A DNA stretch of 64,000 nucleotides from the NCBI RefSeq assembly GCF_007741515.1, contig NZ_CP036263.1, positions 558,001 through 622,000 on the forward strand, in the 5' to 3' direction. The DNA comes from Adhaeretor mobilis (GTDB lineage Bacteria; Planctomycetota; Planctomycetia; Pirellulales; Lacipirellulaceae). The position numbers and the translations under genes were made by a program. The stretch's first letter is position 1. Each line of letters begins with the position of its first letter. Below are positions 1 through 64,000 of this stretch, in pieces. The notes beneath the pieces were generated by a model, which searched no databases, was not told where the DNA came from, and was given only the letters and a program-made list of their open reading frames with translations.

Positions 1-453
1 AGATACCTGATGGATTACCCCGATGCTCACCACGGTAGACTACAAGGACTGGCACGCAAATCAATCGAATGGCATCGAGATGGCGCCATTTACGAACTCG
101 ATAGGGACGCAAGTTCCCATCTCGATCAGTCGACGGCACGCCCACCGATTGAAATGCCAGCAGACCCCAACGTGACGTTCTTAGCAAGTATTCGAGAAAT
201 TTATCGTGAAGGGAAGGAAATGCATTCTTGTGTTGCCGGACTGGCTGATGCCGCATCAGCGGGTCGTGTCTATCTGTTCCACTGCGAGCACAACGGACAC
301 CGAGCGACTATTCAAGTTGGTCCAACGGGACAATTTGTTGAGGCTAGCGGTCCCTGCAACCAACAAAATCAAGCAAGCGCATATGGCAGAAAAGTCCTGT
401 TAACTTGGGGTGAGAGGTTGGCTAGTAGGGATCACCGGGAACGTGTGCTGTAA
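1..453 (+). CDS. PcfJ-like domain protein, C-terminal part (5' end outside window)
   Basis: The frame is open to the first base of the window, so the methionine at 10 is probably internal and this is the end of a longer protein. The readable part has the pattern of the PcfJ-like family: a short strand, then MHSCVAG, a segment giving an L-F-H/C strand, RATIQVG, and a late GPCNQQ stretch where the family usually has a G-x-x-N motif. PcfJ-like proteins are common on plasmids and phage-like elements and their biochemical role is not settled. It sits 30 bp upstream of the LarA-like gene on the same strand. The family call rests on motif order only. Confidence 0.55.
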   Translation, partial: RYLMDYPDAHHGRLQGLARKSIEWHRDGAIYELDRDASSHLDQSTARPPIEMPADPNVTFLASIREIYREGKEMHSCVAGLADAASAGRVYLFHCEHNGHRATIQVGPTGQFVEASGPCNQQNQASAYGRKVLLTWGERLASRDHRERVL

Positions 454-483
454 ATATTGACACAATGTTAGAAGGAAGTTGCC

Positions 484-1752
484 ATGCTGAGCGATAGCGA
501 AGTATTTAAAAAGGTGGACACACTACTGTCAGATCTTTCGCCAATGCGACGGGTACTGCTACTTGCGCCAGATGCGACGAGATCTTCTTCATTCGCCGGT
601 GAAATTGCCAGTTACATCTACCACAAGCTGATAGATCGTACGGATGTCCACCTCACACCGACTGTCGGGACCCACGAGCCTGACGAAAAAGACTGGCGCT
701 CTATCCGAGAAATGTATCGAGACATTCCAGAATCAGCGTACAAACTTCATGAACATGATGAAGTAGCTGGGCTCTACGACCTGGGTGTGCTCCCAGACGA
801 TGAGATATTAAGAATCTCAGGTGGTGAATTTGCTGCGCCGGTTCCTGTGCAAGTAAATCGCAATTTAGTGGAAGGAAACTATGACCAAGTATTTTCCATC
901 GGTCAAGTTGTTCCCCATGAGGTGATGGGATTTGCCAACTATGACAAAAACGTTTTCATAGGAGCGGGCGGAAAGAATTTTATCGACACGTCGCATTGGA
1001 TATCAGCACTATGTGGCATTGATAATGTTTTGGGCAAGATAGACAGTGCCCCACGCCAGCTATTGGATGCCGCATCTGCGTTAGCAAAGCGGGACCCCAG
1101 ATTTCCCAGTGTCCACTATCTGCTTACGGTGCGGGGCCAATCTAGCGCAGGAGACATTGGAACACATGACTTTTTTTGCGGAACGTCTAAGGAGACTTTC
1201 TATCGTGCGGCCAAACTATCGCTTCGTGAGAACTGTCATGCAAGCAACCAGCCTTATCAGCAAGTCATAGTCAGACTGAACGAGAAAAAGTACCGCTCCT
1301 TCTGGCTGTCAAACAAGGCAATTTACCGCACGCGCAGAGCAATCGCCACTGGCGGAACGATCCACGTTATTGCCCCAGGGCTAGATCGCCTGGGCGAGAA
1401 TGAAATACAAAGCAAGTTAATCGGCAAATACGGGTACTGCGGAACACAGGGAGTCAAGCAAATCTTGCAGATCGATCCTGAAATGCAAGCAAACGTGGGA
1501 GTTGCGGCTCACCTGATTCACGGTTCAACCGAAAATCGTTTTCATGTTCGCTACTACACACACCACTCCTCAGAACTACTATCTGCTTGCCGATTTGCAG
1601 ATGGGCAATTGGGTTACTCGCTGGAAGACATCGAGACAGCCCACGAGCGATTTAGCGAACTCACCGTTGGCGAATCTTTCAACGCCGACCAACGTCGCCT
1701 CGTGATTGACGACCCTGGCCTCGGTCTGTGGATCACCAAAGCAAGTCCGTAA
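484..1752 (+). CDS. LarA-like (DUF2088) protein, nickel-dependent lactate racemase fold
   Basis: 422 aa, with an AAGGAAG ribosome site 6 nt before the ATG. The N-terminal half follows the LarA/DUF2088 pattern: LLLAPDATRSS (family: DxTRP), TVGTHEP (family: TGTH), a KLHEHD segment, and VPHEVMGF followed by a Gly-rich stretch with a KNFIDT-type turn where LarA has its pyridinium-nickel cofactor contacts. LarA proteins isomerise D- and L-2-hydroxy acids with a nickel pincer cofactor. The usual DHTRP is DATRS and the GGxKS motif is degenerate, so the substrate may differ or activity may be lost. No larB, larC or larE lies in the window. I am fairly sure of the fold and not of the substrate. Confidence 0.65.
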   Translation: MLSDSEVFKKVDTLLSDLSPMRRVLLLAPDATRSSSFAGEIASYIYHKLIDRTDVHLTPTVGTHEPDEKDWRSIREMYRDIPESAYKLHEHDEVAGLYDLGVLPDDEILRISGGEFAAPVPVQVNRNLVEGNYDQVFSIGQVVPHEVMGFANYDKNVFIGAGGKNFIDTSHWISALCGIDNVLGKIDSAPRQLLDAASALAKRDPRFPSVHYLLTVRGQSSAGDIGTHDFFCGTSKETFYRAAKLSLRENCHASNQPYQQVIVRLNEKKYRSFWLSNKAIYRTRRAIATGGTIHVIAPGLDRLGENEIQSKLIGKYGYCGTQGVKQILQIDPEMQANVGVAAHLIHGSTENRFHVRYYTHHSSELLSACRFADGQLGYSLEDIETAHERFSELTVGESFNADQRRLVIDDPGLGLWITKASP

Positions 1753-1970
1753 ACGAATTGTGAGCTGCATCCTATGCCTCTCATGACTTCAACAGGTCTG
1801 AGGCATGCATATTGACGCACTAATTTCGCATGAACAGCATCTAGACGCAGCGGTGGCGCAGTGGACTAAACAGAGGCTAGAGAGCAGGTGGCCTGCCCCC
1901 TTCAACCGAACCCATAGTCTGAGCGATATTCTGCTCAGTCTTCGGCTCTCATATTGAAGGAGGGCATCCG

Positions 1971-2160
1971 ATGTCACGAGGTAAGAAGCACACGGCAGAG
2001 CAGATGATAGGGAAGCTCGGGGAACTTCTGAGCCCGGAGCAATGACGCAGCTAGCCAGCGATTAGGGGCGTTACGGCTATCGTCGCATTACAGCGCTCTT
2101 GCGAGCTGAAGACTGGCGAGTGAATCACAAGCGCCTTGCCGATAAACTCTTCAGCATGCC
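1971..2160 (+). pseudogene. IS3-family transposase remnant
   Basis: Two collapsed pieces of an IS3-type element. At 1971 an AGGAGGG site precedes an ORF starting MSRGKKHTAEQMIGKL, which matches the start of IS3 OrfA (MxRxRxTxEQIxxKLRE) and stops after about 24 codons. At 2066 the frame reads YGYRRITALLRAEDWRVNHK, the typical helix-turn-helix of IS3 OrfB just before the integrase core. No DDE core follows. The region 1753-1970 upstream and 2161-2396 downstream holds no gene I can support. The remnant lies between the LarA-like gene and the accessory island and marks old transposition at its left side. Confidence 0.75.
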
Positions 2161-2396
2161 CCAATCACTTGCTGAGTATTGCCAAACTATTCGAGGTTCA
2201 CTGCCTCATTATGTTGTTGGCACAGTTGAACAGGACTTGCAAATCGTAGCCACTCAATTTGAAGTAGAGCATCTAGGGGAATAGTGGCTGCGTAAATCGG
2301 TCGGTCTTTTCGAAACCGTGGATTTGTTTCTGGACCAGCGTTGCTGAAATAGCTTCTTTCTCGAATTTCCATACCGGACAATTGCTGCTTTCTCTA

Positions 2397-2413
2397 AAAC
2401 CCTTCGGGGTTTG
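2397..2413 (-). terminator. Hairpin, possible terminator of the small Cys-rich gene
   Basis: A perfect 7-bp stem (AAACCCC / GGGGTTT) with a 3-base loop. Read on the minus strand it lies about 50 nt after the stop of the 2464-2664 ORF and ends in TTTT, which fits a weak Rho-independent terminator for that gene. Confidence 0.4.
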
Positions 2414-2463
2414 GTTGAAACGTAAAACGCAAAAAGGTTCTCAAGATCAGAACGTCAATGGGG

Positions 2464-2664
2464 CTACTCGTCGAAGAATTCCCAGAGTGTGGGGTAGTCA
2501 GCGCCCTCGAAAAACATTGCGGTCATGCAGGATGAACACATGTTAAAAAACGACTCGGGTGGGATATGTGTAGCTTCAGAAATCGTGATCATGCAGACGT
2601 ACCCACATCGTTGGCATGCTCGTTCAATACAGGGTTGCTCATCACTATGAATTCGAATGCTCAT
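2464..2664 (-). CDS. Small Cys-rich (zinc-ribbon-like) hypothetical protein
   Basis: 66 aa. It carries CQRCGYVC near residue 17 and CSSC near residue 43, a spacing that could bind one zinc ion. The C-terminal end is acidic and aromatic (LWEFFDE). No Shine-Dalgarno is visible, but that is common in this window. The ordered Cys pairs and the hairpin 50 nt after the stop are the reasons to list it. No family recognised. Confidence 0.4.
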   Translation of the reverse strand: MSIRIHSDEQPCIERACQRCGYVCMITISEATHIPPESFFNMCSSCMTAMFFEGADYPTLWEFFDE

Positions 2665-2754
2665 GGAAAGTTTTTGCCATTAGGTAGTGAACTTGTAGCA
2701 CATGCGTACCTGCCTATTCTGATTTGCTTCGTGAGTCTAATTGCATATCGGGTG

Positions 2755-2991
2755 CTAATCCTGCAAATAACTCGGCATCGGTTGACGGGGGAGCAGCAAA
2801 GGTTCGGTTAAGTCGCCAGCGATCAACGGAGAAGGGCTGTTTGACTCCTCGATGATCGCTTGGACGAGAATCCGTAGCCGTATCTGACGGCTGGCTAGTG
2901 GCTGGACTGCAAGCGTCGTTAGATTCTCACCTATGATTCGTACGAGCTGGTCAGTCAGTGATTCGCTGGGGAGTTGCCGTAATGCACGCAT
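2755..2991 (-). CDS. Hypothetical protein, 78 aa
   Basis: An AGAGG site sits 6 nt before the ATG. The protein is mostly helical with Leu-rich segments (TDQLVRIIGENL, RLRILVQAIIEE) and a Pro-rich tail. It follows the 3056-3256 ORF by 64 nt on the same strand, so the two may form a small operon pointing away from the NTPase gene that starts at 3447. No family recognised. Confidence 0.4.
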   Translation of the reverse strand: MRALRQLPSESLTDQLVRIIGENLTTLAVQPLASRQIRLRILVQAIIEESNSPSPLIAGDLTEPLLLPRQPMPSYLQD

Positions 2992-3055
2992 GGGTGCCTC
3001 TTTTGTTACGGTTTGAGGATGTTTGATGCTTCTCGAATGTTCGACAAGAAGCTGA

Positions 3056-3256
3056 TCACGAGCTGGTTGAGAACCTCGCCGCCTCCGCGTCGATCATTTC
3101 GACCCACGGACCGAAATCATCAGGCTCTCTGCTGGAACTAGAACTCGCTGTCGCGCCGGTCTCGGATCGTGCTTTCAGAACAATCCTGGAAGTTTGAAAG
3201 TGGCGGACGAGAAGTTGCACCCATTGCAAGCCGGCAGCGGTTGTTGTGAATCGCAT
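3056..3256 (-). CDS. Hypothetical protein, 66 aa, divergent from the first NTPase
   Basis: The open frame is longer, but the internal ATG at 3256 has a good AGGAG site 8 nt upstream and is chosen as start. The product begins MRFTTTAAGLQWVQLLVRHF, contains a serine run (SSSSSREP) and ends acidic. No domain recognised. Its start lies 190 bp from the divergent NTPase gene, so the gap between them could hold a shared regulatory region. Confidence 0.45.
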   Translation of the reverse strand: MRFTTTAAGLQWVQLLVRHFQTSRIVLKARSETGATASSSSSREPDDFGPWVEMIDAEAARFSTSS

Positions 3257-3446
3257 GATTGTGCTCCTGAGAAAAGTGAACTGGGCGATTAGGATCGCCC
3301 TCACCTTCAAAGAGCATTTGTCAGCAAGTTTTTTCCTGGCGAGCACACTGCAAGTCATTTACCGCAACTCAGTAGCTGGAATACTCCACGGTAAAGCGGT
3401 ATCTTTGTAGAGGCTCCAAACTTGGATTTTCCGCTTCGGCGTATCG

Positions 3447-5396
3447 ATGACTACGACTACGACTCTTCCCACTCCGCTGAGCATTCACCCCGATGCGGTG
3501 CCACCGGGGCAGAGTTTCCTCGCTGAACATATTGCTAGAGAGCATGGCCGCGGTGACGACATCTTGGCGTTCGTCTCCATGCGCCAGCGGCTTCTCGCAG
3601 CATCGAACCAGCATGCCGAACAAACCGCCGACCGTCACCGAGATTTCACGCAGCTTCTTAAAAAGCATGAGCTTCTCCAGCCACTCTCTTTTTTCTACGA
3701 GGCACGTAGCGGCGCTCAACTCTATCGTCCTGTGTCTGTAGATTACGAGGAGAAGGCTGGCGGAGGAAAGTCTCTAACTGCAGTATTAGCTCATTCTGAG
3801 AACCAGGGTCAGCATTTGGTCTTGCGTGCTACTAGCGGGGCCGGCAAGACCATCGCAACCAGACGAGCATTCTTTGATTGTTTCTATGGGGTTGTTGGCG
3901 AGCCGAGCTTGCCTGGTTTCTCCCCTTGCAACTTAGATGTACCACCTTTGTTGGAGACACTGAGCGTAGATCTCCAATCGAATGATCCCCCCGACGATAT
4001 CGTGTTACAACTACTTCTTACTCAAGCAAGAATCGCTGTGACGGCTTCGACACTTCGAGCAATGCAGCGTTGGTTGCAGTTTGGACCGCGACTTTTAATC
4101 TTTGTCGATCTCAATAGACTGCCGGAAGCGGCACGCAGAAGACTTGCTCGCAGCTTGGCGAGCTTCTTACAAGAGCATGCTCAGCAAGGCCATAGGCTAA
4201 TCGCAACGTTTCGAACAACCCAATCACTAAAGGAGGATACAACTCTGAGTTCGTTACGACACCTCCGCACGAGCGGGCCACTGTTTGTTCCTTGCAACTT
4301 AGATCCGTTGCCATCGGAAAATGCGGAACACTACCTGAGGGCTTTCTGGGAGTACGACACTTGCCTCGCTGAGGAGTTCGCCCCGCACGGAGCAAAAGCC
4401 GTTGCTCCGCACCTAGTTGATGATCACTTGACATTAGTCAAACGATTCATTGACCGCAATGCACGGGGGAAGGAGAGCCTCGTTTCCACTCCACTATTGA
4501 TGCAATTCGTCAGCGAAATCGAACCCGGAAATAGCCAGCACATCGAAACGGCAGCTGATTTGTATCGTGAGATTGTGAGGAATCACTTGGTGCGCGATCA
4601 AGCAGAATTCAACAACCAACTCCCCGATTTGCTGTTAGGTACTAAGGGTCGAACTCGTTCCCTTGTGGCTCTCACGCGTTTGGCGCTCGCGATGAGAAGC
4701 AGAGGAGTATCGCAACTTGACACAACTGTTGCTCGAAACTTATTGCAGCAGCCTCATGCGACCAACGTAGCCAGCTGGGCGCCCTCGGCTGGATTCTATG
4801 ACTTGCTCAATCCTCAACGCTCGCACTGCTATGTCGAAGCAACTTACGATGAGGCTGAGATCAATTCGCTATTTCAGTTCAGCTTGCTGAGGACTAGTGA
4901 AGATGAGAGGGCCACTACTGGCGTAATCACGTTTCTGCACGACTCCATGATCGACTACTTCTGTGGTGCGGTCGCCCTTGGCGAGTACCTTTCCCCAGGA
5001 TCTCCCGCGCAGGCTCGAACTCATGACGGGACGAACCCACAACGAAGCTTACCAGACGATTGGTATCAAGCTGTGCTTGACGTATTGGTGGGCGACGGAG
5101 TTGATACTCAGGGCTGGCTCAAACCGGGCGGTTTTCTCGCTGGGACGCTCTCAGCCGACGAACTGGAAAAACTTGTTCGGCAAATGCTTTTTAAGGTTAG
5201 TGAGAGCCAACACGTGGCTCTATCAAGAAAATTACTTGACGAGCGGCCTACCTCTGATTCGTCTTCATCAAGGCGACTGGAAGCATATTCCGCTGCCCTG
5301 GTGGGTCGCGTGCTTACCGATGCTCGCTACGAACCGCAACGGACGCGACAACTTATGATCGATGTCCTCATGGACCACCTAGAGACTATTCAATGA
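3447..5396 (+). CDS. STAND/NACHT-like NTPase, paralogue 1 (WD40 array in a separate gene)
   Basis: 649 aa. The N-terminus has a short module shared with the two paralogues at 12545 and 20029 (SFLAEHIAREH near residue 23, FFYEARSG and LYRPV near 82-95). The Walker A loop is ATSGAGKT (128-135). The Walker B strand is LLIFVDLN (216-223), with Asp-Leu-Asn instead of the usual acidic pair, as in both paralogues. An RLIATFRTT strand (250-258) matches the NACHT sensor-1 position, and FLHDSMIDYFCG matches the helical-arm motif F-x-H-x-x-x-x-E-Y-x-A of NACHT ATPases. No membrane segment. It overlaps the WD40 gene by ATGA, so the two are translationally coupled, whereas the paralogues are single fused proteins. 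Predicted role: nucleotide-driven signal switch; the ligand is unknown. Confidence 0.85.
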   Translation: MTTTTTLPTPLSIHPDAVPPGQSFLAEHIAREHGRGDDILAFVSMRQRLLAASNQHAEQTADRHRDFTQLLKKHELLQPLSFFYEARSGAQLYRPVSVDYEEKAGGGKSLTAVLAHSENQGQHLVLRATSGAGKTIATRRAFFDCFYGVVGEPSLPGFSPCNLDVPPLLETLSVDLQSNDPPDDIVLQLLLTQARIAVTASTLRAMQRWLQFGPRLLIFVDLNRLPEAARRRLARSLASFLQEHAQQGHRLIATFRTTQSLKEDTTLSSLRHLRTSGPLFVPCNLDPLPSENAEHYLRAFWEYDTCLAEEFAPHGAKAVAPHLVDDHLTLVKRFIDRNARGKESLVSTPLLMQFVSEIEPGNSQHIETAADLYREIVRNHLVRDQAEFNNQLPDLLLGTKGRTRSLVALTRLALAMRSRGVSQLDTTVARNLLQQPHATNVASWAPSAGFYDLLNPQRSHCYVEATYDEAEINSLFQFSLLRTSEDERATTGVITFLHDSMIDYFCGAVALGEYLSPGSPAQARTHDGTNPQRSLPDDWYQAVLDVLVGDGVDTQGWLKPGGFLAGTLSADELEKLVRQMLFKVSESQHVALSRKLLDERPTSDSSSSRRLEAYSAALVGRVLTDARYEPQRTRQLMIDVLMDHLETIQ

Positions 5397-7465
5397 CTTT
5401 GCCACCAAGTGACAATCAGGACCTCGATCGCAACGGCACCTCTTCCGCTGCCGCCACTTTGTTGGCAGATCAGGCAACAAACTCCAGCCCTTGGATCCGG
5501 CGTATTTGGGGCGTCTGCCCCTCGTTTGATTTGTCGATGTTACTACACGGGGGAGCGGTCACTTGCCTCGCCAAGTTGCCTGATGGTCGCATCGTGAGTG
5601 GGGGGTGGAGTGGTGAAGTCCTCATCTGGGATCCGATTGATGGAGAAGTGATCGAGTGCGTCAAACACGAGGATCGGATTGACGCCCTGAAGGTGCTGGA
5701 GGGGGGGCGTGTCGTCTCGGCGAGTGAGGATGGCGCGGTGAAGGTGTGGTCGCCCGAGCAGTTGACTGAAGAAGCGATCGGCCCCGAGCAAGTACCCACC
5801 GTCGTCAAGCACGAGAGTAGGATTACCGCCCTGAAGGTGCTGGAGGGGGGACGGGTCGTCTCGGCCAGTTACGATGGGGCGGTGAAGGTGTGGTCGCCCG
5901 AGCAGTTGGCAGAAGAGGGAATCGGTCCCGAGCAAGTACCCAGCATCGTCAAGCACGAGCGTTGGATTACCGCCCTGACGGTGCTGGCGGGAGGCCGGGT
6001 CGTCTCGGCGAGTGGGGATGGCGTGGTGAAGGTGTGGTCGCCCGAGCAGTTGGCTGAAGAGGGGATCGGCCCCGAGCAGGTCCATACCATCGTCAAGCAC
6101 GCGGGGGGGGGTACCGCCCTGGCGGCGCTGGAGGGGGGACGGGTCGTCTCGGCCAGTTACGATGGCGTGGTGAAGGTGTGGTCGCCAGAGCAGTTGGCAG
6201 AAGAGGGAATCGGTCCCGAGCAAGTACCCAGCATCGTCAAGCATACGGGGGGGGGGGCCGCCCTGGCGGTGCTGGAGGGGGGACGGGTCGTCTCGGCGAG
6301 TCGGGATGGGGCGGTGAAAGTGTGGTCGCCCGAGCAGTTGGCTGAAGAAGCGATCGGCCCCGAGCAGGTACCCACCATCGTCCAGCACGAGGTTCGGGTT
6401 ACCGCCCTGGCGGTGCAAGAGGGGGGACGGGTCGTCTCGTCCAGTGTCGATGGCGCGGTGAAGGTGTGGTCGCCCGAGCAATTGGCTGAAGAGGGTATCG
6501 GCCCCAAGCAAGTACCCAGCATCGTCAAGCACGCGGGGGGGGTTAACGCTCTGACGGTGCTGGAGGAGGGACGGGTCGTCTCGGCCAGTTACGATGGCGC
6601 GGTGAAGGTGTGGTCACCCGAGCAGTTGGCTGAAGAAGCGATCGGCCCCGAGCAAGTACCCACCATCGCCAAACACGAGCGTAGGATTACCGCTCTGACG
6701 GTGCTGGAGGGGGGACGGGTCGTCTCGGCCAGTGTCGATGGTGCGGTGAAGGTGTGGTCGCCCGAGCAGTTGGCTGAAGAGGGGATCGGCCCCAAGCAAG
6801 TACCCACCATCGTCAAGCACATGTATTGGGTTAACGCTTTGACGATGCTGGAGGGGGGACGGGTCGTCTCGGCGAGTGTCGATGGCGCGGTGAAGGTGTG
6901 GTCGCCCGAGCAGTTGGCTGAAGAGGGGATCGGCCCGGAGCAAGTACCCACCATCGTCAAGCATGCGGCGGAGGGGTCCGCCCTGGCGATGCTGGAGGGG
7001 GGACGGGTCGTCTCGGCCAGTGTCGATGGCGTGGTTAAGGTGTGGTCGCCCGAGCAGTTGGCTGAAGAAGGGATCGACCCCGAGCAGGTCCCTACCATCG
7101 TCAAGCACGAGCGTGCGATCAACGCTCTGACGGTACTGGACGGGGGACGGGTTGTCTCGGCCAGTGCCGATGGTGCGGTGGAGGTGTGGTCGGGGGAGGC
7201 AGTGATGTCCGACGTCTCAACGATTGTAAGTTTTTCTTACGATGTTATCAGTCTTATTGCGTTACAAAGAAAATACGTTATAGCGGCTGGTCGTGACCGC
7301 AAGTTGAGTTTGATCGATTTCGACACCGGCAAGGTGCTTTGCTCCTACCTAGGGGACTCGCCAGCGACCGCACTGGCGGTGTATCCAGACCGGCCCAACA
7401 CATTTCTGGCCGGACTGCAAAGCGGGGCGATTATCATGCTGAGGGTTGAAAACTGGGGAGATTAG
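5393..7465 (+). CDS. WD40-repeat protein, sensor partner of NTPase 1
   Basis: 690 aa and about 14 WD40 blades by count: one diverged blade (residues 50-92), ten nearly identical 48-residue units (93-572), then three diverged blades. Each unit reads KH-xxxx-xAL-xVLEGGRVVSAS-x-DGxVKVWSPEQLAEE-x-IGPEQVPxIV. Fourteen blades would fit two seven-bladed propellers, though that is inference. The residues after KH and the residue before DG vary from unit to unit while the DNA around them is almost unchanged. The gene starts inside the stop of the NTPase (ATGA). It has G tracts of 9, 11 and 8 bases at variable positions. The array closely resembles that of the 12545 gene. Confidence 0.9.
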   Translation: MTLPPSDNQDLDRNGTSSAAATLLADQATNSSPWIRRIWGVCPSFDLSMLLHGGAVTCLAKLPDGRIVSGGWSGEVLIWDPIDGEVIECVKHEDRIDALKVLEGGRVVSASEDGAVKVWSPEQLTEEAIGPEQVPTVVKHESRITALKVLEGGRVVSASYDGAVKVWSPEQLAEEGIGPEQVPSIVKHERWITALTVLAGGRVVSASGDGVVKVWSPEQLAEEGIGPEQVHTIVKHAGGGTALAALEGGRVVSASYDGVVKVWSPEQLAEEGIGPEQVPSIVKHTGGGAALAVLEGGRVVSASRDGAVKVWSPEQLAEEAIGPEQVPTIVQHEVRVTALAVQEGGRVVSSSVDGAVKVWSPEQLAEEGIGPKQVPSIVKHAGGVNALTVLEEGRVVSASYDGAVKVWSPEQLAEEAIGPEQVPTIAKHERRITALTVLEGGRVVSASVDGAVKVWSPEQLAEEGIGPKQVPTIVKHMYWVNALTMLEGGRVVSASVDGAVKVWSPEQLAEEGIGPEQVPTIVKHAAEGSALAMLEGGRVVSASVDGVVKVWSPEQLAEEGIDPEQVPTIVKHERAINALTVLDGGRVVSASADGAVEVWSGEAVMSDVSTIVSFSYDVISLIALQRKYVIAAGRDRKLSLIDFDTGKVLCSYLGDSPATALAVYPDRPNTFLAGLQSGAIIMLRVENWGD
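5669..7108 (+). repeat. Ten tandem 144-bp WD40 units (coding)
   Basis: Units start every 144 bp exactly: 5669, 5813, 5957, 6101, 6245, 6389, 6533, 6677, 6821 and 6965. A further partial unit begins at 7109. Differences between units cluster in the codons just after KH (Glu-Asp-Arg, Glu-Arg-Trp, Ala-Gly-Gly, Met-Tyr-Trp and others) and in the codon before DG. Confidence 0.95.
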
Positions 7466-7484
7466 AGGCATTTACCCACGGTAT

Positions 7485-7520
7485 GGAAAAAAATAGCCGT
7501 CAAATGCTCTTCACTTGTAG
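7485..7520 (+). promoter_or_regulatory. Shared island element, copy A
   Basis: GGAAAAA at 7485, ATGCTCTTC at 7504 (19 nt after the first G), then four bases and GTAG at 7517-7520. It lies 48 nt before the 7569 gene. The layout resembles a two-box ECF-sigma promoter, but no transcription start is known. It would begin the 7569-16735 unit. Confidence 0.6.
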
Positions 7521-7568
7521 AGCGGCCCAGGAAAAGAGATAGAACCAGGTGATTAAGGAAGTTCAGCC

Positions 7569-9902
7569 ATGTCATTTCGCTTCTTTGACCGAGATATCCA
7601 CCGCATTCGGCTGCATGGAGGTCGCTGGGCAAAGCCTCCGTTTGACCTTCTGAATTCAATCCAAGAGCACCACACTTACTCCTTGTTCCGCATCGCGCAG
7701 GGGCTTTTTAAACACGAGGCCAAGCGGGATGAGACAGTTCTGCTGGTGCGATGCCATGAGGCTATGCTACGCGCTGAGATTTGGATTCAAAAAGGGTCGC
7801 TCTACTGGATGAGTGAAGAAAAAGCTAAGAGCTTGTTATCGCAAGTCGCCGATTCATTAGACGGGCCGCTGAACATAGATGAACGATTAGAGAGTGTTCG
7901 TGATCAGATAGACCTGGCATTATTACTCTCAACACGAGTCGGAATGGCGCGAGCGATACTTCGCGCGACGGGAAGCAAGAAGGGCTTAGCCAAACTGACA
8001 GGAGTAAACCAAGAGACAATCGATGCTCATCGGAAAACTCGAACCTCACTCGTAAACTCTCTAAACAACTTATGGAGTACGAACAACCCAGGCTTTCACA
8101 GTGCGGAAGCAAATATAGTCTTGTTGACGTGTCTCGGATGGGACGAATCATCTCTCGAAGGTGTTCGTGCAGACACGGGGAACAGGCGTGCCACGGCAAA
8201 CCCTTCTGTTCTTGTGAATGGGAATCATAGCGAAGACGGCGAGAGTAAAGTCGAGGACAGCGAGGAGGACAGCGATGGCGCTGACCGGCAGACGCAAGTA
8301 GACCCTCTAATGGACTTGACCCAAATTGATGCTTGGAACTGGCTGCTAGACTCCACTATTTTGGGCGAGAGGAGAGAGACTCGAATACGCGAAGTATGTC
8401 GTCGCCTTGACAGGCTAACTCACAAATTTGCCGATGCCGGCTTGCGCAATGCCCTGCGCAGTTTTAAGGATAGTTACAAGAGAGACCCAAAGCAGCTTGT
8501 AGAACTAGTTGGGCAATTGCATGAACTTATCGAAAAACTGGAGACTCAACGCGACGAATCCTCTGCGAACATCCAAGAGGCGAGCTTCGCAGATTTGGGC
8601 CTCAAGGCGTATTTCGAAAGTCTACCGGAGGAGCAGGGTTTGAAGTGGCAGCACATAGAGGAGTTGCTCCGAGAGGTAACGACAGAAATGCATCCGACTA
8701 CTCAGGATGAAGAGGACGAAAACAAGTGGTGGCCATTGCATAGGAGCACTGCCAAGTACCGCCTCGACATAAGTGATAATCGTGATCTGCAAAAGATCGC
8801 TGATATCCTCAGTCTAGGCAGCGTGGAAACCATATTGCTGAGATGCTATCGGGAGAGGCATCATCTGAAATCCCACGGGGCATTCGGGACCTGGGTGAGT
8901 TCGGAGACCGGGATGTCCAACAAAAAGGTTTCAGAGAGCGAAGCTTACCGCAACCTTCTGCTTGAAATTTATCGAAACGACGCGATGGTGCGAACTATTC
9001 TCGACGACTTTCTTGGACGTCTTCGCGAAGCTAACTTGCCGGGGGCAGAAGAAGGAAAGCCAAGTGCTAGGGAAGTCACGAAGTTGCTAGTCGATCTCCG
9101 TGCCTATCTAGAGGATTCGAGAAACGGTTTCAAGGACAACCTCGAGCGCATCAAGTCTGGCCACGAGTTGGACGTAGACGACGAGTCGAATTTTAATAAG
9201 AACATTAGGGTACTGATGAGCAAAGTTGAGAGACTATGCGGCTTGATAGACAAAATCTGTAATCAGGGAGGGGTTTCAGAAAAAATGCAGGACTGCATTG
9301 AAGAGACCATTGCTCGTCAAGGCACAATGCAGTTGCAGTGGGAGCGCTTGGAAGTCCAACTCAGCGATCTCAGTCCTACGGATAAACAGTTTCAGTGCTT
9401 TAGTGCTCTGAAGCACTTGCCGGAACCGTTGTCGGAAAGCGACTATTGGTGTGCAGAGAAGCATAGAAAACTCTATGAAGCGATTCTGCAGGCAATCGGG
9501 ACTGAGGAGCAAGCTTCCTCCACGACTCCTACACAATTTGCGTTCTTTGAAACGTGCCTGGGTAGTCACACCAAAGAGGTCGCTGCTCAACTAAGGGAGC
9601 GATTTCCTGAGGCATTTCAAGATGAACGAGAGAAGATTGTAAATGAGTGGTATGAGTGCGAAGTTGCCCACGAATATCTGGTAGACAAAACCGAAGCTGA
9701 TCCAAGTGCAGCGGAGATTGGCGAGCAACATTGGCTTCAGACTTGGCTTCAAGAAGAAAAAACTTGTACCCCAGAGACGGAGTACTTGACCAGGAGCGGG
9801 GAAGTCAAGGATTCCAAGAAAGCTGCGGCTTTGTACGCGGTCACGATGCAATACCTACAGGGATGCATACGGCAACTTCACAAAGTCGGAATCTTGAAAT
9901 GA
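7569..9902 (+). CDS. Large hypothetical protein, 777 aa
   Basis: The start has AAGGAAG 8 nt upstream. I do not recognise a family. The protein looks soluble and mostly helical. Residues about 1-200 form one region with alternating strands and helices (LLVRCHEAMLRAEIWIQ). A low-complexity acidic linker follows (about 220-248, rich in Glu, Asp and Ser), and then long charged helices continue to the end, some with coiled-coil character. No nucleotide-binding loop, metal motif or membrane segment is visible. It is the first gene after shared element A and is followed by the 279-aa unknown, the Lon-like protease and NTPase 2, all in one direction with short gaps, so it probably belongs to the same machine. 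Confidence 0.8.
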   Translation: MSFRFFDRDIHRIRLHGGRWAKPPFDLLNSIQEHHTYSLFRIAQGLFKHEAKRDETVLLVRCHEAMLRAEIWIQKGSLYWMSEEKAKSLLSQVADSLDGPLNIDERLESVRDQIDLALLLSTRVGMARAILRATGSKKGLAKLTGVNQETIDAHRKTRTSLVNSLNNLWSTNNPGFHSAEANIVLLTCLGWDESSLEGVRADTGNRRATANPSVLVNGNHSEDGESKVEDSEEDSDGADRQTQVDPLMDLTQIDAWNWLLDSTILGERRETRIREVCRRLDRLTHKFADAGLRNALRSFKDSYKRDPKQLVELVGQLHELIEKLETQRDESSANIQEASFADLGLKAYFESLPEEQGLKWQHIEELLREVTTEMHPTTQDEEDENKWWPLHRSTAKYRLDISDNRDLQKIADILSLGSVETILLRCYRERHHLKSHGAFGTWVSSETGMSNKKVSESEAYRNLLLEIYRNDAMVRTILDDFLGRLREANLPGAEEGKPSAREVTKLLVDLRAYLEDSRNGFKDNLERIKSGHELDVDDESNFNKNIRVLMSKVERLCGLIDKICNQGGVSEKMQDCIEETIARQGTMQLQWERLEVQLSDLSPTDKQFQCFSALKHLPEPLSESDYWCAEKHRKLYEAILQAIGTEEQASSTTPTQFAFFETCLGSHTKEVAAQLRERFPEAFQDEREKIVNEWYECEVAHEYLVDKTEADPSAAEIGEQHWLQTWLQEEKTCTPETEYLTRSGEVKDSKKAAALYAVTMQYLQGCIRQLHKVGILK

Positions 9903-9954
9903 GAACAGCAGGGGGCCGCGCACTGCCTACTTTAGAGGGGTTAAGGGAAATAGC

Positions 9955-10794
9955 ATGAGAACTAACAGGCATCCGATGTTCGCGAACGTTACGCCACCCG
10001 GGTATTGGAGACCCGAGTGTTTGGGCTCGCCCGACCTGGGTGACGGCTCGATACTCAGGTACTTCCATTCCCTGAAGTTTGCACATTGCCACGAAGCTTG
10101 GGCGGAGAGTGTCCCAGGCGAGCCGCAGGACTGGGGGCTCGGACCCAAAATGAACGAAGCTCTGCACGATCATCTAATTTCGAAGCGAACTGCGGAGCTC
10201 GAATCTCCTGCTATAGCAGAGCCGGCGCTGGTCCATGCTGCGGACGGACACGATGCTATCGTGCCGAGCTTTCTCGTCGTTGATACGCAGCGTGAATGGG
10301 GCATAGGCGATGGCAAGGCAATCGGTGATTCGCAGGTGTCGCCGCCAAGTTGGGCCTTCACTGGCTGTGGCAAAGCTCCTCTGGACCGCATTGACCATTT
10401 TGAAATGAATATACCTAGCGGTCAGACTGCCCATCGAAGGCGCGAAGCGATCGCTCTTGTCCTGACGCAACCGGTAGCCGAGGAACTCGGACGCTTAACC
10501 GGTTTGCTCGCCTCAGGTAAGGGGATCGAAAACCTGGATGACTACCCTGAGATTATCAATGCTGCTTTTGCACCTACGGCTCTCGATCCTGGCGACTTTC
10601 CCTCAAAGGCCGAAAAAAGGATTGCTGTCGGACTAGATCGGACACTTTATTTTGCTCCGGCCATTTGGAGTTCCACAAACTCTGATGGTCGGTTCGCGCA
10701 TGAAATTGACTTGGATGGCGATTGTCCTGGGCTGGAATGGAACACGCTCGTTGTACTTTTTCTTGGTCCAGGGGTCGGTCCAGATCCAACGTAA
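9955..10794 (+). CDS. Hypothetical protein, 279 aa
   Basis: The gene starts 52 nt after the 777-aa gene with an AAGGG site. No family recognised. The N-terminal third is rich in Gly, Pro and Trp (TPPGYWRPECLGSPDLGDG), and the middle and end contain alternating hydrophobic strands (IVPSFLVVDT, AIALVLTQPVAEELGRL, NTLVVLFLGPG). The stop lies 56 nt before the Lon-like start. The conserved-looking N-terminal motif and the His/Cys pair in KFAHCHEAW are worth a remote-homology search. Confidence 0.7.
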   Translation: MRTNRHPMFANVTPPGYWRPECLGSPDLGDGSILRYFHSLKFAHCHEAWAESVPGEPQDWGLGPKMNEALHDHLISKRTAELESPAIAEPALVHAADGHDAIVPSFLVVDTQREWGIGDGKAIGDSQVSPPSWAFTGCGKAPLDRIDHFEMNIPSGQTAHRRREAIALVLTQPVAEELGRLTGLLASGKGIENLDDYPEIINAAFAPTALDPGDFPSKAEKRIAVGLDRTLYFAPAIWSSTNSDGRFAHEIDLDGDCPGLEWNTLVVLFLGPGVGPDPT

Positions 10795-10850
10795 GGGCGA
10801 GGTGCGATCAGCCCTGGTTAGCTATCCTCGCAAGAGAAAGAAACTACCAT

Positions 10851-12527
10851 ATGTGTCTCACGAATGAACAACTCGCTGGCGCAGACTTTGGCGGAACGGA
10901 GCTTCCTGCGCACGTCCCAGCCTGGTTGCAAGGATTCGACAAGGAAAAACTTCTACCTGCAATGCTCTGGGAGCTAGGGCAGACGTACTTGCCAATTCAT
11001 GCGGAAGAATTCTGGGAGTTGGTCCCAAGTAACATCGAAGTACCAGATGCTCTGAAGGCTCCTTATTTTCGGATGCTGCTGCGTCAGCTGCATTCGAGCG
11101 GCTGTAGTGATCTGGAGACTGCATTTAAGGATGCCCCAATCAACTGTGAACCTGAAGAGATCAATCGCAGCTCCGAATGGCATGTTCGAATCGCTGCGAC
11201 AGAAGTGCGGACACACCGGGTTTTCTTCCCGGTTGTCAATAGAGGCCATGACAAAGGCTGGATCGTGGCGGCCGTAATTTCAGCAGTGCGAGCAGTTGAG
11301 GGTGAAGACGAAGATGGTGAACGTAAAGATGGTGAAGATGAAGATACTGTCCAGCTCGCGCCTTGGTCATTCTTCGAACTTGACGAGGCTTCGTGGGACA
11401 ATACCCGTGACGCGATAAAAGATATCGACGGTATAAAAGGGAAAACGTTTCTGGTGGACCTCCAGCCTCTAGTGACTGACGACGTTTCGTTGGCGGGTGA
11501 CCTCGCGGCGCAACGCATCGCTGCTTGGGACCTCACCCCAGATGCGTTTGTTATTACTGGACAGTCTTTGGGATTAGCGATTGCCCTTGCTATCTCGGCA
11601 ACGGGACAAGAGCTATGCGTTGAGTCCGTCGTCGCAACTGGTAAATTGAATAATAAGGGTGCGATCAACTCCGTTGACGGCATACCGGCCAAATTGGATG
11701 CAGCTAGATTACTAGTGGAGAATAGCCCGGAAGTCTCTCGCATCTTGCTCCCTGAAACAATCAGCGGTGACAAGCCTGATGACGTGGCGACCAGGCTTGA
11801 AGAACTGCGTGTAGGGTGGCAGACGGCTCGGGAACAGCGACCTGGGCTCTCATTCCAGGAGCTAGTTCTTCAGAAGAAAACCCTCAATGACCTGCTTAAA
11901 GCCGGCGTCCTCACCGATGGATTTGACCGTCTGCGGAATCAACTTCTTAGCCAAGTCTCGACTGAAATTGAGCCAAAGCCAGGTGTCGAGAGCCTAGCCG
12001 AAGATGTTGTGAGGTTGCTCGCGAGCAATTTGGTGAAGGATCAATTGGAATGGACGAGTAACTTCGGTGAATCAACGAACGAGCAGGCCGATTACTTGTT
12101 GAGCAATGCGGTTGAGAACTGGTGGAAGAGAATCAAAGAGGCAGCGCGTATCACAGCTACGAAGCTCGTGCCGATTGACGTTGAGCGGTTAGTAAAGTCT
12201 TCGCTCGAAACTAGCGTGTCTCTTCCCAAGTTACTTTGTGCTTGCATCGATTGCGATCCTCAAGCTCTGCCAACAATCGATGCACTCGAAATAGTATTGC
12301 GTCAGCCGGGTAAGTTGCTTTTCGTAGTTCACGATGCACCGTCAATCGAATTAGCTGGTTGTGAGGAGCCTGAATTCCGACGCCGGCAGGCACTTTGGCG
12401 TCACTTGCGATTGCTGGCTAGCGGCGAACATGACGAGTATCAGCAACAGTGCGTCGTGACGTTCTTCTCGGACTATCATCACAAACTCATGTGGGAGCAG
12501 GCTGCCGAGAAGCAAGAAGTCTCCTAG
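10851..12527 (+). CDS. Stand-alone Lon-like (S16) protease-domain protein
   Basis: The ATG at 10851 is chosen because the upstream 43 codons overlap the previous gene and have no domain. 558 aa. An N-terminal region of about 200 residues with no known domain contains an acidic repeat (GEDEDGERKDGEDEDT, 151-166). A Lon proteolytic domain follows at about 200-305: TGQSLGLAIALAIS carries Ser239 and GAINSVDGIPAKLDAA carries Lys281. The Ser-Lys spacing of 42 matches the catalytic dyad spacing of E. coli Lon (43). VVATGKLNNKG and ILLP are also Lon-like. There is no AAA+ module, so unfolding must come from elsewhere or substrates must be already accessible. A helical C-terminal region of about 250 residues is unknown. 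It lies between two unknown genes and NTPase 2 (17-bp gap). Confidence 0.8.
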   Translation: MCLTNEQLAGADFGGTELPAHVPAWLQGFDKEKLLPAMLWELGQTYLPIHAEEFWELVPSNIEVPDALKAPYFRMLLRQLHSSGCSDLETAFKDAPINCEPEEINRSSEWHVRIAATEVRTHRVFFPVVNRGHDKGWIVAAVISAVRAVEGEDEDGERKDGEDEDTVQLAPWSFFELDEASWDNTRDAIKDIDGIKGKTFLVDLQPLVTDDVSLAGDLAAQRIAAWDLTPDAFVITGQSLGLAIALAISATGQELCVESVVATGKLNNKGAINSVDGIPAKLDAARLLVENSPEVSRILLPETISGDKPDDVATRLEELRVGWQTAREQRPGLSFQELVLQKKTLNDLLKAGVLTDGFDRLRNQLLSQVSTEIEPKPGVESLAEDVVRLLASNLVKDQLEWTSNFGESTNEQADYLLSNAVENWWKRIKEAARITATKLVPIDVERLVKSSLETSVSLPKLLCACIDCDPQALPTIDALEIVLRQPGKLLFVVHDAPSIELAGCEEPEFRRRQALWRHLRLLASGEHDEYQQQCVVTFFSDYHHKLMWEQAAEKQEVS

Positions 12528-12544
12528 TCTATTTTGGACAGCCC

Positions 12545-15500
12545 ATGCCAAGCACTCCCATTAATCCGCGCCAAACTTTCCTCGGCCAGCACATGCTGTC
12601 TGAGGCTAGTCGCATTGATGAGATCCTCTCGCTGGACTTCCTTGTGAAGAAGTTCGCCGCACAGGGTAAGGAATCAGAAGCGAACGCCCTGTTCACTCCC
12701 GAGCGGTTCTTCTACGGCTTTCAACCAGAAGATTTCCCTGATGATGCGGCCGCTCTAGGTGACTTTCAAGAACCAATTCATCTGTACAAGCCCGTCACGG
12801 TGCGTCCCGTCGAGCAGGACGATCGCCGTCGTTGGCAAGGCGGACTCTCGGAAGTAATTGCTGATCCGGATTGTCGACAGCAAGGCATCCTGCTGGTTTC
12901 TAGCAGTGGTTCTGGCAAGACTGTGGCTGGTCAGCACGCGCTCTGCGATTGTTTTCAAGCCAAGCCGCCAGAAGAACCGACTCTTGCTGGCTACATCGGG
13001 TGCAAGTTGCAGCCTAAGGGTGATGTACCTAAGAACCAGGTTCTGCTCAGGTATCTTCGAGAGACTACTCATGGCAGGAACGCTTCGCTGGCGGTAGTCC
13101 AACGTTGGCTGGATGCAAGCCCGCCACTGCTAATCTTTGTTGATCTCAATGCAGTCGCTCCTTCGCACCGCGATCAGTTGGTCATTGAACTTGCCAAGTT
13201 TCAGGAGGAACAAGCCAAGTGGGGCGACGAGGGACACCGCTGCGTGACCACCTTCCGCTCCACGGAACTCAAGGGCGGATACTACAACGAGCTTACTGGT
13301 AACCAAGCGTTCCTCGCTTGTGATCTGACGCCGCTATCGATCGATTTTGCCCAGGACTACCTAGAAGCGATTCGCAAAGTTGAGTTCTTGGCAGCGAGGG
13401 GTTGGGGGTTGCCGCTTACTCAACGAAATGTTGCTGATGACATAAGCAAGCTTCGTGAACTTGCGACTCAGATTCGCAGTGATGAACATTCAATTATCAG
13501 CACACCGCTGCTGATGCACTTCTGCACGCTCATCGAAGGTGACCAGCTAGACCAAGTCAACAACGTCACCGACCTTTACGATCGGGTTGTCGAGGCCCTG
13601 CTGAATTACAACAGCGATGCACCTGCCTATCGCAAGCGATTTACGAACCAGCTGGGCTCGCTTGCGGATAGTGGCTCGCGCAACACCATCGTGCATACGG
13701 TCATGACACGCGCGGCGCTGGCGATGCTGTCCAAGGATGCCAACAATACCCGCTTGCCCCTACAGGACTATATCAATCTCGTCAAATACCCAGTGGACTT
13801 CGCGAACGACGCGATGTGCCCCGATAAGAACATCCCTGCGGAGCAAGCAGCGTTTACTCCTTCGGAATGCTCCTACCACACGAACCCCACCGACTGGTTT
13901 GCAGAAGGAAAACCAACTCCCAGTCAGACAGATATCATTACGGAGTTCTCACTGCTAAGGCGTGAAGGAAACGATGTCGCTTTCTTGCATGATTCCCTAG
14001 CTTACTACTTTGCATCGAATGCCTTGCAATGGCCTCTTGGAAGAGATCGGCGTAAAGCCACCGCACCAAGCGAAGCTTGGTACGATGGCACTGCTTCGCG
14101 ATTGTCGCGCGAACCACGGCGATGGTATCAACCGCTAAAGTTTCTCGCGAATCGACTTGAGAATAGCGAAAACCGACTTGGCCTCGTCGAGCGATTGGTT
14201 CCCGCTGATCCCAAACCTGGGCTTACTGAGTTAGTGCAAATCCTTTGTCGTGTGCAGGTCGTTGAAACTCCCACCGAGGCAGACAAGCTACTCAATGCGA
14301 TCAATACCGCCACGATTCGCTATGGTTCCTGGTGTCGCGACAACTCCGCTAGGTTGTATCCACAAGTGAGCCACGAATTGCGTTGGCATTGGGGCGCCGA
14401 CCATGAGTACCTGAAGGAATTCGCCCACACCAGGCTCAATACGCAGCGCGACAATCTCGAGCCTATGCATTGCACGCTAGGAGGTTGGATAGCTGACTCG
14501 AATGCATCGCTAAAACTCCCCAGAAGTATTTCGTGCTGCCGCATTCTCAATGACGAACTCATTATCATCGGCTGCGCTGACGGCTTCGTTCGGAGCTGGA
14601 ATCCCAGCACTGGAGAAGAGCGGGAACTCGTCAAGCACGAGTATCCTGTTACCGCCCTGGCGGTGCTGGGCGGGGTCCGGGTCGTCTCGGCGAGTGACGA
14701 CGGCGCCGTGAAGGTGTGGTCGCCCGAGCAGTTGGCTGAAGAAGCGATCGGCCCCGAGCAAGTACCCACCATCGTCAAGCACGAGCGTGGGATTACCGCC
14801 CTGACGGTGCTGGCGGGGGGACGGGTCGTCTCGGCCAGTCGGGATGGGGCGGTGAAGGTGTGGTCGCCCGAGCAATTGGCTGAAAAGGGGATCGGCCCCG
14901 AGCAAGTACCCACCATCGTCAATCACGAGCATGAGGTTATCGCCCTGGCGGTGCTGGAGGGGGGACGGGTCGTCTCGGCCAGTTGGGATGGCGCGGTGAA
15001 GGTGTGGTCGCCCGAGCAGTTGGCCGAAGAGGGGATCGGCCCCGAGCAAGTACCCACCATCGTCAATCACGAGCATGAGGTTACCGCCCTGGCGGTGCTG
15101 GAGGGGGGACGGGTCGTCTCGGCGAGTCGGGATGGCGCGGTGAAAGTGTGGTCGCCCGATGAGTTGTCTGCGGCAGGGATCGGCCCCGAGCAAGTACCCA
15201 GCGTCGTCAAGCACGAGCATTGGATTACCGCCCTGGTGGTGCTGGAGGGGGGACGGGTCGTCTCGGCCAGTTTAGGTGGTGCGGTGAAGGTGTGGTCGCC
15301 CGAGCAGTTGGCTGAAGAAGCGATCGGCCCCGAGCAAGTACCCACCGTCGTCAAGCACGCGGGGAGGGTTACCGCCCTGGCGGTGCTGGAGGGGGGACGG
15401 GTCGTCTCGGCGAGTCATGATGGTGCGGTGAAGGTGTGGCCACCCGAGCAGTTGGCTGAAGAGGCGATCGGCCCCGAGCAAGTACCCACCATCGTCAAGC

Positions 15501-16735
15501 ACGAGCATTGGATTACCGCCCTGACGGTGCTGGAGGGGAGACGGGTCGTCTCGGCCAGTCGGGATGGCGCGGTGAAGGTGTGGTCGCCCGAGCAGTTGGC
15601 TGAAGAGGGGATCGGTCCCGAGCAAGTACCCACCATCGTAAAGCACGCTCGCGGGGTAAGGGCCCTGGCGGTGCTGGAAAGGGGACGGGTCGTCTCGGCC
15701 AGTTACGATGGCGCGGTGAAGGTGTGGTCGCCCGAGCAGTTGGCTGAAGAGGCGATCGGCCCCGAGCAAGTACCCACCATCGTCAAGCACGATCATTGGA
15801 TTCATTGGATTACCGCCCTGACGGTGCTGGAGGGGGGCCGTGTCGTCTCGGCCAGTGACGATGGCGCGGTGAAGGTGTGGTCGCCCGAGCAGTTGGCTGA
15901 AGAGGGGATCGGCCCCGAGCAAGTACCCACCGTCGTCAAGCACGCGCTCGGGGTAAGGGCTCTGGCGGTGCTGGAGGGGGGACGGGTCGTCTCGGCCAGT
16001 CATGATGGTGCGGTGAAGGTGTGGTCGCCTGAGCAGTTAGCTGAAGAGGCGATCGGCCCCAAGCAAGTACCAACCATCGTTATGCACGAGCGTGGGATTA
16101 CCGCCCTGACGGTGCTGGAGGGGAGACGGGTCGTCTCGGCCAGTGAGGATGGCGCGGTGAAAGTGTGGTCGCCCGATGAGTTGTCTGCGGCAGGGATCGG
16201 CGTACCCAGCGTCGTCAAGGACGAGCGTTGGATTACCGCCCTGACGGTGCTGGAGGGGAGACGGGTCGTCTCGGCCAGTGAGGATGGCGCGGTGAAAGTG
16301 TGGTCGCCCGATGAGTTGTCTGCGGCAGGGATCGGCCCCGAGCAAGTACCCAGCGTCGTCAAGCACGAGCATTGGATTACCGCCCTGGTGGTGCTGGAGG
16401 GGGGACGGGTCGTCTCGGCCAGTTTAGGTGGTGCGGTGAAGGTGTGGTCGCCCGAGCAGTTGGCTGAAGAGGGGATCGGCCCCGAGCAAGTACCCACCAT
16501 CGTCAATCACGAGCATGAGGTTACCGCCCTGGCGGTGCTGGAGGGGGGAGGGGGGCGGGTTGTATCCATCGGCCAGGACAACCGCCTAAGTCTTGTCGAT
16601 TGTTCTAGTAGAAGAGTTCTGTACGAACACGCATTCCCTACTACGCCGACTTGCGTCGCACTTGACCAAACTAAAGTAAATCTTTGGATTGGTTTCGCCG
16701 ATGGCCACGTCGAATGCTGGCAAGTGAACATGTAG
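12545..16735 (+). CDS. STAND/NACHT-like NTPase fused to WD40 array, paralogue 2
   Basis: 1396 aa. The start at 12545 (MPSTPINPRQTF) aligns with the start of the 20029 paralogue and follows the protease stop by 17 bp. The N-terminal module has TFLGQHML and LFTPERFFYGF. Walker A is SSGSGKT (120-126) and Walker B is LLIFVDLN. VAFLHDSLAYYFA matches the NACHT arm motif. From about residue 640 a linker (CTLGGWIADSN) leads into WD40 blades: one diverged blade, thirteen 48-residue units and two diverged blades ending WIGFADGHVECWQVNM. One unit carries a 9-bp tandem duplication (WIHWIT) and one lacks 9 bp (no PEQ). The units are nearly identical in sequence to those of the 5393 gene. Predicted intracellular sensor and switch. 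Confidence 0.9.
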   Translation: MPSTPINPRQTFLGQHMLSEASRIDEILSLDFLVKKFAAQGKESEANALFTPERFFYGFQPEDFPDDAAALGDFQEPIHLYKPVTVRPVEQDDRRRWQGGLSEVIADPDCRQQGILLVSSSGSGKTVAGQHALCDCFQAKPPEEPTLAGYIGCKLQPKGDVPKNQVLLRYLRETTHGRNASLAVVQRWLDASPPLLIFVDLNAVAPSHRDQLVIELAKFQEEQAKWGDEGHRCVTTFRSTELKGGYYNELTGNQAFLACDLTPLSIDFAQDYLEAIRKVEFLAARGWGLPLTQRNVADDISKLRELATQIRSDEHSIISTPLLMHFCTLIEGDQLDQVNNVTDLYDRVVEALLNYNSDAPAYRKRFTNQLGSLADSGSRNTIVHTVMTRAALAMLSKDANNTRLPLQDYINLVKYPVDFANDAMCPDKNIPAEQAAFTPSECSYHTNPTDWFAEGKPTPSQTDIITEFSLLRREGNDVAFLHDSLAYYFASNALQWPLGRDRRKATAPSEAWYDGTASRLSREPRRWYQPLKFLANRLENSENRLGLVERLVPADPKPGLTELVQILCRVQVVETPTEADKLLNAINTATIRYGSWCRDNSARLYPQVSHELRWHWGADHEYLKEFAHTRLNTQRDNLEPMHCTLGGWIADSNASLKLPRSISCCRILNDELIIIGCADGFVRSWNPSTGEERELVKHEYPVTALAVLGGVRVVSASDDGAVKVWSPEQLAEEAIGPEQVPTIVKHERGITALTVLAGGRVVSASRDGAVKVWSPEQLAEKGIGPEQVPTIVNHEHEVIALAVLEGGRVVSASWDGAVKVWSPEQLAEEGIGPEQVPTIVNHEHEVTALAVLEGGRVVSASRDGAVKVWSPDELSAAGIGPEQVPSVVKHEHWITALVVLEGGRVVSASLGGAVKVWSPEQLAEEAIGPEQVPTVVKHAGRVTALAVLEGGRVVSASHDGAVKVWPPEQLAEEAIGPEQVPTIVKHEHWITALTVLEGRRVVSASRDGAVKVWSPEQLAEEGIGPEQVPTIVKHARGVRALAVLERGRVVSASYDGAVKVWSPEQLAEEAIGPEQVPTIVKHDHWIHWITALTVLEGGRVVSASDDGAVKVWSPEQLAEEGIGPEQVPTVVKHALGVRALAVLEGGRVVSASHDGAVKVWSPEQLAEEAIGPKQVPTIVMHERGITALTVLEGRRVVSASEDGAVKVWSPDELSAAGIGVPSVVKDERWITALTVLEGRRVVSASEDGAVKVWSPDELSAAGIGPEQVPSVVKHEHWITALVVLEGGRVVSASLGGAVKVWSPEQLAEEGIGPEQVPTIVNHEHEVTALAVLEGGGGRVVSIGQDNRLSLVDCSSRRVLYEHAFPTTPTCVALDQTKVNLWIGFADGHVECWQVNM
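14639..16510 (+). repeat. Thirteen tandem WD40 units (coding), paralogue 2
   Basis: Units begin at 14639, 14783, 14927, 15071, 15215, 15359, 15503, 15647, 15791 (153 bp), 15944, 16088 (135 bp), 16223 and 16367, the rest being 144 bp. The stretch 15130-15318 is identical over 189 bp to 16282-16470, a recent internal copy. Confidence 0.95.
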
Positions 16736-16745
16736 TCATCTGTTT

Positions 16746-16781
16746 GGAAAATTCTTCAATGCAAATGCTCTTCCTAGGTAG
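16746..16781 (+). promoter_or_regulatory. Shared island element, copy B
   Basis: GGAAAA at 16746, ATGCTCTTC at 16765 (spacing 19), GTAG at 16778-16781. It lies 66 nt before the 16848 gene and just after NTPase 2. Confidence 0.6.
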
Positions 16782-16847
16782 CGACGCAGTGCGGTGGTGA
16801 GTAACTGGACTCCCACGACGCGTTGCAGACTTCCCAGGAGAGCCATT

Positions 16848-17312
16848 ATGGCAGTTAGCAACGCGAGAGTTTGTAAACTCTTGGGCCAGCAGCAGTTAAG
16901 TTTCAGCTTTTTTGCTGAGGCCAACATTTGGAAAGTTGCTTTTATTGATGTTGGTACAATCACGATTTCGTTGAGTGAGGAGGGCGACCAGCTGTTGCTA
17001 CGCAGCGACGTACTCGCCGATCTCAGACACGTCAGTGATGCGGTGCGATATCGCACCCTAGGTGCTCTCATGCAGGCGAACAAACGCATTGCCTTGGGAC
17101 GTTACGCTGGTTCGCAGCATGTCGCTGCAGAAGTTGCCCTGCCAATCTTCGACGGGCGGCTTACCAGCGATCAACTTGAGCACAGCATCAAAGTGGTCTG
17201 CTGGCTGGTTAAGAAGTTCCGCGAGGAACTATCTATTGATCGGGGAGCAGCCGTTGCCGACATCATCAAGAAGCTGCGACGGCGCGGCATGTCGGGCTTC
17301 AGTGACAACTAA
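16848..17312 (+). CDS. YbjN-like protein (type III chaperone-like fold), copy 1
   Basis: The ATG at 16848 has AGGAGAG 7 nt upstream and is chosen over the longer frame. 154 aa, soluble. The pattern of alternating strands (WKVAFIDVGTITISLSEEG, LLLRSDVLADLR), a helix with NKRIALGRY, then LPIFDGRLTSDQLEHSIKVV resembles the YbjN domain (N-x-x-I-x-x-G-R-Y and L-P-x-x-D-G-x-L-T-x-x-Q-L). YbjN-type proteins often act as chaperone-like or adaptor proteins. A diverged relative lies at 24352. It is preceded by shared element B. The fold call is moderate and the role in this island unknown. Confidence 0.55.
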   Translation: MAVSNARVCKLLGQQQLSFSFFAEANIWKVAFIDVGTITISLSEEGDQLLLRSDVLADLRHVSDAVRYRTLGALMQANKRIALGRYAGSQHVAAEVALPIFDGRLTSDQLEHSIKVVCWLVKKFREELSIDRGAAVADIIKKLRRRGMSGFSDN

Positions 17313-17325
17313 GTGTTGCGTTGCT

Positions 17326-17363
17326 AGAAAAAAAAATTGCGTGCATTTGCTCTTCCTTTCTGG
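17326..17363 (+). promoter_or_regulatory. Shared island element, copy C (diverged)
   Basis: AGAAAAAAAAA at 17326, TTGCTCTTC at 17347 (spacing two longer than the other copies), then CTGG where the others have GTAG. It lies 56 nt before the 17420 gene. Confidence 0.4.
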
Positions 17364-17419
17364 TCGAGCACTTTTTGTGCAGCAGCCTGTCCGTTTCAAA
17401 CTCTAGCGTGGAGAGAAGT

Positions 17420-17587
17420 ATGCGCCCTCAACAAGAAGCAGCCCAACAAGAAGACATTCCGTTTCAAAAAAACCAAGCGTGGCGAGGAGGTTTTTCGTCG
17501 TCAACAGTGCTGACTGGGACAATCGTCCTCATTAGCTTGCTGCTAATCGTTGCGGTGGCAGGCGTTGGCATAGTGCCGCTAGCCTGA
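17420..17587 (+). CDS. Small single-span membrane protein, 55 aa
   Basis: The ATG at 17420 has GGAGAG 6 nt upstream. A hydrophilic Gln-rich N-terminus is followed by one hydrophobic helix (TVLTGTIVLISLLLIVAVAG, about residues 29-50) and a short tail. It would sit in the cytoplasmic membrane. It is the first gene of the unit that also holds the Clp_N-like gene, 23 bp downstream. It may anchor or sense for a partner in the island; no family recognised. Confidence 0.6.
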   Translation: MRPQQEAAQQEDIPFQKNQAWRGGFSSSTVLTGTIVLISLLLIVAVAGVGIVPLA

Positions 17588-17610
17588 ATTCCACGGAGAG
17601 GTCCACCGCC

Positions 17611-18207
17611 ATGGCCCTTGCTACTACTGCCAACACGCCTTCCTTGTTCGCGATCTACTTCGCCTTTGAAGAAGCAACGCACCGTGCCTACGCACATGCC
17701 GTGGAAATGGCCAGTGGTGGCGTAGTGACTTGCGAAGGCATTTTGGTCGGGATTTCCGAACTGCAGCCCGAGCATAGACAACATGTTCCAACGAGCGTGC
17801 TCAGCTACAAAGCTGTGCGAGAAGACACCAGCTTGCCACTCGTCAACGAGCCGGCTCTCAGGAACGCACTGGTCAACGCGTATCTCATCGCTGCAGCCCA
17901 ATCGAGTGAGTCACGACCACAGATCACGTTAAAGGCACTACTGGCTGCTGTTTTGGCTGAGTCCCCATGGCGAGCAATAACGGCAGCACTATTCAAAGAG
18001 CTTGGGCTCGCCGTCCCGACAGGCCTGAAGATCTGTGAAGCAAGAGTGAAGCGAACTTACGTGCCTCCCGCGCCGCCCGATCCAGTAGAAATAGAACGGC
18101 AGTACCTCGCCGTGGCTAATGCATGGGTTGGACTGCAGGACAATAGCTGCGACCAGGATGAAGCGTCTGAGGCAGTACGTCAGTGGTCGCGCAGCCATCA
18201 GTATTAG
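17611..18207 (+). CDS. Stand-alone Clp_N-like protein, 198 aa
   Basis: A GGAGAGG site precedes the ATG. Two related helical repeats resemble the Clp amino-terminal domain that binds adaptors and substrates. Repeat one (about 12-60) has FEEATHRAYAHAVEMA followed by VTCEGILVGISEL (family: T-E-H-L-L-L-x-L-L). Repeat two (about 78-135) has NALVNAYLIAAAQ, ITLKALLAAVLAE and LFKELGL. No AAA+ module follows. The tail is Pro-rich (PPAPPDPVEIE). In this island, with a Lon-like protease and a Pup ligase homologue, a substrate-delivery role is attractive but unproven. Confidence 0.55.
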   Translation: MALATTANTPSLFAIYFAFEEATHRAYAHAVEMASGGVVTCEGILVGISELQPEHRQHVPTSVLSYKAVREDTSLPLVNEPALRNALVNAYLIAAAQSSESRPQITLKALLAAVLAESPWRAITAALFKELGLAVPTGLKICEARVKRTYVPPAPPDPVEIERQYLAVANAWVGLQDNSCDQDEASEAVRQWSRSHQY

Positions 18208-18215
18208 ATGGCTTT

Positions 18216-18251
18216 GGAAAAAGAAGGGCACCAAATGCTCTTCGTTGGTGT
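18216..18251 (+). promoter_or_regulatory. Shared island element, copy D
   Basis: GGAAAAA at 18216, ATGCTCTTC at 18235 (spacing 19), then GTGT at 18248 in place of GTAG. It lies 110 nt before the Pup-like gene and would drive the modifier, ligase and NTPase 3. Confidence 0.55.
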
Positions 18252-18361
18252 AAGAGGATCGGCCACAAGCATTGCAATGGCAGGCTACCCGATCAAAGCC
18301 CGCAGTCGCCGAGGGCCGGCTGCTTCGGCGAAATCTTTAGATGTCCTCTGGAGACAGGAAA

Positions 18362-18535
18362 ATGAAAAAAAAGACGAACGAGATGCCTACTAAGTCGACG
18401 GCCCCTGAGAAGGTTCCCGGCAAGTCGCGTCGCCAAATCCTCAGCGAAGCGATGGAGAAGTCGGAAGGCGACGGCACGTTGAAGAGTGATCCTGTTGGCT
18501 CGCTTGAAAATCGTCGGAATCCTTCCGGCGAGTGA
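18362..18535 (+). CDS. Pup/UBact-like protein modifier, 57 aa, ending Gly-Glu
   Basis: The ATG at 18362 has GGAG 8 nt upstream. The product is highly charged and looks disordered: a Lys-rich start, a central helix (RRQILSEAMEKSEGD) and a C-terminus NRRNPSGE. Pup and UBact modifiers are small, disordered, have one helical stretch and end in Gly-Gly-Glu/Gln or Ser-Gly-Glu/Gln; a final Glu can be ligated directly without deamidation. The decisive context is that the next gene, 43 bp downstream, is a PafA-type ligase homologue. Sequence alone would not identify such a short protein; position plus C-terminus make the case. It contains several lysines of its own. No proteasome subunit gene is in the window. 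Confidence 0.7.
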   Translation: MKKKTNEMPTKSTAPEKVPGKSRRQILSEAMEKSEGDGTLKSDPVGSLENRRNPSGE

Positions 18536-18578
18536 TTTTTGATTCCTTGAAACGCAACGCGCACGTGGGGTGCAGGCG

Positions 18579-19979
18579 ATGACAAACGATGGCCTTCCGT
18601 TTGTGATGGGCGTCGAAGAAGAGTGCCTTACTCTGGGCAGTCACATCGACATGGATCGCATGTTTGTCGCGATTCAATCGCTGGCCCCCACGTTGCGTGC
18701 TTGTCCTTCAGGAATCTTTACACCTCTTGGAAGAATCTATCTTGACGGCTCCCACCTTGAGCTCGCTTCTGCCGAAGCGGGCTCACCATGGATACTCGCT
18801 GATATCGTCGCCAGACAACAACAATTGGTTGCTGAGGCTATCCAGTCAGTAGCTGGTGCAGGCGGCAGTCTGGAGTTTGCGAACATCAACTACAGCGGAC
18901 TACTGCGATCAGGAGCTTGCACTTGGGGGACTCACGAGAACTATCTGGTTAATCGTCCGGTCTCTTGGTTCGCCGAGCAGATGATCCCGTTTCTGTGTAG
19001 CCGTTTCTATGCCGGCAGTGGTGCCGTTCACTGGCCGAGCGGGCGCTATGTAGCTTCTGCACGTGTGCAATTTCTCGCAGCGGAGACAAACGGGAATACT
19101 ACGCGCAATCGCCCGCTCTTCTGCACAGCGAGATCGGACCCTGGTGAAAATGGCAGGGAATTACGTCGTTGCCACCTTGTCTGCGCAGACGGTCATCGGT
19201 CGCCAATCAACTTAGCTTTGCAGTTCGGTGCAACCTCGCTAGTTCTCCATGCGTTGATCGAGAGACCGAAGAAGTTAAAATCGATTCCTCGCCCCAGCGG
19301 AGCTTCCAAGAAACTCTGGCTAGTGTGTGCCAAGCATTTTAACTTCTTGGCAAAGCCAGGAGAGCCCCTTGCAGTTCATCCGGGAGCTATCCAGCTGCAG
19401 CGATTCTATCTGCAGCTCGTGAGCGACTGGCTCGCAGGCTCGAGAGCTGCTCCTGATTGGTCCGACAAAATCGTTGCGCTTTGGCAAGCAACGCTTGACG
19501 CTGTTGAGCAGGGCAACCACCTATGGCTAAGCCAACGGCTGGATGCCTGGATCAAGTATGATCTATTGGATGTAGCACTTGAAGTGATGGGCTCTAACTG
19601 GCGAGAAGCGGCCGATAACCGACTTCTCTCCTCACATTTGACACTGATCTCACAGGACTACCATTGTTTCACAAAAAGCGATTCGATCTTCCAAGTGCTC
19701 TGCGAAAAAGAGGCAATCCTAAGATCACCAAGATTTTTGCCAGTGAACGACCGCTGGAAGATTGCTACCAAGACACGCGCAGCCGCTCGTGCAAAGATGA
19801 TCTGTGAGCATGCCGGCGAAACGGACCTGGTACTCGACTGGAACGGTATGATTAACCTGCAAACGGGTGAGCGTTGGGGACTCGTGGATCCTATGGCAAC
19901 GAGATTTGAACTCCTGCCGCATGCGTCTGACTTTAATCTTGACCGACTTCGCTCGCAGCTCAGTGGCGTAGTCGATTGA
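18579..19979 (+). CDS. PafA/Dop-family Pup ligase homologue
   Basis: 466 aa from the ATG at 18579 (a GTG at 18570 is also possible). It aligns by eye along its whole length with mycobacterial PafA: MGVEEE (10-15, family MGIExE, metal and ATP site), LDGSHLELASAE (55-66), GTHENYLV (117-124, family G-C-H-E-N-Y-L), TTRNRPLF (174-181), RRCHLVCADG (197-206, family RRLHVIxGD), GATSLVL, and a C-terminal RARxx..VDW-type stretch (LVLDWNG). PafA joins the C-terminal Glu of Pup to lysines of target proteins using ATP, in a glutamine-synthetase-like fold. The spacing between the first two motifs is short, without the insertion seen in the depupylase Dop, so a ligase is favoured. It lies between the Pup-like gene and NTPase 3. 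Confidence 0.9.
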   Translation: MTNDGLPFVMGVEEECLTLGSHIDMDRMFVAIQSLAPTLRACPSGIFTPLGRIYLDGSHLELASAEAGSPWILADIVARQQQLVAEAIQSVAGAGGSLEFANINYSGLLRSGACTWGTHENYLVNRPVSWFAEQMIPFLCSRFYAGSGAVHWPSGRYVASARVQFLAAETNGNTTRNRPLFCTARSDPGENGRELRRCHLVCADGHRSPINLALQFGATSLVLHALIERPKKLKSIPRPSGASKKLWLVCAKHFNFLAKPGEPLAVHPGAIQLQRFYLQLVSDWLAGSRAAPDWSDKIVALWQATLDAVEQGNHLWLSQRLDAWIKYDLLDVALEVMGSNWREAADNRLLSSHLTLISQDYHCFTKSDSIFQVLCEKEAILRSPRFLPVNDRWKIATKTRAAARAKMICEHAGETDLVLDWNGMINLQTGERWGLVDPMATRFELLPHASDFNLDRLRSQLSGVVD

Positions 19980-20028
19980 CTTTACTATAAACTGGAAGCA
20001 CTACCTGCAAGCCGCACGACGAACTGCC

Positions 20029-23000
20029 ATGCCCTCGACCATGAATCCGCAACAGTGTTTCCTCAGCGATCATTACGTTCGAGAGCAAGATAAATTCGCT
20101 GGCGAAATTCTCGCGATCCGCAGTTTGGTCGATTCCTTTCCCAGTGAGCGTCACGACGAAGCCGCGGGATTATTTACCCCGAAGCGGTTCTTCTACGGAT
20201 TTGACGATCTGTTAAACGTGCCCGCTGAGTCGTTACCCGCATCGACTTACCCTGGTGCTTGGCTTTATGCTCCAGTTAAGACCTACCCTTACAATCCCGA
20301 CAAGCGCGACGGCCGAGATCGCTCTCTCCATGATGGGGCAAGTTTCAGCGAGTTGAGCGAGTTACTGTTGTGGCTTGACGAGCCATCGGGCGATTCATCG
20401 GAAATTTCATCGGCAGCGCATCCCTTTGGCATTTTGCTCACAGCCAAGAGTGGCGCCGGCAAGAGCGTGGCGCAGTTCAAGGCAATGTTCGATTGCCACC
20501 ACGCTCGTGGCGAACAACAACCACGACTGGCAGGCAGACAGTGGTGTCGTCTTCGATCTCCCAAAGGATTGGGTGAAACGTTTACACTCATTGATATGCT
20601 GCCCTTTGCTGAGGACCTTGGCTCAAACAGTGCCCAGCAAGCGCAGCGTCGTCGCGCCATCAACCGTTGGTTGGAGGCGGGGCCGCCGCTACTGATCTTC
20701 TGCGACCTGAACGCAATCGATCGAGAACATGTCGAACAGGTGGCAAACGCCTTACGCGACTTCCAGAACGATCCGCTCCGCCAGCGTCAAGGGCACCGTT
20801 GCGTGGTCGCCTATCGTTCAACCCAGCGCAGCGACACCGCATTTACCACATTGCTCGGTAGTGATGCGTTCCGAGATTTCGAGATGGAGCAACTGCCCGT
20901 TCGCTTAGCGGATGAGTACGTCAGCAACTTGCGAATTATTCGCCAAGCTATAGCAGGGGAAGAATTCGAAGTCGATCTCCAGCAAACCACCAGAATCAGC
21001 GAATTCGCAAACCAGCTACTCATGGCCGATGGTAGCTCGATTATTAGCACGCCGCTGCTGATGCACTTTGCCTCGATCTTGGACGATGCCCAACTCGACC
21101 GCTGTCAGTCACTGAGCGACTTTTACAGTGCAGTCGTGAAAAAGTTGCTGGAGAATAATCACAAGAACTACAGCAATCGCATGAGTGGCGTCTTCGCCGA
21201 TGAAGCAGAGTACAAGACCCGCGTCCAGCTAGCCATGTCACGTGTAGCGCTGGCTATCGTGACTTTGGGAGCTGACGAAACACGGCTAACCGACTTCGAC
21301 CAACTGCTAAGGACTCCCGCTAGCTGGCTTCGGGAGAAGAGCCCACCGGGTCGGTACGATCCTCCGGAGTTGCCGCACTATCTCAGCGGCAGCCTTCTAC
21401 CCAAAGATGCCAAGGAAGCCACAAAACTACGGATAGCGATCAAAGAATATTCACTGTTACGTGGCGAGGGCTCGCAACTGGCGTTTTTGCACGATAGTTT
21501 TTTGTACTATTTCGCGGCGCAAGCGCTCTGGCAACCCGAAAGTGAAGATGTCGATTGGGCCGACGATGCATGGTTCGATAAGGTAGCAGCCATCTTAGCA
21601 AGCGAACCTTTGCGATGGCGTCAGCCCTTGCAGTTTCTTGCTGGTCGCTTGGAGGATAGCGAGCAGTGTCTGCGACTCGTCGAGCGATTGATTCCTGCCG
21701 ATCCCAAACCTGGGCTTACTGAGTTAGTCCAAGTCCTCTGCCGTGAACAAGCCAATGAATCTTCAACCGAAGCGAGCAAGCTCCTCTCCGCGATCCATGC
21801 TGCCACGATTCGCTACGGTTCGTGGTGCCGAGACAACTCAGCTCGGTTGTTTCCGCAAGTCTATCACGAGTTGCGCTGGCGATGGGGAACCGACCAGGAA
21901 AGCTTCCTGAAGTTCGTGGAAACAAGACTTGAATCGCGCCGCAGCCAGCCCGAGCCCATCCGCTGCACGCTGGGCGGCTGGGTAACCGACTCCAATCCAT
22001 CGCTGACGCTAACTGGCGGAGTCAACTGTCTAAGCATCTTGAATGACAAGCTTGTTATCATAGGGTGCGGTGACGGCTACGTTCGCAGTTGGAATCCCAG
22101 CACAGGAGAGCAGCGGGATCTCGTCAAACATGAGAAAGTGGTTACTTCCCTGGAAGTGCTGGAGGGGGGGCGAGTCGTCTCGGGGAGTGAAGATGGTGCG
22201 GTGAAGCTGTGGTCAGCCGAGCAGCGGGTAGCGGGCGCAACCGACCCCGAGCAAGTCCCCACCATCGTTCAGCACGAGGGTGTGGTTACCTCCCTGGTGG
22301 TGCTGGAGGGGGGCCGAGTTGTCTCAGGGAGTACCGATGGCACGGTGAAACTGTGGTATGCTGAGCAGTGGGAAGCAGGCGCATTAGCCCCTGGTCAGGT
22401 CCCCACCATTATCAAGCACGATAAAGGAGTTACTTCCCTGGCGGTGTTGGAGGGAGGCCGCGTCGTCTCAGGGAGTGAAGACGGCGCGGTGAAGCTGTGG
22501 TCAGCGGAGCACTGGGAAGCGGAAGCAATCGACCTGGGGGCGGTCCCCACCATCGTCCAGCACAAGGATGGGGTTACCTCCCTGGCGGTGCTGGAGGGGG
22601 GAAGAGTCGTCTCAGGGGGGGGCGATGGCTTAGTGAAGCTGTGGTCGGCCCAGCAGTGGGAAGCAGGTGCAATCGACCCGAAGAAGGTCCCCACAATTGT
22701 GAAGCACCATGATATGGTTGACTCCCTGGCGGTGCTAGAGGGTGGCCGAGTCGTCTCGGCGAGTTGGCGTGGCGTAGTGAAGCTGTGGTCTGCCGAGGAG
22801 TGGGAAGCGGGTGCAACCGACCCGGAGGAGGTCCCCACCATCATCGAGCACCGTGCTTTTTTTAGCTCCCTAGCAGTGCTGGAGGGCGACCAAGTCGTCT
22901 CGGCGAGTAGGGACGGCGTGGTGAAACTTTGGGCCGCCGACCAGTGGGCAGCGGGTGTAATCGACCCCGAGCAGGTCCCCACCATTGTTCAGTACGGGGG

Positions 23001-24240
23001 TTGGCTTAACTCACTGGCGGTGCTGGAGGGGGGGCGTGTCGTCTCGGGGAGTGACGATGGCTTAGTGAAGCTGTGGTCGGCCGACCAGTGCGAAGCGGGC
23101 ACAACCGACCCGGAGCAGATCGCCACCATTTTCAAGCACAAGAATGGGGTTACTTCCCTGGTGGTGTTGGAGGGGGGGCGAGTCGTGTCGGGGAGTTGGG
23201 ATAGAGCGGTGAAACTGTGGTCGTTAGAACACTTCGAAGCAGTCGCAACCGAACCCGAGCAGGTCCCCGCCATCGTCCAGCACGAGCTTTGGGTTAGCGC
23301 CCTGGCGGTGCTGGAGGGGGGTCGAGTCGTCTCGGGGGGGGGGGATGGCTTAGTGAAGCTGTGGTCGGCCGAACAGTGGGAAGCAGGCGCATTAGCCCCT
23401 GGTCAGGTCCCCACCATTATCAAGCACGATAAAGGAGTTACTTCCCTGGCGGTGTTGGAGGGAGGCCGCGTCGTCTCAGGGAGTGAAGACGGCGTGGTGA
23501 AGCTGTGGTCTGCCGAGGCGTGGGAAGCGGGCGCAACCGACCCCGAGCAGGTCCCCACCATTATCAAGCACGATAAAAGAGTTAATTCCCTGGCGGCGTT
23601 GGAGGGCGGCCGCGTCGTCTCAGGGAGTGAAGATGGCGCGGTGAAGCTGTGGTCAGCCGAACAGTGGGAAGCGGGCGTAACTGAGCTCGATCAGGTCCCG
23701 ACGATCGTACAGCACGAGCGTGCGGCTTGGGGAGGCATTGGCGTTAACGTATTGGCGGTGCTGAAGGGGGGCCGAGTCGTCTCGGGGGGTGACGAGGGCG
23801 CGGTGAAACTGTGGTCAGCGGAGCACTGGGAAGCGGAAGCAATCGACCTGGGGGCGGTCCCCACCATCGTCCAGCACAAGGATGGGGTTACCTCCCTGGC
23901 GGTGCTGGAGGGGGGAAGAGTCGTCTCAGGGGGGGGCGATGGCCTAGTGAAGCTGTGGTCAATCGAGCAGCGGGAGGCGGGAGCAATCGACACCGAGCAG
24001 GTCGCCACGATCGTTCAGCATGGGGGTGCGGTCACCGCCTTGGTGGTTCTGGAGGGGGGCCGCATCCTGAGCGCTGGTGCCGATAACATGTTGCGACTTG
24101 CCGAACTCACCAGCAAGAGTGTCATATGTGAGCATGCTTTTACTGCAAGACCCAGTCATCTTGCCTACGATCAATCCAACTCCATGATCTGGATTGGGTT
24201 CCATGATGGCCACGTCGAGTGCTGGCAAGTGGATCGCTGA
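20029..24240 (+). CDS. STAND/NACHT-like NTPase fused to WD40 array, paralogue 3
   Basis: 1403 aa, 49 bp after the ligase. The N-terminal module (CFLSDHYVRE, LFTPKRFFYGF) is shared with the other two NTPases. Walker A is AKSGAGKS (139-146), Walker B is LLIFCDLN, and the arm motif is LAFLHDSFLYYFAA. The linker CTLGGWVTDSN precedes WD40 blades: one diverged blade, thirteen repeat units (from residue 702) and two diverged blades ending GHVECWQVDR. Its unit family (WSAEQWEAG..DPEQVPTIVQH, VVSGSEDG) differs from that of the other two arrays. Two internal segments have exact copies elsewhere in the array (see repeats). A G11 run lies at 23334. It probably shares a transcript with the Pup-like modifier and ligase. 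Confidence 0.9.
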   Translation: MPSTMNPQQCFLSDHYVREQDKFAGEILAIRSLVDSFPSERHDEAAGLFTPKRFFYGFDDLLNVPAESLPASTYPGAWLYAPVKTYPYNPDKRDGRDRSLHDGASFSELSELLLWLDEPSGDSSEISSAAHPFGILLTAKSGAGKSVAQFKAMFDCHHARGEQQPRLAGRQWCRLRSPKGLGETFTLIDMLPFAEDLGSNSAQQAQRRRAINRWLEAGPPLLIFCDLNAIDREHVEQVANALRDFQNDPLRQRQGHRCVVAYRSTQRSDTAFTTLLGSDAFRDFEMEQLPVRLADEYVSNLRIIRQAIAGEEFEVDLQQTTRISEFANQLLMADGSSIISTPLLMHFASILDDAQLDRCQSLSDFYSAVVKKLLENNHKNYSNRMSGVFADEAEYKTRVQLAMSRVALAIVTLGADETRLTDFDQLLRTPASWLREKSPPGRYDPPELPHYLSGSLLPKDAKEATKLRIAIKEYSLLRGEGSQLAFLHDSFLYYFAAQALWQPESEDVDWADDAWFDKVAAILASEPLRWRQPLQFLAGRLEDSEQCLRLVERLIPADPKPGLTELVQVLCREQANESSTEASKLLSAIHAATIRYGSWCRDNSARLFPQVYHELRWRWGTDQESFLKFVETRLESRRSQPEPIRCTLGGWVTDSNPSLTLTGGVNCLSILNDKLVIIGCGDGYVRSWNPSTGEQRDLVKHEKVVTSLEVLEGGRVVSGSEDGAVKLWSAEQRVAGATDPEQVPTIVQHEGVVTSLVVLEGGRVVSGSTDGTVKLWYAEQWEAGALAPGQVPTIIKHDKGVTSLAVLEGGRVVSGSEDGAVKLWSAEHWEAEAIDLGAVPTIVQHKDGVTSLAVLEGGRVVSGGGDGLVKLWSAQQWEAGAIDPKKVPTIVKHHDMVDSLAVLEGGRVVSASWRGVVKLWSAEEWEAGATDPEEVPTIIEHRAFFSSLAVLEGDQVVSASRDGVVKLWAADQWAAGVIDPEQVPTIVQYGGWLNSLAVLEGGRVVSGSDDGLVKLWSADQCEAGTTDPEQIATIFKHKNGVTSLVVLEGGRVVSGSWDRAVKLWSLEHFEAVATEPEQVPAIVQHELWVSALAVLEGGRVVSGGGDGLVKLWSAEQWEAGALAPGQVPTIIKHDKGVTSLAVLEGGRVVSGSEDGVVKLWSAEAWEAGATDPEQVPTIIKHDKRVNSLAALEGGRVVSGSEDGAVKLWSAEQWEAGVTELDQVPTIVQHERAAWGGIGVNVLAVLKGGRVVSGGDEGAVKLWSAEHWEAEAIDLGAVPTIVQHKDGVTSLAVLEGGRVVSGGGDGLVKLWSIEQREAGAIDTEQVATIVQHGGAVTALVVLEGGRILSAGADNMLRLAELTSKSVICEHAFTARPSHLAYDQSNSMIWIGFHDGHVECWQVDR
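22132..24021 (+). repeat. Thirteen tandem WD40 units (coding), paralogue 3
   Basis: Units start at 22132 and then every 144 bp to 23716; that unit is 162 bp because of an 18-bp insertion (AAWGGIG). The last unit starts at 23878. The stretch 22495-22629 is identical over 135 bp to 23809-23943, and 22366-22486 is identical over 121 bp to 23374-23494. Confidence 0.95.
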
Positions 24241-24253
24241 TGCCGATAGGTCA

Positions 24254-24289
24254 GGAAAAACTTCCTGCCCGAATGCTCTTCTCTCGTAG
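24254..24289 (+). promoter_or_regulatory. Shared island element, copy E
   Basis: GGAAAAA at 24254, ATGCTCTTC at 24273 (spacing 19), GTAG at 24286-24289. It lies 62 nt before the 24352 gene. Confidence 0.6.
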
Positions 24290-24351
24290 ACACGACGCTC
24301 CAACGAAACCGTCCGGTTCGGCGTTGTGTGATCTCTACGAAAGCTACCGGC

Positions 24352-24846
24352 ATGGCTATCTCGATTCCCCAGTTTGCAGCGTTGCTCGACCAGCAGCGCG
24401 TTCGCTACGACATTGATGAGACCAAAGGGACTGCGACGATTCATTTCAATAATCATGAATCGTTTGTTATCAGGCTCTCTCGCGACGGCAGGACGCTTCA
24501 GTTCACCAGTTCACAACTGGCCGACTTACGTTCGCTCAGTCCTGCGCAGCGACAGCAGTTGCAACGCAAGTTTGCGAGTGTGAATCGCCGCATTCGACCT
24601 GGCCGCTATCGCTGCCAGACCTCCCTAACGGCCCAAGCCACGGTCCACTTGGGCGACCAACCATTGCAGGCGAAAAGCCTTGTGAAGCACTTTGGATTGG
24701 TGCTGGGACTTACGCAGCTCTTCCATGCCGGCATGAACCCCGCAGCGATCCCCCAGTACAGCCGCCTGGCCGCACTGCGTCGCTATCTCAGCCTAACAAG
24801 GCAGCGGTTCGACATCCCCCTGAGCCAGCCCAAGAAAAACTTCTAG
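24352..24846 (+). CDS. YbjN-like protein (type III chaperone-like fold), copy 2
   Basis: The start at 24352 (MAISIPQFAALL) is chosen over the upstream ATG because it lies clear of element E and begins the domain. 164 aa. The order of elements matches the 16848 protein: strands ending in FVIRLSRDGRTLQFTSSQL, a helix with VNRRIRPGRYRC (copy 1: NKRIALGRY), then strands and a helix VHLGDQPLQAKSLVKHFG. The tail is basic with an RQRFDIPLSQPKK end. Identity to copy 1 is low, so they are old paralogues. The role is unknown. Element F begins inside the 3' end of this gene. Confidence 0.5.
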   Translation: MAISIPQFAALLDQQRVRYDIDETKGTATIHFNNHESFVIRLSRDGRTLQFTSSQLADLRSLSPAQRQQLQRKFASVNRRIRPGRYRCQTSLTAQATVHLGDQPLQAKSLVKHFGLVLGLTQLFHAGMNPAAIPQYSRLAALRRYLSLTRQRFDIPLSQPKKNF

Positions 24847-24868
24847 GCGAAATGCTCTTCAACGGTAG
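24833..24868 (+). promoter_or_regulatory. Shared island element, copy F
   Basis: AGAAAAAC at 24833, ATGCTCTTC at 24852 (spacing 19), GTAG at 24865-24868. It overlaps the end of the YbjN-like gene and lies 68 nt before the 24937 gene. Confidence 0.6.
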
Positions 24869-24936
24869 CCGGGTTGGGAGTGCTACCACTCTCAACCGCG
24901 GCCTCCATTCCCCCTCTTGACCCAAGGAGAGATATC

Positions 24937-25896
24937 ATGAAATCGCATTCCACTAAGCCGCGAGTCGGAATCATTGGCACGCCCGAGGCTGATCGCCTCA
25001 AGCAAGGCAGTCTGGCGGTCGCAGCCCGCGGCTTCCGCAACTTTGTCGAGCACGAGCCTATGACTCTGGGGCTGGTTGGCGACGACCAGAAAGCTCGCGA
25101 AATGCGCTACCGACTTGACGCACGTTCCGAAGACTGGTTGCTGATGACCGGCGGCGTGACGGTGACAAAGCGGCACTGGAAGCAGCAGGGAGACAAGCTG
25201 CGTGCTGTACCGGCCATGATTTCTCAGAAGCTACCGCGGATGCTCGCTGGCTGCGATTGGTGGTACGTCCAGCCCACCCCTGGCAGTGATCTCTCCGCAC
25301 TTCGGGAGATCATGGTTGCTGCGAAAGAATCTGGCACGAAGGTCTATCTGCAGCTTGATGAGCAACAGATTGACTCAGTCGACGAAGTGATCCAGCTCGC
25401 CAGTCAAGCAGACTTCGTGCAAGTCGATGAGACTACGCTGCGTGAGTTGGCCGCTGGCGAAAAGCACCCCGTCGAGGCATTAGCGATCTTGCGAGAGCGA
25501 GGGCTGCACAACATAGTCGCCACGCTAGGTCCAGCTGGCGTACTAGGCTTGGATGAAGGAGAGTGGATGTACGACTTCGGCTGGCGAGTGAAGAAAGCTC
25601 TGCGTCACGAGGCTAGCTCCGTGTTCGGCAGCATCATGGTTGCCAGCCTGGCTGAACAGCGTTCGCCGGACGAGGCGATTCTCAAGTCGAATAAGGCTGC
25701 TGCCGCTCATGTCAGCTACACGTCTTGGCGCGGCCGCAAGGGGCTCGACGCACTCAATGTTGGCAAGCGTCAACGTCCCACTTGGACGCTACCAGCACTA
25801 AGTGAAACACGACAGCTGGTCACCGCGATTGCTGCTGTAGTCGCGTGGGTGATTGCCACAACGGTTGCCGTGGGTATTGGCGGTGCGATTCTGTAA
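24937..25896 (+). CDS. PfkB/ribokinase-fold protein with degenerate active site and C-terminal membrane helix
   Basis: A strong AAGGAGAG site precedes the ATG at 24937. 319 aa. The central part has the PfkB order: AKESGTKVYLQLDEQQID, a FVQVDETTLRELA helix, NIVATLGPAGVLGL (family: T-x-G-x-x-G), then SSVFGSIMVASLAE followed by EAILKSNKAAAAHVSYT. In active kinases the last part begins with G-A-G-D, where Asp is the catalytic base; here the matching segment is SVFG, so phosphorylation is unlikely. A single hydrophobic helix (about 293-317, VTAIAAVVAWVIATTVAVGI) anchors the protein, leaving the domain in the cytoplasm. It may act as a ligand-binding sensor. It is the last gene of the island and is followed by a strong terminator. 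Confidence 0.65.
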   Translation: MKSHSTKPRVGIIGTPEADRLKQGSLAVAARGFRNFVEHEPMTLGLVGDDQKAREMRYRLDARSEDWLLMTGGVTVTKRHWKQQGDKLRAVPAMISQKLPRMLAGCDWWYVQPTPGSDLSALREIMVAAKESGTKVYLQLDEQQIDSVDEVIQLASQADFVQVDETTLRELAAGEKHPVEALAILRERGLHNIVATLGPAGVLGLDEGEWMYDFGWRVKKALRHEASSVFGSIMVASLAEQRSPDEAILKSNKAAAAHVSYTSWRGRKGLDALNVGKRQRPTWTLPALSETRQLVTAIAAVVAWVIATTVAVGIGGAIL

Positions 25897-25931
25897 TTGG
25901 AGACCGCCCGAGTGACGTCACTACCTTTGCT

Positions 25932-25964
25932 AAGCCAGCGGCTGTTCGCAGCTGCTGGCTTTTT
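25932..25964 (+). terminator. Strong Rho-independent terminator at the end of the island
   Basis: A 13-bp stem (25932-25944 with 25949-25961, one G-U pair), a TTCG loop, then a T run. It lies 35 nt after the PfkB-like stop. The region 25965-26654 holds no gene I can support. Confidence 0.85.
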
Positions 25965-26654
25965 CGCAAACCCGTTCCGCGGCAACTATTTCAAACCTAG
26001 TAATCTTGGATCGAAGTACTACTTTTACTCCTACCACTGGCAGAGCCCCATACACTGCAGAGCATGGAAACAAGAACGCTCGAAGTCGCCGCAGGCAGCG
26101 GTGAAAGAAGATACTTCAGCTTGGATAGTTTTTTAATCGCCGCCTCCCCCAGAACCGGCACACCTTCGCGACGAGTTATTCGTTTGCAATGCAGTCTCGC
26201 TTATTTCCTAAACTTCTCAATTTTGGGTGGTTTATGCCTGGTTTCCAGCCAGACCCAGACTAGCCTGCAGCCTGTCGGCACCTTCAATTTCCAGCCAATT
26301 TAGCACCTTGAATATGCTAGCCAAATCTCGCAGAAAGCAACACCTTCGCAGCGCACGTCAGCAGACTATGCTGCCGTTGGCCCAGACCTGTCTAAGGACT
26401 CTGCTGAGAGAGATTCGCGACCAGTACTTTCCTGAGATCACTCAGCTTCCACAGGTCTACTTCGTGCAGCAGGATACGCTGGCTGGCATCCTTATATCTA
26501 CACGTCGCAAGGATTCGTGCGGTGCAGTCTGGCCACCGACTCGCAGAGATTTGGCGTGAGGGGCTAACTCCCGATGGCGACTTCAAGCAAGCAAAGTCGG
26601 AAGAACCAACGCATGTTCTCCGAGCGATCTCTCGATTGAGTCGTTCCACGGCAT

Positions 26655-26800
26655 TGATCGTCCGTAGCCGCTTGCGTACCCTTTCCGCTGTTCGGACCGT
26701 TGGTAGGGCTCTGCTCCAAGTGCCTGGGCGCGTTCGATCTTCTTGACTTCGTTGAGCATGAGCTGCATTGCCTGGGTCATGCCTTCGGGTTGCGCCTGAA
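26655..26800 (-). pseudogene. IS256-family (Mutator-type) transposase remnant
   Basis: On the minus strand a short frame reads LMLNEVKKIERAQALGAEPY followed by QRSEQRKGYASGYG. This matches the N-terminus of IS256-type transposases (L-L-N-E-x-x-K-I-E-R-x-x-x-L-G-A-x-P-Y-x-R-x-x-x-R-x-G-Y-x-x-G). The frame degrades right after and no DDE region follows, so it is a dead fragment. It lies between the island and the tRNA-Pro gene. Confidence 0.8.
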
Positions 26801-26833
26801 AAAAGCCGTAGCCCCTTGGGGGATAACGGCTTT
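26799..26833 (-). terminator. Terminator of tRNA-Pro
   Basis: Inverted repeat AAAGCCGT / ACGGCTTT with an inner CCCC/GGGG pairing. On the minus strand it is followed by six T. It lies 8 nt after the tRNA 3' end. Confidence 0.75.
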
Positions 26834-26840
26834 GCTTAGT

Positions 26841-26913
26841 CGGGCCGACAGGATTTGAACCTGCGACCTTTTGACCCCCAGTCAAACGCGCTACCAGACT
26901 GCGCCACGGCCCG
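26841..26913 (-). tRNA. tRNA-Pro (anticodon GGG)
   Basis: 73 nt without an encoded CCA. The acceptor stem CGGGCCG pairs with CGGCCCG. The D arm reads GCGCAGTCTGGTAGCGC, the anticodon arm TTTGA-CTGGGGG-TCAAA with GGG at the anticodon positions, and the T arm GCAGG-TTCAAAT-CCTGT. It is next to an IS remnant and a large accessory island, so it may have served as an integration site, although I found no second copy of its 3' end. Confidence 0.95.
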
Positions 26914-27135
26914 AACTTTAAGTCGTGTAATGATAACGACTTAATGCAACCCTTGCAACCGATCGAGCATTTGACTACCGGTCAAAATGTCACTGCCGTC
27001 TATTGCCTTAAGTCCAATTCTCATCTGTGTTTATGCTTGTGGTGCTGAACACTGGATCTGGGAGGCCTTTGGACAGACTGACCAAAAGGTCGCTGCGCAT
27101 CAGGGCTAGACTATCTTCGTTATCGCTAACTTGCT

Positions 27136-27945
27136 TCAGATCCAGGAGTGAACCACTCCGCTGAGGAAAGATTGCGGTCCGTTGACGGTTTCCAGGATCA
27201 GAGCACCGCTGATGTCGATCCCGCGGCAGATACCTGTCACTTGAGTTGAGCCAATTTGAAGAGTCACTTGCTTGCCGGTGAGTAAGCAGTAGGCGGGCCA
27301 ATCATCCAAGAACGTCTCACCCGCTGCAGTTGAGCCAAACGCTGAGTTCAGCAGGGACTCAATCTCGCGCATGAAGGTCCGAAGGATTTGGATTCGACTA
27401 TGCTGCACTCCCGACTGATCGGCTAGCGAAATGCAAGTTGACGATAGCCCTTCCGGAGCATCCGAGAATGAATTGTTGACGTTTACGCCGATACCGATCA
27501 CTGCGTGATCAGAAGACTGAGACGGAACTTCGATCAGCACACCTGCCAGCTTTCGTCCGGCCAGATAAACGTCGTTGGGCCACTTGAGTGCAAAATCAGC
27601 GTCAGGCAGCAGCGTTTCACCGGTATGGAGGATGGCCATCCCCGTTAGCAACGGTAGTAAGTTTTTTTGTTCGACGGAAAACGCGGTCTTGGGAAATTCG
27701 ACGATCAACGAAAAGGTTAAGCTGCCGCTGGCAGACCACCATTGGTTCGCTCCTCGACCGCGACCGGCGACCTGAGATTCGGCAACCACCAAGCAAGGGG
27801 AATCAACCGAATTATCAGACGCTAGTAACTCAATGGCTTGCGTGTTCGTCGAGTCCGTTTGGGCATAGTGAATCGCACTTTGAAGAAACGTATCCTCCAA
27901 GAGCGATTCAAGGTCAGATTGGCAGATTGAATTGGGCAGGTTCAA
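27136..27945 (-). CDS. birA: Biotin-[acetyl-CoA-carboxylase] ligase, catalytic-only BirA
   Basis: 269 aa. It attaches biotin to a lysine of carboxyl-carrier domains using ATP. DSTNTQA, the biotinyl-AMP loop GRGRGANQW, KWPNDVYL, GRKLAGVLIE and GIGVNVN are all present. There is no N-terminal DNA-binding domain, so it cannot be the repressor type. It lies 22 bp downstream of the pyruvate carboxylase gene on the same strand, so enzyme and modifier are made together. It is slightly longer than minimal class I ligases because of a C-terminal SH3-like region (SGALILETVNGPQSFL). Confidence 0.93.
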   Translation of the reverse strand: MNLPNSICQSDLESLLEDTFLQSAIHYAQTDSTNTQAIELLASDNSVDSPCLVVAESQVAGRGRGANQWWSASGSLTFSLIVEFPKTAFSVEQKNLLPLLTGMAILHTGETLLPDADFALKWPNDVYLAGRKLAGVLIEVPSQSSDHAVIGIGVNVNNSFSDAPEGLSSTCISLADQSGVQHSRIQILRTFMREIESLLNSAFGSTAAGETFLDDWPAYCLLTGKQVTLQIGSTQVTGICRGIDISGALILETVNGPQSFLSGVVHSWI

Positions 27946-27967
27946 AGAAGTTCGTTCCTCATGGAAG

Positions 27968-30900
27968 TTATTCCAACTCGATCATCAAGTCGCCCGCTTC
28001 AACTTGAACGCCCGCAGAAACATGAACCTTGGCGACGGTCGCGTCTACTTCGGCGTTGACGGTTGTCTCCATCTTCATCGCTTCCAGGGTGATCAGTTTC
28101 TGGCCCTTGGTGATCTTATCACCTGCTTTGACCGCCACGGTAACAACCATTCCCGGCATCGCCGATCCAATGTGCTTCAGGTTGTCGACGTCCGCTTTTG
28201 TACGTGAGGCCACTTCATTGCTTAGCGATTTATCGACCACTGAAGCGTCGCGAGGCTGCCCATTGAGCTCAAAGAAGACGGTTCGGTAGCCACTGGCGTT
28301 CCCGCCGTCGACCGTCAGGAATTTGACGATGAGCGTTTTGCCTTCTTCAATTTCAACGGTAAATTCCTCGTTGGGAACTTGGCCAAAAAAGAAGTAAGGT
28401 GTCGGGATGCAGCTGACGTCGCCGTGTTTTAGGTGGTGCTCCGCGTAGTCTTTATAGACTTTGGGGTAGAGCAAGTAGGTCACGATTTCGCGTTGGTTCG
28501 GTTCGCGCCCCAGGAATTTGGCGACCTTCTCGCCGGCGGCCGCAAAGTCGGCGGGGGGCAGTGATTCTCCCGGTCGACCGATCACAGGTTTCTGCTGTTG
28601 CAGAACGCGCTTGATCAATTTTGGATCGAATCCGCCGGGCGGTTGGCCCATCATGCCGCCGACGAGGTCGATGACAGATTGGGGAAAAGCAAACTCACGG
28701 GACTCGTCGAGCACGGTGTCGGTTGTGAAATTATTCGCGACCAAAAATAGTGCCAAGTCTCCCACCGCCTTGGACGTTGGGGTTACCTTGACGATGTCAC
28801 CCAATAGTTGATTGCAGTCGGCGTAAATGCTGCAAACCTCGGACCAACGATCGGCTAAGCCTAACGCTTGCGCCTGAGCAAACAGGTTGGTGTATTGACC
28901 ACCAGGCATCTCGTGGTTGTAGAGAGCTGCGGTTGACGGCAGAACCATCGTTTCAAATGGCGTGTAAAACTCACGAGTACATCGCCAATATTCAGCGATC
29001 TCATCCAGCGACTGCTGGTTCAATCCGGTGTTCCGATTGGTGAACTCCAAGGATGCAAGAATCGTGTTCATGTTCGGCTGCGACGTATTGCCCGACATGG
29101 GAGCCATCGCCGCGTCCGCAATATCGAGGTCGACTTCCGCAGCTTTGAGGATTGAGGCTGCTTGAATGCCTGCCGTATCGTGAGTGTGGAAATGAATCGG
29201 GATTCCGACCTCTTGCTTCAGCGTTTTCACCAGCAGCGCTGCTGCGTCCGGCTTGCACAGTCCGGCCATATCCTTGATGGCCAGAATGTGAGCTCCCATG
29301 TTTTCAAGTTCTTTGGCTAGATCGACGTAGTACTTTAAGTCGTATTTGGTGCGTTTTGGATTGAGAATGTCGCCGGTGTAACAAATGGATGCTTCACAAA
29401 TCGCGCCGGTCTCCAACACCGCGTCCATCGCCACCTTCATGTTGGGCATCCAGTTCAGTGCATCGAAGACTCGGAAAACGTCCAGCCCAGCCTCAGCCGT
29501 TTCTTTCACAAACGCTTGGACAACGTTGTCTGGATAATTTGTGTATCCGACGGCATTGGAAGCCCGCAGCAACATCTGCAGCAAAATATTAGGCACTTTA
29601 GAGCGAATGTCGGCCAGCCTCTGCCATGGGTCTTCTTTCAAAAATCGCATTGAGGTATCGAACGTCGCACCGCCCCACATCTCCAGCGAGAACAGATCGG
29701 AGGCGAGCATCGAATACGACTGGGCAATGTTGAGCAGATCATGGGTTCGGAATCGAGTCGCATGCAACGACTGGTGCGCATCGCGAAAAGTTGTGTCTGT
29801 GATGAACAGACGTTTTTGCTCTTTCACCCATTGCGCGAATTTCTCCGGCCCCAGTTCCTTGAGCTTGTCGCGCGTTCCCGATGGCACGGGAGCGCCTCGC
29901 TCAAATTGGGGAATGGGGGCCGGATCTCGACGAGTGGCAGCCGCCCGCCCCTTCACTAATTCGTTCCCGTTGACAATCACATCGCCAAGGAACGCCAGGA
30001 GCTTCGTCGCACGATTTTTTCGAACCGGAAACTCAAACAGGGCTGGCGTTTGGTCGATAAACCGAGTCGTGCACTGACCGTCAGCAAAGGTTGGATGATC
30101 CAGTAGCTTCACTAAAAACGGAATGTTGGTCTTCACGCCACGAATTCGAAATTCCATCAAGCAACGTTTCGCACGCTGGATGGCGTCGGAGAACCTTCGG
30201 CCGCGTGCAGAAAGCTTCACCAACATCGAGTCGTAAAACGGGTTCACGACCGCTCCGGAAAACGCGGATCCTGCATCCAGTCGAACGCCTGCTCCACCGG
30301 GGGAACGGTAATGCATGACACGTCCATAGTCAGGCATGAAGTTGTTCGTGGGATCTTCGGTCGTGACACGGCATTGGAGCGCGAAGCCGTTGATCTTAAT
30401 CGAATCCTGGGTGGCGAGTCCGATAGCATCGTCGGAAAGTGGAAGACCTTGGGCGACTAGGATTTGCGACTTCACGATGTCAACGCCGGTTACCTCTTCG
30501 GTGACTGTGTGTTCTACCTGAATGCGAGGATTGACCTCGATGAAGTAAAACTTGTTCGTGTCAGCGTCGACAAGAAACTCAACGGTGCCGGCGTTTTGGT
30601 AGCCAACCTGTTGGCCAATCGCGATCGCGGCATCGCACAATGCTTGCCGCACCTCTGGAAGCAAATTGGGGGCGGGCGCAATTTCGACTACTTTTTGGTG
30701 TCGCCTTTGTACCGAGCAATCACGCTCGAACAGGTGAACGAGATTCCCATGCGTGTCGCCGAGCAGCTGGATCTCGATATGGCGAGCGTGCTCAATGAAC
30801 TTTTCAACAAACACTTCCGAACTGCCGAATGCGGAGAGCGACTCGCGCGACGCTTGCTCGAAAGAGGAGTCAAACTCGTCTTCACTGCGAACCACCCTCA

Positions 30901-31411
30901 TGCCGCGACCACCGCCACCGTGAGACGCCTTCAAAATTAAAGGATATCCAAGTGAGTTGGCTTGTTTGCGACCAGCATCAGCATCGGTGATGGCCGAGTC
31001 GGTTCCATTTAGCACCGGGACGTTGGCGGCTTTGGCAATCATCCGAGCCGAGGTTTTATCGCCCAATTTCTGAAGCGTGTCGAGCGTTGGGCCGACAAAG
31101 ACAATGCCGTTTTCTTGGCAGGCTTTCGCCAAATCCGGATTCTCGGACAAGAATCCGTAGCCCGGGTGGATGGCGTCGACGTTGTGGTCGAGGCATAACT
31201 CAATCAAGGCTGGAATGTTCAAGTACGATTTGATCGGCTCTCCCGGACTGCCGATCTGATAAGCTTCATCGGCCTTAAACCGATGGAGTGCATAGCGGTC
31301 TTCGTGAGCGTAAACTGCAACCGTGCGGATCCCAAGTTCCGTCGCACTACGAAACACTCGGATGGCGATTTCAGAGCGATTGGCAACAAGCAGCTTTTTT
31401 ATGGGTTTCAT
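27968..31411 (-). CDS. pyc: Pyruvate carboxylase
   Basis: 1147 aa, the usual length for the single-chain enzyme that converts pyruvate, bicarbonate and ATP to oxaloacetate. Order of domains: biotin carboxylase (LLVANRSEIAIRVFRSA at the start, SHGGGGRGMR ATP loop, FIEVNPRIQVEH), carboxyltransferase (DTTFRDAHQSLHATR; FHTHDTAG metal site), the tetramerisation region, and a biotinyl domain with EAMKMET near the C-terminus. The lysine in this motif is the target of the neighbouring BirA. No regulatory gene is adjacent. The 267 bases upstream hold only a short inverted repeat (31602-31614). Confidence 0.97.
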   Translation of the reverse strand: MKPIKKLLVANRSEIAIRVFRSATELGIRTVAVYAHEDRYALHRFKADEAYQIGSPGEPIKSYLNIPALIELCLDHNVDAIHPGYGFLSENPDLAKACQENGIVFVGPTLDTLQKLGDKTSARMIAKAANVPVLNGTDSAITDADAGRKQANSLGYPLILKASHGGGGRGMRVVRSEDEFDSSFEQASRESLSAFGSSEVFVEKFIEHARHIEIQLLGDTHGNLVHLFERDCSVQRRHQKVVEIAPAPNLLPEVRQALCDAAIAIGQQVGYQNAGTVEFLVDADTNKFYFIEVNPRIQVEHTVTEEVTGVDIVKSQILVAQGLPLSDDAIGLATQDSIKINGFALQCRVTTEDPTNNFMPDYGRVMHYRSPGGAGVRLDAGSAFSGAVVNPFYDSMLVKLSARGRRFSDAIQRAKRCLMEFRIRGVKTNIPFLVKLLDHPTFADGQCTTRFIDQTPALFEFPVRKNRATKLLAFLGDVIVNGNELVKGRAAATRRDPAPIPQFERGAPVPSGTRDKLKELGPEKFAQWVKEQKRLFITDTTFRDAHQSLHATRFRTHDLLNIAQSYSMLASDLFSLEMWGGATFDTSMRFLKEDPWQRLADIRSKVPNILLQMLLRASNAVGYTNYPDNVVQAFVKETAEAGLDVFRVFDALNWMPNMKVAMDAVLETGAICEASICYTGDILNPKRTKYDLKYYVDLAKELENMGAHILAIKDMAGLCKPDAAALLVKTLKQEVGIPIHFHTHDTAGIQAASILKAAEVDLDIADAAMAPMSGNTSQPNMNTILASLEFTNRNTGLNQQSLDEIAEYWRCTREFYTPFETMVLPSTAALYNHEMPGGQYTNLFAQAQALGLADRWSEVCSIYADCNQLLGDIVKVTPTSKAVGDLALFLVANNFTTDTVLDESREFAFPQSVIDLVGGMMGQPPGGFDPKLIKRVLQQQKPVIGRPGESLPPADFAAAGEKVAKFLGREPNQREIVTYLLYPKVYKDYAEHHLKHGDVSCIPTPYFFFGQVPNEEFTVEIEEGKTLIVKFLTVDGGNASGYRTVFFELNGQPRDASVVDKSLSNEVASRTKADVDNLKHIGSAMPGMVVTVAVKAGDKITKGQKLITLEAMKMETTVNAEVDATVAKVHVSAGVQVEAGDLMIELE

Positions 31412-31678
31412 GGAATGAGTCAGCTGGAATTATGGCGAGCGAATGAGGGAGTTTTAGAAATCAGGTGATGCTAGAGTAGAGCGACAACTTGTCCGCCAAA
31501 AGAAGTTGGTCTTCAGGCGTCCTGGTATCAAGATACTACAATTTATCAGCGTTCAGCAGTGGGGGTATGAATTCTGACTCCAGCCATTGTCCGTAAGTGT
31601 TGGGCTGCCGCAGCCTGAAAATGGCGGACAAAATCTGAGTTGGGACCGATTTTCTCAGTCGGCTAGCTCAGATTACGC

Positions 31679-32515
31679 CTAGCCTAGGTTACGACTTTGG
31701 CGGCGATACTCGGCAGCCAGCAAGTCTTCAAGATATTGCTGGTGATCGGGTAGCGGAGGCAGTTCCGATTGTAGTCGTTGGGCGAGAGCTGGAACGATCT
31801 TGCCTGTTAGAGCTGACTGTTCCTCTGTCGACAGGCTTGACCAGCGTTCCAAAATCGACTCGATAGCTGCAAAGTCAGCTGCTTGAGCACGCTTGAGCAT
31901 GGTCACGGTGAACCGGAATTCATTGTCACTAGCTGGACGACTACTTAGTACTTCCCGAACGGAACTAACCTGATCCGGTTCCTCGGAGACAACAATCGTA
32001 CCCGCAACCATGTCACCAAGTCTTTGCGAAGAAGTAGATAGGACGGGTACGATCCACAGAACGGGGATCTGGTCTACGATACGAAATAGACTTCGGATCA
32101 ATATGCTAAGAGGGTCAAGAGAGAACCCGTCAGATTTGACGACTCGAATTTTTGACATTCGTTTGCCGATAGTCTGACCGCGCAGGAAAAGTTCGCTCAA
32201 TCCGAAATAGAATAAGCTTCCCAGGGACCAGATCATTAGCCAGATCCCCAGGAAAACCATCGAAAACTGGGCATCGTCACCGAAGTCGGCACTCCCTGTG
32301 CCCGGCTCGAACACATCGCCCAGCACTCCGTCAAATGAGACGCCGACCGCGATAAAGACGACCAACAAGACAAGGCAGAAGAGCGTCAAAAAGATGCTGT
32401 CGGCAAACCAAGCCAAGAACCGAGTCCCTGGGCCTGCAAGCTGGTAGGATATCTTGATGTTCTCAGGTGTCTCAAAAGCAATTCGTTCATTCATTCGATT
32501 GGGTTGTTCGCTCAT
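31679..32515 (-). CDS. RDD-family membrane protein
   Basis: 278 aa. A start GPGTRFLAWFADSIFLTLF matches the RDD signature (R-x-x-A-x-x-x-D), followed by a second and third membrane segment, and RGQTIGKRMSKIRVVKSDG and QRLGDMVAGTIVV as in the family. The last 80 residues form a soluble helical tail. It is divergent from the SpoIIM-like gene (141 bp gap) in the RDD/SpoIIM/DUF58/MoxR neighbourhood seen in many bacteria. Transport or osmotic roles have been proposed for RDD proteins; none is shown here. Confidence 0.88.
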   Translation of the reverse strand: MSEQPNRMNERIAFETPENIKISYQLAGPGTRFLAWFADSIFLTLFCLVLLVVFIAVGVSFDGVLGDVFEPGTGSADFGDDAQFSMVFLGIWLMIWSLGSLFYFGLSELFLRGQTIGKRMSKIRVVKSDGFSLDPLSILIRSLFRIVDQIPVLWIVPVLSTSSQRLGDMVAGTIVVSEEPDQVSSVREVLSSRPASDNEFRFTVTMLKRAQAADFAAIESILERWSSLSTEEQSALTGKIVPALAQRLQSELPPLPDHQQYLEDLLAAEYRRQSRNLG

Positions 32516-32656
32516 GCGTATTTGAATTAGATGAGTTGCGAAGATCTAACCGTACCTGTGTGGTGGGCTAGTTGCTCGAAATGATAGATTGCTTAGAATG
32601 CGAATCTATCCAATGGCGCTTACTGACTGAAAAGACGAGATCGGCTAGGGATCAGT

Positions 32657-33673
32657 ATGAGTGGTTTTGTATCACGTAACAAGCCAATTTGGGACCAGCT
32701 TGAGCAGTTGGTCCAGCAGTGCAGGAAATCTCGACGACGCATGTCGCCCCATGATCTGAAGCGACTCGATACCCTCTATCGCCAGACGACTATCCATCTC
32801 TCGCAAGTGACGACACGTAGCACAGATAGGCGTTTAGAGGACTATCTGAACAGTTTGGTTTCCTCCGCTCATGGACTAATCTACCTGCCTCCGCGTCGTT
32901 CTATTTTCGGTGGCACGGTAACGTTCCTAAGAGAAGGATTTGCTCGTGCGGTTGTGCGGAATTGGAAATTCCATCTGCTCTCAGCAGCTCTAGTCACCTT
33001 CGGAGCACTACTCGCCTATTTCGCCTCGACCCAAGACCCTGAAGCAGCATACGCACTCATGCCGGCAGGAGATATTCGTCAGCCAGGTTCAAGCAAGGAG
33101 CAGCTCTTGACGGTTCTGCGATCAGGGCGCGACCAGGGTGGCGGCGGAAAATTCTTCTTCGCATCTTTTCTTTTCAGCCACAATCTTAAGGTCGGTATTT
33201 TGGCGCTGGGATTGGGCGTCCTCGCCGCAATTCCTACTGTCTTGCTGATGGTATTTAATGGCATGATCCTGGGGTCTTTTGCAGCGATTCACCATCAGGC
33301 TGGCATCACCACTGAGTTTTGGGCCTGGATTCTCCCGCATGGCGTGACTGAAATTGGGGCAATTGTACTCTGCGGCGGCTGCGGACTCATGCTTGGCAAA
33401 GCGGTCGTTAGTCCGGGCATCGTTTCTCGAAGCGAGAGCCTGCGACGCGCAGGGATCGAGGCTGGCATTATTTGTATTGGAGTCACTCTCATGTTGATTG
33501 CCGCTGCAGTGATCGAAAGTTATTTACGACAAAGTCACCTCTCTAGCTCGGCTCGATTGATGTTTGCGGGAGCGAGTGCCCTGTTCTGGGCAATCTATCT
33601 AGCGACAGGGGCGTTACGAGAAAAGGCCGCGAGGAATGTCGAAAACGACATTTCGGAATTAGCGTGCCCATAG
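32657..33673 (+). CDS. SpoIIM-like (stage II sporulation protein M family) membrane protein
   Basis: 338 aa. A soluble helical N-terminus (about 1-95) is followed by membrane segments at about 112-130, 185-215, 232-262, 275-295 and 300-320. The pattern FFFASFLFSHNLKVGILALGLG and ILPHGVTEIGAIVLCGG is typical of the SpoIIM family outside spore formers. The gene is convergent with the DUF58 gene (25 bp apart) and divergent from the RDD gene. Planctomycetes do not form endospores; the family is thought to work with the MoxR/DUF58 set in envelope functions. Confidence 0.88.
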   Translation: MSGFVSRNKPIWDQLEQLVQQCRKSRRRMSPHDLKRLDTLYRQTTIHLSQVTTRSTDRRLEDYLNSLVSSAHGLIYLPPRRSIFGGTVTFLREGFARAVVRNWKFHLLSAALVTFGALLAYFASTQDPEAAYALMPAGDIRQPGSSKEQLLTVLRSGRDQGGGGKFFFASFLFSHNLKVGILALGLGVLAAIPTVLLMVFNGMILGSFAAIHHQAGITTEFWAWILPHGVTEIGAIVLCGGCGLMLGKAVVSPGIVSRSESLRRAGIEAGIICIGVTLMLIAAAVIESYLRQSHLSSSARLMFAGASALFWAIYLATGALREKAARNVENDISELACP

Positions 33674-33697
33674 CCGGTTGGTCTTATGGCTTGCTAA

Positions 33698-35020
33698 TCA
33701 CAGCAGGTTTTGGCAGCGTAATTCGATGAATTCGTTAATCAGTGGCACGGTCAAGTCACTCGGCTCAACATCAAGAACTTGGATTCCACTATGACGCAGC
33801 GAATGCAGAGCTTTCTGTCGCTGCTGAAGCAACTCAAATGCCACGGCCTGTCGTGATCCGTCGAGCAACGACGAAACGGGGGAATGGACAACTTGCTCAA
33901 GCAAAGGAGTTCGTAGGGCAGCAAATAGGAGGACATGCTTTTGTGCCAGACGAGCGAGTGAGGTACGAAACCGCGTTGAGGTTTCTACGTCAACGATATC
34001 AGAGAGTAGTACAATCAGCGAACGGCGAGACTGTCGCAATTGCAATTCTGCGAACATCGCTCCAAAGTCTGACTCTCGCCACTCGGACTGAAGATCGTAG
34101 ATACTATCAGCCATGCTGTGGACGGAGCTCACTCCTGAAAGAGGTGCCCGGTACCCTCTCACTTGATTGTCGAAATAGCCTACCCCGCAGCGATCGCCAT
34201 GCCTCAATGCAACCTCGGCAAGCATCAGAGCCGAATCAATAGCGCAGTCTAGCTTTGTGCCCGCGGAAGTCTTCGCACCCATGAGCCGACCGCAGTCGAT
34301 GATGATCATGACGTCGCGATGTCGCTCAACCTGATAGCGACGGACGATCGGGTGCCCGAGTCTGGCTGTTGTGCGCCAGTCGATTCGTCGCGGGTCATCA
34401 CCGTGTCGAAACTCAGAAAGTGATTCGAACTCGGTGCCTGCTCCGTTTTGACGTGCCCTAGTGATTTTGTCGAGCATGAGGAGCTGGGCTCTTTGATCTT
34501 CGCTGAGCCCTTCTTTAGATACGAAGGTTTCCGGCAAGATCTTGATGCTTGCTCTGCAGTCGAAATCTTTCTGTGCTTCCAAAAGCTTCCAAGGTCCCTG
34601 TGCCCTTAGCCAGACGGGACCCAGCTCATAACGTCCACGCTCAGGAATTCGCAGTTGCGTCGTCGTTGTGGCTATTCCATGAGGTGGTATCGCAATCGAT
34701 ACAGGGGAGTAATCAGGAATAGCCGTGTTAGGCAACACATCGCGCACAACGCCAAGGAGCTCTTGCTCTGATTGGTTAGAGATTACCAACTTCGTGAGAA
34801 AGGGAGTATCCCTGCCTACAAGAGACGTTTGCCGTCGAGAGACTTCAACCTTGGAGAGCAGACTTCGGAGAAGGCGAACCTCTCGGATTGCGAATGCTGC
34901 TAATGGAATCGTACCGAACAGTAGTACCCAGGCAGCCTGCGGCACAACAAAGGTGAGAGGCGATAGTACTGCCAATCCCAAAATTGCGCGGATGAGATTG
35001 GCACCTGGACGAAGCCTCAC
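33698..35020 (-). CDS. DUF58 (VWA-like) protein
   Basis: 440 aa. Two N-terminal hydrophobic segments are followed by a beta region (RGRYELGPV) and the DUF58 signature FRHGDDPRRIDWRTTARLG. A VWA-like part follows with MIIIDCGRLMGA in the metal-site position (D-x-S-x-S is reduced to D-C-G-R), so metal binding may be lost. It overlaps the MoxR ATPase stop by 4 bp, the usual partner of DUF58 proteins. The pair is thought to assist maturation of other complexes. Confidence 0.9.
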   Translation of the reverse strand: MRLRPGANLIRAILGLAVLSPLTFVVPQAAWVLLFGTIPLAAFAIREVRLLRSLLSKVEVSRRQTSLVGRDTPFLTKLVISNQSEQELLGVVRDVLPNTAIPDYSPVSIAIPPHGIATTTTQLRIPERGRYELGPVWLRAQGPWKLLEAQKDFDCRASIKILPETFVSKEGLSEDQRAQLLMLDKITRARQNGAGTEFESLSEFRHGDDPRRIDWRTTARLGHPIVRRYQVERHRDVMIIIDCGRLMGAKTSAGTKLDCAIDSALMLAEVALRHGDRCGVGYFDNQVRGYRAPLSGVSSVHSMADSIYDLQSEWRESDFGAMFAELQLRQSRRSLIVLLSDIVDVETSTRFRTSLARLAQKHVLLFAALRTPLLEQVVHSPVSSLLDGSRQAVAFELLQQRQKALHSLRHSGIQVLDVEPSDLTVPLINEFIELRCQNLL

Positions 35021-35964
35021 CGTGGAACCTCAACAACTTCCAGGAGGTTGGCTAGGACATCGTCGCTGGAGATTCCCTCAAGCTCTGCCGTAGGGCTGAG
35101 TACGACCCGATGACGCATTGCTGGCTGGAAAGCTCTTTGAATATCGTCAGGAGTGACATAATCTCGCCCATCAAAGCAAGCTAAACTCTTGGCAGCCATG
35201 AGGAGCATGAGTCCAGCACGAGGGCTGGCTCCCACAGAGAGCAAATCGTCTTCGCGTGTCGCTTGTAGCAGCTGGCAGACATAGCCAACAACCTCTTCGC
35301 GAATCTGCGTTGCGCGGATCGAGGCTCGAGCCTCCAGGATGTCGGCAGCCTTCAAGATTCGTTGTACATTCATTCGTGCTGGGTCAGATTGACCTCCCGT
35401 AGCATGATGCTCGGTCAGCACTCGTTTTTCTTCGGACATCTCCGGATAAGTCACTAGTACCTTGAACATGAAGCGATCTAGTTGGGCAAGCGGCAACGGA
35501 TAGGTGCCTTCCTGCTCGACAGGATTCTGAGTCGCAAAGGTCATAAAAGGCTCTGGCAGATTGTGCGACACACCATCGTAAGTGACATGCAGCTCCTGCA
35601 TCGCCTCCAATAAGGCCGACTGCGTTCGGGCTGAAGACCGGTTGATTTCGTCCGCCAGCAGGAAATTAGTGAAAACAGGGCCCTGCCTGAACTCGAATTC
35701 ACGAGTATCCTCACGATAGATCGAAGAGCCGGTCACGTCGTTGGGCAGCAGGTCAGGGGTCATCTGGATACGACGGAATTTCAGATCAAGCGTAGCGGCA
35801 ATGGTGCGCACAAGTAATGTTTTGGCGGTTCCCGGAGGTCCCTCTAACAAGACGTGACCACTGCTAAACAGAGCTGCCAGCGCGAATTCGATGACTTCGT
35901 CTTGGCCATAGATCACTTTGCCAATTTCATCACGTATTTTTCGGTAGGTTAAGTTGAGAGACAA
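35017..35964 (-). CDS. MoxR-family AAA+ ATPase
   Basis: 315 aa. Walker A GPPGTAKT, Walker B LLADEINRS, sensor TFATQNPVEQEGTYPLPLAQ and arginine-finger region RFMFKV are all present, as in MoxR chaperone-like ATPases. It overlaps both neighbours (DUF4350 upstream by 16 bp, DUF58 downstream by 4 bp), so all are translated as a block. Predicted to act in the cytoplasm with the DUF58 protein. Confidence 0.95.
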   Translation of the reverse strand: MSLNLTYRKIRDEIGKVIYGQDEVIEFALAALFSSGHVLLEGPPGTAKTLLVRTIAATLDLKFRRIQMTPDLLPNDVTGSSIYREDTREFEFRQGPVFTNFLLADEINRSSARTQSALLEAMQELHVTYDGVSHNLPEPFMTFATQNPVEQEGTYPLPLAQLDRFMFKVLVTYPEMSEEKRVLTEHHATGGQSDPARMNVQRILKAADILEARASIRATQIREEVVGYVCQLLQATREDDLLSVGASPRAGLMLLMAAKSLACFDGRDYVTPDDIQRAFQPAMRHRVVLSPTAELEGISSDDVLANLLEVVEVPR

Positions 35965-37295
35965 TCGCTCACCTTTCGAGTTGCTAGGAGTATTTCGTCT
36001 TTGTGCGCGCGAGGATTATCCAAAACCACATCAGCATTCTTGAGCGCAGCCTCAAGTTGACTTGCCTTGTGCGGCAGACGCTTGGAGAGCAACCTGAGCA
36101 CGACATCTACGTTTTGTTGTTGGGGAGGAAGCCCAAGTGTCTTGCAGAAATGCCACAAGACCCCGTTACGCACTTCACTTAAAACATGCTTCGAGCTCTC
36201 CCTGCCTTTGAGAAGGAAACGCGACATCGCTTCAATATACTCGCCGAGGGTGCGACGCGAGGCGGGTTTGTCTTGCCGACTAGGACCTAAGAAGATGGCT
36301 TGCCGCCAAGCCCACAGCCCGACCACCACGAGAATAGCTACCACGATGGTTGCATAAGGGAGTTTGGACAAGAGCCAGAAAGCATTCCCGCGTATAGTCA
36401 GACCATGGTAAAACTCATCGAAAATAACCCTCGTGCGCATCCCTGTTATCAAGTGAGTGAGGAGTACGCTGTTGTCCCCACGATCTAAGCTGGCGTTACT
36501 AGCCAAATACGGATTGCTGATAATAGCGACACGGCCCTTGCCCAAGGAAAACAAGGCAGCCAGTGTTCCCGTCGTGTTATCTTCTGGATACTCCACAGTA
36601 ATTCGTGCAAGTGGCTCAAGTCCATCATGCTCAATTTCCCACGACCGATCGCTAGGCAGCTCGACTCGGCTGGTTTGAGAGCTTAACGACTCCCATTCGC
36701 CTTGGCAGGTAATATCGTACACAGCGGTAGGACGCTGCTTGGTCCGAAAAGCATCGCGAACAGCCCCGCGAAGACTTTCGGGCTTTGAGTCAGAGCGACG
36801 AGAATCGTTTGGGCTCAGTAATTCGATCTGTTCGATGACGACCCTATCCAAGCCAAGTTCACCGAGTAACGAGATCGGGATGCAACTAGAACAGTTCTTC
36901 TCAGAACAGCGTCGGCAGTTCTTGTCGTCGGAATCTCTCTCGTAAATATCCATGCTCGGTGTGACGACTAGGTATCCGCCGTCGCGTACCCAATTTGCTA
37001 TTGTTTTGAGGTACGCTGGCTCAGTCTGAACAACGCTGTCTCGAGGATTCCACAAAACATAGCTAGTCGGAATGGAGCTCTCAGGGATTGCTGGGATAAG
37101 AGCTCTTTCTGTCTCATAACCCAAAGCCTCCAAGAGATCGTGAACGGCACGGTAACCCTCTGTTCGTGTGCCGTAAGAATTTCTACCGAGGGTACTTTGC
37201 GTTTCACCGCCCCAAAAAAGGGAAATGAGCGCTGCCGATACCGAAATGATGGCAATAGATACAATCGCAATGATGACACTACGCGCTGTCAGCAT
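35949..37295 (-). CDS. DUF4350-domain membrane protein
   Basis: The longer frame runs upstream into the previous gene; the ATG at 37295 begins a membrane helix (SVIIAIVSIAIISVSAALIS) and is chosen. 448 aa. The DUF4350 hallmark is the segment NSYGTRTEGYRAVHDLLEAL, a glutamine-amidotransferase-like fold region with SYVLWNP and a DGGYLVV strand. A Cys cluster (CRRCSEKNCSSC) looks like a metal-binding insert. A second helix (TIVVAILVVVGLWAW) precedes a cytoplasmic tail. Part of the MoxR operon. Confidence 0.8.
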   Translation of the reverse strand: MLTARSVIIAIVSIAIISVSAALISLFWGGETQSTLGRNSYGTRTEGYRAVHDLLEALGYETERALIPAIPESSIPTSYVLWNPRDSVVQTEPAYLKTIANWVRDGGYLVVTPSMDIYERDSDDKNCRRCSEKNCSSCIPISLLGELGLDRVVIEQIELLSPNDSRRSDSKPESLRGAVRDAFRTKQRPTAVYDITCQGEWESLSSQTSRVELPSDRSWEIEHDGLEPLARITVEYPEDNTTGTLAALFSLGKGRVAIISNPYLASNASLDRGDNSVLLTHLITGMRTRVIFDEFYHGLTIRGNAFWLLSKLPYATIVVAILVVVGLWAWRQAIFLGPSRQDKPASRRTLGEYIEAMSRFLLKGRESSKHVLSEVRNGVLWHFCKTLGLPPQQQNVDVVLRLLSKRLPHKASQLEAALKNADVVLDNPRAHKDEILLATRKVSDCLST

Positions 37296-37944
37296 GAGTA
37301 CCTGCTTTCGTCTGAAGTCTGATTTCCGCGTAGGCGTCACGACACTTGAGATACTCTTCTTCGCGGCAGACCCCGTTTCCATACCAACTGACATCAATGG
37401 TCTCGACAAAGGCTCGCAATGAGTCCACGAAGCGTGATTGACTATAGCGTCGGAGGTATTGTCTATTCGTAAGACCCGGGCTAAGCACTCGTCCTTCCAC
37501 TGCATGAAGATGGACTAGGCTCGCACGAAAGAGAAATCGCACAGAGGAAATATAGTCATGCTGGGCAACCGCCTCTTGGGCAAGTTGCTCGAATTCCTCA
37601 GCTGTTCGTTTGCGATTCGATGACAATGCCGAGATGAATTTCGAGTTCCGCGTCGTCGGTCTGAGAGCAGAGGTAAGTGAGTAGATTATGTGGCCAATTA
37701 GAAAAACAAGCAGTATGAATAAGCCGATGACGATCAACCAGCGTAAGCTCTCAGGCAAGCCCTCCATCGCGTCAAAAATCCAGTGAAAGGGAGCAACTAC
37801 CCACTCGAGGAGTTGCAGCATGATATCGACAATCGTGTCACCGGCACGTGAATCTGGTTCGGTCTGAAATTCAGGGCCGCTTAGAATCTCTGCTGCGGTG
37901 CGACGAATTCTTTCTGGATCGGGAGGTGTCAAGGGAGCGGACAT
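37279..37944 (-). CDS. DUF4129-domain membrane protein
   Basis: The start at 37944 (MSAPLTPPDPERI) is preferred to the longer frame, which overlaps the upstream gene. 221 aa. One membrane helix (SLRWLIVIGLFILLVFLIGH) is followed by the DUF4129 region with an FLFRASLVHLHAVEGRVLSPG helix and LTNRQYLRRY. It overlaps the DUF4350 start by 17 bp. DUF4129 proteins accompany MoxR/DUF58 in many genomes. Confidence 0.8.
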   Translation of the reverse strand: MSAPLTPPDPERIRRTAAEILSGPEFQTEPDSRAGDTIVDIMLQLLEWVVAPFHWIFDAMEGLPESLRWLIVIGLFILLVFLIGHIIYSLTSALRPTTRNSKFISALSSNRKRTAEEFEQLAQEAVAQHDYISSVRFLFRASLVHLHAVEGRVLSPGLTNRQYLRRYSQSRFVDSLRAFVETIDVSWYGNGVCREEEYLKCRDAYAEIRLQTKAGTHADSA

Positions 37945-37969
37945 TCGAGGTAACCTAGGGAGAACTTGC

Positions 37970-38773
37970 TCACAGAGCTGCCTCTGGCTCAGTAGTGATA
38001 TCCAGGCCAACATTCTCAGCGAGCAACGTGAGATCGAAGTTCTCAACTTTGCATCGACAAGAGAAATAGAACACGACTATCGCAACCGTCGAGAACACAA
38101 AGGCTACAGAGCTCAAGAAAGCCTGAGCTGCAGTGGCCACATGTTGTTGGGGGATGAAAATCGCTCCGCCGACAATACCCCACTGAATAACGCCGAGTAC
38201 CAGACTCAGCGCAATGAGCGTACCAATATTGCCTTTAACCAGTTTCCTGCTTCGCGAAAGCGCAGCTTTTCCACTTTCGCCACCGATGACAACTGCATGG
38301 GTCGAAAGAAAGAACCAAAAGCTGAATATGATTCCAGGGATGATGAGCAGGATAAAGCCGCCCATGATGGCCAGCATCTGCAAGATCCAAGTTCCAATGA
38401 GGGGGATGAAAATCTTTGTCGCGTGAGAATAAGAGCTGCCGATCGACGCTTCCTTGCTGAGGTAACATCGAGAAACGGCATCGATCACCGCAGCGTTCGT
38501 GATCGGGACGATGATAAACCCAAACAAGATAACCAATGGCATCGTGTAGATCGAAGCTTGTGCAGCTGCTTCCTGATAGACCCTAAAATCTTCCATGGTC
38601 GGGCTGGCTGGCAGCTCTGGGAGAACCGCCAGTGAGACAAAGCCTTGCAACAAGGCGAACGGAAGATACAAGACGGCAACGATCCCAAACAGCAAACCGA
38701 AATGGTTCTTAACAAGCTTAACAGTCTGATCGAGGATGCCACCTAAGCCTAGAGACTTGATCTCGTACTGCAT
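37970..38773 (-). CDS. Polytopic membrane protein of the MoxR operon
   Basis: The start at 38773 (MQYEIKSLGLGG) is chosen. 267 aa with about six membrane segments (GLLFGIVAVLYLPFALLQG, YTMPLVILFGFIIVPITNAA, FIPLIGTWILQMLAIMGGF, GIIFSFWFFLSTH, LIALSLVLGVIQWGIVGGAI, SSVAFVFSTVAIVVFYFSC). The pattern ILDQTVKLVKNHF and AALSRSRKLVKGNIGTL is like the membrane domain of glycerophosphodiester phosphodiesterase-type or DUF975-like proteins. It is probably the first gene of the five-gene operon. Function unknown. Confidence 0.7.
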   Translation of the reverse strand: MQYEIKSLGLGGILDQTVKLVKNHFGLLFGIVAVLYLPFALLQGFVSLAVLPELPASPTMEDFRVYQEAAAQASIYTMPLVILFGFIIVPITNAAVIDAVSRCYLSKEASIGSSYSHATKIFIPLIGTWILQMLAIMGGFILLIIPGIIFSFWFFLSTHAVVIGGESGKAALSRSRKLVKGNIGTLIALSLVLGVIQWGIVGGAIFIPQQHVATAAQAFLSSVAFVFSTVAIVVFYFSCRCKVENFDLTLLAENVGLDITTEPEAAL

Positions 38774-39252
38774 TTGATATCCCCTACACAAGAATTTGCG
38801 GGTTTGCGGACAAGGATGGGTAATTGAGACACACGTTCAAATACCCAAGGCCCATCTTATCGGAATCTACTACCAATGACATAGTCTCTTGTTTCAAAGT
38901 TTGATGGGATTTGAGGGGCATCATTGGGTGCAATTCTGATTTGCCGGCGGCAATTAGTGCCGTTGACCTTGATATTGAAAAATACAAGGTCAACTTGCCT
39001 CGGTCGTAGAGACCTGTGCCCCTAGCTGCAAAAACTTAATCGCCATTTGCAGAGCAACAAACCATTTGAAATGGGCCATCCAAACAAGCGTAGTAACCGG
39101 AAATCTCGGCCGCTCTCGCTCGGTCGCAATGACAGGAAGCGGACACGGCCGTTCTGCTTGCTCGCCCTGGTGTGTGCTCGTAGCGGCCAGCTTGGCGAAC
39201 GTAGAATCGTTAGGTGATCGGCTAGTTTTCTGGAGCGAGTTGGCGGCCGCTA
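38774..39252. other. Intergenic region with one copy of an 86-bp repeat
   Basis: No gene that I can support. It holds repeat copy 1 (38878-38963). The stretch 39000-39250 has no recognisable signal. Confidence 0.6.
38878..38963 (+). repeat. 86-bp direct repeat, copy 1
   Basis: Matches 41668-41753 with two differences over 86 bp, same orientation, 2790 bp apart. It lies downstream of the zinc-ribbon/solute-binding gene. It contains no complete gene. Confidence 0.95.
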
Positions 39253-41160
39253 TTAACGGCGCAAAGGATTAAGGCCGCCAGGCTTGTCCAGAGGCGGCAT
39301 CGCTAACTTGGTCACTTTGGTTGCTCGCGGGCCTACCTTAGGATTGTTCATGACAAATTGAAGCTTTAGCGATTCGAGAACGTTCGAGCGGGATGCGGAT
39401 GCGATGGCGTTGTTGATACGCGTGAGTAAGTAGGCCTCGGGCTTCGCGACGGCAATGCCGTACTCCTCCGACCGGATGCCCGTGTAGTCCTCAGGAAAGT
39501 CGGTTTCCTGCACGGCAATGATCGCTGCGGCATCACCGAGCGTCCGTACGTGTCCCTGGGCAAAATCGTAGTCGGTGACGATCGCGTCGACCCGGCCACG
39601 CATCAACGCGTCGAACGATTCGTCTACGTTGGTCGAACGGGATAGATTCTCAGGCTCAGTAAACGCTTCAGCCACCATTTCGCTAGAAGTACCCGACTGC
39701 ACAGCCAAACGACGGCCGAGCAGGCTAGAGCCCGTGCGGAAGCCCCCTTTTTTCAACACGACAAATGCTTGTGAAGTTTTGTAGTAGGGCTGGCTGAAAT
39801 TCAGGCCGAACTCTTCTTCGCGTTCTGGTGTGATAGTAATCGTCGATATGAGGAAATCGACCTCGTTACGACCCACCGATTTCAATAACTGCCGCCAGTC
39901 GTAGTTGTGAAACACAGGCTGGACGTCGGGTGTATCTGGCAAGAGATGAGCCGCTAGCCAACGCGCCAGCTCGATGTCGTAGCCCGTGAGCTGACGCTGT
40001 TGTTCGTCGTAATACGCAAACTCACCTTGCGAGGAGTACGTTACACCGACTCGCACAATTCCCGTCTGTCGGATGCGATCAATGCTGTCTGAGTAAAATT
40101 CGAAATTCCCTACGCTACTTGTGGCAATCACTTGCCCGTCGTCTGAGAGAGCATCAACGCGCCAATAGACTGGGCCGTGTGGGAAGTCGACCGGCAATTC
40201 ATGGTTTGTCAGCCGCGTTATCGCCTGCTGAGCATGTTTGCTACGAAAATCCGGCTGCGTGTCGAATTGGACCTGGTACTTTACTTTACCAATTGCGTGA
40301 CGTCCGAACTGCCATTTGAGCCGCGCAGTGGGTGAGAACAACACGGCTGGATGATCCGTCGACAACGACCGGGGGCTGATCAGGTCGATTTGGCTCCTCT
40401 TCAGAGGAGCCAACGCTTCGACGAGTTGATGACTCACTGGAGTTCCCGCTTGCTCGAGTGCGGAGTTGAGTTTTTCCACAGTGACGACATCATTGGCAAA
40501 CGACCCCAACATATCTTCCAGACGCTGTTCACGATCGTGGCGTAGCTCTCGCTTGGCGCTGATGAATCGGTGCTCCATCTGGCCAAACTGATCGGCAAGT
40601 TTCTCAGCACGAGACTCCAGCCCTTGGCGGGCATCTTCAATCTGTAGTACGGCAGTTTCCGTTTCGCTAAGTTTGCTCTGAAGCCAATCAAACTGCGAGA
40701 TGCGGTGTTGTGCTAGACGGATCTTGTCTTCCACATCGTCAAGCACTTCGTCCGATGCGTCGAGCTTCTCTTGCGTGTCTTCCAACACCGGTCCTGCGGT
40801 CTGTGCCACACGGTCAGCGACCATTTCCTCCAGTACATCCTGAAAACGCAGTAGCCCCAGCAACGCGACGATTGCCACAGCTACAAGCGATCCGCAACCG
40901 AGGCGGGTGATCCACTTTTTGATGTCGAGCACGCAGTCCTGCAACACTTCACGGCGTGCGAATTGATACGCACGATCATCCAAATCATCCAATGGCAAAG
41001 AAAAGTACTCGTGACATCGCCAGCATTTCCTTGCATTTACGCTTATCTGCTCGTTGCAATACGGGCATTGGCGCGTCTGCTCATTGGCCAGCAGTTGCAC
41101 AGTCGCCGGCGGCTCGGCAGCCGGGTCGTTTCTATTTGCAGCACTGTGGTAGGAATTCAT
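39253..41160 (-). CDS. Zinc-ribbon, one-TM, coiled-coil protein with solute-binding (SBP_bac_3) domain
   Basis: The ATG at 41160 (MNSYHSAANR) is chosen. 635 aa. A cytoplasmic double-Cys zinc ribbon (CPYC at 32-35, CWRC at 46-49) is followed by a membrane helix (about 88-105). A long coiled coil (about 110-250) and a beta-rich region (about 275-385, GPVYWRVDALSDDGQVI) come next, then a type 3 periplasmic amino-acid-binding domain (VRVGVTYSSQGEFAYYDE, GYDIELARWLA, FLISTITITPEREEEF, DAIVTDYDFAQGHV). This fusion would sense a small extracytoplasmic ligand and signal inward through the coil and ribbon. No transporter is adjacent. The gene lies between two direct repeats, suggesting mobility. Confidence 0.8.
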   Translation of the reverse strand: MNSYHSAANRNDPAAEPPATVQLLANEQTRQCPYCNEQISVNARKCWRCHEYFSLPLDDLDDRAYQFARREVLQDCVLDIKKWITRLGCGSLVAVAIVALLGLLRFQDVLEEMVADRVAQTAGPVLEDTQEKLDASDEVLDDVEDKIRLAQHRISQFDWLQSKLSETETAVLQIEDARQGLESRAEKLADQFGQMEHRFISAKRELRHDREQRLEDMLGSFANDVVTVEKLNSALEQAGTPVSHQLVEALAPLKRSQIDLISPRSLSTDHPAVLFSPTARLKWQFGRHAIGKVKYQVQFDTQPDFRSKHAQQAITRLTNHELPVDFPHGPVYWRVDALSDDGQVIATSSVGNFEFYSDSIDRIRQTGIVRVGVTYSSQGEFAYYDEQQRQLTGYDIELARWLAAHLLPDTPDVQPVFHNYDWRQLLKSVGRNEVDFLISTITITPEREEEFGLNFSQPYYKTSQAFVVLKKGGFRTGSSLLGRRLAVQSGTSSEMVAEAFTEPENLSRSTNVDESFDALMRGRVDAIVTDYDFAQGHVRTLGDAAAIIAVQETDFPEDYTGIRSEEYGIAVAKPEAYLLTRINNAIASASRSNVLESLKLQFVMNNPKVGPRATKVTKLAMPPLDKPGGLNPLRR

Positions 41161-41950
41161 CGAATGCTTCACCAGAGAAGAATCTGCTACGAGTGGCACT
41201 TATTACGAAAGTGAGAATACTCGGCCGTCTTCTCCTACTTCGGTTGCATCTTGCCGTAAGATTCGAAAAAACGGCAGAGTCACCGAAATCAAACGAGATT
41301 CGCATTGCTAGCAATGCTGGTGCCGAGGGTTACTGCCTGACGGTGCGGAAGCGTTTGTATGATGTCGAGAAACGCCACTCGCTAGTGAGAATACAAGCAG
41401 CATTGAAGCGGATATTACATCCCATAACTATCCGTTCGTAAGAGAGGTCTATCCGGTAGGTCCCTGTATTCGGTGGCCTCAACCGATTCGCGTTGCCGTC
41501 TGACTGGCCCGGGGAACTGCAAAGTCTGAAAATGTCATTTCGAAAGAAGTCGAATCCGCCGAAGGCGGAAGGAATCTGCTCTCAACTCTGGCTCAAATTG
41601 CGAGTCCTAGTAATTTGGCACGGTCGCTGTCGCCTGGTCGAAATAACGGGGAGCGGACGTTGCCGTTGACATAGTCTCTTGTTTCAAAGTTTGATGGGAT
41701 TTGAGTGGCATCATTGGGTGCAATTCTGATTTGCCGGCGGCAATGAGTGCCGTCGGTGAGATCGAAAGCACGAATAACAAACATCGGAGAAATGTGGAGG
41801 AGGAACGTTTATTGAGAGGCATCCGCGACTGTCCAAAAAGTTATAGGCTCCCGCGAACGAGGCGTCACTGCAGAAGCTCGCCTCGGCGTTGCCTGATCGC
41901 TGGCGAGACTGACCGCGAAATCTCTCTTATGCGTAGGGGTTTCAAATCAG
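41161..41950. other. Intergenic region, no gene supported
   Basis: Open frames here are short and without ribosome sites or domains. It holds repeat copy 2 and a 6-bp hairpin (TCCGCC-GAA-GGCGGA, 41555-41569). Confidence 0.5.
41668..41753 (+). repeat. 86-bp direct repeat, copy 2
   Basis: Second copy of the repeat at 38878-38963 (two mismatches). With copy 1 it encloses the zinc-ribbon/solute-binding gene. Confidence 0.95.
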
Positions 41951-44341
41951 TCATTTTACAGAGAAACTTTTCGACAGACTCGTAGCCGAGCTGCCACCTA
42001 CGGAGACTTCGAACTTGCCCGGTTCGACTTGGTAATGCTCCTCTTCGCTATAGAAGCCTAGCGAATCGTAGGTCAGAGAAAGCTCGACGATTGTCTCCTC
42101 GCCGGGCTCCAATGTCACGCGTCGAAACTGCTTAAGTTCCTTCACAGGGCGCACGGTGCTGGCCACTAGGTCGCGGGTGTAGAGTTGCACGACTTCGGTG
42201 GCGGCGCGGTTGCCGGTATTTTTTAGTTCTACACGCGCTACCAGAACTTGATCCTTGCCGATGCTATCGTTGGAAATCTCCAGCTCACGGTACTCAAACT
42301 GTGTGTAAGTGAGTCCGAATCCGAAAGGGAACAGCGGGTAGGGATCGGAGTCGATGTAGTGCGAGGAGTAACGCGTGCTGCTGGCCATGGCTTTGACCTT
42401 GTCGAGTGTTGGCGGTGTGTAATCGGCAGCACTCGGGCGGCCGGTGCGCATGTGATTGTAGTAAAGCGGAATCTGCCCCACCGCCTTTGGGAAAGTCACA
42501 GGCAACTTGCCCGAAGGCGCCACCACGCCCAACAACAAATCAGCCAGCGCCGGCCCTGCCATCGTGCCTTGTTGCCAAGCATAGAGCACGGCATCGACCG
42601 CTTCAATTTCCTTACCAATCGTAAGCGGACGCCCGGCTTGCACAATCATGACCACGGGTGTTTCTAACTCGGCCAACGCATGAACCAATTTACCTTGAGA
42701 GCCAGGTAACGAGAGCTCCGAACGAGAATGGGCCTCGCCACTGAGAACTTCCTCTTCGCCCACGAACAACAGCACCACGTCCGCAGCCTTGGCTGCTTCA
42801 ACCGCCGTGGCAATTTCCTCAGGGGCCTCGCGATATTTGGTTTGCAGGCAGGGCGTATGCGTAAGTTGCACTCCCTCGTGGAGCATCTCTTGCAGTGCAG
42901 CCCAAGAAGTTCGACTGTCAGAAGCCAAGCCATCCATCGTCCAAGTGCCAAGCTGGTCCTGCGGCGAATCCGCCAGCGGCCCGATGACCGCTACCTTCTT
43001 CAATGCGGCTTTCTCCAACGGCAATACACCGTCGTTTTTTAAGAGCACTACACTTTGCTGGGCCAACTCGCGAGCGACTGCTAGGTGAGCGTCGCACAGG
43101 AGCTCTGGTTGATTGGTATCTGCATAAGGTTTGTCAAACAGCCCGAGCTTCACTTTGGCAAGCAAGATGCGACTCACGGCATCGTCGACCATCGCAATGT
43201 CGATCGTTTTCTCTTCAACGAGTTGCTGGAGGTTCTCTTGGTAACAATTGGAGACCATCTCCATGTCGAGCCCGGCAAGCATCGCCTGCGTGGCAGCTTG
43301 GCGCTTGTCGGCAGAGTAGCCGTGGGAGATCATCTCCTTCACGGAGTCCCAATCGCTGACTACGAAGCCGTCGAAGCCCCATTCGTCTTTCAGCACCTCG
43401 CGTAGGAGTCGTTCGTGTCCAGTGGCCGGCACCCCGTTGACGGTGTTGAAGGCGCTCATGATAGTGATCGCCCCGGCATCGATACAACCTTTGAACGGTT
43501 TCAAGTAGACGTTTCGCAACTCGTTGCGGGAAACCATAACGCGGTTGTAATCGCGCCCGCCTTCTGCACGGCCATAGGCTACGTAGTGCTTGGGACACGC
43601 CGCGATGCCTTGCAAGTTGCCATCCTCATCCGGTTGCTGAAAGCCTTTGACCATGGCAACGCCAAGAGCGCTGGCGAGCACCGCATCTTCGCCGCAACTC
43701 TCCGCGATGCGGCCCCAACGTGGGTCTCGAGCGATATCGACCATCGGGGCGAAGGTCCAGTGAATGCCCACGCGGCTAGCTTCGTTGGCAGCAACCTTGG
43801 CGGCTTGCTCGACGAGCTCAGGGTTCCAGCTCGAAGCCTGTCCGATAGGAATGGGGAAGACCGTCCGAAATCCGTGGATCACATCGCGGGCAATGATCAA
43901 CGGAATTCCCAGTCGAGAATCTTCGACGGCCACGCGTTGGGCATCGTGGACGAGTTGTTCAGTCCCTGTGAAAAACAGCGAGCCCGCTCCTCCAGTAGCA
44001 ATGGTCTCCTTCACCTTCTCTGCGAGCAGGTCGCCCTCAGGATGAATCTGCTGTAACTGACCAATCTTCTCCTCAATACTCATCTCGGCGAGCAACCTGG
44101 CGACGAACTGCTCTGAGGAAAGTCCTTCGCGATTAATTCGGACTCTCGGCAAGTCTTGCTTTGATTGAGCATCGCTGCGGCTGCCTTTTTCCTGCGTGGT
44201 CGGACCGGTGGCCTGTGTGGGGCCGGTAGGGCCTGTAGCCGTTTCGGCCTGAAGCGAGCGATTTGGAAGGAAAGTCACGACACACAGAGCTAGGACAAGG
44301 AGCCCAACCGAGAGTGCTCCGGAACGCTTGAGATTGATCAT
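41951..44341 (-). CDS. Secreted GH3 beta-glucosidase-type glycoside hydrolase
   Basis: The ATG at 44341 starts a signal peptide (about 1-32, ALSVGLLVLALCVVTFLPN). 796 aa. A Gly-Pro-Thr-rich linker (36-50) precedes the GH3 N-domain with KHYVAYG (251-257) and GFDGFVVSDWDSV, whose first Asp (Asp330) is the expected nucleophile. The GH3 C-domain (VVLLKNDGVLPL, VLLFVGEEEVLSGEAHSR) and a fibronectin-III-like end (FPFGFGLTYTQFEY, then VVQLYTRD) follow. It resembles periplasmic BglX-type enzymes releasing glucose or xylose from oligosaccharides. No polysaccharide-utilisation partner is adjacent. Confidence 0.93.
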   Translation of the reverse strand: MINLKRSGALSVGLLVLALCVVTFLPNRSLQAETATGPTGPTQATGPTTQEKGSRSDAQSKQDLPRVRINREGLSSEQFVARLLAEMSIEEKIGQLQQIHPEGDLLAEKVKETIATGGAGSLFFTGTEQLVHDAQRVAVEDSRLGIPLIIARDVIHGFRTVFPIPIGQASSWNPELVEQAAKVAANEASRVGIHWTFAPMVDIARDPRWGRIAESCGEDAVLASALGVAMVKGFQQPDEDGNLQGIAACPKHYVAYGRAEGGRDYNRVMVSRNELRNVYLKPFKGCIDAGAITIMSAFNTVNGVPATGHERLLREVLKDEWGFDGFVVSDWDSVKEMISHGYSADKRQAATQAMLAGLDMEMVSNCYQENLQQLVEEKTIDIAMVDDAVSRILLAKVKLGLFDKPYADTNQPELLCDAHLAVARELAQQSVVLLKNDGVLPLEKAALKKVAVIGPLADSPQDQLGTWTMDGLASDSRTSWAALQEMLHEGVQLTHTPCLQTKYREAPEEIATAVEAAKAADVVLLFVGEEEVLSGEAHSRSELSLPGSQGKLVHALAELETPVVMIVQAGRPLTIGKEIEAVDAVLYAWQQGTMAGPALADLLLGVVAPSGKLPVTFPKAVGQIPLYYNHMRTGRPSAADYTPPTLDKVKAMASSTRYSSHYIDSDPYPLFPFGFGLTYTQFEYRELEISNDSIGKDQVLVARVELKNTGNRAATEVVQLYTRDLVASTVRPVKELKQFRRVTLEPGEETIVELSLTYDSLGFYSEEEHYQVEPGKFEVSVGGSSATSLSKSFSVK

Positions 44342-44481
44342 GGTGGAGAGAGTTCTTTCGAGAACAAAAAACAAGATGCTGAGTTGCAGGGAAGATTGGC
44401 TAGGCACAATCATGAGAAGAGCATGGCAATTGAATGCCCATTATAGCCAACGTACTCGAACAACTGAAGGATCGAGATAGC

Positions 44482-45771
44482 CTAGCGCTGGCGACGAAGG
44501 AATGCTGAAAGAAGGCCCACCAAGAGCAGCAGCGAAGTTGGCTCGGGCACACTGCTAGAGTTGGCCACTACGCTGCCGTCGCCGAATTGTTGTTGCCAGA
44601 GGAGCAGATCAGCTCCGTCGCTAAAATCATCGCCATTGGCGTCGGAACCGGGGCCGCCAAAATCAGCATTCCATTTGTCTAAGTCGGCGATGTCCACAAC
44701 TCCACTGTTGTCGAAATCAGCCGTCGGAGCAGTCACGAAGGTGTCGAGCACCTGGTAGCCCAAGTCCCGTAGCAAAGCGGCATCAAGCTTAGTGAGATAC
44801 TTGCGTGTCGCATCGAGTGAGTTGGGGTCGAGAGTGACCTCAGAGATTATTCCGTTGGAATCCCATACTTCAGACTGCACATCATTTGCGAAATGCCCGG
44901 TACTGCTCTTGGGCACGGGCCCTCCATACTCGGCAACTAGATTTGATCCTATCAAAGTGTTGCCTGATACTCCCACATAGGTGGACATATTGCTGCTGGT
45001 GGCTCCGAGGGCATGGAGCATCTCATGCAGGGCAGTCGCGTAGAGATCGGACTGGTTGACTGCAGCGGGATCAATCGAATCGAGTTCAAATCCCTTCCAC
45101 ACATGTAAGCTCGTATGCCAGTCCCAGTTGTCGGAGGTGATGTCCGATGTCGGCATTTTGTTAGGATCCTGGATACCGTAGTCGTCTGTCGGGTCGATGC
45201 CAGGGTTTTGCCCGGTGTACCAAGTGTCGCCAGTGTCGAAGTACATCTTGCCGCCCCAGGTGTTGAACTCCATGCCAGCATTCCCAGCGGCGTTACGTCG
45301 ATCGCTACTGTCCCAACCTGCCTTGGCATGCGAGGAGGTGCCCGAGTCGAACTCGAACGCTCCCACATAGATCACATATTCGTTGGCCCCAACCGAGGAG
45401 AGATTCGTCAGGTCGAAGTTGTAAGAAAATCCTGCTCCATCGCTTTCCGGTAAACCCGCCACGGGGTTGCCGTTCAGATCATTGAGTGAACTGGCGGCAA
45501 TGTCGGTGAAGCTTAGGTCTTTGTTGAATACCGAGATCGCATCCCAGTTGTCATTGGTGATGATTGCAGAAAGAAAGGACGCGGCCGAGTTCACGGACGC
45601 ACGCCTGGCGAGTCCTTCGGGTGAACCACTAAACCAACCTTCGTTCGCCTCGTCGATGCTGTAGTCGAGCACGATATCGATCGCACTGGCACGAGGCACA
45701 GCAAACAGAGCCACCACCAACATGGCTCCTACATAGATATGTTGTTTTATCGGCCCCAAGTTAGATTCCAA
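44482..45771 (-). CDS. PEP-CTERM protein with HExxH metalloprotease motif and dockerin-like region
   Basis: 429 aa. A signal peptide (about 1-30) is followed by a domain with ATALHEMLHALGA (HEMLH at 249-253), a zinc-metallopeptidase motif of the metzincin type. A dockerin-like pair follows (ADFDNSGVVDIADLDKWNADF and DANGDDFSDGADLLLWQQQF, written here only as landmarks). The end VPEPTSLLLLVGLLSAFLR is a PEP-CTERM sorting signal. It should be exported, processed by exosortase and held at the cell surface. The third zinc ligand of metzincins is not obvious, so activity is not certain. Confidence 0.8.
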   Translation of the reverse strand: MESNLGPIKQHIYVGAMLVVALFAVPRASAIDIVLDYSIDEANEGWFSGSPEGLARRASVNSAASFLSAIITNDNWDAISVFNKDLSFTDIAASSLNDLNGNPVAGLPESDGAGFSYNFDLTNLSSVGANEYVIYVGAFEFDSGTSSHAKAGWDSSDRRNAAGNAGMEFNTWGGKMYFDTGDTWYTGQNPGIDPTDDYGIQDPNKMPTSDITSDNWDWHTSLHVWKGFELDSIDPAAVNQSDLYATALHEMLHALGATSSNMSTYVGVSGNTLIGSNLVAEYGGPVPKSSTGHFANDVQSEVWDSNGIISEVTLDPNSLDATRKYLTKLDAALLRDLGYQVLDTFVTAPTADFDNSGVVDIADLDKWNADFGGPGSDANGDDFSDGADLLLWQQQFGDGSVVANSSSVPEPTSLLLLVGLLSAFLRRQR

Positions 45772-45839
45772 TCGAAAAGCTAGCTTCGCCCAAGGTCCCG
45801 CGCTTAATGGCTCGACGGGAGGAGTGACGAAGCGGGATA

Positions 45840-46976
45840 CTACAAATCGAGCCCAGTAATGATTTGATCGTCGCTCGGGTTGCCGAGATACATGTGGGTA
45901 CGGTGGTCTAAGTCTTCGTTGAGGAAATGAACCGAACCATCAACGAACACGCACATGACTCCTCCCGGGTGCCACCCAAAGGCACAGTCGTTGATATCGC
46001 TGCCAGCGCGACTGTCGGGGTAGTTGTCGAGTTTGCCAAATGCTGCTTCTACTGAAGGGTCCTCATTCTGACTCCAGAGCGCTTTGATACCCGAGAACTC
46101 GCAGTTAAGCGAGAATTCTGTCTTGTACAGCATCACCTCATCCCAGTCGCCGCCGGGGGTGCCAATCCACATCGGCCAGCGCGTTCCAAAGTCGTTTGTT
46201 TCGATTGCGTACGCTCCTTCTGCCGCAGCAATCGTATTGCTCAGGCCGTCGGAAATCTGCTTAAAACTGATCTGGGTATAGGCAGGCTGGGTGATCTTCA
46301 ACTCTATGGGAGTGCCTCCATCGCCGGGTCGGTACCTTCGGAGTCTCCCTGCCGCGGCGTCCTTCGGATCGGGGCGCACGAGGACGCCTTTGCGGCCAAC
46401 GCCCTTTGACCCTTTGTAGGAAGTCGTGGCATATCCACTCGCTAATCGAGCTGGAGTAGAGCTTGTCGATTCCGGAACATTGAGAGGAAGGTCCGCCGAC
46501 GGACAGATGAAACTGGGAATCGGTACGTCCCCGGAAGGGATAAACATACCAACCGAATAAGCGTCCTTAAAAATCTCGTAGTTCTTCCATGGAGATTCGG
46601 AATTGCCTTGTGGATCCTCAAAGGCTGAGATCGCGTCGAACCTGCTTTGCTGTTCGATGAATGGGAGCACACGCGTAAACCAGCTCAGCCCTTGGGAATT
46701 GTCGGTGGCACTAGGCCTAGGGTCGCCATACACGCCCTGGGGTAGTTTACCCTGAGCATCGTGAATGTTTTGTAGCGACAAGCCGATTTGCTTGAGATTG
46801 TTCTTGCACTGAGTACGCCGAGCCGCCTCGCGCGCTGCCTGAACCGCCGGTAGCAGCAGGCCCACGAGCACACCGATGATCGCGATCACGACCAGTAGTT
46901 CGACCAGAGTAAAAGCGAGGCGTTGAGAGCGCTTGCAAGAACGGTTTCGCAGCATTGATGTGGGGAGGGTAGTCAT
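45840..46976 (-). CDS. DUF1559 type II pseudopilin-like protein
   Basis: The start at 46976 follows the previous stop by 16 bp. 378 aa. The N-terminus is a prepilin leader and helix (FTLVELLVVIAIIGVLVGLL, then PAVQAAREAARR), cut before Phe by a prepilin peptidase. The DUF1559 region follows with CKNNLKQIGLSLQN and a C-terminal VMCVFVDGSVHFLNEDLD. This family is massively expanded in Planctomycetes and likely forms surface filaments or envelope structures. It is probably cotranscribed with the upstream PEP-CTERM gene. Confidence 0.93.
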   Translation of the reverse strand: MTTLPTSMLRNRSCKRSQRLAFTLVELLVVIAIIGVLVGLLLPAVQAAREAARRTQCKNNLKQIGLSLQNIHDAQGKLPQGVYGDPRPSATDNSQGLSWFTRVLPFIEQQSRFDAISAFEDPQGNSESPWKNYEIFKDAYSVGMFIPSGDVPIPSFICPSADLPLNVPESTSSTPARLASGYATTSYKGSKGVGRKGVLVRPDPKDAAAGRLRRYRPGDGGTPIELKITQPAYTQISFKQISDGLSNTIAAAEGAYAIETNDFGTRWPMWIGTPGGDWDEVMLYKTEFSLNCEFSGIKALWSQNEDPSVEAAFGKLDNYPDSRAGSDINDCAFGWHPGGVMCVFVDGSVHFLNEDLDHRTHMYLGNPSDDQIITGLDL

Positions 46977-46992
46977 CTGTACGATTACTCCA

Positions 46993-49494
46993 TTAAATCT
47001 GGCGAGTTCGGCGACCTGGGCCGCAGACACCGAAGGCGGTTAGAAGCAATGCAAGGCTTGCGGGCTCGGGAACCCCTGTCGCGTTGGGGGTGCTCAAGCT
47101 TGCTCCATAGTTGGCGCTCCAAGCAGCGACCGCCGCGGCGGGATCGGCTTCTTGCTGAGCGAGCAGAAAATCGGCACCGTCGACATCGTTATCATTGTCA
47201 AAGTCACCTGCGAGGCTCGACCCAACAAGCTTCAGGGAGGCCAATACAGAGAGCCCATCCCAATTCGTCACATTCCAAGCCGTAGGATCGTCGAGATACG
47301 ACAAGCCAGTCAGGCCATTGATTACCTTAGCGCGGGCATCCGAGGCTGAGGCGTTGAGCGTGATTAACTCCGCACCCGCCGACATAAAGGTAATGGTCCC
47401 GTCAAAGTTCGAATCGACCAGATCGAAGCCTCCGATCGGATCACCCGGGTGGCCGCCTGGGTCGGCAAGCAAAGTTGCCACTGACGTTCCATCCAGCACG
47501 AGGGAAACACCCTCGTGGATGGAATTGGCTAACAAGGTCGATGAGCCATTAAGCGTTAGCGTCGAGCCTGCTGCTTGGGGACCATTGGTGAACACATCTT
47601 CGACATTTCCCCAACCCGGACCACCCGGGTGGTTGTCCAGGTCGCCGCCCATCCCTCGCGTGCTGAGTGCAGTGTCGTGAACCGTCAGATCAACCTCGTA
47701 GCGCAGACCGATACTGTCAGCAGCTTCAAACGTTGCGCCAGTGATCGAGGTAGCCGAATTCTCGAAGATCAGGTTGCAGTTGTCGGCGAGGCAGCTATTT
47801 GCACCAGTGATAAAGGTGGTACCGTTGATACTGGTCTTGTGAAAATCTTGAAACTCAATGTCATCATCGGTCGATTCAATCGTGCCACCGGAAAGGACAT
47901 TTGTTCCTTCAAGGAAAATATCTTGGTGAACCTTGATCGTGGCATCCGTGAGCTTCAGCCCAGAACCGTTATTGAAGTCGAGCTCGGTTCCCAGATTGGT
48001 GAAATCGAGAAACGAACCGGCGGTGAGTTCCAGGCTGCCCCCTACTTGGAAGTCGGCCTCCCTCCCGTTTCCAATGACGCCCACTGTGTCGCCGTCGATG
48101 AGCAGTGCATGCCGGATGGGGCTACCCGGGTTGATCGTGTTAGCTGGAGGATTATTGCCTTGGGCATCTTCCCAATTGGACTCCGTGAAAAAGTCACCCC
48201 CAGATGGCCCGACAAAAGTGAAAGGGGACGGCACCAAGCCGGCTTTGGCAGTCGTATCGACGACGTACAGGTCGTTGACTTCCGCAGTGGTGAGATCGCC
48301 CAAATAGTAGATCTGGGACGAGTCATTCGAGTAAACCATTTGCCCCCCTTCGGCCGAGGGCGAAACGTCGAAAATACCCGAATTGATGGGTGCCGGCTCG
48401 CTCACCCGCACGCTATTACCAGTGCCCCCGGTGATGGGTGTCTGAAACAATTCGTGATTCGCCCCGTTGTTCTGACCTGCGGCATAGGCGACATGGGTGC
48501 CGCTAGGAGCAATGGCGAAGCTGCTTACGTCGCCCGCCCAATAGAGATCGTCGCTGATCCTCGTGGGCGTTCCGCCGGCAAGCGGCACTGAAAATAGCTC
48601 GTTCTTGCCGATCGTTTCGTAGTCCCCAATAAACAAGACATTCTGTCCGTTGGGGGTCACTTGCAGTTGGTTGGCGATGGTAAAGTCGTGGGCAGTTGCT
48701 GTTAGAGGAATCTCTGTGGAGGTACCGCCGGAGGTGGAGATCGTGAACAGTTTTGGCCGGATACCACTCTTGTCAGTTCCAACTCTTACCGGATTGTCAG
48801 GTGCGTAGACAATCGAGGAACCGTTGGGTGTTACCGCGAACAACCCGCCATCAATATCTCCGTCGCCGGGCGCGGTAACTGCCGTAACTGTCCCCGCAGA
48901 ATTTCTCTTGTAGATCATGTCCCAATCTGGTGACCCATCATACGGCACAGGCGAGGCAGGAAACGTGGGAATGGAACCGCCGAAGCCGGCGTTGTTGTTC
49001 AGGAAAAAGACGTCGGTCCCGCTGTATATCGGGTGGCTGCTACCATCGCCAGGTGATGCCAAGTTCGGGGCTGCTCCAAGCAGGCCTGTAAACGCGCTGG
49101 ACCCTTCTCCTGTGATGGGCATCGTGTAGATGGTGTTTGAGGCAGTTGAATTACCATCGTGAGCAAACAGAATCGTCTGGCCATCGGGCGAAATGACCGG
49201 GGCAAAAGCAACGTCGTAAGTAAATGCACCCCCAGATGTACTCAATTGGGTGACTAGTGGCATATCCACTGCGGGATTTGCTGGGACCGGTAAAGAATAG
49301 ACGCGATCTTTATCTTCGGGGAAGAATGTCGCGGTCGCGACAATGGTATTCCCGTCGGGGGTCAAAGCGATATTGTCGAACTGGTCAGTCGGCGACGTTG
49401 CCGGATTGGTCATTATTCGAACAGCGTGCACATCGCCCGCCAGAGTGGCCACAGAACAACAGGCAAGCAGTAGCCTAGTGACAGATTGGCGCAT
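46993..49494 (-). CDS. Large PEP-CTERM protein with TolB/PD40-like repeats
   Basis: The ATG at 49494 has a strong GGAGGAG 6 nt upstream; the longer frame is not used. 833 aa. A signal peptide (RLLLACCSVATLAGDVHA) is followed by about six beta-propeller repeats with NIALTPDGNTIVA, PVISPDGQTILFAHDG and FAIAPSGTHVAYA. A beta-helix or beta-sandwich region comes next, then a dockerin-like tail (DFDNDNDVDGADFLLAQQ) and VPEPASLALLLTAFGVCG with a basic end. It would be secreted and anchored. The propeller may bind a protein or polysaccharide; no enzyme motif is seen. Confidence 0.85.
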   Translation of the reverse strand: MRQSVTRLLLACCSVATLAGDVHAVRIMTNPATSPTDQFDNIALTPDGNTIVATATFFPEDKDRVYSLPVPANPAVDMPLVTQLSTSGGAFTYDVAFAPVISPDGQTILFAHDGNSTASNTIYTMPITGEGSSAFTGLLGAAPNLASPGDGSSHPIYSGTDVFFLNNNAGFGGSIPTFPASPVPYDGSPDWDMIYKRNSAGTVTAVTAPGDGDIDGGLFAVTPNGSSIVYAPDNPVRVGTDKSGIRPKLFTISTSGGTSTEIPLTATAHDFTIANQLQVTPNGQNVLFIGDYETIGKNELFSVPLAGGTPTRISDDLYWAGDVSSFAIAPSGTHVAYAAGQNNGANHELFQTPITGGTGNSVRVSEPAPINSGIFDVSPSAEGGQMVYSNDSSQIYYLGDLTTAEVNDLYVVDTTAKAGLVPSPFTFVGPSGGDFFTESNWEDAQGNNPPANTINPGSPIRHALLIDGDTVGVIGNGREADFQVGGSLELTAGSFLDFTNLGTELDFNNGSGLKLTDATIKVHQDIFLEGTNVLSGGTIESTDDDIEFQDFHKTSINGTTFITGANSCLADNCNLIFENSATSITGATFEAADSIGLRYEVDLTVHDTALSTRGMGGDLDNHPGGPGWGNVEDVFTNGPQAAGSTLTLNGSSTLLANSIHEGVSLVLDGTSVATLLADPGGHPGDPIGGFDLVDSNFDGTITFMSAGAELITLNASASDARAKVINGLTGLSYLDDPTAWNVTNWDGLSVLASLKLVGSSLAGDFDNDNDVDGADFLLAQQEADPAAAVAAWSANYGASLSTPNATGVPEPASLALLLTAFGVCGPGRRTRQI

Positions 49495-49714
49495 CGATAT
49501 CTCCTCCACAATTCCCGTGATCCAATATGACCCTATTCCGGCATGCCCTTGTTTTCGGTATGCCAGAGCGATTCTACTCGGAACAAGCGGCAGAAAATGC
49601 GCCGCCATGTTCCGTAGTAGAACCCATTCAATCAACTAGTTGGAGCTACATGGCAAAGCAACAAGAAATGGTCTCGTCGGTTCAGCAAGTAGCCGATTGT
49701 TTGCGCCGCCTATT

Positions 49715-50320
49715 CTAACGACGACGTCGAATGACTCCGACCGACGTGAAGCAAGCAAGAGCAAGAAGTAGGCTGTTAGGCTCAGGAATGACAGTCACGG
49801 TTGAGATACCAAAGGATTCTTCTGCGATTCCCGCGCCTGTGGTATGGCCTTCGTCGATATGGATGCCAGGGACCAGATCAGTGATTTGCAAGGTGCCAGG
49901 ATCGAAATGCCCCGTGAAACTGAATGACATTTCGTCGCCCAGACTAAAGGAAATCGGAGCGTCGGTATCGAAATCGATGTCATTGTCAAAGTCAGGACCG
50001 AAGTCCTCGTCGATAGAGAAACTGATAACGTTTACTGTCGTTGAGGTGGTCACATTCGTCAATGTGCCAGACTCCGAGGCTGCACCCAGCGTCGCGCCAT
50101 TATCGATCACCATGAAGTTGGTGGCAAAGTCTTGAATATCCCAGTCGTTAATATCAGTGAGCGGATCCACTCGATCAGAAAATCCGCTTCCCGTACCGAC
50201 AACATCGACACCACCGTCCGCAGCGGGTGTGAAGACAAAGTCAAACCCTGCTTGCGCCGTTGAAATCGGAACAAGCCCACACAAGGCCACAGCAACAAAG
50301 TAACGCGCAAATACATTCCT
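49715..50320 (-). CDS. PEP-CTERM protein, 201 aa
   Basis: The ATG at 50320 follows GGGAGGG. A signal peptide (FVAVALCGLVPISTAQA) is followed by a beta-rich secreted domain and a C-terminal sorting signal (IPEPNSLLLALACFTSVG, then a basic tail RRRR). No known enzymatic domain. It is likely a surface protein of unknown role. The upstream region holds a 13-bp direct repeat (50417 and 50482). Confidence 0.8.
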   Translation of the reverse strand, partial: RNVFARYFVAVALCGLVPISTAQAGFDFVFTPAADGGVDVVGTGSGFSDRVDPLTDINDWDIQDFATNFMVIDNGATLGAASESGTLTNVTTSTTVNVISFSIDEDFGPDFDNDIDFDTDAPISFSLGDEMSFSFTGHFDPGTLQITDLVPGIHIDEGHTTGAGIAEESFGISTVTVIPEPNSLLLALACFTSVGVIRRRR

Positions 50321-50416
50321 CATCAGAATCACCCTCCCATAGGTACACGAAAAAAAGCAGACCAGCGCAATCAAGATGATCGCCGCCCGCCTGCCAAATA
50401 GGTTGTCTCTCTGCCT

Positions 50417-50494
50417 GACGTTATATTAGTCTATCGCCCCCGGATTGGGTCAAGAAATATTCCCCCATTTTTGGTCTCTGAGACGTTATATTAG
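50417..50494. repeat. 13-bp direct repeat GACGTTATATTAG, 65 bp apart
   Basis: The identical 13-mer occurs at 50417-50429 and 50482-50494 in the 248-bp gap between the divergent 50320 and 50569 genes. A regulator-binding site is possible. Confidence 0.6.
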
Positions 50495-50568
50495 ACCGAT
50501 CCACCAGTGGGCCTGCTGGAGTCGCGTTTTCGCCCTCAAATCCTGGTTAAGAGACTGAGAGATTGAAC

Positions 50569-51375
50569 ATGAATACATGTTATTACGACATGCCGCACCT
50601 ACTTCGGGCCGCTCTCTTGAGTCTATTGGCCATCTTTGCCTTATCCGCCGGTAGCCTGCGGGCAGAGGAAGGTCAGCCGAAGGCCCGGCTAAGTAACTCT
50701 GAAAGCAAAGAGGCAGTGTCAGCTGCGAAAGCAAAATCAATGGCCCCTCCGGCAAGTGCCGTTAGCCCGGGAGCAGAGCGTTTAAAAGGAACAAGCGAGC
50801 CAACGGTCAAGAAACGCCTCGAAAACAAGCCAGCGCCACCCCAGGTGAGCGTGCCTGCGGAAGCTAAAGGCAGTACGGAGGATCGCCTAGCTAAGCGTAG
50901 TCAGAATAAGAAGCCGTCGCCCGGATCGGAAAAGCTCCTGCCAAGCGATTCTCAATCGCAAGGGAAGCTCACGATTGGGGCGATCTCTCAAGCACAGGAA
51001 CAACAAAGTCAGTTGACGTTTCGGGCGCGTGTAGACACGGGTGCCAAGTCGTGCTCGATCCATGCCGTGAAATTCGTCATCAAAGATCCTGCCGAGGAGA
51101 TGGAAGACAACATCGGCAAGCCGATTCGCGTGAAGATTCAGAATCATCGGGACGAATCGAAGTGGATCGACACGAAGATTGGCCGACTGGTGCGTGTGAA
51201 GACCTCCGAGCGAGCAGAGCTGCGCTACGCAGTACCGTTGCTGCTGGTTCACGGCGAATTGGAAAAGGAAGTCAGCGTTACGCTGAACGACCGCAGCCAC
51301 ATGGTTTATCCTTTGCTGCTGGGTCGGAATTTCCTGCATGGCGACTTTGTCGTTGATGTCGAGATACCACAATAG
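50569..51375 (+). CDS. Retropepsin-like RimK-associated (DUF785) aspartic-type protease
   Basis: The ATG at 50569 (MNTCYYD) is used. 268 aa. A signal peptide (about 10-32, AALLSLLAIFALSAGSLRA) and a long low-complexity Lys/Pro/Ser linker (33-140) precede the domain. The DUF785 part has ARVDTGAKSCSIHA with the D-T-G triad, VRVKTSERAELRYAVP, and YPLLLGRNFLHGDFVVDV. Members near RimK are called ATP-dependent zinc proteases but look like retropepsins. No RimK ligase is adjacent here. Predicted periplasmic. Confidence 0.82.
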   Translation: MNTCYYDMPHLLRAALLSLLAIFALSAGSLRAEEGQPKARLSNSESKEAVSAAKAKSMAPPASAVSPGAERLKGTSEPTVKKRLENKPAPPQVSVPAEAKGSTEDRLAKRSQNKKPSPGSEKLLPSDSQSQGKLTIGAISQAQEQQSQLTFRARVDTGAKSCSIHAVKFVIKDPAEEMEDNIGKPIRVKIQNHRDESKWIDTKIGRLVRVKTSERAELRYAVPLLLVHGELEKEVSVTLNDRSHMVYPLLLGRNFLHGDFVVDVEIPQ

Positions 51376-51691
51376 AGGTAGGAGCCTTTTCTCAGGCGGA
51401 AGGCACGCATCGCGTCTGCGAGTGGGCTGTGAATGTTCGCTAGGCTGAGCAATCAAGAGTCTCCTCTCCTCTCCTCTGCATTTGCCCAATTGTCTCAGCA
51501 TACCAGCCGGGATGCTTTTCCGGTAAAGGACATGATTGCTACTTGCCGGTAACACGCTGGTAACATGCACTTCCTATCATACATGTCGTATCGCCCGCGT
51601 TGCCTATCCACTTTGCTAGGCTGGCCATTTAGATGCCGTGGTGCGTCCCCCGCTCTTCGAGAAAGAGCCTTTGACCAAATGGAGAAACGAC
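51376..51691. other. Intergenic, no gene supported
   Basis: A CTCCT-rich stretch lies near 51460-51480. No promoter or RNA is recognised. Confidence 0.4.
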
Positions 51692-53140
51692 ATGTTCCAT
51701 CCCCTCACTAGGAACCGCCCATTGAGCCTGTTGCTATTGGCCTGCTTTTGCATGGGGCTGCTCGCCATGCCGGCAGCTGCGGCTACTGCTTCGGAGCTAT
51801 TGGAAAAAGCCATCTACGCACAGGAAACCGTTGGCGACTTAGATAAAGCCATCGACATCTACGAGCAAGTGCTAAACGAACACGAAAAGTCCGCCGAAGC
51901 CGCGGCTCAAGCACAGTATCGCATTGGTCTGTGCTACGAGAAGCTCGGCAAAGCGGACAAAGCGGCTGGCGCGTTTCAAGCGGTCATTGATGACTTCCCT
52001 AGTGCGAAGGAGTGGGTGAAGCAAGCCAAGGGCAAGCAACCCGGAGCGCCAGACCTGCTACCCGTGCCTTGGGGCGACGGTGACGAAATGATTATGGAGA
52101 TCAAATTACCCAATGGCTTAGCCGCGGGGCAGCAAGTCTTTCGCATTGCCAAAGCAGAGCATGAAGGTCGCCCGGTTTGGGAATGCGATGCCTGGCAGAC
52201 GATCACGCTCAACGGCATGGCGGGCAAGAGCCATGTGCTTGTCGATTTCGAAACCTTCGCCCCGATCGAGAGTCAGTGGAAACACACACTGCTGGGCGAA
52301 GCTCAAGCCGTCTACGGCAATGATCAAGTGGAAATTGAGCTGGCCGGCAAAGACAAACCCAGCACGAAACAACTCGACAGTCCTTATTACGATAACGAGC
52401 AAGCAGCGGAACTATTTCGTCGGCTGCCTTTAAGGGAAGGCTACAAAGCAAAGTTCGACGTCGTAGCGATCCTTAATAATGCGACTATTCCCCTAGGCTT
52501 AGAAGTCACGGAGATTGAAACCGTCGAAGTACCTGCTGGTAAGTTCGAGTGCTTCAAGCTAGAGCTCGACATAAAGCAGACGTTTTGGATTTCCAACGAC
52601 GAGCACCGGTACATCGTGAAGTTTGTTGCGGGAGGTGCGATTGCCGAGCTCACGGAAATTCGCCAGGCGAAGCCCAACGAGAGCAAGCTGCTAGAGGGCA
52701 AGGGATTTCGTGTGACACTTCCGCCGGGTTGGTACGCCTACGCCCCAGGCGAAGCGGACGACGAGGGCAAAACGGGAACTACTTTGATCGGCCCTAATGC
52801 CTCAATCAACGCTCGCATCGAAACAGGCCCCTTGGGGAAAATTAAGGAGAAGCACGATTCGCCTCGCGATTGGGCGGAACACGCTCTAGAGCATTACGGC
52901 AAACAATTAGGAAACTTAAAGCTAAGCGAAAAGGGGATCGAGATCATCAAAATTGGTGATCGAGAAGCCGTGGCTGTTGAGTTTGAATACCGTGAAGGGA
53001 AGGTTGCGAAGCGGGCGAGACGGATTTGCGTGTTCGGGGAATCGACTGCTGCGAATCTGCGCTTCACGACCGAGCGGGACGACTTCGAGAAGTTAGTGCC
53101 GTCGTTCGAAGAAATCGTTTCCAGCCTCACGATTAGATAG
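51692..53140 (+). CDS. Exported TPR protein of a two-component operon
   Basis: The ATG at 51692 has GGAG 7 nt upstream. 482 aa with a signal peptide (about 1-30, LSLLLLACFCMGLLAMPAAA). A tetratricopeptide pair follows (GDLDKAIDIYEQVLNEHEKS, AAQAQYRIGLCYEKLGKADK), then a beta-rich part and a C-terminal region with PPGWYAYAPGEADDEG. The stop is 27 bp before the histidine kinase gene. It may supply the kinase with a periplasmic input. No catalytic motif is seen. Confidence 0.7.
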   Translation: MFHPLTRNRPLSLLLLACFCMGLLAMPAAAATASELLEKAIYAQETVGDLDKAIDIYEQVLNEHEKSAEAAAQAQYRIGLCYEKLGKADKAAGAFQAVIDDFPSAKEWVKQAKGKQPGAPDLLPVPWGDGDEMIMEIKLPNGLAAGQQVFRIAKAEHEGRPVWECDAWQTITLNGMAGKSHVLVDFETFAPIESQWKHTLLGEAQAVYGNDQVEIELAGKDKPSTKQLDSPYYDNEQAAELFRRLPLREGYKAKFDVVAILNNATIPLGLEVTEIETVEVPAGKFECFKLELDIKQTFWISNDEHRYIVKFVAGGAIAELTEIRQAKPNESKLLEGKGFRVTLPPGWYAYAPGEADDEGKTGTTLIGPNASINARIETGPLGKIKEKHDSPRDWAEHALEHYGKQLGNLKLSEKGIEIIKIGDREAVAVEFEYREGKVAKRARRICVFGESTAANLRFTTERDDFEKLVPSFEEIVSSLTIR

Positions 53141-53167
53141 CCCCAGGCACTAGAGGAACTAACGTTG

Positions 53168-55102
53168 ATGCAAAACGACCGCCAAGCGTGGCTCATTCTA
53201 CTACTCCTACTCACGGTACTCGTGCCGTCAGTAGGAGTGGTCTGGATGATGCGCGAGGCGGTTCGCAACGAACGGCTCGCTTCAAGCCAGCTGCTGCGAG
53301 AAGCCTACGAGGCACAACTGAAGTCAGCGGCTAAATCCGTGCAGCAGCAATGGTTTACTCAAATTAAAGAACTGGCCGAACAGGTCGACATCACCCAGCC
53401 AGCCCGCTCGTTTGCCAAGCTTGCCAGCAGGGGGAGGTGCGACAGCGTGTTGATCTTTGATCCGCTTGGTAAGCTACTTTACCCTGAGCCTATTACATCA
53501 CCAGAGCCGCCCGCTGAGGATGAGTCCCAACGATGGTTTCGCGCCGAAAGATTGGAGTTCGCCGAGCAAGAATTCGATAAGGCTGCGGAGGTATTCGCCG
53601 CGATAGCACGTGAGGTACATAGTTCGGTAGAAAACGCACGTGCGCGGCAAGCTGAAGTCCGCTGCCTGCTAAAGGCTGGAAAACAAGAGCAGGCGATTAG
53701 CCTGTTGGAGTCGTTGCGTGGGCTCAATGACGTTTGCGATACGCAAGGACGCTCTTTTGCCGCGACTGCCGAACTTCGCCTGCTGGAGCTACTAAGCACC
53801 GAGTCACCTCGCTGGCAGGAAATCGCAACGACGCTCACCCGCCGGCTCAACGACTACGATGGCAATTCACTGTCCTCTTCGCAGCGGCGATTCTTAATGA
53901 GCAAGCTCCAACAGCTGTCGTCACAACCGCTGAAGTTGGCAACCGCGGATGCTGAAGCACTCGCCGCCGAAGCCGCGCCGCTAATCTCGGAAGGCATGCG
54001 TTCACATAAATTGAGAGAAACTGAGCTGCCCGGCGTGTGGAGCCAAGCCGACATCCAGGGCCGCTTCGCAGCACTGTATCGCACGGATACGGTGCGCGAC
54101 AAACTCCTTGGACTTACCGCTGAGTTACCGCTCCCTAGTGGCGTTGAATTTGCTGTCAGCACCCGCGCCGAGAGCTTGGAGAAGCTCGGAGATATTTCTC
54201 TGGGGGAGAACTTAGGCCACTGGCGTTTGAATCTCGTCTCGGCAGATGGAGCGAATCCCCACGACGAGTCACTCAAGCAGCGCCGGGCTGTCCATTTTTG
54301 GATTGCGGGACTCATCGTAGCCACGACCTTTGTGTTGGCTTGGTTGCTCGCGCAGACATTGCGACGGCGTCTGAAATTGGCACAATTGAAAAACGATCTT
54401 GTGGCAACCGTCTCACACGAGCTGAAAACGCCATTGGCATCCATTCGCTTGCTCGTCGATACCTTGTTGGAGGACGACGGCAAATCCGATGAAGCTACTC
54501 AAGTCCAAACACGAGAGTACCTGGAGCTCATCTCGCAAGAGAACTCTCGGCTCACGCGGCTCATCGATAACTTTCTCACTTTCTCTCGTGCAGAGGGAGG
54601 GAAGCAGCATTTCGATTTCCAATTGATTGATCTACGCGACGTCGTGCGCGAGTCCGCCAGTGTGTTTCGAGAGCATGTCGATGAGGGCGGCTTCGAGCTT
54701 GGAATTGACCAGGGGGACCCGATCTATGTGAATGCTGATTTCGATTCACTCGTCACCGCTGTTGTGAACCTCTTAGAAAACGCCCGGAAGTACAGCAGCG
54801 ATACGAAATCCGGCGACAAACTGATACATCTCTCTGCCAAACAAACGGGCAGTCGGGCAGTGCTGGCCGTTCGAGACAATGGCCTCGGGCTAAGCGCTCG
54901 CGCCGCAGGCCGTGTGTTCGAGCGTTTTTACCAAGTCGATCAGCGTGTAGCGCGCACCCAGGGCGGTTGTGGACTAGGGCTGAGCATCGTACGCGCCATT
55001 GCCGAAGCTCACGGCGGCGAAGTGAGTGTGGAAAGTCAGAGCGGTGTCGGCAGCACGTTTACCATTAGCTTGCCGCTGGCGTCGATGGGGAGCACAGCAT
55101 GA
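53168..55102 (+). CDS. Membrane sensor histidine kinase
   Basis: 644 aa from the ATG at 53168. TM1 (about 10-30) and TM2 (about 376-398, FWIAGLIVATTFVLAWLLAQ) enclose a large periplasmic sensor with a TPR-like helical stretch (ARQAEVRCLLKAGKQEQAIS). HisKA is VSHELKTPLAS with phospho-acceptor His417. HATPase has NLLENARKYS, DNGLGLSARA and GGCGLGLSIV. It phosphorylates the response regulator encoded by the next gene, which it overlaps by 4 bp (ATGA). The signal is unknown; the TPR protein upstream is a candidate partner. Confidence 0.93.
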   Translation: MQNDRQAWLILLLLLTVLVPSVGVVWMMREAVRNERLASSQLLREAYEAQLKSAAKSVQQQWFTQIKELAEQVDITQPARSFAKLASRGRCDSVLIFDPLGKLLYPEPITSPEPPAEDESQRWFRAERLEFAEQEFDKAAEVFAAIAREVHSSVENARARQAEVRCLLKAGKQEQAISLLESLRGLNDVCDTQGRSFAATAELRLLELLSTESPRWQEIATTLTRRLNDYDGNSLSSSQRRFLMSKLQQLSSQPLKLATADAEALAAEAAPLISEGMRSHKLRETELPGVWSQADIQGRFAALYRTDTVRDKLLGLTAELPLPSGVEFAVSTRAESLEKLGDISLGENLGHWRLNLVSADGANPHDESLKQRRAVHFWIAGLIVATTFVLAWLLAQTLRRRLKLAQLKNDLVATVSHELKTPLASIRLLVDTLLEDDGKSDEATQVQTREYLELISQENSRLTRLIDNFLTFSRAEGGKQHFDFQLIDLRDVVRESASVFREHVDEGGFELGIDQGDPIYVNADFDSLVTAVVNLLENARKYSSDTKSGDKLIHLSAKQTGSRAVLAVRDNGLGLSARAAGRVFERFYQVDQRVARTQGGCGLGLSIVRAIAEAHGGEVSVESQSGVGSTFTISLPLASMGSTA

Positions 55103-55800
55103 ACCCTACCCAACGAGTTCTTATCATTGAGGATGACCCTACTTTGTTGCGTGGTCTGAGCGACAACTTCGCAAGCGCCGGCTTTGAAGTTGAAACCGCC
55201 AGCGACGGACAAGCGGGCCTTGCCCAAGTGCTTGCCCAACCACCGGATATTGTCGTGCTGGACATCATGCTGCCGCTGCTCAACGGTTACGATCTTTGCC
55301 AGCGCGTGCGTCAAGCGAAACTCGACTTGCCGATCCTCATGCTCACGGCCAAGGGGCAAGAAGAAGAGATCGTGCGCGGCTTGGAACTTGGCGCGGACGA
55401 CTACATGACCAAGCCGTTTGGCATACGCGAATTGCTCGCCCGTGTGCAGCGGCTACTTCGCCGCCAAGCAGGCGACACGCCCGAGGTGGTGGAGATCGGC
55501 GCTGCGGTGTTCAATCGTGTGTCTCAAAAACTTACGCGAGACGGAGCAGAGATTTCGCTCACTCGCAAGGAATACCTGCTACTGGAATTCTTCGTGTCGC
55601 AAACCCATCGAGCACTAACTCGCCGAGAAATCATGGACCAGGTCTGGGGCCGCTCCTTGATTGTCAGTGGCCGAAGTGTCGATCGCTGCGTTGCCACGTT
55701 GCGCAGTAAGATCGAGCCGCAGCCGGGCAAACCCCAGCCGAGCAAGCCGCAGTTCATCCATACGATTCGCGATGTGGGCTACCGGTTTGAGCTACCGTAG
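55099..55800 (+). CDS. OmpR-family response regulator
   Basis: 233 aa. The receiver has Glu11-Asp12-Asp13, phospho-acceptor Asp55 (VVLDIMLPL) and Lys85 (LTAKGQ), followed by GADDYMTKPFG. A winged-helix DNA-binding domain follows (LTRKEYLLLEFFVSQTHRAL, then TIRDVGYRFELP). The short overlap with the kinase gene shows that the two form a pair. Target genes are not known. Confidence 0.95.
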   Translation: MNPTQRVLIIEDDPTLLRGLSDNFASAGFEVETASDGQAGLAQVLAQPPDIVVLDIMLPLLNGYDLCQRVRQAKLDLPILMLTAKGQEEEIVRGLELGADDYMTKPFGIRELLARVQRLLRRQAGDTPEVVEIGAAVFNRVSQKLTRDGAEISLTRKEYLLLEFFVSQTHRALTRREIMDQVWGRSLIVSGRSVDRCVATLRSKIEPQPGKPQPSKPQFIHTIRDVGYRFELP

Positions 55801-55858
55801 GACCAGCCTTTTTGACTAGTTGTTATGGCGAATATTGATTCTCACCGTTCTCAAAACG

Positions 55859-55891
55859 AAAAACGCCGGACTGCATTTCAGCAGCCCGGCG
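55859..55891 (-). terminator. Rho-independent terminator of the 55949 PEP-CTERM gene
   Basis: Stem CGCCGG with CCGGCG plus inner CTGC/GCAG. On the minus strand it is followed by a T run. It also sits between two converging transcription units. Confidence 0.75.
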
Positions 55892-55948
55892 ATTGAAGTC
55901 AGTTCTTCCAGTGAACCGGACATTGCCCGGAACACCGTTAGTGTCACT

Positions 55949-56845
55949 CTAAGACTGGCGACGACGTACCAAGAGTCCTAGTGCCCCCATGCCTAGCAAG
56001 GCAAGGCTGGTTGGCTCTGGGATCTCGCTAACGATGAGGTTGTCAAAGACTACGAAGTGCGGTCCTACGGACGAGAACATATCTCCGTATCCCAGGCTGA
56101 CTTGGCCGTCGATGTCGGCGCTGTCCGTAACAATGATTGTTGTACCGTCGAGCAGATACGAAACCTTGGATGAGGTCGCATTGATCGTCAGTGTGGTCCA
56201 GCGGTTACCAGGCGAACCAGGGAAGTCTCCGCCAGGAAAAATCTCCTGATAAGTGTCGCCGGGTGCGTTAGTCGTATTCAAGTCATTGCGATAACTGGCA
56301 TCGCCATCGGCAACGGGCGTGCCTTCAACAAAGTGCCGGTAGTCGGAACCGCTTCCCCCGTCACCAGTCATCGACAGGAAATGCCCATCGCCGGCAATGG
56401 GAGTGAAGATGGAGTTGAAGTCCAAAGCGTCTGAGCCGATGCCTGCGCTGGAGAACTCGGTGGTCCCACCAGCGGATTCAACGCCCATGTAGATATCAAC
56501 TTGCAGCGAATAGCTTCCGCTGAGCACCGTGTTGTGAAAGGCTGTGATGTGATCGGCAGGTCCGGCATCGTTAGACGTTTCGTTGACGGCCATGCGCAAC
56601 CCGCCGGTGTCGCCCGCTAGGGAATTTGGGGCCAGTGGAATACCCGCAGCAATGTAATCGAATGCGAAATCAATCGTGCTGTCTGGGGTACCGTCGCCGC
56701 TAGTGGCGTTCGACTCGTCGAGGACTGTGTAAGAAGCTGACGAATCCACTTCAAATGCGTCTGAGATGAGCTGTGCTGAAGCGGTGGTGCCGCTCAGCGC
56801 GACTGCCGCAAGGCAGGCCTCTGTTAGTAGAATGTTGCCCTTCAT
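55949..56845 (-). CDS. PEP-CTERM surface protein, paralogue 1
   Basis: The ATG at 56845 follows GGAAGGAAAA. 298 aa with a signal peptide (ACLAAVALSGTTASA). The body has a lectin-like beta sandwich (TVLDESNATSGDGTPDSTID, GTTEFSSAGIGSDALDFNS) and ends IPEPTSLALLGMGALGLLVR. It shares layout and motifs (FEFGY/AAGI, YGDMFSSVGPH and a TGDGGSGSD stretch) with the 57187 protein, so both probably arose by duplication. No catalytic residues are seen. Confidence 0.8.
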   Translation of the reverse strand: MKGNILLTEACLAAVALSGTTASAQLISDAFEVDSSASYTVLDESNATSGDGTPDSTIDFAFDYIAAGIPLAPNSLAGDTGGLRMAVNETSNDAGPADHITAFHNTVLSGSYSLQVDIYMGVESAGGTTEFSSAGIGSDALDFNSIFTPIAGDGHFLSMTGDGGSGSDYRHFVEGTPVADGDASYRNDLNTTNAPGDTYQEIFPGGDFPGSPGNRWTTLTINATSSKVSYLLDGTTIIVTDSADIDGQVSLGYGDMFSSVGPHFVVFDNLIVSEIPEPTSLALLGMGALGLLVRRRQS

Positions 56846-57186
56846 TTGACTTTTCCTTCCACTTTGCCAGAAGAGTCGGCTCGGACCCAAGGGAAAATGC
56901 GTTTCAGTATCATGATATTGCGAATAAAGGGACGAAACTCAACCACGGTTGCAGCAGAAAGTGTTAAATTTACCTATCAAGACAAGGAGAAATCGACGTG
57001 TGGGAGATGCAAGAGGTACGAGGTTTTGTGCCTAGGGATCGATTTCGCCCAAGAGTGGACAACACAGAAGCTGACAAAAGATCGCAATCAGAAATCGGCA
57101 GTGGCGAAGCGCCTAGGTAAAAAAGCGGACGCTCGTGAATTACGAGCGCCCGCTGTAGTTCAAAGTCTCAACTGTCGGTTACGCAG
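56846..57186. other. Intergenic region with terminator, no gene supported
   Basis: Open frames here are shadows or lack a ribosome site. It holds the 57119-57154 hairpin. Confidence 0.5.
57119..57154 (-). terminator. Rho-independent terminator of the 57187 PEP-CTERM gene
   Basis: Stem AGCGG and CGCTCGT with ACGAGCG and CCGCT, one mismatch, then six T on the minus strand, about 30 nt after the gene's stop. Confidence 0.85.
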
Positions 57187-58143
57187 TTACACGTTCCGGC
57201 GGCGGCGGGCTACGAGGCCCAGGCCTGCTAGGCCCAAGAGCAATACCGAGCTGGGCTCGGGGATGCTGTTGACTTCGACGTTGTCGAAAATCCCGAACTG
57301 CATATCCGGGGCCGACGAAATCGACGAAAAGAAGTCGGTGTACGTCAGGCTGATATTGCCGTCAGAGGTGAAGGGGGCGTCGCCGGGGGCATTGATGCTA
57401 GTCAGGTGCAATCGGTCGCCACCGGGCTTTTCGATGGTGACACGCGCTTTACCGTTAGCAGACTTGATTTCGAACGTAATCCACTGGAATCCCGGCGAAC
57501 CAGCAATACCGCCTTCGGGGCCCACGTACGTTTGGGCTTGACCGGCAGGTGGCAACATCGAGGGAAGGAAGTCGCTGTAGTAGGGGTCGAAGCCGTTACG
57601 GGTGCCGGCGACCATATCGCTAGTGCTAAGGAAGGCGCCATCGGCGAAGGCACGCCAGTCGCTGCCCGAACCACCGTCGCCCGTCGCGAGAACCTGGGCA
57701 CCGGAGCCAACGCTGGTACCCGTGTTGTCATAGCCAAGACCGCCGCCCATGAACTCAGTCGTGCCGGCTTGCCCGTTGTTGTAGTAATTTTCGAGGTCGA
57801 AATTCATCCACGCGTCGAAGCGAAGTTCGTAGTTCCCCGTAAAGTTTTGGCCAATTGGGTAAACGGTAAACTCGTCGGCACCTGCTACCGCGAGGTTGGC
57901 TTCGGCCTTGAGGCCCGTGGTAGGAGCATCGCCCACGCGTGTGTTGGGTGCTTCGGGAATGGCGACGCCTGCGGCACCGTAGTCGAAGCCGAACGTTGCA
58001 GCGACGTCGGCACTGCTGGAGTTAATTCCCCAACTTACTCCAGATTCGAGATTGTCTCGATAGAGTTCGGTCGCGTAGGTGCTCGACGCAGCGAGCAGCA
58101 TGCTTGCGGCAACGCAGCAGCTAACAATGTTCTTGACAGTCAC
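57187..58143 (-). CDS. PEP-CTERM surface protein, paralogue 2
   Basis: Starts with GTG at 58143 (GGGAG 7 nt upstream). 318 aa. A signal peptide (IVSCCVAASMLLAASSTYA) is followed by a beta-rich domain (FGFDYGAAGVAIPEAPNT, VLATGDGGSGSDWRAFADG) and a sorting tail (IPEPSSVLLLGLAGLGLVAR). It aligns with the 55949 protein in the TGDGGSGSD and LTYTDFFSS parts. Role unknown. Confidence 0.8.
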   Translation of the reverse strand: MTVKNIVSCCVAASMLLAASSTYATELYRDNLESGVSWGINSSSADVAATFGFDYGAAGVAIPEAPNTRVGDAPTTGLKAEANLAVAGADEFTVYPIGQNFTGNYELRFDAWMNFDLENYYNNGQAGTTEFMGGGLGYDNTGTSVGSGAQVLATGDGGSGSDWRAFADGAFLSTSDMVAGTRNGFDPYYSDFLPSMLPPAGQAQTYVGPEGGIAGSPGFQWITFEIKSANGKARVTIEKPGGDRLHLTSINAPGDAPFTSDGNISLTYTDFFSSISSAPDMQFGIFDNVEVNSIPEPSSVLLLGLAGLGLVARRRRNV

Positions 58144-58310
58144 TAGTCATCTCCCAAAAAAAAGTTCGCAGCAACGGGATTTCCCATTTAGAATTCCCTG
58201 GAACCACTCTGGCTCCTATGTCGCCCATTGTAACAGCCCAAACACCCACTTGAGTGAAGTGCGGTAAACCACACTCACTTTACTCGATCGCTATCCAGGA
58301 AAGACTACCG

Positions 58311-59828
58311 ATGCAACTCCACGAAGTCCGAGTTTACCCGTCTGCTGAGCCGCTACCTCGCGAAGAGCAACTTGCTTGGAAGCTGGCCGCATTGGCGACC
58401 GATCCGGTGGCCGTTGAGCCTGAGGTTGCGGAGATGGTGGCCAATCGGGTAATCGACAATGCATCGGTTGCCATCGCGGCAGTGAATCGCCCTCCCGTCG
58501 CTCATGCACGGGCACAAGCACTGGCTCATCCTCGCAGCGCAGATCAAAACGGTGCTTGTCTGTTCGGTATCGAAAACTCGCGCCGCTTCGATGCGGAGTG
58601 GGCTGCCTGGGCCAACGGCACGGCGGTGCGTGAGTTGGACATGCACGACACGTTCCTTGCGGCAGACTATTCCCACCCGGGTGATAACATCCCACCCCTG
58701 CTCGCTGTTGCCCAGCAGTGTGGCGCGACGGGCGAGGCGCTGGTTCGCGGGCTCGTCGCAGCCTACGAGATTCAGGTTGCGCTCGTGAAAGCGATTTGCC
58801 TGCACAAGCACAAAAAGGATCACATCGCGCATCTCTGTCCAGCCCAAGCCGCTGGCATTGGGGCCATGTTGGGGTTGCCGACCGAGACGGTTTATCAGGC
58901 TGTGCAGCAGGCGGTGCATGTTTCATTTTCAACGCGCCAATCGCGCAAGGGTGAAATCTCTAGCTGGAAAGCGTATGCCCCTGCCCACTCGGGCAAGCTG
59001 GCCATTGAAGCGGTTGATCGTGCCATGCGTGGCGAGGCAAGCCCCTCGCCCGTTTACGAAGGGGAAGACAGCGTACTCGCTTACATGCTCGATGGCGCGG
59101 AGGCCAATTATTCCGTGCCACTCCCAGAGTCGGGCGAACCGCGGCGGGCGATTCTTGAGACGTACACCAAAGAACACTCCGCCGAGTACCAGGCCCAGGC
59201 GATCATCGATCTGGCGTTCCGCATGCGGGAGAAAGTTTCCGACTGGAGTGCTGTCGAGAAAATTACTCTCCACACCAGCCACCACACGCACTACGTCATC
59301 GGCACAGGTTCGGGAGACCCGCAGAAATTTGATCCGCATGCTTCACGCGAAACGCTTGACCACAGCATTATGTATATTCTTGCGGTCGCGTTGCAGGATG
59401 GTGCTTGGCATCACGTCGAGAGCTACCTGCCAGAGCGTGCCGGTCGGCCCGATACGGTCGAGCTGTGGAAGAAAATCGAGACGGTCGAAGACCCCAGTTG
59501 GACCGAGCGCTACCACACAAGCGACCCAAAAGAAAAGGCGTTTGGCGGGCGGGTGGAGATTCAGCTAGCCGGCGGAGAAATCCTCACCGACGAAATGGCC
59601 GTTGCCAATGCCCACTGCTATGGAGAAAAGCCCTTCGCCCGCAGGGAGTACGTCCACAAATTTGGTACACTAACAGATGGCCTGATAAATCAGGACGAGC
59701 GAAACCGTTTCGTCGGCCTCTGCGAGCGGTTGACTGAGCTTACTGCCAAGGAAGTCACGCAGCTCAACGTGCAGCTTGATCCCAATTCGATGACCCATAC
59801 TCAGCGCGATACCGAAGGGATTTTTTGA
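58311..59828 (+). CDS. prpD: MmgE/PrpD-family 2-methylcitrate dehydratase
   Basis: The ATG at 58311 (MQLHEVRVYP) is chosen over the longer frame. 505 aa. MmgE/PrpD landmarks: DMHDTFLAADYSHPGD, the VAAYEIQVAL helix, SRKGEISSWKAYAPAHSGK and a late HASRETLDHSIMYILAVALQ. In propionate breakdown PrpD dehydrates 2-methylcitrate to 2-methylaconitate. The stop overlaps the start of prpB (TGATG), so the two are translationally coupled. It could act on another 2-hydroxy acid, but the context favours the 2-methylcitrate cycle. Confidence 0.88.
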   Translation: MQLHEVRVYPSAEPLPREEQLAWKLAALATDPVAVEPEVAEMVANRVIDNASVAIAAVNRPPVAHARAQALAHPRSADQNGACLFGIENSRRFDAEWAAWANGTAVRELDMHDTFLAADYSHPGDNIPPLLAVAQQCGATGEALVRGLVAAYEIQVALVKAICLHKHKKDHIAHLCPAQAAGIGAMLGLPTETVYQAVQQAVHVSFSTRQSRKGEISSWKAYAPAHSGKLAIEAVDRAMRGEASPSPVYEGEDSVLAYMLDGAEANYSVPLPESGEPRRAILETYTKEHSAEYQAQAIIDLAFRMREKVSDWSAVEKITLHTSHHTHYVIGTGSGDPQKFDPHASRETLDHSIMYILAVALQDGAWHHVESYLPERAGRPDTVELWKKIETVEDPSWTERYHTSDPKEKAFGGRVEIQLAGGEILTDEMAVANAHCYGEKPFARREYVHKFGTLTDGLINQDERNRFVGLCERLTELTAKEVTQLNVQLDPNSMTHTQRDTEGIF

Positions 59829-60736
59829 TGCCAGCGACTAACCTAACATCTGAAGTACTGTCACCCAGCGACAAGCGTAAGGCATTTCGCGACGCTTTGC
59901 GCAGCGACAAGTTGCTGCGTTTCCCAGGTGCCTTCTCGCCGTTGGTGTCGATGCTCATCGAAGAAATTGGTTTTGAAGGCGTGTACGTTTCCGGTGCGGC
60001 GCTGTCGGCTGATCTTGGATTGCCGGACATTGGGCTCACGACGCTCACCGAAGTCGCCCAGCGTTCCGAAGCGATTGCCCGTGTATCGAAGCTGCCTGTG
60101 ATTGTGGACATCGATACGGGATTTGGCGAGCCGGCGAACGTAGCCCGCACGATTCAAGCCATGGAAGCGGCTGGCATGTGCGGCTGCCACCTTGAGGACC
60201 AACAATTCCCCAAACGATGCGGCCACCTCGACAATAAGCAATTGGTACCGTACGAGGAAATGGTCCGCAAACTCAAAGCGGCTGCCGATGCTAAACGCGA
60301 CGAGAACTTCCTGCTCATCGCCCGCACCGATGCCCGCGGCGTGGACGGACTGGACGCTGCCATCGAGCGTGCCCAGCGGTATGTGGATGCCGGCGCAGAA
60401 ATGGTTTTCCCAGAGGCACTTGCGGACGAGGCAGAGTTCGCGGCGTTTCGTAAAGCGATCGACGTGCCACTACTGGCGAACATGACTGAATTCGGCAAGT
60501 CGCCGTTGCTATCGACCGAGCAGTTGACGAATCTTGGTTTCAACGTGGCTATTTATCCTGTCACCGCATTGCGACTAGCCATGCAGGCAGTGGAGGCGGG
60601 CTTTCACACACTTGCCATCGAGGGCACTCAACAGGCAGCAGTTGCCAATATGCAAACCCGCCAACGCTTGTACGAATTATTGGACTACGAGTCGTACGCC
60701 AAGATCGATCAAGACCTGTTTAACTTTAAGTTGTGA
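59828..60736 (+). CDS. prpB: Methylisocitrate lyase
   Basis: 302 aa from the ATG at 59828. A TIM barrel of the isocitrate-lyase/PEP-mutase family. GVYVSGAALSADLGLPDIG, PVIVDIDTGFGEPANV and HLEDQQFPKRCGHLDNK (family: K-x-C-G-H, catalytic Cys) are present. It cleaves 2-methylisocitrate to pyruvate and succinate. Directly downstream of the prpD-like gene. Confidence 0.95.
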   Translation: MPATNLTSEVLSPSDKRKAFRDALRSDKLLRFPGAFSPLVSMLIEEIGFEGVYVSGAALSADLGLPDIGLTTLTEVAQRSEAIARVSKLPVIVDIDTGFGEPANVARTIQAMEAAGMCGCHLEDQQFPKRCGHLDNKQLVPYEEMVRKLKAAADAKRDENFLLIARTDARGVDGLDAAIERAQRYVDAGAEMVFPEALADEAEFAAFRKAIDVPLLANMTEFGKSPLLSTEQLTNLGFNVAIYPVTALRLAMQAVEAGFHTLAIEGTQQAAVANMQTRQRLYELLDYESYAKIDQDLFNFKL

Positions 60737-61107
60737 AGGTTTGCTACTTTAGATTTGTTATTTGGGGAAATCCAAGAACTAGCGTACTCGTTGAATCGTT
60801 CGCACATCACGCGAACGAGCAAGTAGCGTCGACTATAGGAGCGTGATACCGAGGTCGCAACCAACCGAGCTTGCCGCCAGTTTGATTTTGACCTCGGTTG
60901 CATTCTCTTGGCGGGCGATGCTGTCCGCTCGGTCGATGAAACTGGGTGTCATCGTTTCCTAGGATAGGCCACGGCTCGCTTAGGCTCGCAAGTGGCCAAC
61001 CCTAGGCTATGGTGCGTAACCCCTTCGGGGTACTTTTCGAATAAACCAAACTTCCATTTCAATTCCCGTATAACCTAAACGTAAACCTCCTCGACGAAAG
61101 AAAATGC
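60737..61107. other. Intergenic region upstream of prpC with two inverted repeats
   Basis: No gene. ACCGAGGTC at 60848 pairs with GACCTCGGT ending at 60898 (33-base loop). ACCCC-TTC-GGGGT at 61019-61031 is followed by ACTTTT. The second, 77 nt before prpC, could be a terminator for the prpDB transcript or part of a prpC leader. Confidence 0.4.
61019..61037 (+). terminator. Possible weak terminator or leader hairpin before prpC
   Basis: A 5-bp GC-rich stem with a 3-base loop followed by ACTTTTCG. Too short to be sure. Confidence 0.3.
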
Positions 61108-62247
61108 ATGGCCACTCCAGACCGTTTCGTAGCAAAGAAGGGCCTCGAAGGCGTCGTGTTCGACACCACGGCTGTGTCGAACGTGCTACCGGCAGAGAAG
61201 TCGTTGTACTATCGCGGTTATCCGGTCCACGAATTGGCAGAACAGTGCGAGTTTGAAGAGGTTGCGTACCTCCTGCTCTTCGGTGAACTACCTAATGCTG
61301 CACAACTGGATGCATTCCAAGACCAAGAGCGAAGTTCGCGCGAGTTGAGTTCAGACTTGTTGGAAGTCATCGAGCGATTTCCGGTCAAAGGGCATCCGAT
61401 GGACGCAGTGCGGACTGGGGTGAGTTTTCTTGGCATGGAGGACGAATTCTCCGGTGCCGACGATCCCGAGTCGGCAGTGCGCAAGGGCATTGCCTTGCTC
61501 GCCAAGATTCCCACAATGATTGCCGCCACGCAGCGATTGCGTCGTGGGCAAGAAGTGATTCCTCCGCGCGAAGATCTCTCAATCGCTGCAAACTTTTTCA
61601 ATATGTGCCAAGGCGATGTGCCTGAGGCAGAGGTGGTCAAAGCCTTCGACGGGGCGATGACGCTCTACGCGGAGCACGGCTTTAACGCATCGACTTTCTC
61701 AGCACGCGTGATTGTCTCCACATTGAGTGATCTATGTGGCGCAGTTAGCGGTGCCATTGCCGCACTCAAGGGCTCGTTGCATGGCGGTGCGAACGAAGCG
61801 GTCATGCACTTGCTAGAAGAAATTGGCACGCCCGAAAAGGCATTACCTTGGTTGGAAGAAGCACTCGCCTCGAAGCGAAAGATCATGGGCTTCGGCCATC
61901 GCGTGTATCGCAGCGGCGATTCGCGCGTGCCCACGATGAGTAAGTATCGCGACTCACTGGCTAAGTTGCGAGACGGGCAGAAGTGGCTAGAGATTTCCAA
62001 TGTGTTAGAAACCGAAATGATCTCTCGCAAGAACATCTACCCGAATCTCGACTTCCCCGCCGGCCCGGCGTATTACTTGATGGGTTTCGAGATCGATCTA
62101 TTCACACCCATTTTTGTCATGGCGAGAGTCGTCGGCTGGACGGCACACGTCGCTGAACAGCTCTCAGATAACCGCCTCGTCAGGCCGCTGGCAGAGTATG
62201 TTGGACCAGGGCCGCGCGAGGTGGTTGGGATAGGCGAGCGCTCGTGA
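61108..62247 (+). CDS. prpC: 2-methylcitrate synthase / citrate synthase
   Basis: 379 aa, the short bacterial citrate-synthase length. GLEGVVFDTTAVSNV and YYRGYPVHELAEQ at the start, LHGGANEAVMHLLEEIG, MGFGHRVYRSGDSRVPTMS (family: G-F-G-H-R-V-Y active-site His) and LDFPAGPAYYLMGF with the catalytic Asp. Proteins of this length and motif set condense propionyl-CoA or acetyl-CoA with oxaloacetate. With prpD and prpB it completes the 2-methylcitrate cycle. It has its own start region, 371 bp after prpB. Confidence 0.93.
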   Translation: MATPDRFVAKKGLEGVVFDTTAVSNVLPAEKSLYYRGYPVHELAEQCEFEEVAYLLLFGELPNAAQLDAFQDQERSSRELSSDLLEVIERFPVKGHPMDAVRTGVSFLGMEDEFSGADDPESAVRKGIALLAKIPTMIAATQRLRRGQEVIPPREDLSIAANFFNMCQGDVPEAEVVKAFDGAMTLYAEHGFNASTFSARVIVSTLSDLCGAVSGAIAALKGSLHGGANEAVMHLLEEIGTPEKALPWLEEALASKRKIMGFGHRVYRSGDSRVPTMSKYRDSLAKLRDGQKWLEISNVLETEMISRKNIYPNLDFPAGPAYYLMGFEIDLFTPIFVMARVVGWTAHVAEQLSDNRLVRPLAEYVGPGPREVVGIGERS

Positions 62248-62362
62248 GTGTTGCCAACGCAGTGTATTTAGTCACGGATGACACAGATAACACTGATGAA
62301 AGAAGCTGAGCATTCCGTGAACACCCGTGCTATCCGTGGCTAGTGTTCTGGCGCTGAAGCGC

Positions 62363-63865
62363 TCACGCCGACACGAGCTCTACAAAGCGATCTCGAAACG
62401 GTTCCCACCTAGCGGTTTGAGTTGGCTCAATGGTTTCTAGATCAAAGGAGCGGGCAACCGTTTGGCGAACTTCACTCAAGTTGCCCACTTCGCCGCAGCC
62501 CATTGCTTGCACCATGAGGTTGCCTACGGCTGTCGCTTCGACGGGGCCGGTGACAACCGGCTTGCTTACGACTTCTGCAGCCATGCGGTTGAGCAGGGTG
62601 TTCTGGATGCCACCGCCAACGATGTGCAGCACGTCGAGCGATTCACCGAGCACGCCCTCAAGCTGACCGATCGTTCTACCGTAGCACAGGGCCAAGCTCT
62701 CCAAGCAGCAACGGGCGTACTGGCCAGTCGTCTCCGGTACTTCTTGTTTGGTTTCCAGGGCAAACTGCCGAATCTTCGCACGCATGTCGCCCGGCGCGGC
62801 GAACTCCGCACGGTCTGGATTGATGATCGTGCGGCCTGGCTCAGCCGCTTCGGCCTCTTTCACGAGATGGGCAAAGCTAGCTTGCTGGCCTTCCTTTTCA
62901 AGATCGCGTTTCAGTTCTTGGATGAGCCACAAGCCGGCGATATTTTTCAGCAAGCGAATTGTGCGTTGGGCCCCACGCTCGTTCGTGAAAGGGGCTTCTC
63001 TGGCGGCCGTGCTATACACCGGCGTGTCGCGTTCTACGCCCAGTAACGACCACGTTCCGCTGGAAAGATAGCCCCAACTGGCGTCGCCCACTGCTGGTAC
63101 TGCGGCTATTGCCGAACCCGTGTCGTGCGATGCGGGCAACACGACCTGTACGTTGGCGGCAGTGCCAGTTTCTTTGGCGATCTCTGCTCGCAGTGTTCCC
63201 AACTTTGTGCCCGGTTCGATCAGCGGTGCAAATAATTCGCTCGGCAAACCGAGTTGCTCGATCAGGCTAGTGTCCCACTCACCACTTTCGACTGCCAGCA
63301 GGCTACTGGTCGAAGCGATCGTGCGCTCGCATGATAGTTCTCCCGAGAGCCAGTAGTGGAACAGATCTGGCAAGAACACCAAACGACTAGCCGCGTCAAA
63401 CAGGCGTGGCTCTGCTGCGTGGCGCGCTGCTAACTGAAAGATTGTATTCAGTGGCATCAATTGAATGCCGGTGCGCTCGTAAAGCGGCTCGAATCCGCCG
63501 AGTTCTTCGAGCACACGCTCGCAGGCCGCATCATTGGCTGGGTCGCGATAGCAGTGTGGAAGAGCGAGCAGTTCGCCACTCGCGCCCAGCAGCGTCCAAT
63601 CTACGCCCCAAGTATCGACGCCCACACTTTGCAACTCAGCATCGTTTTCCTTGCACCAAGCTGCGCCTGCGCGCAGGCCCGTGAGAATGTGTTGCCAGAT
63701 GCCAGTGAGATTCCAAACGGGCCCCGTGGGTGTAGGGCACGGAGAGTGCTCAAAGCGGTGGACTTCTTCAAGTTGCAACTTCAGCGGGCTACCAGCCAAT
63801 ACGCCAACAATTGCGCGGCCGGAACTAGCGCCGAGATCAATGGCGAGATGTGCGGGTGACGACAT
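62363..63865 (-). CDS. rhaB: Rhamnulokinase
   Basis: 500 aa FGGY-family kinase. The N-terminus AIDLGASSGRAIVG is the rhamnulokinase phosphate-binding start. GVDTWGVDWTLLG follows, then ASHDTGSAIAAVPAVG, YLSSGTWSLLGVE and LHIVGGGIQNTLLNRMAAE. It phosphorylates L-rhamnulose to L-rhamnulose-1-phosphate. The upstream neighbour is the end of an aldolase/SDR-like gene 43 bp away, consistent with a rhamnose catabolic operon. Confidence 0.93.
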   Translation of the reverse strand: MSSPAHLAIDLGASSGRAIVGVLAGSPLKLQLEEVHRFEHSPCPTPTGPVWNLTGIWQHILTGLRAGAAWCKENDAELQSVGVDTWGVDWTLLGASGELLALPHCYRDPANDAACERVLEELGGFEPLYERTGIQLMPLNTIFQLAARHAAEPRLFDAASRLVFLPDLFHYWLSGELSCERTIASTSSLLAVESGEWDTSLIEQLGLPSELFAPLIEPGTKLGTLRAEIAKETGTAANVQVVLPASHDTGSAIAAVPAVGDASWGYLSSGTWSLLGVERDTPVYSTAAREAPFTNERGAQRTIRLLKNIAGLWLIQELKRDLEKEGQQASFAHLVKEAEAAEPGRTIINPDRAEFAAPGDMRAKIRQFALETKQEVPETTGQYARCCLESLALCYGRTIGQLEGVLGESLDVLHIVGGGIQNTLLNRMAAEVVSKPVVTGPVEATAVGNLMVQAMGCGEVGNLSEVRQTVARSFDLETIEPTQTARWEPFRDRFVELVSA

Positions 63866-63908
63866 GGGAACAGCCTAGCAAAGACGAGAATACTAAAGTT
63901 GGCAAACT

Positions 63909-64000
63909 TTATCGCAAGAACGCTTCGTGCAAGCCGCCATCCACGTTAATGATTTGCCCCGTAGTTTTACTAGAGGCATCGGAGAGCAGGAACCAAGCCG
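63909..64000 (-). CDS. Partial short-chain dehydrogenase end, probably RhaD-type aldolase/SDR
   Basis: Only the last 29 codons are in the window. They read AWFLLSDASSKTTGQIINVD, then GGLHEAFLR and stop. The T-G-Q-x-I-x-V-D-G-G pattern is the SDR C-terminus. The final HEAFLR resembles the end of bifunctional rhamnulose-1-phosphate aldolase/lactaldehyde dehydrogenases, which accompany rhaB. The full identity cannot be checked here. Confidence 0.7.
   Translation of the reverse strand, partial: AWFLLSDASSKTTGQIINVDGGLHEAFLR

What the first reader, a model, noticed from the sequence alone, without database searches (positions are those of the whole stretch)
3447..25896. Candidate new multi-operon surveillance-proteolysis system
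Three NTPase-WD40 sensors, a Lon-like protease, a Clp_N-like protein, a Pup-like tag and ligase, two YbjN-like proteins, a one-TM protein, a degenerate membrane PfkB and two large unknowns all run on the plus strand with shared control elements and IS/tRNA edges. I infer recognition by variable repeats, tagging and proteolysis. NTPase-centred bacterial conflict systems with repeat sensors are known, but I cannot say that this combination is.
Basis: inference. Interest (0 to 1): 0.95.

Follow-up and report, generated by a model that had tools for sequence, protein, structure and literature searches.

The report
NLR-like receptors with tagging and protease
A gene island in a planctomycete bacterium encodes three receptors predicted to fold like animal NLR immune sensors, with repeats that vary mostly at what is likely their binding face, next to a small Pup-like tag, a Pup-ligase-family enzyme and a likely Lon-type protease, and it would probably tag and destroy foreign proteins.

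Summary
Strong relatives of its NTPase (E<1e-80) occur in 6 genomes including its own: 4 of 248 sampled from its class, plus G578 and G543 among 170 of G238's family. Five of the 6 carry a Pup_ligase gene; G543's draft does not. In G578 one strand reads WD40, tag, ligase, small protein, NACHT-WD40. The NTPase models as NACHT/NLR (NOD2, NLRC4, NLRP3). Its near-identical WD40 repeats vary mainly at sites that match those under diversifying selection in fungal HNWD receptors. Six intergenic gaps share an element with 6 stricter copies genome-wide, 5 of them here. The genome has one PF03136 gene, no proteasomal-ATPase domain hit, and one proteasome-family gene that reads as HslV. My reading: an NLR-type surveillance system whose output is Pup-like tagging and/or Lon-like proteolysis. 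Recognition, tagging, proteolysis and defence are all untested. The Lon call rests on a short region; the Clp_N call is unsupported; the 777-aa protein has no detected relative. Nine paper searches gave nothing relevant joining pupylation to NACHT receptors or phage defence.

The parts
3447..5396 (+). NACHT/NLR-type NTPase, 649 aa, no repeats of its own
   Evidence: AF2 model pLDDT 74; best VIA matches NOD2, NLRC4, NLRP3; P-loop and Walker B Asp kept in all 10 aligned rows
5393..7465 (+). WD40 repeat protein, 690 aa; 11 repeats matched by the pattern used; overlaps the NTPase gene by 4 bases
   Evidence: WD40 1.7e-54
7502..7512 (+). shared intergenic element, copy 1, 67 bases before the 777-aa start
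7569..9902 (+). U777, unknown; same position as U530 (G238), U520 (G417), U539 (G543) but no detectable similarity to them
   Evidence: no family; no homologue among scored candidates; 0 of 247 other genomes of the class sample
9955..10794 (+). U279-family protein, 279 aa
   Evidence: relative in G543 E 7e-13; G238 U295 linked through G543 (7e-5)
10851..12527 (+). likely Lon-type protease, 558 aa from the ATG; candidate Ser239/Lys281 pair
   Evidence: relatives in G543, G238, G417
12545..16735 (+). NACHT-WD40 receptor; 13 repeats matched by the pattern
16763..16773 (+). shared element, copy 2
16848..17312 (+). YbjN-like protein 1, 154 aa
   Evidence: YbjN 0.011, below cut-off; related to YbjN-like 2 and to a G543 protein
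17345..17355 (+). shared element, copy 3 (variant TTTGCTCTTC)
17420..17587 (+). 55-aa ORF with one hydrophobic stretch
   Evidence: TM by eye
17611..18207 (+). 198-aa protein of a family found in G238, G417 and G578 islands; Clp_N label unsupported
18233..18243 (+). shared element, copy 4
18362..18535 (+). Pup-like tag, 57 aa, C-terminal NPSGE
18579..19979 (+). Pup-ligase-family enzyme, 466 aa
   Evidence: PF03136 6.6e-44; profile matches PafA 4b0t 1.2e-39, Dop 2.2e-36; groups with ligases
20029..24240 (+). NACHT-WD40 receptor, 1403 aa; 12 repeats matched by the pattern
24271..24281 (+). shared element, copy 5
24352..24846 (+). YbjN-like protein 2, 164 aa
   Evidence: related to YbjN-like 1, E 2e-9; no YbjN Pfam hit of its own
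24850..24860 (+). shared element, copy 6
24937..25896 (+). partial PfkB-like protein with hydrophobic C-terminus, 319 aa
   Evidence: PF00294 1.1e-4, below cut-off; no relative seen in G238 or G417 regions

Best explanation
The island encodes a multi-operon surveillance system in which receptors predicted to fold like NLR immune sensors likely bind foreign proteins through varied WD40 surfaces and would then switch on a Pup-ligase-family enzyme with its glutamate-ending tag and a likely Lon-type protease, so that the tagged proteins are probably destroyed. Shown: gene content and order; a shared intergenic element; recurrence of many of the same parts in related islands; grouping of the enzyme with Pup ligases rather than Dop; tags ending in glutamate; repeat variation concentrated at a few sites; one PF03136 gene and no proteasomal-ATPase domain hit in the genome. 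Inferred: recognition of phage or other foreign protein; NTP-driven receptor assembly as a platform; transfer of the tag; degradation by the Lon-like protein, which shows no ATPase domain of its own, so that the receptor platform or another unfoldase would have to feed it; peptide handling by the YbjN-like proteins. With no Dop-type gene found, tagging would be expected to be one-way.
For: NLR fold. Variation at five repeat sites that match, by a recalled register, five of seven high-dN/dS sites of fungal HNWD receptors. Ligase of the PafA side with an adjacent tag. 7 of 7 tags found in the NACHT-plus-ligase genomes end in E. NACHT/ligase association: 4 of 4 strong NACHT genomes are among the 20 of 248 with PF03136, chance 3.1e-5. 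One-strand G578 series of WD40, tag, ligase, 185-aa protein, NACHT-WD40. Three tags in the G238 region. YbjN-like, U279-family, Lon-like, NACHT order in G543. Shared element. One PF03136 gene, no PF16450, proteasome-family gene reads as HslV.
Against: No functional data. G543 has NACHT and Lon-like genes but no PF03136 hit in its draft. In G428 ligase/tag and NACHT sit on different short contigs, so linkage there is untested. G417's tag candidate is about 8 kb from its ligase. The Lon label rests on about 55-75 residues; in G543 AhpC ranks just above Lon in the PDB search (0.016 vs 0.018); the Lys is Arg in G417; AF2 of the Lon-like protein failed (pLDDT 31). The repeat sites were chosen after seeing the data. 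The association test does not correct for kinship. The element is absent from the G238 and G417 regions. No PADLOC model hits anything but the Lon stretch.
Confidence: 0.45

Rival explanations
1. Lon-driven transcription switch: receptor activation makes the Lon-like protein cleave a neighbouring regulator (the U777-position protein or a partner), releasing a sigma-like activity that turns on the island's own promoters, comparable to CalpL in type III CRISPR; tagging would be a separate or later output.
For: The best PADLOC match of the Lon-like protein is CRISPR-Lon, 2.8e-4. The U520 protein next to the G417 Lon-like gene has a weak sigma-70 region 4 match, 0.0031, below cut-off. Six gaps share a promoter-like element. 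The CalpL comparison uses the abstract of PMC12751052 in a listing and recall.
Against: U777 shows no sigma or DNA-binding family and no similarity to U520. No SAVED or CARF match outside the Lon stretch. It leaves the tag and ligase unexplained.
Confidence: 0.2
2. Neighbours without a joint pathway: NACHT-WD40/Lon-like defence genes and a tag/ligase module that acts elsewhere, kept together in one mobile or defence island.
For: Order and content vary between islands. G543 has NACHT and Lon-like without a ligase in its draft. Related ligases also occur in two-enzyme loci with ThiF and AAA genes.
Against: One-strand series in G578; association in three taxonomic families; three tags in the G238 region; element before tag, YbjN-like, U777 and other units.
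Confidence: 0.15
3. Self/non-self recognition between cells or protein quality control rather than phage defence: the same receptors, tag and protease sense kin-type or damaged proteins.
For: Closest repeat pattern is in fungal HNWD receptors that control hyphal incompatibility. YbjN-like proteins relate to peptide-binding chaperones (TY-Chap1 hit 0.012 in G543; PMC9503650 passages).
Against: Patchy presence: no NTPase, Lon-like or PF03136 hit in the 12 sampled relatives of its own family, which suits an accessory island more than core quality control. Not decisive.
Confidence: 0.15

Closest known systems
Bacterial NACHT (bNACHT) anti-phage proteins, e.g. bNACHT25 (PMC12169576, title and start of abstract in listings)
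   Same: NACHT NTPase proposed as sensor; here by predicted fold
   Different: Several receptors with WD40 repeats in one island with a tag, a ligase and a Lon-like protein
Fungal HNWD NLRs HET-D/HET-E (PMC12222747, passages)
   Same: NACHT-WD40 architecture; highly alike repeats; variation at matching sites (register recalled)
   Different: No HET domain hit; bacterial; in an island with tag, ligase and protease
Pup-proteasome system of actinobacteria (PMC2588565, passages)
   Same: PF03136 enzyme and an adjacent small protein ending in G[EQ]
   Different: No proteasomal ATPase domain hit, no second PF03136 gene; the proteasome-family gene reads as HslV
Proteasome-free Pup ligases of Rhodopirellula and Plesiocystis (PMC2588565, passages)
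   Same: Planctomycete Pup/ligase pair not linked to proteasome genes
   Different: Those ligases carry an insertion of four TM segments and sit by a membrane-protein gene; the window's ligase is compact and sits by NACHT receptors
Ubl plus Pup systems of Planctomycetes (one sentence in Kaur et al. 2020, PMC7159879, passages)
   Same: Same ligase clade; G238 and G578 also have a JAB-ThiF protein near the island
   Different: Two PF03136 enzymes, mostly Q-ending tags, ThiF and AAA genes; no NACHT-WD40 relative found in G266. That these loci are the published ones is my inference
CalpL / CRISPR-Lon and SAVED-Lon effectors (PADLOC hit; PMC12751052 abstract in listing)
   Same: Lon-type protease without an AAA+ domain in a defence setting
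   Different: No SAVED/CARF match; a NACHT receptor would be the trigger
UBact of Gram-negative bacteria (recalled; not read here)
   Same: Small tag with C-terminal G[EQ] and a PafA-type ligase
   Different: Recalled as linked to proteasome genes; not compared by sequence here

Membership tests
Bacterial NACHT/NLR receptors | P-loop and Walker B of an active NTPase | tested here: met
   G131, G133, K134 and D221 invariant in 10 of 10 aligned rows
Bacterial NACHT/NLR receptors | NLR fold (NACHT, winged helix and helical domains) | tested here: met
Bacterial NACHT/NLR receptors | match to the Pfam NACHT model | tested here: inconclusive
   0 families at E<=0.1 for the 649-aa protein; the family may be too diverged for the model
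Bacterial NACHT/NLR receptors | NTP-driven oligomerisation on ligand binding | not testable with these tools
   needs biochemistry
Fungal-type HNWD receptors | NACHT plus highly alike WD40 repeats | tested here: met
   mean DNA identity 0.82 (24 repeats) and 0.74 (12 repeats), up to 0.99
Fungal-type HNWD receptors | excess amino-acid variation at surface sites of the repeat | tested here: met
   pN/pS 1.63 vs 0.43 and 0.88 vs 0.39; sites chosen after seeing the data; register to HNWD recalled
Fungal-type HNWD receptors | HET effector domain | tested here: not met
   no HET hit in the receptor without repeats, 0 families; so a similar sensor, not a member
Pup-conjugation systems | PF03136 enzyme | tested here: met
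   6.6e-44
Pup-conjugation systems | adjacent small protein ending in G[EQ] | tested here: met
   17 of 19 distinct motif-bearing short ORFs in the loci examined are in tag positions
Pup-conjugation systems | ligation of the tag to lysines | not testable with these tools
   needs an assay
Pup-proteasome system | 20S proteasome and Mpa/ARC ATPase | tested here: not met
   no PF16450 in the genome; the one PF00227 hit reads as HslV; genome completeness 92.29 percent
Pup-proteasome system | Dop beside PafA | tested here: not met
   one PF03136 gene in the genome, on the ligase side of the tree
Lon (S16) proteases | Ser-Lys pair in an S16-type domain | tested here: inconclusive
   Ser in 4 of 4 and Lys in 3 of 4 relatives; family hits weak and below cut-offs; AF2 failed
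MoxR-vWA ternary conflict systems | MoxR AAA+ and vWA genes | tested here: not met
   no such domain in the ten island proteins scanned; AAA_5 and a weak vWA gene do sit in the G238 region
CalpL-type Lon effectors | SAVED or CARF nucleotide sensor | tested here: inconclusive
   only the Lon stretch of those models is matched; the C-terminal half has no assigned fold

The most novel reading that the evidence does not exclude
A bacterial immune pathway in which NLR receptors with an evolving WD40 face act as the substrate receptors of a protein-tagging enzyme: non-self proteins bound by the repeats are irreversibly pupylated by a Dop-free ligase with a ready-made glutamate tag and degraded by a proteasome-independent Lon-type protease, a prokaryotic counterpart of NLR sensing joined to a ubiquitin-ligase-like output.
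Probability: 0.3. Interest if true: 0.95.

Novelty: new variant of a known kind. Interest (0 to 1): 0.82.

Why it matters
If true, it joins two themes not linked in the papers I could search: NLR-type immune sensing and Pup-type tagging. It would give pupylation a role outside the proteasome, say what single, Dop-less planctomycete ligases do, and supply naturally varied WD40 faces coupled to a tagging enzyme that can be tested in a laboratory host. The split between E-ending tags at one-enzyme loci and mostly Q-ending tags at two-enzyme loci is a concrete chemical prediction.

Tried and rejected
Clp_N: no such Pfam hit for the 198-aa protein or its relatives and no PDB relative for a 5-row profile; label dropped, conservation kept.

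U777 as a homologue of U530/U520/U539: no similarity above decoys; kept as positional counterparts only. U234 (G417) likewise shows no similarity to the U279 family.

Lon fold: AF2 failed, so no fold search was run on it; the two-row Lon profile gave only chance PDB hits; the G543 protein ranks AhpC (0.016) just above Lon (0.018). An earlier count gave Lys for G417; the four-row alignment shows Arg.

Viral contigs: 18 stretches matched a ligase pattern, none encodes a relative. The shared element was sought in the G238 and G417 regions and not found.

E/Q tag rule: one exception, L085 (two enzymes, E-tag). 8 of the 9 two-enzyme loci with a tag found end in Q; L084 (two enzymes) and L031 gave no tag.

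Weak partial NTPase hits (E 1e-4 to 1e-3) in G294, G337, G427, G178 and G608 were left out of the counts. Tag background: 21 motif ORFs, 2 of them repeats because L035 and L118 are one contig; of 19, 17 are in tag positions.
Full report
Place and content. The window is 558001-622000 of a single-contig 6.0 Mb genome. The island lies between a decayed IS3-type reading and a tRNA-Pro gene and runs on the plus strand. It holds three NTPases with WD40 repeats (one split into two overlapping genes), a Pup_ligase (PF03136, 6.6e-44), a 57-aa protein ending in SGE directly before it, a likely Lon-type protein, two YbjN-like proteins and several unknowns.

Repeats. 36 repeats matched by a pattern are mostly 48 aa apart. 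Mean DNA identity is 0.82 among the 24 repeats of two genes and 0.74 among the 12 of the third, up to 0.99. Variation sits at unit positions 12, 13, 14, 16 and 31, that is H+1, H+2, H+3, H+5 and the residue before the conserved Asp. pN/pS there is 1.63 against 0.43 elsewhere (24 repeats) and 0.88 against 0.39 (12 repeats); 0 and 1 of 10000 random five-position sets reach the same pN. The sites were picked after seeing the data, so the random sets only describe the contrast. Fungal HNWD repeats are classified by positions 10, 11, 12, 14, 30, 32 and 39 for their high dN/dS (PMC12222747, passages); by a recalled register the first five are the same sites.

Tag and ligase. The ligase is the only PF03136 gene of the genome. 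In a 36-row tree it falls, with the G238, G417 and G428 enzymes, in a 15-row clade (100/100) with the ligases of two-enzyme loci and L031, apart from the Dop-like partners; the four do not form one group by themselves. Seven tags, all ending in E, were found in the five genomes that have both NACHT and ligase: window 1, G238 3, G417 1, G428 1, G578 1. They lie close to the ligase in window, G238 (one), G428 and G578; G417's is about 8 kb away. Two G238 tags share 94 percent of their DNA with pN/pS 0.34 in the tag frame (13 changes); one antisense frame scores 0.35, the other four frames 0.85 to 1.42. Of 9 two-enzyme loci with a tag found, 8 end in Q. This fits a Dop-less ligase whose tag needs no deamidation. 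The genome gives no hit for the proteasomal ATPase domain PF16450, and its one proteasome-family gene reads as HslV.

Protease. The 558-aa protein has its family signal in a region of about 55-75 residues: ChlI 1.9e-4 and Lon_C 0.054, LonB 6.6e-4, CRISPR-Lon 2.8e-4, all below curated cut-offs where these exist; 5 of 5 PDB sequence hits at E<=10 are Lon. Ser239 is kept in 4 of 4 relatives and Lys281 in 3 of 4. In G543 the PDB search ranks AhpC just above Lon. AF2 failed. I treat the label as likely.

Recurrence. In 248 genomes drawn from the class, strong NTPase hits (E<1e-80) are in G000, G238, G417 and G428; three more hits are weak and partial. PF03136 is in 20 of the 248, including these 4; the chance of 4 of 4 is 3.1e-5 without correction for kinship. 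In the 12 sampled relatives of the window's own family none of the NTPase, Lon, U777 and PF03136 queries hit. The Lon profile, made from the window and G238 alone, hit only those two of 248; the G417 and G543 proteins were recognised later by position and similarity. Among 170 genomes of G238's family, G578 and G543 were added; G578 has a ligase, G543 none in its draft. In 294 genomes of the phylum the NTPase gave no further strong hit.

Gene orders. G578: WD40, tag, ligase, 185-aa protein, NACHT-WD40 on one strand; a second contig carries the end of a protein that resembles the Lon-like C-terminus by eye, then NACHT, then WD40. G543: YbjN-like, U539, U279-family, Lon-like, NACHT. G238: AAA_5, weak vWA, Sel1, tag, ligase, U530, U295, Lon-like, NACHT, WD40, with five more NACHT genes, a NACHT fragment, two more tags and two 216-aa relatives of the 198-aa protein nearby. 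G417: tag, NACHT-WD40, ligase on the opposite strand, U520, U234, Lon-like, NACHT on the opposite strand, 190-aa protein. G428: NACHT-WD40 and ligase/tag on separate short contigs. U777 and the Lon-like protein found only themselves among the scored candidates from 5.8 billion proteins; that search needs shared exact words and missed the G238, G417 and G543 relatives of the Lon-like protein.

Control. WWTGCTCTTC occurs 6 times in the window, all in gaps of the island, 0.74 expected, 67-129 bases before six starts, with four adenines 12-15 bases upstream in all six. The stricter AATGCTCTTC-N4-GTR occurs 6 times in the genome, 5 in the island; the reversed pattern 0 times. The first operon (3447) has no such copy; a one-mismatch copy at 3309 points the other way. 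The element was not found in the G238 or G417 regions.

Literature. Nine searches of the open library gave nothing relevant joining pupylation with NACHT receptors or phage defence. One paper holds both 'pupylation' and 'NACHT' (PMC8460736, listing only, a predictor of lysine modifications) and one holds 'prokaryotic ubiquitin-like protein' and 'anti-phage' (PMC10693628, listing only, a mycobacterial regulator). The other listings were cut at 15-25 rows where more papers matched. Iyer et al. 2008 already describe planctomycete Pup ligases without proteasome linkage (passages), and Kaur et al. 2020 mention Ubl systems coupled with Pup conjugation in planctomycetes (passages); the ThiF/AAA two-enzyme loci here look like the latter. 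The window's type differs by its NACHT-WD40 receptors and the missing Dop.

Judgement. That this is a real, recurring and probably co-regulated gene system I hold at about 0.9; that it works by NLR-triggered tagging and proteolysis at 0.45. Its biological target is open.

Noticed in passing
L106:1712-3490 (G238) and L139:1138-2886 (G578): JAB-ThiF fusion proteins (Prok-JAB plus E1-like, 44 percent identical to each other) lie near both NACHT/tag islands; none among the window's island proteins scanned.
   Followed up: partly
L081/L082 (G266), L032-L034, L036-L039, L084, L085: A second locus type with two PF03136 enzymes, mostly Q-ending tags, and in G266 ThiF and AAA proteins; one copy (L032) is in a Gemmatimonadota MAG.
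   Followed up: partly
L031:4093-6803: A ligase of this clade sits beside a weak vWA protein (PF13519 0.0053, below cut-off), without a tag found on the short contig.
   Followed up: no
L079:8434-10533 (G238): The vWA-type protein carries an HExxH-like stretch by eye, next to an AAA_5 gene; possibly a MoxR-vWA pair joined to the island.
   Followed up: no
window 3309-3319, minus strand: One-mismatch copy of the shared element pointing away from the first operon; its role is unclear.
   Followed up: no
L118:3009-3920 (G428): A protein that looks by eye like an ECF sigma factor lies near the ligase; not scanned.
   Followed up: no
window 484-1752 and 27968-31411: Flanking genes look ordinary: lactate racemase N-terminal domain and a biotin-dependent (pyruvate) carboxylase.
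   Followed up: yes
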